From assembly GCA_016871855.1 (NCBI GenBank), contig VHBQ01000030.1, positions 1 to 35,446 on the forward strand: a DNA stretch of 35,446 nt, read 5' to 3'. The notes beneath the pieces were generated by a model. That model saw only the letters and a list, made by a program, of their open reading frames with translations. It ran no database searches and was not told the DNA's origin. Position numbers and translations under genes: made by a program. Source of the DNA: Gemmatimonadota bacterium (GTDB lineage: Bacteria > Gemmatimonadota > Gemmatimonadetes > Gemmatimonadales > Gemmatimonadaceae). Shown one piece after another: positions 1-35,446 of this stretch (position 1 is the stretch's first letter; every line of letters starts with the position of its first letter).

Positions 1-60
1 CTGCACAAGGAGCCGCTGGAGTTCGAGAACGTGCATCTCGCCACCCGCAGCTACAAGTAA
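1..60 (+). CDS. sdhA: Succinate dehydrogenase flavoprotein subunit, C-terminal end (partial)
   Basis: Only the last 19 codons and the TAA stop are in the window, reading LHKEPLEFENVHLATRSYK. A tail of this kind (FENV..., ...RSYK) fits the C terminus of SdhA/FrdA flavoproteins of the Bacteroidetes type, and sdhB follows after 11 nt. The full protein would carry FAD and oxidise succinate to fumarate at the cytoplasmic face of the membrane. The call rests mainly on the sdhB neighbour and the short C-terminal resemblance. Confidence 0.75.
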   Translation: MHKEPLEFENVHLATRSYK

Positions 61-71
61 GGGGCTGACGA

Positions 72-857
72 ATGTCTGGAACCATGAACATCACGCTCAA
101 GGTCTGGCGGCAGGCGGGGCCCACGGCGACGGGCGCGTTCGAGGAGTACGCCGCGCCGGGCATCAGCCCCGACATGTCGTTCCTCGAGATGCTCGACATC
201 GTGAACGAACGGCTCATCGAGGCGGGGAAGGAGCCCATCGCGTTCGATCACGACTGCCGTGAGGGGATCTGCGGCATGTGCGGCCTGATGATCAACGGGC
301 GCGCGCACGGGCCGAGCAAGCTGACCACGACGTGCCAGCTGCACATGCGGTCGTTCAAGGATGGCGACCGCATCACCATCGAACCGTGGCGCGCCAGGGC
401 TTTCCCGGTGGTGCGCGATCTCGTTGTGGACCGCGCGCCGCTCGATCGCATCATTCAGGCCGGGGGGTTCATCTCCGTGGCGACTGGCTCGCCGCAGGAC
501 GCGAACGCCCTTCCGATCGCCAAGCCCGATGCGGATGAGGCCATGGATGCCGCGGCCTGCGTCGGCTGCGGCGCGTGCGTGGCGGCTTGCCCCAACGCCT
601 CGGCGTCGCTCTTCACCGCGGCCAAGATCTCGCACCTTGGCCTGCTCCCGCAGGGACAACCCGAGCGCTATCGCCGCGCGCTGAGCATGACGGCGCAGAT
701 GGACCTCGAAGGGTTCGGCGGTTGCTCGCTCTTCGGCGAGTGCATGGAAGCCTGCCCCAAGGGGATCAGCATCGACTTCATCAAGCGAATGCACGGCGAC
801 TTCATCTGGGGGAACGTTACCAAGCGTCCGGAGAAGGTGGTGCTCGGATCGGGCTAG
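72..857 (+). CDS. sdhB: Succinate dehydrogenase iron-sulfur subunit
   Basis: This 261-residue protein passes electrons from SdhA flavin to quinone. The N-terminal ferredoxin domain has 2Fe-2S ligands C62, C67, C70 and C88 (CREGICGMC motif). The C-terminal domain has C163xxC166xxC169xxxC173 and a second group C218, C224 and C228 ([14 protein letters not shown]), together supplying the 4Fe-4S and 3Fe-4S clusters. The chosen ATG has AAGGGG about 8 nt upstream, overlapping the sdhA stop; an in-frame ATG at codon 5 is an alternative. The long insert between the domains and the SdhA tail suggest the non-proteobacterial SdhAB type whose membrane anchor (SdhC) is usually encoded upstream, outside this window. 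A repeat with a strong hairpin follows and may end the transcript. Confidence 0.95.
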
Positions 858-930
858 GCGGCGGTAACTGATACCGCGAAGGGCGAAGGGCACGAAGGGG
901 CACGAAGGACTGCAACTTCTTGAGGTGAAG

Positions 931-966
931 ACAGCGCGCCACGCAGCTGAATGCGTGGCGCGCTGT
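931..966 (+). terminator. Perfect 15-bp hairpin downstream of sdhB
   Basis: ACAGCGCGCCACGCA pairs exactly with 952-966 across a 6-nt loop. It lies 73 nt after the sdhB stop, inside the larger repeat palindrome. No run of T follows, so it may act as a 3' stabiliser or a non-canonical terminator. Confidence 0.45.
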
Positions 967-1042
967 CGTTCCCCCCAGGTTTCCTTCGCGTCCCTTCGTG
1001 CCCTTCGCACCTTCGTGGTAGCAGGTCGTGAACCCCGCCCGC

Positions 1043-1071
1043 TAGCGAACTCCAGCGCTCTACCGCAAAAT
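1043..1071 (+). promoter_or_regulatory. Candidate promoter for the S9 peptidase gene, within repeat copy 1
   Basis: TAGCGA (1043-1048) and CAAAAT (1066-1071) are separated by exactly 17 nt. Repeat copy 2 has TGGCGA-17-CAAAAT and copy 3 has TGGCAG-17-CAAAAT, in both cases pointing at the next gene. The -10-like hexamer is reasonable but the -35 match to TTGACA is poor, so this is an inference from spacing and conservation. The predicted start near 1078 would leave a leader of about 40 nt. Confidence 0.4.
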
Positions 1072-1118
1072 CGGGGGCCACCACCAGACCGTTGCCACCC
1101 CCCACGGAGATGGATCCG

Positions 1119-3203
1119 ATGCGCCTGTGCCGGCTTGTCGCCTTGCTCGCCTTCCCGCTCACGCTTCAATCGCAGGGCGAGATCCCCATCGAGACCCTGA
1201 TGTCGGCGCCGTACCCGGGCGGGATGTCGGCCGCGCCGAGCGGCGGACTCGTCGCCTGGGTGCTGAACGACCGCGGCGTGCGCAACGTGTGGGTCGCGGC
1301 GCCGCCCGATTACAAGGGGCGCCAACTCACCCAGTACAGCAAGGCCGACGGGCAGGAGATCGGCGGGCTCGTCTGGTCCAAGGACGCGGGCACGCTGTAC
1401 TACTCGCGCGGTTCCGCGCCCAATCGCGCGGGCGAGATCGCGAATCCGACCAGCGACCCGGCGGGCGCCGAGCAAACGACGTGGCGGATTGCGGTCGCGG
1501 GCGGCTCACCGACGAGAGTCAGCGCTGGCAGCTCGATGACCATGTCGCCTGACGGGGCCACAATGGCTTTCGTGCGACGCGGGACCATCTGGACCGCGCC
1601 GGTCGCTGAGGGCGGCACGCCGATGCAGGTCGCCACGATCCGCGGATCGATCGGCGCGCTCTCCTGGTCGCCGGACGGCACGCGACTGCTCTTCGCGTCC
1701 AACCGCGGCACGCACGCCTTCATCGGCGTGCTGCACCTTGCGAACAAGTCCGTCACCTGGATGGCGCCAAGCGTAGACACCGATGAGTCGCCGGTCTGGT
1801 CGCCAGACGGAAAGCAGGTGGCCTTTCTGCGAGAGGCGACGACCACCAAACGCCTGATCTTCACGCCCGATCGTCGTGGCGAGCCGTTCTCGATCCTTGT
1901 GGCTGACGCTTCGACGGGGAAGGGGCGCGTCGTTTTCCGCGCCGACACGGGACGCGGCTCCATCCACCGCGAGATCGTCGGGGCGCAGCTCACGTGGGCC
2001 GCCGGCGACCGGCTGGTATTCGCCTGGGAGAAGACAGGGTGGACGTCACTGTACTCAGTGCCGGTTACAGGCGGACCTGCAAAGCTGCTGACGCCCGGCG
2101 AGTTCGAGGTGGAGTATGTGACCGTCACGCCCGACCGTCGTGAGATCGTCTACAACTCCAACCAGGGTGACATCGACCGCCGTGACATCTGGCGCGTGCC
2201 GGTGGATGGGAGCGCGCTGCCGCGCGCCGTCACGAGCGGCGCGGACATCGAGTGGCAGCCCGCGGTGACGAGCGATGGCGGCGCGATCGCCCTGCTCAAG
2301 TCGGGGCCGCGCGTGCCAGCGCACGCCGCGATCATCGTGGCTGCCGCTCCCGCGCGCGAACTTGCGCCGGGGACGATTCCTGCCGACTTCCCGATCGCGA
2401 AGATCGTGGATCCCCAGCCGGTGATCATCACCTCCACCGACGGGATGCGCATCCACGCGCAGCTCTTCCTCCCCGCAGGGGCAAAGCCGGGCGACAAGCG
2501 CCCTGCCGCGATCTTCTTCCACGGCGGCTCCAAGCGGCAAATGCTCCTGGGCTGGAACTACTCCAGCTACTACGCGAACGCGTACGCGATGAACCAGCAT
2601 CTCGCATCCAAGGGATACGTAGTGCTGTCGGTCAACTACCGGAGCGGCATTGGCTACGGAATGGAGTTTCGCGAGGCGCTCAACTACGGCGCTTCTGGTG
2701 GCGCGGAGTACCAGGACGTGATGGCAGCCGGGATGTACCTCGCGGCGCGCCCCGACGTGGATCCCAAGAAGGTCGCCCTCTGGGGCGGCTCGTACGGCGG
2801 CTACCTCACCGCGATGGGGCTCTCGCGCGCCTCCGACCTGTTCGCCGCCGGCGTGGACATCCACGGCGTACACGACTGGAATGTGGGCATCAAGAACTTC
2901 GTCCCGTCGTACAACCCGCTGGAGAACCCCGAGCGCACGCGGCGCGCGTTCAATGCCTCGCCGATGGCGACGGTGGATGGATGGCGCTCCCCGGTGCTCG
3001 TGATCCACGGCGACGACGACCGCAACGTGCAGTTCGTGGAGACCGTCACGCTGGTCGAGGCGCTCCGCGACCGCGGCGTGGAGGTGGAGCAGTTGATCTT
3101 CCCCGATGAGATCCACGGCTTCCTTCGCTGGGACCGTTGGGTCGAAGTCTTCAAGGCGTCGGCCGACTTCCTCGACCGCAGGCTGGGAGTGCGCAAGCCA
3201 TGA
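1119..3203 (+). CDS. Secreted S9 family (prolyl oligopeptidase/acylaminoacyl-peptidase type) serine peptidase
   Basis: This 694-residue protein begins with a probable Sec signal peptide (MRLCRLVALLAFPLTLQSQG). Residues of roughly 25-410 contain TolB/PD40-like beta-propeller repeats (WSPDGTRLLFASNRG, WSPDGKQVAFLR). The C-terminal alpha/beta-hydrolase domain has nucleophile S558 in GGSYGG, D634 in HGDDDRNV and H666 in DEIHGF, the S9 triad order. The ATG at 1119 is preferred because GGAG lies about 10 nt upstream and it gives a clean signal peptide; ATG 1110 is an alternative. It should cleave oligopeptides in the periplasm or outside the cell. The stop overlaps the next start (ATGA), so the TPR gene is cotranslated. 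The precise substrate is unknown. Confidence 0.9.
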   Translation: MRLCRLVALLAFPLTLQSQGEIPIETLMSAPYPGGMSAAPSGGLVAWVLNDRGVRNVWVAAPPDYKGRQLTQYSKADGQEIGGLVWSKDAGTLYYSRGSAPNRAGEIANPTSDPAGAEQTTWRIAVAGGSPTRVSAGSSMTMSPDGATMAFVRRGTIWTAPVAEGGTPMQVATIRGSIGALSWSPDGTRLLFASNRGTHAFIGVLHLANKSVTWMAPSVDTDESPVWSPDGKQVAFLREATTTKRLIFTPDRRGEPFSILVADASTGKGRVVFRADTGRGSIHREIVGAQLTWAAGDRLVFAWEKTGWTSLYSVPVTGGPAKLLTPGEFEVEYVTVTPDRREIVYNSNQGDIDRRDIWRVPVDGSALPRAVTSGADIEWQPAVTSDGGAIALLKSGPRVPAHAAIIVAAAPARELAPGTIPADFPIAKIVDPQPVIITSTDGMRIHAQLFLPAGAKPGDKRPAAIFFHGGSKRQMLLGWNYSSYYANAYAMNQHLASKGYVVLSVNYRSGIGYGMEFREALNYGASGGAEYQDVMAAGMYLAARPDVDPKKVALWGGSYGGYLTAMGLSRASDLFAAGVDIHGVHDWNVGIKNFVPSYNPLENPERTRRAFNASPMATVDGWRSPVLVIHGDDDRNVQFVETVTLVEALRDRGVEVEQLIFPDEIHGFLRWDRWVEVFKASADFLDRRLGVRKP

Positions 3204-4165
3204 GACCGTCCTATCGCTGGGCCTTGCCCGCCATCGTTGCCGCGACGTGTGCCGGGACGCCAAGCGCGTCAGCGCAGGCGCCGTTCACGCCGGATCGTGT
3301 TGACGTGCAGGCCATCTCTTTGCTCGGTGACACCCTGCGCACGTTGCCGCTCTCGGCGGCGACGCGGGCGCGGTATGACGCGCAGCTCGCCGAGGCGCGC
3401 CGGGCGTATGAGCACGCCCCGACGAACCTCGACTCGCTGATCTGGTACGGACGCCGGCTCGCGTACCTTGGGAAGCTCCGCGAGTCCATCGCCGTCTACA
3501 CACACGGCCTTACGCTCTTCCCGGACAACCCGTGGCTGCTGCGGCATCGGGGGCATCGTTACATCTCGGTGCGCGAGATCGATCGGGCGGTGAAGGACCT
3601 CGAGCGCGCGACTGTGGTGGTGGAGGGGAAGCCCGACATCGTCGAGCCCGATGGCCAGCCCAACCCCGCGGGCGTTCCGATCGGCACGTTGCATTCAAAC
3701 ATCGGCTATCACCTCGCGCTCGCGTACTACCTGCGCAGCGATTGGGAGAAGGCCGCGGCCGTCGCGCGCAAGGAAGTGGCGGCGGCGACCAACGACGACC
3801 GTCGGGTCTCGATGGCGCATTGGCTGTACATGTCGCTGCGCCGCGCGGGGCGCGACGCCGAGGCGGCGAAGGCGATCGAGCCGTTCCGGCGGTCGCTGAC
3901 CATCGTGGAGAACCAGTCGTACGAGCGCCTGATGCACCTGTACCTCGGCGCCCTCGGGGCGGACAGCGCCGCCGCGAGGGCCGCCGGCCAGATGTCGTCG
4001 AGCGACGCGTCGGTGGCCTACGGCGTGGCCAACTGGCACTTCTACAATGGCCGGCGCGAGCAGGCGGTGAAGCTGTTCGAGGCGCTCGTGGCCGGCGGAC
4101 AGTGGGGGGCGTTCGGGGCGATCGCGGCGGAGGCGGACGTGGCGCGGTTGCGCGGGAGGCGCTGA
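3200..4165 (+). CDS. Exported tetratricopeptide-repeat protein
   Basis: This 321-residue protein starts with a signal peptide (MRPSYRWALPAIVAATCAG..., likely cut at SASA|QA near residue 25). The remainder is helical with TPR-like segments, for example the stretch around LIWYGRRLAYLGKLRESIAVY and the following LFPDNPWLLRHRGHR, then LALAYYLRSDWEKAAAVARKE. The start ATG overlaps the peptidase stop by ATGA, so the two are probably made together. TPR proteins usually scaffold protein contacts; a role in holding or feeding the S9 peptidase is only a guess. No catalytic motif was seen. Confidence 0.75.
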   Translation: MRPSYRWALPAIVAATCAGTPSASAQAPFTPDRVDVQAISLLGDTLRTLPLSAATRARYDAQLAEARRAYEHAPTNLDSLIWYGRRLAYLGKLRESIAVYTHGLTLFPDNPWLLRHRGHRYISVREIDRAVKDLERATVVVEGKPDIVEPDGQPNPAGVPIGTLHSNIGYHLALAYYLRSDWEKAAAVARKEVAAATNDDRRVSMAHWLYMSLRRAGRDAEAAKAIEPFRRSLTIVENQSYERLMHLYLGALGADSAAARAAGQMSSSDASVAYGVANWHFYNGRREQAVKLFEALVAGGQWGAFGAIAAEADVARLRGRR

Positions 4166-4205
4166 GGGCGGGCCAATCGACGAAACGCGGGCGTCGCTGG
4201 GCGGG

Positions 4206-4211
4206 TATTAT
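4206..4211 (+). promoter_or_regulatory. Possible -10 element upstream of the serpin gene
   Basis: TATTAT stands out in a GC-rich 64-nt gap, but no good -35 is present at 16-18 nt and the implied start would fall on the Shine-Dalgarno. It is listed as a weak candidate only. Confidence 0.2.
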
Positions 4212-4229
4212 GGGTATGAGGAGCATCCC

Positions 4230-5498
4230 ATGAGACCCGCCCAGTCCCGCATACCGATCCTGGTGGCAGCGTTCGCCGTCGTGGCCTGCGCGTCATCGCC
4301 CACCGAAGCGCCGTCCTCGAAGCAGCCAGCGGTGCTCACGGCGCTGCCGCGTCCGCTCACGGCGAGCGAAGTGAAGGTCCGCGATGCCGTCAACGCCTTC
4401 GCCTTCGCATTGTGGGGACGGGTGAATACCGCGCAGCGCGACACGAGTGTCTTCCTGTCGCCGCTGAGCGCCTCGTTCGCGCTGGGGATGGCGCTGAACG
4501 GCGCCGCTGGGACGACTGCCGACCAGATGCGCTCGGCGCTGCAGTTCGGCAACGCGACGCTCCCCGAGATCAACGCCGGCTACAAATCACTGATCGCGCT
4601 GCTCACGTCGCTCGATCCATCGGTGCAGATGCGCATCGCCAACTCCATCTGGTACCGACAGGGCTTCCCGTTCCGGCAGGCGTTCTTTGACACGACGCGC
4701 ACGTACTTCGACGCGACGGTGCAGGGGCTCGACTTCGCCAATCAGGCCGCGGCGCTGGCCGCGATCAACGGCTGGGTGAACGAGAAGACGAGCGGGAAGA
4801 TCCCAAAGGTGCTCGACACCATCACCGCCCAGCAGGTGATGTTCCTGATCAACGCCATCTACTTCAAGGGCTCGTGGCGGACGAAGTTTGACCCTGCCAA
4901 GACGGCCGCGGGGTCGTTCACGCCCGCGAAGGGCGGCGCGCAGACGGCGCAGATGATGCACCGCCTGGACAGTCTGTCGTACGCCGAGGGGACGAACTAC
5001 CAGGCGGCGGAGCTGCCGTACGGCAACACGGCGTTCAGCATGGTCGTGCTGCTTCCGAAGAGCGGGACCGACGTCGAGAGCTTCGTGGGATCGCTCACGC
5101 CGGGGGCGTGGCAGGGGATCATTGCTGGTTTGCGGGTCCAGAAGGTGGACTTCGCGATGCCCAAGTTCACGCTTGCGTACGAGCGAAAGTTGAACGACGA
5201 CCTGCGCGCGCTGGGCATGGTAACGCCGTTCGTGCCTGGCGGCGCCGACTTCACCCAGATGGCACCCGCTCCGACCGGCTACGAACTGTTTCTGGAATTC
5301 GTGAAGCAGAACAGCTTCGTGGACGTGAACGAAGAGGGGACGGAGGCGGCCGCGGTGACGGTGGTGGGAGTCGGGGTGACGTCGCTGCCGTCCTATCCCG
5401 TGATGCGCGTGGACCGGCCGTTCCTGTTCGTGCTGCGCGAGCGGCACACCGGGACGGTGCTGTTCATGGGGAAGATCGCGCGGCTGCCGACGGCATAG
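4230..5498 (+). CDS. Lipoprotein serpin (serine protease inhibitor, I4 family)
   Basis: This 422-residue protein has an N-terminal hydrophobic segment ending in AVVAC, a plausible lipobox with C20 as the lipidated residue, followed by a Ser/Pro-rich linker. The serpin fold is shown by FLSPLSASFALGMALNGA near the N-terminal part, NAIYFKGSW in the middle and the C-terminal RPFLFVLRERHTGTVLFMGK. The reactive-centre hinge EEGTEAAAVTVV (from residue 368) has the small residues expected of an inhibitory serpin. Counting 17 residues puts P1 near T384-S385, but that is approximate. It is probably anchored in the outer membrane and traps serine or cysteine proteases. GAGGAGC lies just before the ATG. 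It follows the S9 peptidase and TPR genes by 64 nt. Confidence 0.92.
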   Translation: MRPAQSRIPILVAAFAVVACASSPTEAPSSKQPAVLTALPRPLTASEVKVRDAVNAFAFALWGRVNTAQRDTSVFLSPLSASFALGMALNGAAGTTADQMRSALQFGNATLPEINAGYKSLIALLTSLDPSVQMRIANSIWYRQGFPFRQAFFDTTRTYFDATVQGLDFANQAAALAAINGWVNEKTSGKIPKVLDTITAQQVMFLINAIYFKGSWRTKFDPAKTAAGSFTPAKGGAQTAQMMHRLDSLSYAEGTNYQAAELPYGNTAFSMVVLLPKSGTDVESFVGSLTPGAWQGIIAGLRVQKVDFAMPKFTLAYERKLNDDLRALGMVTPFVPGGADFTQMAPAPTGYELFLEFVKQNSFVDVNEEGTEAAAVTVVGVGVTSLPSYPVMRVDRPFLFVLRERHTGTVLFMGKIARLPTA

Positions 5499-5520
5499 GC
5501 CGCGTGGCACGGGGCGCGGT

Positions 5521-5539
5521 GGTGGCGCCGACGCCCACC
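5521..5539. terminator. Weak hairpin between convergent serpin and NTF2-like genes
   Basis: GGTGGCG (5521-5527) can pair with CGCCCACC (5532-5539) with a one-base bulge and a 4-nt loop. It sits in the 51-nt convergent gap and could serve both strands. There is no T-tract. Confidence 0.25.
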
Positions 5540-5549
5540 CGTCCTGCCG

Positions 5550-6065
5550 TCAGGGCCTCGGCGGGCCGTCCGGGTGTGGCTTGCACGCTGGTGGTTGCTC
5601 CACCGTGTAGAAGAGCGACGCCACCTTCCAGGCGCCGTTGATCTTGAGGAGCGTGAAGGCGTCCACGCCGCAGTGCGACCATTTGCCGTCGCGGTAGAGG
5701 TCGTACGGCATCCAGACGAGCGCGAGCCGATCCTGCACCTGCGCGGTTGGGGCAAAGCCGCGCTCCGAAAAACTCGACGTCCCCAGGCGCGCGATGTCGC
5801 TCGCCCACGAGCGGATGGAGACACGCTCGGCGCCATTTCGCATCGCCGAGACACCCACGATGGAGGAATCGGCGGTGAGGCGATGCAGCGTTGCCGTGTC
5901 GCCCGCCGAGAGTGCGCGGAGCAGGGAATCGGCGACGGCGATCGCGGCGGCTCCTTCGCCGCCCTTCGTCGGCGCTTGCGCCTTAGCAGTGGGTGCCGCC
6001 ACCCCGGCGACCGCCAGCGCGATCAGGGCACGGCAAGCGAGCCGGCGGCGGCCGATGTCAGGCAC
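5550..6065 (-). CDS. Exported SnoaL/NTF2-like protein of unknown function
   Basis: This 171-residue protein has a signal peptide (arginine-rich start, then ALIALAVAGVAAPTAKA, cut near AKA|QA). The mature part resembles the SnoaL/DUF4440/lumazine-binding group of the NTF2-like fold: an early helix AIAVADSLLRALSAGDTATLHRL, then the end DAFTLLKINGAWKVASLFYTVE. No catalytic residues can be assigned. The GTG start lies immediately after the dcd stop with no intervening base, so translation is probably coupled to dcd even though one product is exported and the other cytosolic. The ligand is unknown. Confidence 0.7.
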   Translation of the reverse strand: MPDIGRRRLACRALIALAVAGVAAPTAKAQAPTKGGEGAAAIAVADSLLRALSAGDTATLHRLTADSSIVGVSAMRNGAERVSIRSWASDIARLGTSSFSERGFAPTAQVQDRLALVWMPYDLYRDGKWSHCGVDAFTLLKINGAWKVASLFYTVEQPPACKPHPDGPPRP

Positions 6066-6620
6066 CTAGATCTTCGGCAGCGTCACGCCCACCTGACCCT
6101 GATACTTCCCCTTCTTGTCCTTGTAGCTCGTCACCGGCGGCTCGTTGCCACGGAAGAAGAGCACCTGCGCGATGCCTTCGTTGGCGTAGATGCGGGCGGG
6201 GAGGGGGGTGGTATTCGAGATCTCGAGGGTCACGTAACCCTCCCACTCGGGCTCGAAGGGCGTGACGTTGGTGATGATCCCGCAGCGGGCATAGGTGCTC
6301 TTGCCCACGGTGATGGTCATCACGTCGCGCGGAATGCGGAAGTACTCGACACTGCGCGCCAGGGCGAACGAGTTGGGCGGGACGATGCAGACATCGCCCT
6401 CGTACTCGACGAAGCTCTTGGGATCGAACGCCTTGGGGTCGACCACCGAGTTCAGCACGTTCGTGAAGATCTTGAACTCGCGCGCCACCCGCATGTCATA
6501 GCCGTACGCGCTGACCCCGTACGAGATGACACCCGACCGGACCTGGGAGTTCTCGAACGGTTCGATCATGCCGTGCTGCGTGGCCATCTCGATGATCCAG
6601 CGGTCGTTCATGATGCTCAT
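6066..6620 (-). CDS. dcd: dCTP deaminase
   Basis: This 184-residue protein deaminates dCTP to dUTP in the cytosol, feeding thymidylate synthesis; some relatives also have dUTPase activity. The N terminus ([19 protein letters not shown]) and the core [19 protein letters not shown] followed by [11 protein letters not shown] are diagnostic. E133 matches the catalytic glutamate, with S108 and R112 in the nucleotide-binding motif. Start ATG 6620 is chosen from family N termini; ATG 6611 is also possible, and neither has a clear Shine-Dalgarno. An open frame continues upstream into the repeat but the family does not support that extension. The gene diverges from nuoA and is followed directly by the NTF2-like gene. 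Confidence 0.95.
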
Positions 6621-6665
6621 GGGGCGCGTCGGGGCTGAGGGTCGTGGGGTGGCCGGCCAGCGGTC

Positions 6666-6876
6666 GCCCCCGATTTTGGGAGGCCGCGCTGGAATTCGCC
6701 AGCGGGCGAGGGTCCTGAACATCTAACACGAAGGTACATAGGGCGCGAAGGGGCGCGAAGGAACTTCGGGGGAACCGCGCACCGTAATGCTGAGCGGCGC
6801 GGGGCGCGCGGTCGTTACCATCAAGGTTTCTTCGCGCCCCAGCGTGCCCTTCGATCCTTCGCGGTATCAGTGGCCG
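6666..6876 (-). repeat. Intergenic palindromic repeat, copy 2 (inverted)
   Basis: On the minus strand this matches copy 1 nearly end to end. It has the CGGTATCAG-type end (6860-6876), CGAAGG arms (6727-6762 and 6830-6863), a central GC-rich stem (6774-6780 with 6806-6812) and the tail ending at CAAAATCGGGGGC (6678 to 6666). The central sequence differs from copy 1 while the arms and tail are conserved. It occupies about half of the 448-nt dcd/nuoA divergent region. The rest (6877-7068) holds the probable nuo promoter and leader and no other feature that was recognised. Confidence 0.8.
6673..6701 (-). promoter_or_regulatory. Candidate dcd promoter within repeat copy 2
   Basis: Read on the minus strand, TGGCGA (6701-6696) and CAAAAT (6678-6673) are 17 nt apart, the same arrangement as in copies 1 and 3. 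The predicted start near 6666 gives a leader of about 45 nt to the dcd ATG. The -35 match is weak, so support comes from conservation between copies. Confidence 0.4.
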
Positions 6877-6988
6877 TTCCCAGCCCCTGCGCTCCGCACG
6901 CATGGGCCGGAGGTCACGTCAGGCGACGCACCCGAATCCCCGACAACCGTTCGGGTTATCCCTGATGCGCCTTCTATAGAGATCTGCG

Positions 6989-7018
6989 TTGACACCCCTC
7001 GCGCACGACCTCTACTTT
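6989..7018 (+). promoter_or_regulatory. Candidate promoter of the nuo operon
   Basis: A perfect TTGACA (6989-6994) is followed after 18 nt by TACTTT (7013-7018), which keeps the T, A and final T of the -10 consensus. The predicted start near 7025 would give a leader of about 45 nt. A TATAGA at 6975-6980 is an alternative -10 without a convincing -35. Confidence 0.5.
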
Positions 7019-7044
7019 TCCGTGTTGTTCAACGCTCGTGAATT

Positions 7045-7066
7045 CCTTCACGAAGGCGGACCTTCG
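7045..7066 (+). promoter_or_regulatory. nuoA ribosome-binding site inside alternative hairpins
   Basis: The GAAGG that serves as the nuoA Shine-Dalgarno (7052-7056) can pair upstream with CCTTC (7045-7049) or downstream with CCTTCG (7061-7066, stem CGAAGG/CCTTCG, 4-nt loop). Either would hide it. Whether these short stems matter in the cell is unknown. Confidence 0.3.
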
Positions 7067-7068
7067 GC

Positions 7069-7473
7069 ATGGATCGCAACTACATACCCGTCCTCTTCCT
7101 GCTGGCCATCGCTGTCGTGACGGCGATCGCCATCATCGGGCTCTCGCAACTCGTGATGCGTTTCCGGCCCGCGCCGGTCAAGCAGCAGGCCTACGAGTCC
7201 GGCATGCCGCCGCTGGGCGACGCCCGCGAGCGGTTCTCGGTGAAATTCTACATGGTCGCGATGCTCTTCATCGTGTTCGACATCGAAACCGTGTTCATGA
7301 TCCCGTGGGCGGCGTACTATCGCCAGCTCTCCTGCGCCGTGCCGCTCATCAACGGCGTCTGCCCCGCGGGCCAGGTCTCGTTCTTCGGCCTCGGCGAGAT
7401 GCTCGTCTTCATGGCGATCCTCTTCGCCGGCTTCATCTACATCTGGAAGAAGGGAGCCCTCCAATGGGATTGA
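7069..7473 (+). CDS. nuoA: NADH-quinone oxidoreductase subunit A
   Basis: This 134-residue membrane subunit of complex I has three predicted transmembrane helices (about residues 5-27, 61-84 and 102-125). The loop between the first two carries the conserved [20 protein letters not shown] segment, and [10 protein letters not shown] marks the second helix; both are hallmarks of NuoA/ND3, which sits near the quinone site. GAAGGCGG precedes the ATG by about 10 nt. It is the first gene of the 14-gene nuo operon and its 3' end overlaps nuoB by 10 nt. Confidence 0.96.
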
Positions 7474-8087
7474 CTGACGCACCCGCCCCGGGGGTCGTGT
7501 CGCTCGACGCGGGTCAGGGCGATGGGTGGATCACCACCCGCCTCGACTTCCTTGTGAACTGGGGGCGCGCCAACTCGCTGTGGCCGATGCCGTTCGGCAC
7601 CGCGTGCTGCGCCATCGAGTTCATGGCCAGCGCCGCCTCCAAGTTCGACCTCGCGCGCTTCGGGATGGAGCGCATGGGATTCTCGCCCCGCCAGGCTGAC
7701 GTCCTGATCTGCGCGGGGCGCGTTCCGTTCAAGCTGGCCCCGGTCCTGCGCCGCATCTGGCAGCAGATGCCCCAGCCGAAGTGGTCTATCTCAATGGGGG
7801 CCTGCGCCTCCACGGGCGGAATGTTCGACACCTACGCCGTCACGCAGGGGATCGACACGATCATCCCGGTGGACGTGTACGTCCCCGGCTGCCCGCCGCG
7901 CCCGGAGGCGCTCATCCACGCCATCATGATGCTCCAGAAGAAGGTCATGAAGGAGCGGATGTCGGCGACGCCGCGCGACGAGATGGTGCCGGATCCCGCC
8001 AGCCAGCTCTACATCCCGCCGTCGCGCATCGACAAGCTCTCCGAGGCGTTCGGCAACTCCGTCCCACAGACGCGGAGCGGACAGTGA
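7464..8087 (+). CDS. nuoB: NADH-quinone oxidoreductase subunit B (N2 cluster)
   Basis: This 207-residue peripheral subunit holds the terminal cluster N2, which reduces quinone. Ligands are the tandem C48-C49 in [12 protein letters not shown]114 in [11 protein letters not shown] and C143 in [12 protein letters not shown]. The ATG at 7464 lies inside the end of nuoA in another frame, implying coupling. A short charged C-terminal tail follows the conserved domain. The stop overlaps the nuoC GTG start. Confidence 0.97.
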
Positions 8088-8779
8088 GCGAGTTCACCGT
8101 CATTCGCGCGGGGAGCGCCGCCGGCCTGCCGGTCCCGGCCACCCCGAAGAACGTCCCACACCGCGGCGGCGACGCCAACCCGTCGGCCGAGGCGCTCAAG
8201 GCGCAGTTCGGCGCTGCGATCCGCCGCGTCGAGGTGGTCTGGGGCGAGACCAACGTCATCGTGGAGATGGCGAAGGCACACGAGATCATCCAGTGGCTGC
8301 ACGGCGATCCGTCGCAGAGCTACGAGTACCTGTCCGACGTCACCGCCGTCGAATTCCGCGACCGCGCCCTGCCGATCGAGGTCATCTGGCACCTGCGCTC
8401 GCTCAAGTTCCGCCGCTTCCTGCGCGTGAAGGCGCTCATCGAGAAGGGACAGCCGCTGGTCGCGCCGTCCGTCTTCGACATCTACAAGGGCGCCGACTGG
8501 CTCGAACGAGAGTGCTACGACATGTTCGGCATCCGCTTCGAGGGGCACCCGGACCTGCGCCGCATTCTCTTGTGGGAGCAGTACGCCGAGGGCTTCCCGC
8601 TGCGCAAGGATTTCCCGCTGCGCGGCCGCTTCAGCCGCGCCGAGCAGCTCCGTCAGGCGCTCGCCGCCAACCCCGAGGCCCGGTACTCGATGGAGGAGCT
8701 CTCCGTCGCCGACGCCTACGCCGACCTGCCGCAGGACATGCGCGCCCGCATCAAGGGCGGCGAGTCGACGGGAGAATAG
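8084..8779 (+). CDS. nuoC: NADH-quinone oxidoreductase subunit C (30 kDa)
   Basis: This 231-residue peripheral subunit stabilises NuoD and NuoB. The family signature is [18 protein letters not shown] and then [13 protein letters not shown]. The start is read as GTG at 8084 because it overlaps the nuoB stop (GTGA) and has GGAG 6 nt upstream. A low-complexity Ala/Pro-rich N-terminal segment of about 40 residues precedes the conserved domain. nuoC and nuoD are separate genes here, not fused as in enterobacteria. Confidence 0.95.
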
Positions 8780-8782
8780 CCG

Positions 8783-10090
8783 ATGGCCACTAAGCGAACT
8801 GTCGAAGTTGAACTCTCGACCACCGGCATCGGCCCCGACGGCAAGCCGCAGCGCATTCCGCTGGTCGCCGGCGGGGACGGCGGGGTGGCCCTGCAGGCGC
8901 CGCCGGGCATCGAGCCGGATCTCGAAGGCGAGCACATGCTCATCAACATCGGGCCGCAGCATCCGGCGACCCACGGCGTGCTCCGCCTGGTGCTCGAGCT
9001 CGACGGCGAGACCGTCGTGCGGTGCATCCCGCACATCGGCTACCTGCACTGCGGCTTCGAGAAGATCGGCGAGTACCGCCAATACAACCAGATCATCCCG
9101 TGGACCGACCGCGACGACTACCTGAACTGCGTGGGCAACAACATCGCCTTCGCGCTCGGGGCGGAGAAGCTGTTTGGCATCGAGGTCACGCCGCGCTGCA
9201 CCGTGCTCCGCGTGATCGGGATGGAGCTGTCGCGCATCATCTCGCACCTGGTCTGGATGGGGACGACCTGCATCGACATCGGGGCGTACACGCCCTTCCT
9301 GTGGTCGTTTCAGGAGCGCGAGAACGTCTACAACCTGTTCGAGGGCTGGGTGGGCGCGCGCCTCACGACGAGCGCGTCGCGCGTGGGCGGCATGGCCGCC
9401 GACATTCCCGACGGCTGGCTCGACGGGCTCAAGGCCTTCGTCCGCACCTTCCCGAAGACGCTCGACGAGTGCGACCGCGTCGTCACGAAGAACGGCATCT
9501 GGGTTGGGCGCACCGTCGGCATCGGCGTGATGTCGCCGGAAGAGGCGATCAACTACGGCCTCTCCGGCCCGATGCTCCGCGCCTCGGGCGTGGACTACGA
9601 CGTGCGCAAGGACTTCCCGTACCTCGATTACGAGACGTACGACTTCGAGGTCCCCGTGGGCGTGCACGGCGACGTGTATGACCGGTATCTCGTCCGCATG
9701 GAGGAGATGCGGCAGTCGGTGCGCATCCTGGAGCAGGCGATCGCGCGCCTGCCCGACGGCCCGGTGAACGTGGACGACCCGCGCGTTATCCTGCCGCCGA
9801 AGCACAAGGCGACGAGCGAGATGGAGAGCATGATCCATCACTTCAAGAACGTGATGGAAGGGCCGCGCCCGGCCCCCGGCGAGGCGTACGTCGCCGTCGA
9901 GGCCCCGAAGGGCGAGAAGGGCTACTACATGGTCTCCGACGGATCGGCCAAGCCGGTGCGCTGGCGCATTCGCCCGCCGTCGTACGTGAACCTCTCGGCG
10001 ATCCCGAAGATGGTCGAGGGCCACTTGCTCTCGGACGTCATCGCGATCAACGCGTCCATTGATATCGTGATGGGAGAAATTGATAGATGA
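8783..10090 (+). CDS. nuoD: NADH-quinone oxidoreductase subunit D (49 kDa)
   Basis: This 435-residue subunit forms the quinone pocket with NuoB and NuoH. IGPQHPATHGVLRLVLELDG contains H64, and DRDDYLNC contains Y113. The 49-residue spacing equals that recalled for the quinone-binding His and Tyr of Thermus Nqo4 (H38/Y87). The C terminus VIAINASIDIVMGEIDR is typical. About 45 residues of extra N terminus precede the conserved domain. The gene begins 3 nt after nuoC and overlaps nuoE by ATGA. Confidence 0.97.
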   Translation: MATKRTVEVELSTTGIGPDGKPQRIPLVAGGDGGVALQAPPGIEPDLEGEHMLINIGPQHPATHGVLRLVLELDGETVVRCIPHIGYLHCGFEKIGEYRQYNQIIPWTDRDDYLNCVGNNIAFALGAEKLFGIEVTPRCTVLRVIGMELSRIISHLVWMGTTCIDIGAYTPFLWSFQERENVYNLFEGWVGARLTTSASRVGGMAADIPDGWLDGLKAFVRTFPKTLDECDRVVTKNGIWVGRTVGIGVMSPEEAINYGLSGPMLRASGVDYDVRKDFPYLDYETYDFEVPVGVHGDVYDRYLVRMEEMRQSVRILEQAIARLPDGPVNVDDPRVILPPKHKATSEMESMIHHFKNVMEGPRPAPGEAYVAVEAPKGEKGYYMVSDGSAKPVRWRIRPPSYVNLSAIPKMVEGHLLSDVIAINASIDIVMGEIDR

Positions 10091-10641
10091 GCCACGGACC
10101 TTCAGCATCCGGCGGGTCGGTCGCGCAGCCCATTCCTGGGCACCACCACGACGAGCCCTACGTGCCGGTGTTTGCCCCGGGCTCAGCGCCGCGCGCGAAG
10201 CTCGACGACATCCTGACGCGCTATCCCACCAAGCAGGCGGGCCTGCTGCCGGCGCTCTGGATCGTGCAGGACGAGCGCGGCTGGGTCAGCGAGCACGCGA
10301 TGAAGGAAGTCGGCGACGTGCTCGGACTCACCGCCGCCTACGTGAAGGGCGTGGTGACGTTCTACACCATGTATCACCAGCATCCGGTCGGGAAGTACTT
10401 CATCCAGGTCTGCACGACGTCCTGCTGCAACTGCATGGGCGCGGAGGACGTGGTGAAGGCCTTCCTTGAAAAGACCGGCTGCGGCGAACTCGGCCTCACC
10501 TCGGCGGACGGCAAATACACGGTGATCGAGGTGGAGTGCCTCGGAGCGTGCGGCTTTGCCACGCCGATCATGGTCAATGACGACTTCATTGACAGCGTGA
10601 GTGTGGAAAAGGTGCCGGAGATCCTCAAGAAATACGCGTAA
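10087..10641 (+). CDS. nuoE: NADH-quinone oxidoreductase subunit E (24 kDa)
   Basis: This 184-residue peripheral subunit carries 2Fe-2S cluster N1a next to the FMN site of NuoF. Expected ligands are C109 and C114 (CTTSCCNC) and C151 and C155 (ECLGACGFAT). C113, next to C114, is an extra cysteine. The first 30 residues are Gly/Pro/His-rich and not part of the conserved fold. Helical ILTRYPTKQAGLLPALWIVQ is characteristic. The gene is coupled to nuoD by ATGA; unlike the rest of the operon, a 98-nt gap follows. Confidence 0.95.
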   Translation: MSHGPSASGGSVAQPIPGHHHDEPYVPVFAPGSAPRAKLDDILTRYPTKQAGLLPALWIVQDERGWVSEHAMKEVGDVLGLTAAYVKGVVTFYTMYHQHPVGKYFIQVCTTSCCNCMGAEDVVKAFLEKTGCGELGLTSADGKYTVIEVECLGACGFATPIMVNDDFIDSVSVEKVPEILKKYA

Positions 10642-10685
10642 GAGAAACAACAGAGAGACAACAGAGAAACAACAGAGAGACAACA
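10642..10685 (+). repeat. Perfect 22-bp tandem duplication in the nuoE-nuoF gap
   Basis: Positions 10642-10663 and 10664-10685 are identical and rich in GAGA and AACAACAG. They start right after the nuoE stop. The composition (no T) contrasts with the surrounding genes. No coding potential is seen. Confidence 0.9.
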
Positions 10686-10706
10686 GTACTTCTTCGGGCC
10701 GGTCTG

Positions 10707-10733
10707 CCGTCTACCGTCCACCGTCTACCGTCT
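10707..10733 (+). repeat. CCGTCYA heptamer repeat before nuoF
   Basis: Almost four copies of a 7-nt unit (CCGTCTA, CCGTCCA, CCGTCTA, CCGTCT) end 6 nt before the nuoF ATG. nuoF has no Shine-Dalgarno. A shorter version stands before fabG at 31941-31960. Confidence 0.8.
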
Positions 10734-10739
10734 GATTCA

Positions 10740-12047
10740 ATGGGCTATCCTCATAAGCAGCACCCGCGCGAAACGCCGATCCTAAGCAAGTACTTCGGCG
10801 ATCCCGAGGCGCGCACTCTCGCGGGCTGGAAGGCGCGCGGCGGCTACAAGGCGCTGCCGCAGGCGCTGGCCACCGATCCGGTTGCCATCCAGAACGTCGT
10901 CAAGGAGTCGGGGCTGCGCGGACGCGGCGGCGCCGGCTTCCCGTGCGGCCTGAAGTGGTCGTTCATGAAGATCGGCGACGGCAAGCCGCACTACCTGTGC
11001 TGCAACGCCGACGAGTCGGAGCCGGGGACGTTCAAGGATCGCGAGATCATGCGGTGGACGCCTCACGCCCTCATCGAGGGGTGCGCCATCGCCTCGCACG
11101 CGATCGGCGCCGAGACGTGCTACATCTACATCCGCGGCGAGTTCACCCAGCCCATCGCCGTCATGGAGGCGGCGCTCGAGGAGGCCCGCGCGGCGGGGAT
11201 TATCGGGCCGAACGCCTGCGGATCGGGCAAGACCATCAACATCTGGGTCCATCGCGGGGCCGGGGCATACATCTGCGGCGAAGAGACCGCCCTGATGAAC
11301 TCCATCGAAGGGCGGCGCGGCAACCCGCGCATCAAGCCGCCGTTCCCGGCGGTCGCCGGCGTGTTCGGCATGCCGACGACGGTGAACAACGTCGAGACGC
11401 TCACCGCCGTGCCGCACATCCTGAACAACGGCGCCGAGTGGTACAAGGCGATGAGCCTCAACAACCCGAAGAGCACCGGCAGCAAGCTCTTCTCGGTCTG
11501 CGGCAACGTGGCGCGCCCCGGCAACTACGAAGTGCCGATGGGCTTCCCGTTCAAGGAATTCCTGTACGACCTCTGCGGCGGCCCGCTCCCCGGGCGGAAG
11601 TTCAAGGCGATCATCCCCGGCGGCTCGTCGGTGCCGGTGATCACCATCGAGGAGGCCGAGCAGGTCAAGATGGACTACGAGGGCTTCATGGAGTTCGGCA
11701 CGATGCTGGGCTCCGGCGGCGTCATCATCTTCGACGACGCGCAGTCGATGCCCAAGCAGCTGGCCCGCCTCGCACGCTTCTACGCGCACGAGAGCTGCGC
11801 CCAGTGCACGCAGTGCCGCGAGGGCACGGCGTGGATGACCAAGATCCTCGAGCGCATCGTGGCGGGGCAGGGGACGTTTGAAGACCTCGACACGATCTTC
11901 GAGCTGACCGAGAACATGACCGGCAAGACGATCTGCGTGCTCAGCGACTCGTGCGGCGCCCCCGTGACCAGCGGGATCACGCGCTTCCGCGGCGAGTTCG
12001 AGGCGCTCATCACCGGCAAACGCTCCTCGACCGTGGCGGTGGGGTGA
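10740..12047 (+). CDS. nuoF: NADH-quinone oxidoreductase subunit F (NADH/FMN-binding, 51 kDa)
   Basis: This 435-residue subunit oxidises NADH through FMN and passes electrons to cluster N3. GRGGAGFP (61-68) and CNADESEPGTFKDR (88-101) form the FMN/NADH sites, and GAGAYICGEETALMNSIEG (173-191) continues the pocket. Cluster N3 ligands are C353, C356 and C359 (CAQCTQCREGT) with C405 (SDSCGAPV). The ATG at 10740 follows CCGTCYA repeats with no Shine-Dalgarno, unusual within this operon. Its stop overlaps the nuoG start (TGATG). Confidence 0.97.
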   Translation: MGYPHKQHPRETPILSKYFGDPEARTLAGWKARGGYKALPQALATDPVAIQNVVKESGLRGRGGAGFPCGLKWSFMKIGDGKPHYLCCNADESEPGTFKDREIMRWTPHALIEGCAIASHAIGAETCYIYIRGEFTQPIAVMEAALEEARAAGIIGPNACGSGKTINIWVHRGAGAYICGEETALMNSIEGRRGNPRIKPPFPAVAGVFGMPTTVNNVETLTAVPHILNNGAEWYKAMSLNNPKSTGSKLFSVCGNVARPGNYEVPMGFPFKEFLYDLCGGPLPGRKFKAIIPGGSSVPVITIEEAEQVKMDYEGFMEFGTMLGSGGVIIFDDAQSMPKQLARLARFYAHESCAQCTQCREGTAWMTKILERIVAGQGTFEDLDTIFELTENMTGKTICVLSDSCGAPVTSGITRFRGEFEALITGKRSSTVAVG

Positions 12048-13576
12048 TGTCCGACCAGAAGCTCGTCAACCTGACCATCGAGGGGCGCCCCGTCAGCGTC
12101 CCCGAGGGGACGACCATCCTCGAGGCGGCCAAGACCGCCGGGGTGCTCATCCCCCACTACTGCTATCACCCGGGGCTCAAGATCGCGGGCGTCTGCCGCA
12201 TGTGCCTCGTCGAGGTGGAGAAGTGGCCCAAGCTGGCGCCGTCGTGCGCCACCACCGTCGCGGACGGCCAGGTGGTGAACGTCTACAGCCAGAAGGCGCT
12301 CGACGCCCGCAAGGGCGTGCTCGAGCTGCTCCTCATCAATCACCCGCTCGACTGCCCGATCTGCGACCAGGCCGGCGAGTGCGAGCTTCAGGACTACACG
12401 TTCCAGGAAGGGCGCGCTGACTCGCGGTACCGCGAGCCGAAGCGCTTCAACCCGGCCGAGGATTTCGGCGGCGACGTCTTGTACGTCACCAACCGCTGCA
12501 TTCTCTGCACGCGATGCGTTCGCTACATGGGCGACGTGGCCGGCGACCGGGCGCTCTGCGTTGAGGAACGCGGCGACCGCGCGCACATCGGCATCGCGCC
12601 GGACCACGACCTTTCGCACCCCTGGGCGGCAAACGTCATCGACCTGTGCCCGGTGGGCGCGCTGGTCAGCAAGGACTTCCTCAACAAGGCGCGCGCGTGG
12701 GAGCTCGACCGCACCGCGTCGGTCTGCCCCAACTGCTCGCAGGGGTGCAACGTCACCCTCGAGATGCGCGACACCACGCTGGTGCGCATGAAGCCGCGCT
12801 CGAACAGCGAGGTCAATCATTTCTATCTCTGCGATGAAGGGCGCCTCAACTACGAGTGGGTGAACCGGGCCGACCGCTTGGAAACCCCGATGGTCGCGGG
12901 CAAGCCGGCGTCGTGGGAGAACGCGCTCGCTGCGGCCGGCGCCGCGCTCAAGGGGGCGACGGCGCACGTCGTGGCTAGCGCCTCGCTTTCCAATGAAGCG
13001 CTCTGGCTGCTCAAGCAGACCGCGGGGACGGGCAAGTTCCGCGTGGCCAAGGGCGCCGAGGCGCCGCTGCCCGGCGTGCCGGATCTCGCCCTGCGCGCCG
13101 ACCGCGCGCCGAACGCGACCGGCGCCGAACTGCTCGGCTTCAGCCGCGCCGACCAGCCGCTGGCGGGCGCTGGCGCTGTGGTCGTGATCGCCGGCGATGA
13201 CTGCGCCGGGCTGGACACTGGCGCACTCGCGTCGGCGAAGGCGGTGATCGTCCTCGGCTCAGTGGTGCCGGCGGGGGCGCCCGCTGGGGCGATCCTCCTT
13301 CCCATCGCGAACTTCGCGGAGGAGGAGGGGACGTTCACCAACCTGCGCGGCCGCGTGCAGCGCTACCTCCAGGCGCGGCCGGCGCCCGGGCTTGCGCGCG
13401 CCAGCTGGATGGCGCTCGCCGGACTGGCCGCCGCCGCGGGCAAGGGTGGGGTCTACGACTCCGCGGAGGCGGTCTTCGGCGCGATGGCGAAGGCCGAGGC
13501 CGCGTTCAGCGGACTGAGCTATGACTCGCTGGGGCTCAAGGGGCAGATGGCCGCCGGCGCGAGGGTCAACGCATGA
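12047..13576 (+). CDS. nuoG: NADH-quinone oxidoreductase subunit G, short form
   Basis: This 509-residue protein keeps the full electron wire. The 2Fe-2S ligands are C39, C50, C53 and C67. The His-Cys cluster uses H99, C103, C106 and C112, followed by a 4Fe-4S set C151, C154, C157 and C201. A fourth group C227xxC230xxxC234 with C262 matches the N7 site found in some NuoG proteins. After about residue 290 the usual molybdopterin-oxidoreductase-like domain is reduced to some 220 Ala/Gly-rich residues, so the protein is well short of the typical 680-900. PIANFAEEEGTFTNLRGRVQ is a recognisable remnant of that domain. The start ATG overlaps the nuoF stop; the end overlaps nuoH by ATGA. Confidence 0.93.
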   Translation: MSDQKLVNLTIEGRPVSVPEGTTILEAAKTAGVLIPHYCYHPGLKIAGVCRMCLVEVEKWPKLAPSCATTVADGQVVNVYSQKALDARKGVLELLLINHPLDCPICDQAGECELQDYTFQEGRADSRYREPKRFNPAEDFGGDVLYVTNRCILCTRCVRYMGDVAGDRALCVEERGDRAHIGIAPDHDLSHPWAANVIDLCPVGALVSKDFLNKARAWELDRTASVCPNCSQGCNVTLEMRDTTLVRMKPRSNSEVNHFYLCDEGRLNYEWVNRADRLETPMVAGKPASWENALAAAGAALKGATAHVVASASLSNEALWLLKQTAGTGKFRVAKGAEAPLPGVPDLALRADRAPNATGAELLGFSRADQPLAGAGAVVVIAGDDCAGLDTGALASAKAVIVLGSVVPAGAPAGAILLPIANFAEEEGTFTNLRGRVQRYLQARPAPGLARASWMALAGLAAAAGKGGVYDSAEAVFGAMAKAEAAFSGLSYDSLGLKGQMAAGARVNA

Positions 13577-14859
13577 TGCACTCCGTGCCGCTCCTCCTGC
13601 AGGTCGCCGACCCGCAGCTGCCGCCGTCCCCAGGGATGTTCGTTCTCTTCGGACTCATCAAGGCGGGCGTGGCGTTCGGCATCTATATGCTTTGCGTCGC
13701 GTACACGACGCTGCTGGAACGCCGGGTCGCCGGGTGGATCCAGGACCGCATCGGGCCTAACCGCGTCGGCCCGCAGGGACTGCTTCAGCCCATCGCCGAC
13801 GGCGTGAAGAACTTCATGAAGGAAGAGGCGCTCCCGGCGACGGCCAACAAGGCGTTGTTCGTCATGGCGCCGGCGATCGCCTTCGTGCCGGCAATGATCA
13901 CCTGGGCGGTGATCCCCTTCGCGGCGCCGCTCCCGATTCCGGGCGTCGGCCTGATCAGCATGGCCGTGGCCGACCTGCCGATCGGCTTCCTCTTCATCCT
14001 CGCGATCAGCTCGCTCGGCGTCTACGGGCTCACCATCGCGGGGTGGTCGTCGAACAACAAGTACGCGCTGCTCGGCGGCCTCCGCGCCTCGGCGCAGATG
14101 ATCTCGTACGAGATCGCGATGGGCATGAGCACCGTCTGCGTGCTCCTGCTCGCCGGCAACGTGAACCTGAACGAGATCGTGGCGCAGCAGCAGGGGCAGG
14201 CGTGGAACGTCGTCCTGCTGACGATGGCGTTCTTCATCTTCGCCGTCTCCGCGCTGGCCGAGACCAACCGCGTCCCCTTCGACCTGCCGGAGTCGGAGTC
14301 CGAGCTGGTCGCCGGCTACCACGCGGAGTACAGCTCGATGCGCTATTCGATGTTCCCGCTCGCCGAGTACGCCAACATCATCACGTCGAGCGGCCTGATG
14401 GTAACGCTGTTCTTCGGCGGCTGGGACATTCCGTTCACGCAGTGGGACAACGCCGCGCCGCACAGCGTCGTCAAGACGCTGGTCACGCTCGGCGCCTACT
14501 TCGCGAAGGTCTTCTTCTTCGTCTTCGCGTTCATCTGGATCCGCTGGACGGTGCCGCGTTTCCGCTACGACCAGCTGATGTCGCTGGGTTGGAAGCTCCT
14601 GCTGCCGATGGCGCTGCTGTACATCACGGCGGTGGCTAGTCTCGCGCTGGCGCTCGACTTCGCCGGCGTGGTGCGCACGAGCATGGCGTACACCGGCGCG
14701 TTCCTCGCCATGAACGTGGTGTTCGTGGTGCTGGTGTTCTGGGTGCTCGACCGCGGGCGGATCGTCAGCCCGGCGTACTCGCGGATCGAGCGCGAGCGCC
14801 TGGCCAAGATGCGGCTCGGCGCGGAGCGCAGCGATCTCCTGACCGGGAAGGGGGCCTAA
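13573..14859 (+). CDS. nuoH: NADH-quinone oxidoreductase subunit H
   Basis: This 428-residue membrane subunit joins the peripheral arm to the membrane arm and forms part of the quinone channel. Eight or nine hydrophobic helices are visible. DRIGPNRVGPQGLLQPIADG follows helix 1. ALAETNRVPFDLPESESELV and GYHAEYSSMRYSMF are the acidic quinone-tunnel loop, and IRWTVPRFRYDQLM marks the C-terminal loop. The polar C-terminal tail is typical. The gene is coupled to nuoG (ATGA) and nuoI (TAATG). Confidence 0.97.
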   Translation: MMHSVPLLLQVADPQLPPSPGMFVLFGLIKAGVAFGIYMLCVAYTTLLERRVAGWIQDRIGPNRVGPQGLLQPIADGVKNFMKEEALPATANKALFVMAPAIAFVPAMITWAVIPFAAPLPIPGVGLISMAVADLPIGFLFILAISSLGVYGLTIAGWSSNNKYALLGGLRASAQMISYEIAMGMSTVCVLLLAGNVNLNEIVAQQQGQAWNVVLLTMAFFIFAVSALAETNRVPFDLPESESELVAGYHAEYSSMRYSMFPLAEYANIITSSGLMVTLFFGGWDIPFTQWDNAAPHSVVKTLVTLGAYFAKVFFFVFAFIWIRWTVPRFRYDQLMSLGWKLLLPMALLYITAVASLALALDFAGVVRTSMAYTGAFLAMNVVFVVLVFWVLDRGRIVSPAYSRIERERLAKMRLGAERSDLLTGKGA

Positions 14860-15352
14860 TGGCGATCACCACACGGGTCGTTGAGCGGCCCACGGACGAT
14901 ACCAGCTACGTGCGCGCGACCTTCAAGGGGCTGGCGCTGACGTTCAAGCACCTGGTGGACCCGCACAAGGTCACGGTGCAGTACCCCGAGGAGAAGTGGG
15001 ACATCGGGCCGCGCTGGCGCGGCACGCACCGAATGCTCACCACCGAGGACGGCAAGGCCAAGTGCGTGGCCTGCGGACTCTGCCCCACGGTGTGCCCAGC
15101 CAACTGCATCAAGCTCGTGCCGAGCGTGGACGAGCAGGGGAACCGGTACCCGGCGGTGTTCGACATCGACGAGTTCCGCTGCATCTTCTGCGGCTACTGC
15201 CAGGAAGTCTGCCCGGAGGAGGCTATCCACCTGGGCCGGCACTATGAAAACGCCGAATACGACCGGAAGGACTTCGTGTACGACCTCACACGGCTAACGT
15301 CGCAGACACACCCCGTCTGCGAGATGTGGGACCCGGCCGATCCGAGGGGGGA

Positions 15353-15356
<4 letters not shown>
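14859..15356 (+). CDS. nuoI: NADH-quinone oxidoreductase subunit I (2x 4Fe-4S)
   Basis: This 165-residue ferredoxin-like subunit carries clusters N6a and N6b between NuoG and NuoB. Ligands are C69, C72, C75 and C79 (CVACGLCPTVCP) and C108, C111, C114 and C118 (CIFCGYCQEVCP), with the usual swap of the last cysteine between clusters. The amphipathic N-terminal part (ATFKGLALTFKHL) is the expected membrane-facing helix. The ATG overlaps the last base of the nuoH stop. Confidence 0.97.
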
Positions 15357-15914
<558 letters not shown>

Positions 15915-15925
<11 letters not shown>

Positions 15926-16208
15926 AGCCCTCGCCCTCTCCGCCGTCCTGTTCGCGATCGGCGTGATCGGCGTCCTGACCCGCCGGAACGCGATCATCAT
16001 CTTCATGTGCGTCGAGCTGATGCTCAACGCCGTCAACCTGTCCTTTGTCGCGCTGAGCACGCTGTACGGCGCCTCGGGCCAGGTCTTCGTCGTCTTCACG
16101 ATGACCGTCGCCGCCGCGGAGGCCGCGGTCGGGCTGGCGATCATCATCGCGATCTTCCGCCACGTGAAGACGGTCAACCTCCAGAACATCAACCTCCTCA
16201 AGGGATGA
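15915..16208 (+). CDS. nuoK: NADH-quinone oxidoreductase subunit K
   Basis: This 97-residue subunit has three helices. E34 ([12 protein letters not shown]) and E69 ([12 protein letters not shown]) correspond to the conserved proton-path glutamates of NuoK/ND4L. The start at ATG 15915 gives the normal family length and overlaps nuoJ. The stop overlaps the nuoL start (ATGA). Confidence 0.96.
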
Positions 16209-18412
16209 TGAACCCCGCCATGACTTTTGAGGGAGCGCACCCCCTGGCGGCGACAATCGCCCGTCTGGTGTGGCTGCTCCCGCTGCTGCCGCTGCTGGGG
16301 TTCCTGATCAACGGCGCCCTGGCCATGCTCGGCGCGGCGAAGATCGGCCCGGCGGATCCGTCCGAAGGGCACCATTCTGAAGGGCACGGGAACGGGCACG
16401 GTGGAGTGCACGGGCACGAGCACGACGACGCGCATGACCACGCTGACCACGGCCATCCGCCGCGGCACAAGTTCGCGGGGATTGTCAGCCTCGTTGGCCC
16501 GGGCGTGCTCGTTGCCGCCTTCCTGCTGGCCAGCGCGATCTTCTTCGCGATGCGCGGCGTGGAGATGGAGCACCCCTACGTGCTCACGCTGTTCTCCTGG
16601 ATGCCGGTCGGCGACCTGAACCTCAACGCAACCATCCTGCTCGACCCGCTCTCGATGACCATGGTGATGGTCGTCACGGGCGTCGGCATGCTGATCCACA
16701 TCTTCAGCGTCGGCTACATGCAGGACGACCCGGGGTACCCGCGCTACTTCGCGTACCTCAACCTGTTCGTCTTCTTCATGCTTATCCTCGTCCTCGGCGG
16801 CAGCTACCCGCTGCTCTTCGTCGGCTGGGAGGGCGTGGGGCTCTGCTCGTACCTGCTCATTGGCTTCTGGTTCTCGGAGAAGGCCAACGCGGACGCGGGG
16901 AAGAAGGCGTTCATCGTAAACCGCATCGGCGACTTCGGATTCCTGGTTGCCATGTTCCTGATGTTCGCCAACCTCGGGACGCTGGACATCCTCGGCGTGG
17001 CCGACAAGGCGAAGGATCTCCCGATGGGCGGCGCGGTCGCCACGGCGATTGCCCTGTTCCTCTTCCTCGGCTGCACGGGTAAGAGCGCGCAGATTCCGCT
17101 GTACACGTGGCTCCCCGATGCCATGGCCGGCCCGACGCCGGTCTCTGCCCTGATCCACGCGGCGACGATGGTGACTGCGGGCGTCTACCTCGTGGCCCGG
17201 GCCTCGGGCGTCTTCTCGATGGCGCCGGTGGCCCAGCTCACGGTGGCCGCGGTCGGCGCGCTCACCGCGTTCTTCGCGGCGACGATCGGCCTGAAGCAGT
17301 GGGACATCAAGAAGGTGCTGGCCTACTCCACGGTCTCCCAGCTCGGGTACATGTTCGTCGGCGTGGGCGTGGGCGCGTACGTGGCCGGCATCTTCCATCT
17401 CGCCACGCACGCCTTCTTCAAGGCGCTGCTGTTCCTCGGGTCTGGCTCGGTGATCTACGCGATGCACAAGGCGTATCACGCGACGCACAACCATGACGAC
17501 GCGCAGGACATGCGCAACATGGGCGGCCTGCGGCACCACATGCCGATCACGTTCTGCCTGATGTGGATCGCGACGCTGGCCATCGCCGGCATCCCGCTCT
17601 TTTCGGGCTTCTTCTCGAAGGACGAGATTCTCGCGGCCGTCTTCGCCCGCACGCACGGTTCGACGCTTGCCGAGGCCTCGCTGCTCGGGATTCCCGGCAG
17701 CACGGTGCTGTTCATCGTGTATGGCCTCGGCCTCGTCTCGGCGCTGATGACCGCGATCTACATGACGCGCATGATGCTGTACACCTTCCACGGCCCCAAC
17801 CGGACGGGGGAGGCCGAGCGGCCGCACCTGGCTGAGGCGCCGTGGGTGATGACCGGGCCGTTGGTCGTGCTCGGCATTCTGGCGGCGTTCGGTGGCTGGC
17901 TCAACGTGCCAGCGCTGCTCGGCGCGATTGGCCCGGTCGGCGGTCTCGAGCACTGGCTTGAGCCGGTGGTCGGCGAGAATGCACTGCGCACCACGTTGGG
18001 CGAGGCCGCGCACCTGTCGCACAGCACGGAACTCGTGCTGGTGGGCACGGCAATCGCCATCGCGGTCGCCGGCATCGCCTTCGCTGTCTGGCGGCTGAAG
18101 CCGGCGGCGCTGGTGGCCAAGAAGGACGCGCCCGCGGCCGAGGGGATCGCGCGCGTGCTGGAGAACAAGTACTTCGTCGACGAAGGGTACGATGCCGCCA
18201 TCGTGCAGCCGACGGTGGCCGTCTCGCGCAACGTCCTGTGGAAGGGCTTCGACGCGGGCGTCATCGATGGACTCTTCGTCAATGGCAGCGCGCTTCTTGC
18301 GCGCGCGTTCGGTTGGATGGGCTCCCAGTTGCAGACGGGCCACCTCGGCACGTATGCGTGGGTCCTGCTGATCGGCGTCCTCACCATCCTTGGCGCCTTC
18401 ACCTATCGGTAA
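16205..18412 (+). CDS. nuoL: NADH-quinone oxidoreductase subunit L with histidine-rich insertion
   Basis: This 735-residue antiporter-like subunit is longer than the usual 610-660. E209 ([18 protein letters not shown]) and K293 ([18 protein letters not shown]) match the proton-path Glu and Lys of E. coli NuoL (E144/K229) shifted by about 64, consistent with an N-terminal insertion. Residues 51-88, between helices 1 and 2, hold 12 histidines plus several Asp/Glu (for example [16 protein letters not shown]). The long lateral helix and last transmembrane segment are at the C terminus ([16 protein letters not shown]). ATG 16205 overlaps the nuoK stop; 16208 and 16220 are alternatives. Confidence 0.96.
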
Positions 18413-18415
18413 CCC

Positions 18416-19999
18416 ATGACCGCGTTCCTGTCGTCGATCAATTACAACGCCTGGATCGTCCCGGCCCTGCTGCTGCTGCCGGCCATCGGCGCGCTGGGGA
18501 TCGGGGCGCACGCGCTGCTGACGGCCAAGGACCCGGCCGAGAAGCGCTGGCGTGAAGTGCGGATCCTCGCCTTCGCCTTCTTCATGGTGGAGGCCCTCCT
18601 CTCGCTCGGGCTCTGGTGGTCCATCGACCCGGCGGCGTCCGGCTGGCAGGCGCTCGTCGACCTGCCGTGGATCCCGCAGTGGGGCGTGCGGTTCACCGTC
18701 GGCCTCGACGGCATCGCGATGGTCCTCGTGCTCCTGACCACGCTGCTGATGCCGCTCGCAGTGCTCGGGAGCTGGACGAGCATCCGCACCAAGCCGCACG
18801 CGTACTATGCCAACCTGCTGGTCCTCACCGTCGGCATGCTCGGCGCGTTCGTCTCGCTCGACCTGGTGCTCTTCTACGTGATGTGGGAGATCGGCCTGGT
18901 GCCGATGTACCTGATCATCGGCATCTGGGGCGGGGAACGGCGGCTCTACGCGGCCATCAAGTTCTTCGTGTACACGATGATCGGCTCGCTGCTGATGCTG
19001 GTCGCCATCCTGTACCTCGGGTCGGAGGCGTCGCGCGTGGGCGGCGCGCCGAACTTCAGCTACGATTTCATCCTGAATAACGTGCGGCTCGACCCGACGA
19101 CCACGCTGTGGCTCTTCGGGGCGTTCGCGCTGGCGTTCGCGGTGAAGGTGCCGATGTTCCCGTTCCACACGTGGCTCCCCGACGCGCACGTCGAGGCGCC
19201 CACGGCCGGTTCGGTGATTCTGGCCGCCATCATGCTGAAGATGGGCACCTTTGGCTTCATCCGGTTCGCGCTCCCGCTGTTCCCGGAGGCGGCGATGAAC
19301 CCGGCGGTGCGCACCTTCGTCATCGTGCTCGCCGTCGTCGGCATTGTCTATGGCGCGCTCGTCGCGATGGTCCAGCCGGATTTCAAGAAGCTCGTTGCCT
19401 ATTCGTCGGTCAGCCATCTCGGCTTCGTGATGCTCGGCATCTTTGCGCTGACGACGGAGTCCATGCAGGGCGCGCTGGTGGTGAACGTGGCCCACGGCAT
19501 CTCCACGGGGGCGCTGTTCCTCCTCGTCGGCATGATCTACGAGCGGCGGCACACGCGCATGATCGAGGACTACGGCGGCATCGCCAAGGTAGTCCCCATC
19601 TTCGCGACGATCCTGACGATCGTCTCGCTCTCCAGCATCGGCGTGCCGGGGACGAACGGGTTCATCGGCGAGTTCCTCGTGCTCGTCGGCTCGTTCAAGA
19701 CGCAGCCGGTGGCCGCGGTCATCGCGGCCACGGCGGTCATCTTCGCCGCGGCCTATCTGCTCTGGGCGCTCCAGCGGATCATCTACAACTCGCTGTCGAA
19801 GCCGGAGAATGAGGGGATCAAGGATCTCAACTGGCGCGAGATCGGGCTACTGGTGCCGCTGGTCGCCGCCATTATCTGGATTGGCGTCTATCCCAAGCCC
19901 CTGCTCGAAAAGACCGAACCGGCCGCGCGCCGCCTCGTCACGTACGTCGAGGCCAGCGTGGGCAAGACCCCGGTGACCGCTTCCAACACGGCGCGATAA
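18416..19999 (+). CDS. nuoM: NADH-quinone oxidoreductase subunit M
   Basis: This 527-residue antiporter-like proton-pumping subunit has 14 predicted helices. E158 (FYVMWEIGLVPMYLIIGIWG) and K244 (FAVKVPMFPFHTWLPDAHVE) are the conserved charged pair. PTAGSVILAAIMLKMGTFGF and VAYSSVSHLGFVMLG are further family motifs. It begins 3 nt after nuoL and ends directly against the nuoN ATG. Confidence 0.97.
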   Translation: MTAFLSSINYNAWIVPALLLLPAIGALGIGAHALLTAKDPAEKRWREVRILAFAFFMVEALLSLGLWWSIDPAASGWQALVDLPWIPQWGVRFTVGLDGIAMVLVLLTTLLMPLAVLGSWTSIRTKPHAYYANLLVLTVGMLGAFVSLDLVLFYVMWEIGLVPMYLIIGIWGGERRLYAAIKFFVYTMIGSLLMLVAILYLGSEASRVGGAPNFSYDFILNNVRLDPTTTLWLFGAFALAFAVKVPMFPFHTWLPDAHVEAPTAGSVILAAIMLKMGTFGFIRFALPLFPEAAMNPAVRTFVIVLAVVGIVYGALVAMVQPDFKKLVAYSSVSHLGFVMLGIFALTTESMQGALVVNVAHGISTGALFLLVGMIYERRHTRMIEDYGGIAKVVPIFATILTIVSLSSIGVPGTNGFIGEFLVLVGSFKTQPVAAVIAATAVIFAAAYLLWALQRIIYNSLSKPENEGIKDLNWREIGLLVPLVAAIIWIGVYPKPLLEKTEPAARRLVTYVEASVGKTPVTASNTAR

Positions 20000-21514
20000 A
20001 TGACCTTCGACCTCGCGAACCCGTCGCAGTTGATGCAGGCCCTCGGGCCGGACCTGCTGCTCATTGTGGGGGCCATGGCGCTCATGCTCTGGGCTGCCTG
20101 GCGTCCGGAATCAGACGAGCACCAGCGCGCTGTCGGCGTCGCGTCGCTCGCCCTGATCGTCGCTACGATTGGCCTCACGATCTGGTACGCGGCGCGCGGC
20201 CTGTCCTCCGGCCCCGGCATCATCGCCGTGGACAACTTCCGGTGGGCGGCCAACATCGTCTGCTTGCTAGGCGCCTTCGGCGCGATTGCCCTGGGGCTGG
20301 AGTACAACGTCCGTGAGCGCATCCGCCCCGCCGAGTCGCATGTGCTGGTGCTGTTCGCCACGGCCGGCATGATGATGCTCGCCGCCGCGCGCGACCTCAT
20401 GATCGTCTTCCTCGGCGTCGAGCTGATGTCAGTGGCGGTCTATGTGCTCGCCGGTCTCAACCGGCGCAGCAACAAGGCGGCCGAAGGCTCGCTGAAGTAC
20501 TTCCTGCTGGGCGCGTTCGCCACCGCCTTCCTGCTTTACGGGATCGCGCTGATCTTCGGCTCCACCGGGTCCACGAACCTGACGGAGATCGGCCAGCGCA
20601 TCGTGGAGGGCAACTACGTCGCGCATCCGATGGCTCTGGTCGGCACGGCCCTGCTCCTGATCGGCTTCGGGTTCAAGGTGGCAGCCGCGCCGTTCCACAT
20701 GTGGGCGCCCGACGTGTACGAGGGGGCCCCGACACCGATTACGGCGTTCATGGCGACCGCCGTGAAGGCGGCCGCGTTCACGACGTTCATCCGCGTCTGG
20801 CTCGAGGCGCTCCCCGGGATGGGCGAGGCCTGGTTCGCCCCGGTCTGGTGGCTGGCCGCCGTCGCAATGTTTGTCGGCAACACGGTGGCGCTCTCCCAGC
20901 GCAACCTGAAGCGCCTGCTCGCGTACTCGTCGATCGCGCACTCGGGCTATCTGCTCGTCGCCGTCGCGACCGGCACGCTCGCCGGCTCGGCCGCGTTCCT
21001 ATTCTACATCGTCGCCTACACGCTGGCCTCGTTTGGCGCGTTCGCCGTCGTCATCGCCGTGGGCTCGGAAGGGGACGGAAACAACGAGCTATCCGACTAC
21101 GAGGGGCTCTGGCACGTCCGGCCGGGACTCGCCGCGGCGATGAGCGTGTTCATGCTCTCGCTGATGGGCTTCCCGATCTTCGGCGGCGTTGGGTTCTTCG
21201 GAAAGTGGTACCTGCTGATGGCGGCCATCGAGGCGCCGCGGCCGCTGACCACGCTGGCGGTGGTCCTGGTGCTCACCTCGGTCATCTCCGCGGGCTACTA
21301 TCTCAACGTGGTGCGCGTGATGTTCATGAAGGCGCGCCCTGAGGGCGCCATCACGCCGGTGCGCGCGGGCCCGCTCACGCGCGGGGTCGTGTTCGCCACC
21401 GCGGTCGTCATCCTCGTGCTCGGTCTGGTGCCGTCACGCGTCATCGGATGGAGCCGGGCCAGCATACCCAGGGCGCCCGTCGCGCAAACGGCATCCGCCG
21501 ACCTGCCCAAGTGA
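20000..21514 (+). CDS. nuoN: NADH-quinone oxidoreductase subunit N
   Basis: This 504-residue antiporter-like subunit is the last gene of the operon. IVFLGVELMSVAVYVLAG carries the helix-5 glutamate, and GFKVAAAPFHMWAPDVYEGA the helix-7 lysine. RLLAYSSIAHSGYLLVA is the usual later motif. The ATG follows the nuoM stop without a gap. A strong hairpin lies 7 nt after the stop, marking the probable operon end. Confidence 0.97.
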   Translation: MTFDLANPSQLMQALGPDLLLIVGAMALMLWAAWRPESDEHQRAVGVASLALIVATIGLTIWYAARGLSSGPGIIAVDNFRWAANIVCLLGAFGAIALGLEYNVRERIRPAESHVLVLFATAGMMMLAAARDLMIVFLGVELMSVAVYVLAGLNRRSNKAAEGSLKYFLLGAFATAFLLYGIALIFGSTGSTNLTEIGQRIVEGNYVAHPMALVGTALLLIGFGFKVAAAPFHMWAPDVYEGAPTPITAFMATAVKAAAFTTFIRVWLEALPGMGEAWFAPVWWLAAVAMFVGNTVALSQRNLKRLLAYSSIAHSGYLLVAVATGTLAGSAAFLFYIVAYTLASFGAFAVVIAVGSEGDGNNELSDYEGLWHVRPGLAAAMSVFMLSLMGFPIFGGVGFFGKWYLLMAAIEAPRPLTTLAVVLVLTSVISAGYYLNVVRVMFMKARPEGAITPVRAGPLTRGVVFATAVVILVLGLVPSRVIGWSRASIPRAPVAQTASADLPK

Positions 21515-21521
21515 CCCGACG

Positions 21522-21548
21522 CAACGCCTCGCCCTCCGCGAGGCGTTG
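21522..21548 (+). terminator. Strong hairpin after nuoN
   Basis: CAACGCCTCGC (21522-21532) pairs perfectly with GCGAGGCGTTG (21538-21548) across a 5-nt loop. It starts 7 nt after the nuoN stop and is the best terminator-like stem in the window. No U-tract follows. Confidence 0.65.
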
Positions 21549-21595
21549 ACGTCTCGGGGGCACTAAGTTTCAGCGCACTCACTTACCACACTGCC

Positions 21596-22960
21596 ATGAT
21601 CAACGCCGGCATCTTTCGCCAATACGACATCCGGGGCGTGGTCGGAGACGACCTCACCATCGAAGCGGCCGAGGGGATCGGTCGCGGGTACGCTGCCATC
21701 CTCGCCGAGCGCGGCATCACCGGCGCAATCGCCGTGGGGCGTGACAATCGCCACAGCGGCGCCTCGCTCCGCGACGCCCTCGTCAAGGGGCTCACCGACT
21801 GCGGGGTGGATGTCGTGGACATCGGCGTCGCGCCGACGCCGGTGCTTTACTGGAGCCTGCACCACTGCGGCGTGGTCGGCGGCATTCAGGTGACCGGCTC
21901 CCACAACCCGCCGGAGTTCAACGGGTTCAAGCTCAGCGTCGGCGCGACCTCGCTCCACGGCGACGGCATTCAGCGGCTGTACCAGCTCATTCCGACAGCG
22001 AAGAACGCCGCGAAGCCGGGCACGGTGCGCTCCGTGGCCGTGCTCGACGACTATGTGGCCGACATCGCGAAGCATATCGGCCGGATCAAGCGCCCGCTCA
22101 AGGTCGTGGTGGATTGCGGCAACGGCGTGGGGGCGCTGACGGCGCCAAGCGTCTGCAAGGCGCTCGGGGTCGAGGCCTCGCTGCTCTTCGCCGAGAGCGA
22201 CGGCAACTTCCCCAACCATCATCCCGACCCGACGGTGGTCGAGAACCTCCAGGACCTTATTCGCGAAGTGCGGCGGACGGGCGCGGAGGTGGGAATCGGG
22301 TTCGACGGCGACGCCGACCGCATCGGCATCGTGGACGAGGCGGGGAACATCATCTGGGGCGACTACCTGCTGCTGCTCTACGCGCGCGACGTCCTCGAGC
22401 GCACCGGAAAGGGCCAGTCGATCATCTTCGACGTGAAATGCTCGCAGGCGCTCCCCGACGCCATCCGCAAGGCCGGCGGCGAGCCGCTGATGTGGAAGAC
22501 CGGGCATTCGCTCATCAAGGAGAAGATGAAGGAACTGCACGCGCCGATCGCCGGCGAGATGTCCGGCCACATGTTCTTCACGGAGGGGTTCTACGGCCAC
22601 GACGACGCGGTGTATGCGGCCGCGCGGTTGATGCGCATCCTCGGGGACAGCGGCAAGCGCGTGGATGAACTGCTGGCCGACGTGCCGCGCTTCGTCAGCA
22701 CGCCGGAACTGCGCGTGGACTGCCCGGACGACCGCAAGTTCGACATCGTGAAGGCCGCGCAGGTCCATTTTGCGGCGCAGCGCGAGGTCATCGCCGTGGA
22801 CGGGGCGCGCATCCTGTTCGGAGACGGCTGGGGGCTGATTCGCGCCTCCAACACCCAGCCCATTCTCGTGATGCGGTTCGAAGCGCTGACCGAGGCCCGG
22901 CTGGCCGAGATTCGGAGCGAGGTTGAAGGGTGGCTCCGAATCCAGGGCGTGGAGTCGTAG
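21596..22960 (+). CDS. Phosphomannomutase/phosphoglucomutase
   Basis: This 454-residue cytosolic alpha-D-phosphohexomutase interconverts hexose 6- and 1-phosphates for sugar nucleotide and surface polysaccharide synthesis. The catalytic phosphoserine S102 is in TGSHNPPEFNG. The metal site is D237, D239 and D241 in FDGDADRIG, the sugar-binding loop is GEMSGH (320-325), and the phosphate-binding loop is RASNTQP (416-422). These match the bifunctional PMM/PGM (AlgC/ManB-like) group rather than GlmM, which has a different serine loop. Whether mannose or glucose phosphate is preferred cannot be told. It has an 81-nt upstream gap after the nuo terminator. Confidence 0.93.
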   Translation: MINAGIFRQYDIRGVVGDDLTIEAAEGIGRGYAAILAERGITGAIAVGRDNRHSGASLRDALVKGLTDCGVDVVDIGVAPTPVLYWSLHHCGVVGGIQVTGSHNPPEFNGFKLSVGATSLHGDGIQRLYQLIPTAKNAAKPGTVRSVAVLDDYVADIAKHIGRIKRPLKVVVDCGNGVGALTAPSVCKALGVEASLLFAESDGNFPNHHPDPTVVENLQDLIREVRRTGAEVGIGFDGDADRIGIVDEAGNIIWGDYLLLLYARDVLERTGKGQSIIFDVKCSQALPDAIRKAGGEPLMWKTGHSLIKEKMKELHAPIAGEMSGHMFFTEGFYGHDDAVYAAARLMRILGDSGKRVDELLADVPRFVSTPELRVDCPDDRKFDIVKAAQVHFAAQREVIAVDGARILFGDGWGLIRASNTQPILVMRFEALTEARLAEIRSEVEGWLRIQGVES

Positions 22961-22961
22961 C

Positions 22962-25406
22962 GTGACCTGGCGGCGGGCCCTCGCGCTGGCCGGCGCGACG
23001 CTCGCCGTCGCGCTGGTCGTCGGGCGCCTGCTTGCCGGCGCGTACGCTGAACACGCGTGGTACGAAGCGCTCGGGGCCGAGGCGCTGTGGCGCGCTCGCG
23101 CGGGGACGCTGACGGTGATGCGCTCGGTGGGCTTCGCCGTGGCGTTTGCCTTCGCGTTCGCGAACCTGCTCGGCATGCGGCGGTCCATCGTCTCGCTGGT
23201 GCTGCCGCGGCGGGTGGCGAATCTGCATTTCGGCGAGGTGGTGCCAGGGCGCGCGCTCACGCTGACCGCGGCCGTGCTCAGCGTGCTGATCGCCGCCGCC
23301 GTCGCTCTCCCACAAGGCGACTGGTTGACGGTGGTGCGGGCCCGCTGGGCGACACCCGTGGGCGAGATCGACCCGTATCTCGGCCATGACATCGCCTTCT
23401 GGACAGCGTGGCTCCCGTTCGAGCGTATGCTCCGCGACTGGGCCGTCGTGCTGGCGAGCGTCGTCGGCGTCGTCGTGATGCTGCTCTACGCGCTGACGCC
23501 GTCGGTGCAGGTGCAGAGCGGACGCCTCCACGTCTCGACGTGGGTGCGGCGGCACTTCGCGATCTACTCTGGAATCCTGCTGCTCCTCGTCGCGTGGGGA
23601 TTCCGCATCGATGGTCTGGACCTGCTGCTGCGCGGGAGCGGTGAGGGCGAGCGCTTCACGTCGTTCGACCATCGGGTGCTCCACCCGTATTTGGTGGCGC
23701 TGAGCATCGGCACCGCGGGCGTCGGCGTGCTCGTGGCGTGGGCTGGATGGGTCGGGCAGCAGCGGGCGATGCTCGGGGCGCTCCTGATCGCGCTCGTCGC
23801 CGGCCCCGCAGGGCGCGTGGGCCTTCCGCTGCTCGACCGCCGCGCGGCGAATGCGCGCGAGGCCGTGCTGCTCGAGCGTCCCTACGATCTGGTCAGGACG
23901 CTCTACACGCGCCGGGCGTTCGCGGTGGAGGAGATCGTGCGCGGCGCCGCGGCGGAGAGCGTGCGCGTGCCGGCGGTGAGCATTCCGCGCCGCGTGAGCG
24001 GATGGGATCCAGCGGCACTCGCACTCGCTGCCGAGGACGATGCGTCGACCCCGCCGGTGCCGGGGGCCGTCGCGTGGAGCGCGGCAGGTGGCGATTCGCT
24101 TCGCGTTCTGGTCTCCCACGCCGCCCTCGGCGCTGACGCGCCGTTGACGCCGCTCGAGGTTCTGGAGCTCGATCCGGCCGACGCGGACGACCGAGGCGAC
24201 CCGTGGCCCAGTGTGGGGAGCGCCCACGCGACTTTGCCGCCGCTCGTCGTCGGGCTTGGCGTGGATCCGGTGCGCGTGATGCCGGACACTCTCGGCCGCA
24301 TTGCCGCGCCGCACCTCGGCGACGGATGGCGCCGCGTGGCGCTTGCGTGGGGCGTGCGCCGCCCGCGCTTGGCGGTCACGCCGGCGGACTCGCGCCAGGC
24401 GAAGCTGCTGGTGCGGCGTGAGGTCCGAGGGCGCATCCGTGCCCTGGTGCCGTTCCTTGCCATGGGCCCCACGACGCAGGCGTTCGTGGCCCGCGATTCC
24501 CTCTGGTGGAGCGTGGAGATGTTCCACGCCGGCGCCGATTTCCCATTGTCCGAGCGCATGCCCTTCGCCGGCCTGTCGCGCCGGTTTGTGATCGCTGCCG
24601 GACTCGCGGTGGTCAACGCCCATAGCGGGCGCGTGCTGGTAGTGGTGCCGCGGCATCCCGAGCGCATGACGCAGTGGTGGCGCAATCGACTGCCGCAGCT
24701 CTTCGTCACGAGCGACCGATTGGACGCGGAGCTGTTGGACGCGCTGCCGCCTCCGGTTGACCGCGCGAGGATGCAGGGAACGGCGCTTGGTCGCACCGGG
24801 TTCCGCAACGACACGCTCTCCGTGCGCCCGCTCTTTCAGGTGGACGAGGCCGACGCCGAACTGCTGCCGGGTCCCCCGACCCCGTTCGTCAGCGGCCTCT
24901 CTCGCGGGCCGCGCGCAGCGGGCGTGCCGGCGGTCGATGGGACGGATCGCGTGCGAGGCGCGTTCGTCGCGGTCGGAGGGGCGGCCCCGCGCACGATGCT
25001 CGTGGAGCAGCCGGACACCCTGCGCTGGTCGGCGATCCTGGACCGGCTGCAGCGCGTCGCGGATTCGGCCCAGCTCAGCCGCACGCGGCGTCACCCGCGA
25101 CGCGGGCGCGTGCAGACGATCCCGACTGACTCCGGGCTCCTGGCCGTGCAGGGTTTCTACTCGTGGTCGCCGGAGCGTCCCCCGACGATGACCGGCGTGG
25201 TCGCCTTGCTGGCGGGCAGCGCACGCTCGGGCCCTTCGTTGTCTGCCGCCTTCGGTTCTGCCCCGCACCTGCCCATCACCGACGCGCGACTGCGCCTGCG
25301 CATCGCGCGCATCCACGCCGCGATGCAGGATGCACTGCGTCGCGCGGACTGGGCCGCCTTCGGGCGCGCAATGGCCGAACTGCGCCGGCTTTCAAGCGAT
25401 CGCTGA
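22962..25406 (+). CDS. UPF0182 (COG1615) family membrane protein, divergent
   Basis: This 814-residue protein has seven predicted transmembrane segments in the first 290 residues (about 4-28, 55-72, 97-117, 158-177, 195-213, 243-262 and 266-288). A soluble domain of more than 500 residues follows. This topology and local features (AWYEALGAEALW after helix 1, EIDPYLGHDIAFWTAWLPFE, and RPYDLVRTLYTRRAFAVEEI after helix 7) fit UPF0182, whose biochemical role is unknown. The GTG at 22962 is chosen because GGAG lies 7 nt upstream and it begins 2 nt after the mutase stop. The soluble half is Ala/Arg/Pro-rich and poorly conserved by eye. The assignment is from pattern memory. Confidence 0.7.
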   Translation: MTWRRALALAGATLAVALVVGRLLAGAYAEHAWYEALGAEALWRARAGTLTVMRSVGFAVAFAFAFANLLGMRRSIVSLVLPRRVANLHFGEVVPGRALTLTAAVLSVLIAAAVALPQGDWLTVVRARWATPVGEIDPYLGHDIAFWTAWLPFERMLRDWAVVLASVVGVVVMLLYALTPSVQVQSGRLHVSTWVRRHFAIYSGILLLLVAWGFRIDGLDLLLRGSGEGERFTSFDHRVLHPYLVALSIGTAGVGVLVAWAGWVGQQRAMLGALLIALVAGPAGRVGLPLLDRRAANAREAVLLERPYDLVRTLYTRRAFAVEEIVRGAAAESVRVPAVSIPRRVSGWDPAALALAAEDDASTPPVPGAVAWSAAGGDSLRVLVSHAALGADAPLTPLEVLELDPADADDRGDPWPSVGSAHATLPPLVVGLGVDPVRVMPDTLGRIAAPHLGDGWRRVALAWGVRRPRLAVTPADSRQAKLLVRREVRGRIRALVPFLAMGPTTQAFVARDSLWWSVEMFHAGADFPLSERMPFAGLSRRFVIAAGLAVVNAHSGRVLVVVPRHPERMTQWWRNRLPQLFVTSDRLDAELLDALPPPVDRARMQGTALGRTGFRNDTLSVRPLFQVDEADAELLPGPPTPFVSGLSRGPRAAGVPAVDGTDRVRGAFVAVGGAAPRTMLVEQPDTLRWSAILDRLQRVADSAQLSRTRRHPRRGRVQTIPTDSGLLAVQGFYSWSPERPPTMTGVVALLAGSARSGPSLSAAFGSAPHLPITDARLRLRIARIHAAMQDALRRADWAAFGRAMAELRRLSSDR

Positions 25407-25460
25407 CCGCACCGCCGGGGAAGCTCGCCGACAACGGCATCGGGTGAACCCTGAGCGTCA

Positions 25461-25482
25461 ATGGGAGGTCTCCGGCTCCCAT
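25461..25482 (+). terminator. Hairpin downstream of the UPF0182 gene
   Basis: ATGGGAG (25461-25467) pairs with CTCCCAT (25476-25482) across an 8-nt loop, 54 nt after the stop and 83 nt before sucC. A pyrimidine stretch follows. It is a plausible but modest terminator. Confidence 0.35.
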
Positions 25483-25565
25483 CTCTCCGCGCATGGCGGT
25501 AAATTCGGCGTGTTGCGCTGCGACTGGCGCCGCACGGCGCCGCGAACATCTCGATCGGAGTACCT

Positions 25566-26711
25566 GTGAACATCCACGAATACCAGGCGAAGGAGATCCT
25601 GCGCGGATTCGGCGTGCCGATTCCGGCCGGCAAGGTTGCCACGACGCCTGCGGAAGCAGAGGCCATCGCGAAGGAGTTCGGCGTGGCGGTGATGGTGAAG
25701 GCGCAGGTGCACGCCGGCGGCCGCGGGAAGGCGGGCGGCGTGAAGTTCTGCAAGACGCCCGCCGAAGCGAAGGAGAAGGCCACCGCCATTCTCGGCATGC
25801 AGATCAAAGGCCTGACGGTCGAGAAGGTGCTCGTGACCGTCGCCGCCGACATCGGCAGCGAAGCGTATGTGGGCATCATCGTTGACCGGGCCCGCAAGAA
25901 GCCGGTCTTCATGGTCTCGGCCGCCGGCGGCATCGACATTGAGCAGGTGGCGGCGCAGACGCCGGAGAAGATCCTCTACCTGCCGGTGGATACCCGGTAT
26001 GGGCTGCGTGGCTATGAAGCCATGCGCATGGGGTTCTTTCTGTACAGCGACGTGAAGCTCGCCAAGCAGGCGGCGAAGATCATGCAGCAGCTCTACCGGG
26101 CCTTCATGGCGAGCGGCTGCTCGCTTGCCGAGATCAATCCGCTGGTCGCCACCCCCGCCGGGGAGCTGATCGCCGTGGACGGCAAGATGGTCATTGACGA
26201 CAACGAGCTTGACCGCCATGCCGAGATCGAGGCGCTCCGCGACGTGTCGTCGGAAGCGCCGTCGGAGGTGGACGCTCGCAACTGCAACCTCACGTTCATC
26301 AAGCTGGACGGCAACGTCGGCTGCGTCGTCAACGGCGCCGGCCTGGCGATGGCCACCATGGATCTCGTGAAGTACTACGGCGGCGAGCCGGCGAACTTCC
26401 TCGACATCGGCGGATCATCGAACCCCGAGAAGGTGGTGAACGCGCTGCGCATCATCACCGCCGACCCGAACGTGAAGTGCATCCTGTTCAACATCTTTGG
26501 CGGCATCACGCGCACCGATGACGTGGCCAACGGCATCGTCACCGCCACCAAGGCGAACCCGCTGCAGGTGCCGATCGTGATTCGCCTCACCGGCACTAAC
26601 GAGGAGATCGCCGTGAAGATCCTCACCGAGAACGGCTTCACGGCGTCGGCCGACATGGACGAGGCCGTCATCAAGGCCGTCGAGCTGGCGAAGGGAGGGA
26701 AGGCCGCGTGA
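25566..26711 (+). CDS. sucC: Succinyl-CoA synthetase (ADP-forming) beta subunit
   Basis: This 381-residue protein with SucD converts succinyl-CoA, phosphate and NDP to succinate, CoA and NTP in the TCA cycle. The N-terminal ATP-grasp domain has [17 protein letters not shown] (44-60), and E189-I-N191 with [11 protein letters not shown] provides Mg-nucleotide ligands. The C-terminal flavodoxin-like domain contains [17 protein letters not shown] (from 308), which binds near the phosphohistidine. The start is GTG with GGAG 5 nt upstream. ADP versus GDP preference cannot be decided. It overlaps sucD by GTGA. Confidence 0.97.
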
Positions 26712-27580
26712 GTATCTTCATCAATAACGACACCAAGCTGGTGGTGCAGGGGATCACCGGGCGCGACGGCTCGTTCCACACCAAGCAGGCCATCGAGTAC
26801 GGCACGAAGGTCGTGGCCGGCGTCACGCCCGGAAAGGGCGGCCAGACGTTCGAGGGCCAGGTCCCCATCTTCAACACGGTGTACGACGCGGTCGCTGCGA
26901 CCGGCGCCAACACCAGCGTGATCTACGTGCCGCCGATGGGCGCCGCGGACGCGATCATGGAAGCCGTGGACGCTGGCGTGCAGACGGTGGTCTGCATCAC
27001 GGAGGGCGTACCCGTGCTCGACATGACGAAGGTCTACCCCTTCGTGAAGGAGCGCGGCGTGCGTTTGGTCGGCCCCAACTGCCCGGGCGTCATTTCGCCG
27101 GGGCAGGCCAAGGTCGGCATCATCCCGGGGCGCATCTGCATTCCCGGCCCTGTCGGCGTCGTGAGCCGCTCGGGGACGCTGACCTATGAAGTCGTCTACC
27201 AGCTCACCCGTGCCGGCATCGGCCAGACCACCTGCGTCGGCATCGGCGGCGACCCGATCAACGGCACGAACTTCATCGACTGCCTCGAGGCGTTTGAGAA
27301 GGACCCGGCCACCAAGGCCGTGGCGATGATGGGCGAAATCGGTGGCACGGATGAGCAGGAGGCCGCGAAGTTCGTGAAGGAACGCATGACCAAGCCGGTC
27401 GTGGGCTTCATCGCGGGCCAGACGGCGCCGCCGGGGCGTCGCATGGGGCACGCGGGCGCAATCATCTCCGGGTCGGCAGGCACGGCGGCGGAGAAGATCG
27501 AGGCGTTCAAGGCCGCGGGCATCGCCGTGGCCGTGCGCCCGATGGACTTCGTGGAGCACATCAAGGCGGGGCTGAAGTAA
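26708..27580 (+). CDS. sucD: Succinyl-CoA synthetase alpha subunit
   Basis: This 290-residue subunit carries the CoA-binding Rossmann domain ([20 protein letters not shown] near the N terminus) and the phosphorylated histidine H248 in [35 protein letters not shown] and [14 protein letters not shown] are further signatures. The GTG start overlaps the sucC stop, ensuring equal expression. Repeat copy 3 follows 12 nt after the stop. Confidence 0.97.
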
Positions 27581-27592
27581 GGCCTCCGGCCA

Positions 27593-27710
27593 ACGCGAAG
27601 GGCGAAGGACGCGAAGGGGCGCGAAGGGGTGGTGTCATACCCCCCTTCGTTGCCCTTCGCGCCCTTCTATCTTTGTGGTGGCAGATCCCTCAACTGAACC
27701 CCAAAATTCA
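27593..27710 (+). repeat. Intergenic palindromic repeat, copy 3 (short form)
   Basis: The left arm (27594-27630) has CGAAGGGCGAAGGACGCGAAGG-type units and the right arm (27641-27678) the complementary CCTTCG units. The tail runs to AACCCCAAAATTC. Compared with copies 1 and 2 it lacks the large central stem and about 30 nt of tail. It fills the sucD-ndk gap. Confidence 0.75.
27679..27707 (+). promoter_or_regulatory. Candidate ndk promoter at the end of repeat copy 3
   Basis: TGGCAG (27679-27684) and CAAAAT (27702-27707) are 17 nt apart, as in the other two copies. The predicted start (about 27713-27715) falls almost on the ndk ATG at 27717, so the mRNA would be nearly leaderless. ndk has no Shine-Dalgarno, which agrees. 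Confidence 0.4.
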
Positions 27711-27716
27711 TAGACC

Positions 27717-28136
27717 ATGGCCGGCAATCGCACCCTCGCAATCATCAAGCCCGACGCCTTCGGCGCGGGGAAGGCAGGCAAGATCATCGCGCACCTCGAA
27801 GCCCAGGGCTTCCGGGTGGTCTGCGCCCGCGTCATCCACATGGCGAAGGCCGAAGCCGGCGAGTTCTACGCGGTGCATCGGGGCCGCCCGTTCTACGGCG
27901 AACTCGTGGAGTTCATGAGTTCCGGGCCTTGCATGCCAATGGTGCTTGAGAAGGCGGACGCGGTGGCCGCCTATCGTGCCGCCATCGGCGCGACCGACCC
28001 GGCCGAGGCCGCGGACGGCACCGTGCGCAAGCTGTACGCCGAGTCGAAGGGACGAAACGCCGTCCATGGCTCCGACTCCGATGAGAACGCGAGAATCGAG
28101 GGGATGTTCTTCTTCGGATCGGCCGCCCTGGTCTAG
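27717..28136 (+). CDS. ndk: Nucleoside diphosphate kinase
   Basis: This 139-residue protein transfers the gamma-phosphate between nucleoside triphosphates and diphosphates through H117 in [12 protein letters not shown]. The N terminus [20 protein letters not shown] and [13 protein letters not shown] are family motifs, and the length is normal. There is no Shine-Dalgarno before the ATG. Its position after sucCD makes sense because Ndk redistributes the NTP made by succinyl-CoA synthetase. Confidence 0.97.
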
Positions 28137-28139
28137 CGG

Positions 28140-28159
28140 GCGCCCGGCTGATTGGGCGC
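28140..28159 (+). terminator. Hairpin after ndk
   Basis: GCGCCC (28140-28145) pairs with GGGCGC (28154-28159) over an 8-nt loop, starting 4 nt after the ndk stop. It is short and has no T-tract, but it sits right before an independent promoter. Confidence 0.4.
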
Positions 28160-28198
28160 TGCGGGTCGAATTCGCCTAAGTCTCAGCGAATCCAGAAC

Positions 28199-28227
28199 TT
28201 GACCCATCGCCGTTCGGCGAGTAAAAT
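28199..28227 (+). promoter_or_regulatory. Promoter of the yceD-rpmF-plsX-fab cluster
   Basis: TTGACC (28199-28204) and TAAAAT (28222-28227) are exactly 17 nt apart, each matching the sigma-70 consensus at five of six positions. The spacer contains a perfect inverted repeat CGCCGTTCGGCG (28208-28219). The predicted start (about 28233-28236) lies at or after the first ATG, pointing to a leaderless message beginning at ATG 28236. Confidence 0.65.
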
Positions 28228-28235
28228 ACATGGCT

Positions 28236-28754
28236 ATGCTGTCACTTGACATCCGTTCGCTGGAGCACGGCGCGGCCACGGTCAATGCCGTGCTGACGCC
28301 CGACGACGGCGTGTGGATGGAGGAGGACAGCCCCCGTCCGGCGGGCGAGGGAATCCGGGTCTCCGGACGCCTCTCGACCGCTGGCACGGGACGGTACTAC
28401 TTCAGCGGCCACCTCGATGGGGCGGCGCAGCAGGAGTGCCGGCGGTGCCTGACCCCCGTCGAAACGAAGGTGCACGCCGAAGTTCACGTGCTCTTCACGA
28501 CGCCGGGAGGGGAGGACGACGACGACCCGGATGTCTTCCCGGTGGGAGGCGCCCAAGGCGACGTGATTGACCTGCGTCCCGCGGTGCGGGAGCAGTGGCT
28601 GCTGGAGGTGCCGCCGTTCGCGGAGTGCCGCCCGGATTGCCGGGGGTTCTGCCCGAAGTGCGGTGCCGACTTAAATGCCGGGGCGTGCGGATGCGCCGCG
28701 GAACTCGATCCCCGTTGGGATGCGCTGCGGACGCTCCGCGGCCAGCCCGAATGA
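28236..28754 (+). CDS. yceD: DUF177/YceD family protein (23S rRNA accumulation protein)
   Basis: This 172-residue protein belongs to the YceD family, which is nearly always next to rpmF and is linked to 23S rRNA/large-subunit assembly. Seen here (numbered from ATG 28230): C70-R-R-C73, then C133, C137, C141, C144 and C153, C155 (ECRPDCRGFCPKCG ... CGC), a zinc-binding pattern typical of the non-proteobacterial form. An acidic stretch (EDDDDPD) lies between. ATG 28236 is preferred over ATG 28230 because the -10 hexamer ends at 28227; neither has a Shine-Dalgarno. rpmF follows after 23 nt. Confidence 0.85.
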   Translation: MLSLDIRSLEHGAATVNAVLTPDDGVWMEEDSPRPAGEGIRVSGRLSTAGTGRYYFSGHLDGAAQQECRRCLTPVETKVHAEVHVLFTTPGGEDDDDPDVFPVGGAQGDVIDLRPAVREQWLLEVPPFAECRPDCRGFCPKCGADLNAGACGCAAELDPRWDALRTLRGQPE

Positions 28755-28777
28755 CCAGACCCTGACACGAGACGACG

Positions 28778-28960
28778 ATGGCCGTCCCGAAGAGAAAAAC
28801 CTCGAAGCGCAAGAAGCGGGCGCGCAACACCCACAAGAAGGCGCCGAAGATCACCATTCAGGCCTGCCCGAAGTGCGGCGCGCAGAAGCAGCCCCATAAG
28901 GTCTGCCCGGAGTGCGGGTTCTACGGCGGGGAGCAGCGGGTCACCAAGAAGGACAGCTGA
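28778..28960 (+). CDS. rpmF: Large ribosomal subunit protein bL32
   Basis: This 60-residue basic protein has the classic N terminus MAVPKRKTSKRKKRARNTHK and a zinc ribbon C30-x2-C33 ... C43-x2-C46 (the C+ form of bL32). It is a component of the 50S subunit. GAGACGACG lies before the ATG. The yceD-rpmF-plsX order is widely conserved in bacteria and couples ribosome and lipid synthesis. Confidence 0.98.
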   Translation: MAVPKRKTSKRKKRARNTHKKAPKITIQACPKCGAQKQPHKVCPECGFYGGEQRVTKKDS

Positions 28961-28962
28961 CG

Positions 28963-29991
28963 TTGACGCGCATCGCGTTGGACGCCATGGGCGGCGACCA
29001 CGCCCCCGCGGCGACAATCGCCGGCGCGCTGCTCGCTCTCCAGGAACTCCCCGCCGGGCACGTCATTCAGCTGGTCGGCAGACCTGAGGTGATTCGCGCG
29101 GAGCTCGACGCGCAGACGGCGAATGCCACTGCCGTGGCGAGCGACGTAGGCTCGCGGGTCGAGATCGTGGAGGCCGGCGAGGTCATCGAGATGTCCGACA
29201 AGCCGTCGGTGGCGATCCGCGGCAAGCCGAACAGCTCCATGGCCATCGGCCTTCGCCTGCAGGCCGAGGGCAAATCCGACGCGTTTGTGAGCGCGGGAAA
29301 CACGGGGGCGCAGATGGCGGCCTCGGCGTTCATCCTTCGCCTGCATGCGGGGCTGAACCGTCCGGCCATCGCGACGCTCTTTCCGACGGCGCGCGTGCCG
29401 GTCGTCGTGCTCGACAGCGGCGCGAACGTCGACTGCAGCGCTGACGAACTCGCGCAGTTCGCGCGGCTCGGCGCGGTCTACGCTGAGGACATCCTCGGCC
29501 GCTCCAATCCCGCCGTGGCACTGCTCTCCATCGGCGAGGAGCCGGAGAAGGGCAACGCCACGGTGAAGGATGCGCATCAGGCGCTGGCCACGGCCCCGGG
29601 CATCAACTTCATCGGCAACGTCGAAGGACGGGACATCCCGATGGGCACCTGCGACCGCGGCCCAGTGGACGTCGTCGTCTGCGACGGGTTCGTCGGCAAC
29701 GTGCTGCTCAAGTTCTACGAGGCGGTGCCGAAACTCATCATAGGCCTCTTGGCCCGCGCGGGCATTCCCCGCGAGAAGCTGGCTGGCGCGTTTGAGGGAC
29801 TCGACTACGCGGCGCACGGCGGCGCCCCCCTGCTCGGAGTGAAGGGGGTGTCCATTATCTGCCACGGCAAGTCGTCGCCTGAGGCCATCAAGAATGGCAT
29901 CTGGGTTGGATTGCGCGCCGCCGAGTCGCGCATGAGCGACCATATCGGCCAGCGTCTGGCCACCCACTCCGACGAAGGACCCCGCGCATGA
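28963..29991 (+). CDS. plsX: Phosphate acyltransferase PlsX
   Basis: This 342-residue protein converts acyl-ACP to acyl-phosphate for phospholipid synthesis. The N terminus TRIALDAMGGDHAP is diagnostic, and FVSAGNTGAQMA and CDGFVGNVLLKFYEA are later motifs. The start is read as TTG at 28963 (AAGGA 9 nt upstream, 2 nt after the rpmF stop). An upstream GTG at 28912 would add 17 residues overlapping rpmF with no family support. The stop overlaps fabH by ATGA. Confidence 0.95.
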   Translation: MTRIALDAMGGDHAPAATIAGALLALQELPAGHVIQLVGRPEVIRAELDAQTANATAVASDVGSRVEIVEAGEVIEMSDKPSVAIRGKPNSSMAIGLRLQAEGKSDAFVSAGNTGAQMAASAFILRLHAGLNRPAIATLFPTARVPVVVLDSGANVDCSADELAQFARLGAVYAEDILGRSNPAVALLSIGEEPEKGNATVKDAHQALATAPGINFIGNVEGRDIPMGTCDRGPVDVVVCDGFVGNVLLKFYEAVPKLIIGLLARAGIPREKLAGAFEGLDYAAHGGAPLLGVKGVSIICHGKSSPEAIKNGIWVGLRAAESRMSDHIGQRLATHSDEGPRA

Positions 29992-30977
29992 AACGTCCCA
30001 CGGCGATGATCGCGGGCACGGGCCACGCCGTGCCGAAGCGCGTGCTCACCAACCACGACTTCGCCGGCCTCGGCATCGAGACCAGCGACGAGTGGATCGT
30101 GGAGCGCACGGGCATCCGGCAGCGCTTCATTGCCGGCGAGGGCGAGTCGCTGACGTCGCTCTCGGCGGACGCGGCGCGGCAGGCCATGAAGGCGGCGGGC
30201 GTCACCGCCCCGGAGCTGGATTTCATCGTGCTGGGGACCGCGTCGCCAGACCGCCTGCTCCCCGCCACGGCGGTGGAAGTACAGGCGGCGATCGGCGCCA
30301 CGCGCGCCGCGGCCCTCGACATCTGCGCGGCGTGCAGCGGCTGGGTGTATGGCATGCAAGTGGCCGAGGGGCTGATGGCGACGAGCGGGGCGGAAACGGT
30401 CCTGGTGATCGGCGCCGAGACGCTGTCGCGCATCGTGAACTGGAAGGACCGCAATACGTGCGTGCTCTTCGGCGACGGCGCCGGCGCCACCATCGTGAAG
30501 CGTTCGACGAAGGGGCGCGGCATCCTCTCCGTGTTCTCGCGCAGCGACGGCACGCTGGCCGACCTCCTGCACCGACCGGCGGGCGGCGCCCTGCGCCCGG
30601 TCACGCCAGAGGTGCTGGCCGAGGGGAGCAACTGCATCACGATGGCCGGCCGCGAGGTCTTCAAGAACGCGGTCCGGTCGATGGCCGAGGCGTGCGACCG
30701 GGCGCTGGACGGGGCTAAGCTATCGGCCACCGACATCGACCTGCTGATCCCGCACCAGGCGAACATCCGCATCATCGAGGCGACCGCCAAGCACGCCAAC
30801 ATGCCACTGGAGAAGGTCTACGTGAACGTGGACCGCTTCGGCAACACGTCGGCGGCGTCGATTCCGATCGCCCTCGACGAGGCGCTCCGCTCGGGTCGCA
30901 TCAAGGAAGGGATGACGGTGATGTTCGTCGCGTTCGGCGCGGGCTTCACGTGGGGCAGTCTGGTCGTCCGGTTCTAA
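29988..30977 (+). CDS. fabH: 3-oxoacyl-ACP synthase III (FabH)
   Basis: This 329-residue condensing enzyme starts fatty acid chains from acyl-CoA and malonyl-ACP. The Cys-His-Asn triad is C116 (DICAACSGW), H256 (LIPHQANIRI) and N286 (RFGNTSAASIP). TSDEWIVERTGIRQR near the N terminus is the CoA-site tryptophan region of FabH. It is coupled to plsX by ATGA; fabD follows after 14 nt. The primer preference (acetyl or branched) cannot be read from sequence. Confidence 0.97.
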   Translation: MKRPTAMIAGTGHAVPKRVLTNHDFAGLGIETSDEWIVERTGIRQRFIAGEGESLTSLSADAARQAMKAAGVTAPELDFIVLGTASPDRLLPATAVEVQAAIGATRAAALDICAACSGWVYGMQVAEGLMATSGAETVLVIGAETLSRIVNWKDRNTCVLFGDGAGATIVKRSTKGRGILSVFSRSDGTLADLLHRPAGGALRPVTPEVLAEGSNCITMAGREVFKNAVRSMAEACDRALDGAKLSATDIDLLIPHQANIRIIEATAKHANMPLEKVYVNVDRFGNTSAASIPIALDEALRSGRIKEGMTVMFVAFGAGFTWGSLVVRF

Positions 30978-30991
30978 CGGCAGCGGCACGC

Positions 30992-31924
30992 ATGCAACTC
31001 CTCCTCCTGTTTCCCGGACAGGGCTCACAGAAGCCCGGCATGGGCAAGGATCTCGCCGAGCGGTTTCCCGCGGCGCGCGAGGTGTTTGCCGCCGCAGACG
31101 ACGCGCTCGGCGCGCCGCTCTCTTCGCTGTGCTTTGAAGGACCGGCGGACGAGCTGACGCGCACGCACAACGCCCAACCGGCGCTGCTCGCGCACGGCGC
31201 CGCCGTCTGGGCCGTGGTGCGCTCGGCGGCGGCGTCCCGCGTCGCGGCCGCCGCTGGGCACTCGCTCGGCGAGTTCTCGGCGTACCACGCGGCGGGCGCG
31301 CTGCCGTTGGCTGATGCCGTGCGCCTCGTGCGCCGGCGCGGCGAGCTCATGTACGAGACCGGCGTGCAGCGTCCTGGGGCGATGGCTGCCATCCTTGGGG
31401 AACTCCAGCGCCCGATCGACGAGATCTGCGCGGAGGCGAGCAGCGTGGGCACGGTAGTGCCCGCCAACTACAACGCCGCGGAGCAGGTGGTGATCTCCGG
31501 CGAGGTGGCCGGCGTCGAGCGCGGGATGGAACTCGCGAAGGCGGCTGGCGCCAAGCGCGCGGTGCGCCTGCAGGTGAGCGGGGCGTTCCACTCGCCGCTG
31601 ATGGAACCGGCCCAGCCCGGACTCGCCGAGGCCCTCGGCGTCGCCGCCTGGTCGGCGCCGGCCTGGCCTGTCTTCTCAAACGTCACCGCCGGCGCTGTCA
31701 CCGACGCCCGCGCAGGCAGCGACCTGCTGCTGCGTCAGCTGACCTCTCCAGTACGCTGGGTCGCCGTCATTCACGCGATGGCCGCGGCGTACCCCGATGG
31801 CACGTTTGTCGAGATGGGTCCCGGCAACGTCCTGACCGGACTGCTCAAGCGACTGGCTCCGAACCACGCCGCGAAGACCTGCGGCACGGTGCCGGAGGTG
31901 GAAGCCCTGCTCGCCGCGCTGTAG
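30992..31924 (+). CDS. fabD: Malonyl-CoA:ACP transacylase
   Basis: This 310-residue enzyme loads malonyl onto ACP. FPGQGSQKPGMG is at the N terminus, nucleophile S91 is in GHSLGEF, R116 binds the malonyl carboxylate and H200 is in GAFHSPLM. EMGPGNVLTGLLKR near the C terminus is typical. ATG 30992 is chosen from the family N terminus; the frame is open further upstream into fabH without support. A 46-nt gap with CCGTC repeats follows. Confidence 0.97.
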   Translation: MQLLLLFPGQGSQKPGMGKDLAERFPAAREVFAAADDALGAPLSSLCFEGPADELTRTHNAQPALLAHGAAVWAVVRSAAASRVAAAAGHSLGEFSAYHAAGALPLADAVRLVRRRGELMYETGVQRPGAMAAILGELQRPIDEICAEASSVGTVVPANYNAAEQVVISGEVAGVERGMELAKAAGAKRAVRLQVSGAFHSPLMEPAQPGLAEALGVAAWSAPAWPVFSNVTAGAVTDARAGSDLLLRQLTSPVRWVAVIHAMAAAYPDGTFVEMGPGNVLTGLLKRLAPNHAAKTCGTVPEVEALLAAL

Positions 31925-31940
31925 CGTCGTAGCCCTCGAA

Positions 31941-31960
31941 CGTTCACCGTCCACCGTCAC
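31941..31960 (+). repeat. CCGTCCA heptamer repeat before fabG
   Basis: CGTTCA, CCGTCCA, CCGTCAC form two to three degenerate copies of the same 7-nt unit seen before nuoF (10707-10733). It again ends shortly before an ATG that lacks a Shine-Dalgarno. Confidence 0.6.
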
Positions 31961-31970
31961 CCCCCAAACG

Positions 31971-32702
31971 ATGATCGCTCTCACCGGAAAGACCGCCCTC
32001 GTGACCGGCGCCGCGCGCGGCATCGGCCGTTCGATCGCCGAGACCCTCGTGGCGTGCGGCGCCCGGGTGGCCATCGCCGATCTCGATCTTGCCGCGGCGG
32101 AGAAGACCGCCGAGGAGATCGGAGAAGCCCGTGGCTTCGCGTGCGATGTCTCCGACCCAGCCGCCGTGACCATGCTGGTCCAGGCGGTAGAGGACGCATT
32201 CGGATCGCTGGACATCCTGGTCAACAACGCGGGGATCACCAAGGACAACCTGATGGCTCGCATGAAGGACGAGGACTGGGATGCGGTCATGAACGTCAAC
32301 CTGCGGTCGGCTTTCGTGGCCACGCGCGCCGCCCAGCGCGGCATGATGAAGCGCCGCTGGGGGCGCATCATCAACATCTCCAGCGTGGTCGGGATCATGG
32401 GCAACAAAGGGCAGGCCAACTACTCGGCGTCCAAGGCCGGGCTGATCGGGTTGACCAAGTCGTCGGCCAAGGAGCTGGCCTCGCGCAACATCCTCGTCAA
32501 CGCCATCGCCCCGGGCTTCATCCAGACGGCGATGACGGACAAGCTGCCCGAGGAGGCCCGCGCGGCGCTCACGGCAGCCATCCCAATGGGGCGCCTTGGC
32601 GAGCCCCGGGACATCGCTAATGCCGTGGCCTTCCTGGCCTCGGACCTGGCCTCCTACATCACCGGGCAGGTCCTGGTGGTGGACGGCGGGATGGTGATGT
32701 AA
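31971..32702 (+). CDS. fabG: 3-oxoacyl-ACP reductase FabG
   Basis: This 243-residue short-chain dehydrogenase reduces 3-oxoacyl-ACP with NADPH. The cofactor motif TGAARGIG is at 12-19, NNAG at 85-88, and the catalytic set is S138, Y151 and K155 (YSASKAG). The C terminus YITGQVLVVDGGMVM is typical of FabG. The neighbours fabD and acpP support the fatty acid role over other SDRs. No Shine-Dalgarno is seen; CCGTC repeats precede it. Confidence 0.96.
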   Translation: MIALTGKTALVTGAARGIGRSIAETLVACGARVAIADLDLAAAEKTAEEIGEARGFACDVSDPAAVTMLVQAVEDAFGSLDILVNNAGITKDNLMARMKDEDWDAVMNVNLRSAFVATRAAQRGMMKRRWGRIINISSVVGIMGNKGQANYSASKAGLIGLTKSSAKELASRNILVNAIAPGFIQTAMTDKLPEEARAALTAAIPMGRLGEPRDIANAVAFLASDLASYITGQVLVVDGGMVM

Positions 32703-32720
32703 AGGAACGCGACATCCACT

Positions 32721-32726
32721 ATATTA
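32721..32726 (+). promoter_or_regulatory. Possible -10 element of an acpP promoter
   Basis: TATATT lies in the locally AT-rich 64-nt gap between fabG and acpP, with no clear -35. An internal promoter would fit the high demand for ACP. The predicted leader is about 34 nt and includes GAGAGGA (32754-32760) as Shine-Dalgarno. Confidence 0.4.
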
Positions 32727-32766
32727 AGTCTTCCCTCCCACTCCAAACGTTCGAGAGGATCGCGGT

Positions 32767-33003
32767 ATGGCCGACCATGGCGACAAGGTGAAGGACATCA
32801 TCGAGAAGGAACTGGGTGTCGAGCGCGAGAAGCTGACCAACGAAGCGAGCTTCATCGAGGACCTGGGTGCCGACAGTCTCGACATCGTCGAGCTGGTGAT
32901 GGAGTTTGAGAAGGAGTTCAACATCGACATCCCCGATGAGGAAGCCGAGAAGCTGCGCACGGTGGGCGACGCGATCGCGTACCTGAACCAGAAGATCGGC
33001 TGA
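32767..33003 (+). CDS. acpP: Acyl carrier protein
   Basis: This 78-residue acidic protein carries growing acyl chains on phosphopantetheine attached to S37 in [16 protein letters not shown]. The length and four-helix pattern are standard. GAGAGGA lies 6 nt before the ATG, one of the best Shine-Dalgarno sites in the window. fabF begins 4 nt after the stop. Confidence 0.98.
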
Positions 33004-33007
33004 CCTG

Positions 33008-34252
33008 ATGCGACGCCGGGTAGTGGTCACGGGTCTTGGATGCGTGACCCCCGTTGGCAACGACGTGGGGAGTGCGTGGCAGGCGCTGCTGGAGGGGCGG
33101 TCGGGCGGCGCGGCGATCACGCGGTTCGACGCCTCGAACCACAAGGTGCGCTTCGCCTGCGAGGTGAAGGGCTTCGACCCGGCGCTCTACATGGATCGCA
33201 AGGAAGCCAAGCGGGCCGACCTGTACACGCAGTACGCGGTGGCGGCCGCCAGCCAGGCGATGGCCGATGCCGGGCTGGCCGACGGCCGCGGGTACAACCC
33301 GTTGCGCACGGGCGTGGTGATCGCGAGCGGGATCGGCGGGATTTCGACGTTCGAGGAGCAGCACAAGGTGCTGGTGAACTCCGGCCCCGGCCGCGTCTCG
33401 GCCTTCTTCATCCCGATGTTCATCTCCGACATCGCGTCGGGCGTGGTGTCCATGCGTTTCGGCGCGAAGGGACCGAATTTCACGACGGTGTCGGCGTGCG
33501 CCTCGTCGGGGCACGGGATCGGCATCTCGTTTCGCTCGATCCAGTACGGGGACGCGGACGTCATGATCACCGGCGGGTCCGAGGCGTCGGTGACCGCCAT
33601 GGCGATGGCGGGCTTCGCGAACATGCAGGCCCTCTCGACGCGGAACGACGACCCGGCGCGCGCCTCGCGTCCGTTCGACGCGACGCGCGACGGCTTCGTG
33701 CTCGGCGAGGGGTCGGGCGTCGTGATCCTCGAGGAACTCGAACACGCGCTGGCGCGCGGCGCACGCATCTACGGCGAGGTGGCCGGCTTTGGGATGACCG
33801 GCGACGCGTATCACCTGACCGGGCAGCCCGAGGATCACGAGGGCCTGCAGCGGGCCATGCGCTGCGCGCTCGAGGATGGCGGCATCTCCCCGGCGGAAGT
33901 GCACTATGTCAATGCGCACGGCACGTCGACGCCGATGAACGACCCGAACGAGATCCGGGCGATCAAGGCGGTGCTTGGCGCGCACGCCGCGGGCGTGAAC
34001 GTCAGCTCCACCAAGTCGTCCACCGGGCACATGCTGGGGGCGGCCGGCGCGGTGGAAACGATCTTCACGACGCTCGCGATCCACCACGGCATCGTGCCGG
34101 CGACCATCAACCTGCAGTCGCCCGATCCGGAGTGCGACCTCGACTGCACGGCGAATACGCCGGTGCATCGCCCGGTGGCCGCGGCGCTGAACAACTCGTC
34201 CGGATTCGGCGGGCACAACACCTCGCTCGCGCTCGTCCGGTATCGAGACTGA
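33008..34252 (+). CDS. fabF: 3-oxoacyl-ACP synthase II (FabF)
   Basis: This 414-residue elongating condensing enzyme has catalytic C164 (VSACASSGHG), H304 (VNAHGTSTPMND) and H341 (KSSTGHMLGAAGAVE). The C-terminal NNSSGFGGHNTSLAL is diagnostic. It is the last gene of the fab block and precedes mqnE by 3 nt, so quinone and fatty acid genes are probably on one transcript here. Confidence 0.97.
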   Translation: MRRRVVVTGLGCVTPVGNDVGSAWQALLEGRSGGAAITRFDASNHKVRFACEVKGFDPALYMDRKEAKRADLYTQYAVAAASQAMADAGLADGRGYNPLRTGVVIASGIGGISTFEEQHKVLVNSGPGRVSAFFIPMFISDIASGVVSMRFGAKGPNFTTVSACASSGHGIGISFRSIQYGDADVMITGGSEASVTAMAMAGFANMQALSTRNDDPARASRPFDATRDGFVLGEGSGVVILEELEHALARGARIYGEVAGFGMTGDAYHLTGQPEDHEGLQRAMRCALEDGGISPAEVHYVNAHGTSTPMNDPNEIRAIKAVLGAHAAGVNVSSTKSSTGHMLGAAGAVETIFTTLAIHHGIVPATINLQSPDPECDLDCTANTPVHRPVAAALNNSSGFGGHNTSLALVRYRD

Positions 34253-34255
34253 GCG

Positions 34256-35425
34256 ATGCCGTCGGCGGTGCAGGTTCCGTTCGACCGCATCCATGATCCG
34301 GTCGTCCGCCGCATCGGCGAACGCGTGGCGGCCGGCGAGCGGCTGGACACCGCGGACGGCCTCGCGCTCTTCCGCAGCGGCGACCTCACCGGCCTCGGGA
34401 TCCTCGCCGACGCGGTGAACCGCGCCAAGAACGGCGACGTGGTCACGTTCGCGTCGAACCAGCACATCAACCCGACGAACATCTGCGTCCTCCGCAAGAC
34501 GTGCACGTTCTGCGGGTACGCGCGGCTGCCCAAGGAAGCCGGCGCCTATCGCTACACGCTCGACCAGGTGCTGGCCGAGGCGGCGCACGCCGCGGACGGG
34601 CTGACGCGCGAGTTTCATATCGTGGGCGGCCTCGACATGAAGGCCGGGCTGGCGTACTACGCGGAGATGTTCCGCGCGCTCAAGGCGGATTTCCCCCACG
34701 TGCACATCAAGGCGCTGACCGCGGTGGAGATCGCCCACATCGCGCGCATCGAGAAGATGCCCTGGCGCGACGTGCTGGTGGCGCTCAAAGCGGCGGGGCT
34801 CGACACGATGCCGGGCGGCGGCGCGGAGACGTTTAGCGCGGCGGTGCGCGAGCGCATCTCCGACAAGAAGCTCGCCGGGGCCGAGTACATCGGCGTGCAT
34901 CGCACGGCGCACGAACTGGGCATCCGCAGCAACTGCACGATGCTCTACGGGCACGTGGAGACGCTCGAGGAGCGCCTGGAGCACCTGCAGATGCTGCGCG
35001 ACCTGCAGGACGAAACCGGGGGCTTCCTCGCGTACATCCCGCTGGCGTACCACCCGGACGACAACGAGTTGGGGCGCGAACTGGGGCGCACGGGGACGGC
35101 GACGACCGGCTGGGACGACCTCAAGCAGCTCGCCGTCGGGCGGCTCTTCCTCGACAACTTCCAGCACGTCAAGTCGCACTGGATCATGGTCACGCCGTTC
35201 CTTTCGCAGGTGGCGCTGCACTACGGCGTCAACGATCTCGAGGGGACGGTGGTGCGCGAAAAGATCTACCATGCCGTGGGCGCGCACACGCCGCAGGCGA
35301 TGACGCTCGATGAGATCCTGCGCCTGATCCGCGGGGCGGGGAAGACACCCGCCGAGCGCGACTCGTTCTACCGCATCCTGCGCACGGAGTTCGCGCCGGA
35401 CGCGGAGCCGGCGGGCGTGGCCTGA
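34256..35425 (+). CDS. mqnE: Aminofutalosine synthase (radical SAM), futalosine menaquinone pathway
   Basis: This 389-residue radical SAM enzyme joins the 3-enolpyruvyl-benzoate product of MqnA to SAM to give aminofutalosine. Family features are HINPTNIC at 70-77, HIVGGLDMKAGLAYY, PGGGAETF, LQDETGGFLAYIPLAYHPD and LDNFQHVKSHWIM. The 4Fe-4S cysteines are C77, C83 and C86, spaced CX5CX2C rather than the expected CX3CX2C. MqnC was considered, but the HVHIKALTAVEI and PGGGAE segments favour MqnE. The stop overlaps the next start (TGATG), whose first residues look like MqnA. Confidence 0.92.
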   Translation: MPSAVQVPFDRIHDPVVRRIGERVAAGERLDTADGLALFRSGDLTGLGILADAVNRAKNGDVVTFASNQHINPTNICVLRKTCTFCGYARLPKEAGAYRYTLDQVLAEAAHAADGLTREFHIVGGLDMKAGLAYYAEMFRALKADFPHVHIKALTAVEIAHIARIEKMPWRDVLVALKAAGLDTMPGGGAETFSAAVRERISDKKLAGAEYIGVHRTAHELGIRSNCTMLYGHVETLEERLEHLQMLRDLQDETGGFLAYIPLAYHPDDNELGRELGRTGTATTGWDDLKQLAVGRLFLDNFQHVKSHWIMVTPFLSQVALHYGVNDLEGTVVREKIYHAVGAHTPQAMTLDEILRLIRGAGKTPAERDSFYRILRTEFAPDAEPAGVA

Positions 35426-35446
35426 TGCGCGTCGGCCGCATCCCCT
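35425..35446 (+). CDS. mqnA: Probable chorismate dehydratase MqnA, first codons only (partial)
   Basis: Only MRVGRIP is visible before the window ends. MqnA proteins commonly begin with a similar RIGRI.Y segment, and the ATG overlaps the mqnE stop by one base. MqnA makes the 3-enolpyruvyl-benzoate used by MqnE, so the pairing is logical. The evidence is thin. Confidence 0.5.

What the first reader, a model, noticed from the sequence alone, without database searches (positions are those of the whole stretch)
862..27710. Three-copy intergenic element that pairs a CGAAGG palindrome with an outward promoter-like end
Copies at 862-1078 (+), 6666-6876 (-) and 27593-27710 (+) share CGAAGG-unit arms in inverted order and a tail. 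In all three, a T(A/G)GC.. hexamer lies exactly 17 nt before CAAAAT. The tail always faces the following gene start (S9 peptidase, dcd, ndk), and copies 1 and 3 directly follow the ends of sdhB and sucD. This would make a portable terminator-plus-promoter cassette. The arms and tail are conserved while the centres differ, as expected of structured selection or of a non-autonomous mobile repeat. CGAAGG-type intergenic repeats are recalled from other phyla, but the attached promoter-like tail is an inference here.
Basis: partly seen in the sequence, partly recalled or inferred. Interest (0 to 1): 0.72.

Follow-up and report, generated by a model that had tools for sequence, protein, structure and literature searches.

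The report
Gene-end hairpin repeat, not promoter cassette
The three stretches belong to a family of hairpin-shaped DNA repeats, dozens per genome, that sit mostly just behind the ends of genes, and the promoter-like tail is a neighbour of two copies rather than part of the repeat.

Summary
The three stretches are real, but they are three of at least 44 places in this genome. The family is a near-palindrome of about 160 bp: outer ACCACGAAGG or ACCACGGAGG arms around an inner GGGGGAACGAC-AGCGCGCCACGC hairpin. The promoter-like tail is not part of it: searched alone it is shared only by copies 1 and 2, and no such tail was seen in 82 flanks of the other 41 copies. Copy 3's CAAAAT occurs in 1 of 11 genus genomes at that site, this one. 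Over 102 copies in five congeneric genomes, elements lie between convergent genes (41) or in tandem gaps (41), rarely between divergent genes (5); 15 are at contig edges. In tandem gaps 35 of 41 lie nearer the preceding stop codon. Copy 2 is in a divergent gap, so it ends no gene. Sense-strand G-U and A-C mismatches are equal, 121 to 120, so nothing points to RNA-hairpin selection. Best reading: a REP/BIME-like dispersed palindrome tolerated at gene ends; copies 1 and 2 share a tail because an upstream region was carried along once. The arm units recur in many phyla; my searches found no description of them.

The parts
863..1024 (+). Copy 1: full-length palindromic repeat (CGAAGG type), 5 nt after sdhB
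   Evidence: best match elsewhere in the genome is G000:C92:115-275, 83%
930..967 (.). Inner hairpin GACAGCGCGCCACGCA-loop-TGCGTGGCGCGCTGTC, conserved over the family
   Evidence: consensus
1025..1082 (+). Tail of copy 1; not part of the repeat; upstream region of the S9 peptidase gene, weakly aligned with the repeat-free S9 upstream region of congener G002
1043..1071 (+). Promoter-like TAGCGA-17-CAAAAT
   Evidence: function not tested
6721..6871 (-). Copy 2: degenerate palindromic repeat in the divergent gap between dcd and nuoA
   Evidence: closest copy in the genome is copy 1 (score 140, next 131)
6662..6720 (-). Tail of copy 2, similar to the tail of copy 1; contains TGGCGA-17-CAAAAT (6701-6673)
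27589..27685 (+). Copy 3: short, old palindromic repeat between sucD and ndk; a palindrome is present at this site in 11 of 11 genus genomes examined
27668..27675 (+). TATCTTTG inside the right arm of copy 3; TATCTTT is in 5 of 11 genus genomes at this site; a more plausible ndk promoter box than CAAAAT
   Evidence: function not tested
27679..27707 (+). TGGCAG-17-CAAAAT; CAAAAT in 1 of 11 genus genomes at this site (this one)

Best explanation
A genus-rich, non-autonomous, dispersed palindromic repeat that works like REP/BIME elements. Shown: many copies, a long near-palindrome, modular parts (outer ACCACGRAGG unit arms, inner hairpin), strong concentration just after stop codons and between convergent genes, no shared tail in the copies found, patchy presence among relatives. 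Inferred: copies spread at the DNA level by an unidentified mobiliser or by recombination between copies, and persist where they do least harm, at gene ends; once transcribed, the hairpin can incidentally protect or define the mRNA 3' end. The promoter-like tail belongs to the neighbouring gene. Copy 1 stands before the S9 gene's own upstream region. Copy 2 was probably made together with that region, which brought an S9-like upstream region to dcd. Copy 3 is an old resident whose right arm overlaps the likely ndk promoter.
For: Copy number and palindromy. Position: 41 convergent, 41 tandem, 5 divergent, 15 at contig edges; copy-free gaps of 60 nt or more in the same stretches 9, 65, 35 (chi-square p 8e-11); in tandem gaps the median is 11 nt after the upstream stop against 72 nt before the next start, nearer the stop in 35 of 41. 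Tail only at copies 1 and 2; best tail-like score in 82 flanks of the other 41 copies is 32, against 71 between the two tails. The dcd tail of this genome matches the S9 upstream region of G002 (38; reached by 0 of 300 shuffles) and none of 7 congeners' dcd upstream regions (closest 33, reached by 27 of 300), so S9 is the likelier source. Copy 1 is the closest copy to copy 2. No unit-bearing palindrome upstream of dcd in the four congeners that keep nuoA beside it, G001, G003, G004, G009. Patchiness: 26 of 298 genomes of the phylum have 10 or more CACGGAG pairs, up to 216, against 3 of 298 for the reversed control (counted by hand). An identical 123-bp contig-end sequence is joined to three copies at the same internal place. 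G-U 121 against A-C 120 on the sense strand argues for DNA-level rather than RNA-level upkeep.
Against: No excess of target duplications in 17 G000 copies with both ends recognised; one 9-nt match, in a tandem array. No mobiliser found: one Y1 transposase in the genome, with a stop, and none in G001, about 99% complete with 26 matches. A palindrome at sucD-ndk in 11 of 11 genus genomes suggests some copies are kept for a function. Arms of the CGAAG type match their own partner better than permuted partners in G000 (p 0.0008) and G009 (0.0046), though not in G007 or in three CGGAG sets. The G-U/A-C test had no usable positive control (12 to 10 in 23 other hairpins). S9 as source of the tail rests on one congener: the S9 upstream regions of G001, G005, G006 and G009 do not match the dcd tail, and the S9 tail itself matches G002 only weakly (30, reached by 2 of 300).
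Confidence: 0.72

Rival explanations
1. A bidirectional 3'-end signal: the palindrome is selected as a transcription terminator or mRNA-stabilising hairpin for the gene or genes that end beside it.
For: 41 of 87 classifiable copies lie between convergent genes, and copies in tandem gaps sit a median 11 nt after the upstream stop. Very stable hairpins. A palindrome at sucD-ndk in 11 of 11 genus genomes, with units of differing spelling. PMC13289151 (passages) describes E. coli REPs as hairpins that stabilise RNA 3' ends without terminating.
Against: Sense-strand G-U equals A-C, 121 to 120. TTTT within 8-100 nt of the centre in only 16 of 114 sense arms; no terminator match around copy 1. Copy 2 lies in a divergent gap. 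At sdhB only 2 of 10 genus genomes examined (G000, G009) carry a unit-bearing palindrome above the shuffled maximum.
Confidence: 0.3
2. The reader's portable terminator-plus-promoter cassette.
For: Copies 1 and 2 share repeat and tail; CAAAAT is rare and occurs upstream of 3 genes of 157 against 0 on the antisense strand, the 3 being these copies.
Against: Tail absent from the other places found; elements are scarce in divergent gaps; CAAAAT not kept at ndk (1 of 11); copy 2 follows no gene end.
Confidence: 0.06
3. A MITE: terminal inverted repeats moved by a DDE or Y1 transposase encoded elsewhere.
For: Inverted termini AACTGATACCACGAAG/CTTCGTGGTATCAGTT; patchy distribution.
Against: No excess of target duplications; Y1 genes in 2 of 11 genus genomes, without arrays of the units beside them; 2 of 114 cross-phylum loci have a Y1 gene in the fetched stretch. 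DDE transposases were not searched.
Confidence: 0.25

Closest known systems
REP/BIME elements (repetitive extragenic palindromes)
   Same: many extragenic palindromic copies, gene-end preference, apparent use as insertion sites by an IS-like element (inferred)
   Different: about 160 bp with repeated 8-9-nt units in each arm instead of 20-40 bp; no GTAG or CGTC end tag in the consensus; no RAYT neighbour
REPINs with RAYT, and TIR elements with TIRYT (PMC3733652, section 16 read)
   Same: non-autonomous palindromes, modular
   Different: no arrays of the units beside the two Y1 genes found in the genus; G001 has no Y1 match at all
MITEs
   Same: inverted termini, no coding capacity seen, patchy
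   Different: no excess of target duplications, parent transposase unknown
Intrinsic terminators
   Same: GC-rich hairpin just after stop codons
   Different: no T-run found, much longer, present at only some gene ends

Membership tests
REP/BIME | many extragenic palindromic copies per genome | tested here: met
   44 places plus a CGGAGG form
REP/BIME | 20-40 bp unit with GTAG or CGTC tag (PMC3733652, abstract passage and section 16) | tested here: not met
   about 160 bp; the 37-copy consensus shows no such tag at its ends (by inspection)
REP/BIME | 3'-end location | tested here: met
REPIN/RAYT or TIRYT system | Y1 tyrosine transposase beside the repeat | tested here: not met
   2 of 114 cross-phylum loci (home-made profile)
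MITE | terminal inverted repeats | tested here: met
MITE | target-site duplication | tested here: not met
   17 of 44 G000 copies had both ends recognised; no excess, one 9-nt match in a tandem array
MITE | related autonomous element | not tested
   only PF01797 was searched
Intrinsic terminator | stem followed by a T-run | tested here: not met
Terminator-plus-promoter cassette | promoter tail travelling with the repeat | tested here: not met
   tail at 2 places only
Terminator-plus-promoter cassette | transcription start after CAAAAT | not testable with these tools
   needs Cappable-seq

The most novel reading that the evidence does not exclude
ACCACGRAGG-unit hairpins form one repeat superfamily that crosses bacterial phyla. 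The same 8-9-nt arm units are combined with lineage-specific ends and inner hairpins, the unit spelling (CGAAGG, CGGAGG, CAAAGG) changes together in both arms, and no known REP transposase moves them. This is unlike classical REPs, whose motifs are reported to have relatively low similarity across genomes (section heading in PMC12306157).
Probability: 0.3. Interest if true: 0.72.

Novelty: new variant of a known kind. Interest (0 to 1): 0.45.

Why it matters
It replaces a tempting promoter-cassette story with a measurable one: a large palindromic repeat family concentrated at gene ends. If the arm units shared across phyla reflect common descent or a common mobiliser, a widespread class of bacterial repeats lacks a described mechanism. 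The comparison of G-U with A-C mismatches gives a simple test to separate DNA-level from RNA-level upkeep in other repeats, once it has a positive control.

Tried and rejected
Rfam scan of the window at gathering scores: no match. RAYT as mobiliser: not supported in this genus. Target duplications: no excess. RNA-structure selection by mismatch asymmetry: not seen, but the control hairpins were uninformative. Arm co-variation: own arms fit better than permuted ones in two of six sets (G000 CGAAG, G009 CGAAG), not in G007 or the three CGGAG sets, where G001's own arms fit worse than permuted ones (84.0 to 94.7); a left arm fits some other copy's right arm at least as well as its own in most cases (own best in 9 of 85 over five genomes), so subfamily structure can explain it. 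Paper searches for the unit strings and for Gemmatimonadetes or Gemmatimonadota with repeat terms showed no description of the family in what they listed; one search listed 25 of 1,079 papers and one search listed 8 of 110; only openly licensed PMC papers are held. Papers: PMC3733652, passages and section 16; PMC12306157, abstract, outline and passages; PMC13289151, passages; all others, search listing only.

Full report
What is there. The window is contig C30 of a 2,986,908-base draft genome (159 contigs, 85.6% complete). Pfam supports the neighbours' names: Fe-S protein of the SdhB kind, S9 peptidase, dCTP deaminase-like, NADH oxidoreductase chain 3, succinyl-CoA ligase, NDK. The three stretches exist and fold well beyond shuffles.

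The family. Copy 1 as a query gave 81 matches on both strands of its own genome, which I merge to 43 places; copy 3 is not in that list and makes 44. Both strands match because the core is a near-palindrome. The 37-copy consensus runs from GGCAACTG..ACCACG.AG units through GGGG.AACGACAGCGCGCCACGC, a short loop, and back. Two spellings coexist: of 43 copies with palindrome score 40 or more, 23 have CGAAG as the commonest unit in both arms, 17 CGGAG in both, 3 are mixed. CACGGAG pairs occur 72+63 times in the genome, reversed control 0+2 (100 of 135 listed), so 44 is a lower bound.

The tail. Searched alone, 1025-1090 matches itself, copy 2 at 79% over 53 bp, and a 14-base hit. Copies 1 and 2 align through the tail to near the start codons (score 78, shuffled maximum 43). 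In 82 flanks of the other 41 copies the best tail-like score is 32, against 71 between the two tails. G002 has no repeat behind sdhB but shares CGCAgAATCGGG upstream of S9. The dcd tail of this genome matches that S9 region of G002 (38; 0 of 300 shuffles reach it) and none of the dcd upstream regions of 7 congeners (scores 17 to 33). The simplest history is that the tail was S9's own upstream region and reached dcd with the repeat. Against it: the S9 tail of this genome matches G002 less well (30, reached by 2 of 300), and the S9 regions of G001, G005, G006 and G009 do not match the dcd tail. Copy 1 is the closest copy to copy 2, narrowly (140 against 131). The direction is an inference.

Copy 3. 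It is distant from all other copies (best 62, self 194) but has counterparts at the same site: 11 of 11 genus genomes have a palindrome between sucD and ndk above the maximum of 30 shuffles, G005 barely (30 to 29); G011, of another genus, has a 34-base gap without one. Units differ between species: CGAAGG, CACAAAGG, CACGGAGG. CAAAAT is in 1 of 11, this genome, and TATCTTT in 5 of 11. In the fetched stretches of five genomes TATCTT lies upstream of 8 of 157 genes in sense against 0 antisense, CAAAAT 3 against 0. I recall a Bacteroidetes promoter box TAnnTTTG; no paper on it was read. The eight-species fold has 19 pairs, 2 with changes on both sides.

Gene context. With a gene finder of my own, trained on this genome, 44 copies of G000 and 58 places in G001, G006, G007 and G009 gave 41 convergent, 41 tandem, 5 divergent and 15 at contig edges. 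Not used here: one further place in G009 (C86:53849) and the places listed for G002, G005, G010 and G024. Copy-free gaps of 60 nt or more in the same stretches were 9, 65 and 35. The stretches were chosen because they hold copies, so the background is not a random sample. In tandem gaps 35 of 41 lie nearer the upstream stop. This is the opposite of a promoter cassette.

RNA or DNA. Arms were aligned with symmetric scoring. In 38 of 41 tandem copies (score 40 or more) the sense strand shows 121 G-U and 120 A-C mismatches. Selection for an RNA hairpin should favour G-U. Other gene-end hairpins were too perfect to act as a positive control (12 to 10 in 23). T-runs are scarce (TTTT in 16 of 114 sense arms).

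Movement. No excess of target duplications in 17 copies. A Y1 transposase match is found in 2 of 11 genus genomes, in G006 at a contig end, with no array of the units beside either. Three contig ends carry an identical 123-bp sequence joined to an element at the same place; I read this as an IS that targets the repeat, as described for ISPpu9 in Pseudomonas putida REPs (PMC8450116, abstract in listing). A collapsed repeat of another kind would look the same.

Reach. With C92:115-281 as query, 9 of 60 genomes matched, the own genome included: 8 of the 11 of genus g1, and a weak one (G024) outside it. CACGAAGGNCACGAAGG is in 26 of 298 genomes of the phylum, the reversed control in 5. Paired CACGGAG is in 120 of 298, many with one or two matches, which the reversed control also shows; 10 or more matches are in 26 genomes (up to 216) against 3 for the control (counted by hand). 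The inner hairpin recurs in another genus, g19 (L377, by eye). About 7 matches would be expected in 257 billion bases of even composition (my arithmetic). An opposite-facing unit lies within 250 bases in 42 of 123 hits, with no chance control run; a few hits look coding (by eye).

Verdict. A REP/BIME-like repeat family with unusual arms; the promoter tail is local. Calling it a REP in the strict tagged sense or a RAYT-moved REPIN fails the tests made here; working like a REP at gene ends remains likely.

Noticed in passing
G000 contig ends: L066 1-123, L078 1-123, L072 4287-4409: An identical 123-bp sequence joined to three CGAAGG elements at the same internal position; probably the end of an unassembled multi-copy IS that targets the repeat.
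   Followed up: partly
L064 about 79-99, L081 about 494-514: A second near-identical contig-end sequence lies beside two other copies of the repeat.
   Followed up: no
window 7035-7055: CTTCGTGAA..TTCACGAG palindrome upstream of nuoA; a like palindrome was found in 9 of 9 relatives' loci examined; looks like a Rex-type operator (recalled).
   Followed up: partly
L071 and L072, gene 3' ends: Another hairpin family built from CGGTGGA units at gene ends of the same genome.
   Followed up: no
G176 and G081 (genome search handles): The reversed control patterns themselves are numerous there (16+20 and 23+20 in G176, 10+16 in G081), hinting at further unit-built repeats.
   Followed up: no
L033 501-875 (-): The genome's only Y1 transposase match carries one TAG inside the matched stretch; a small gene pair beside it (1020-1280 and 1267-1497) looks like a RelE-type toxin and its antitoxin (recalled, not tested).
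   Followed up: no
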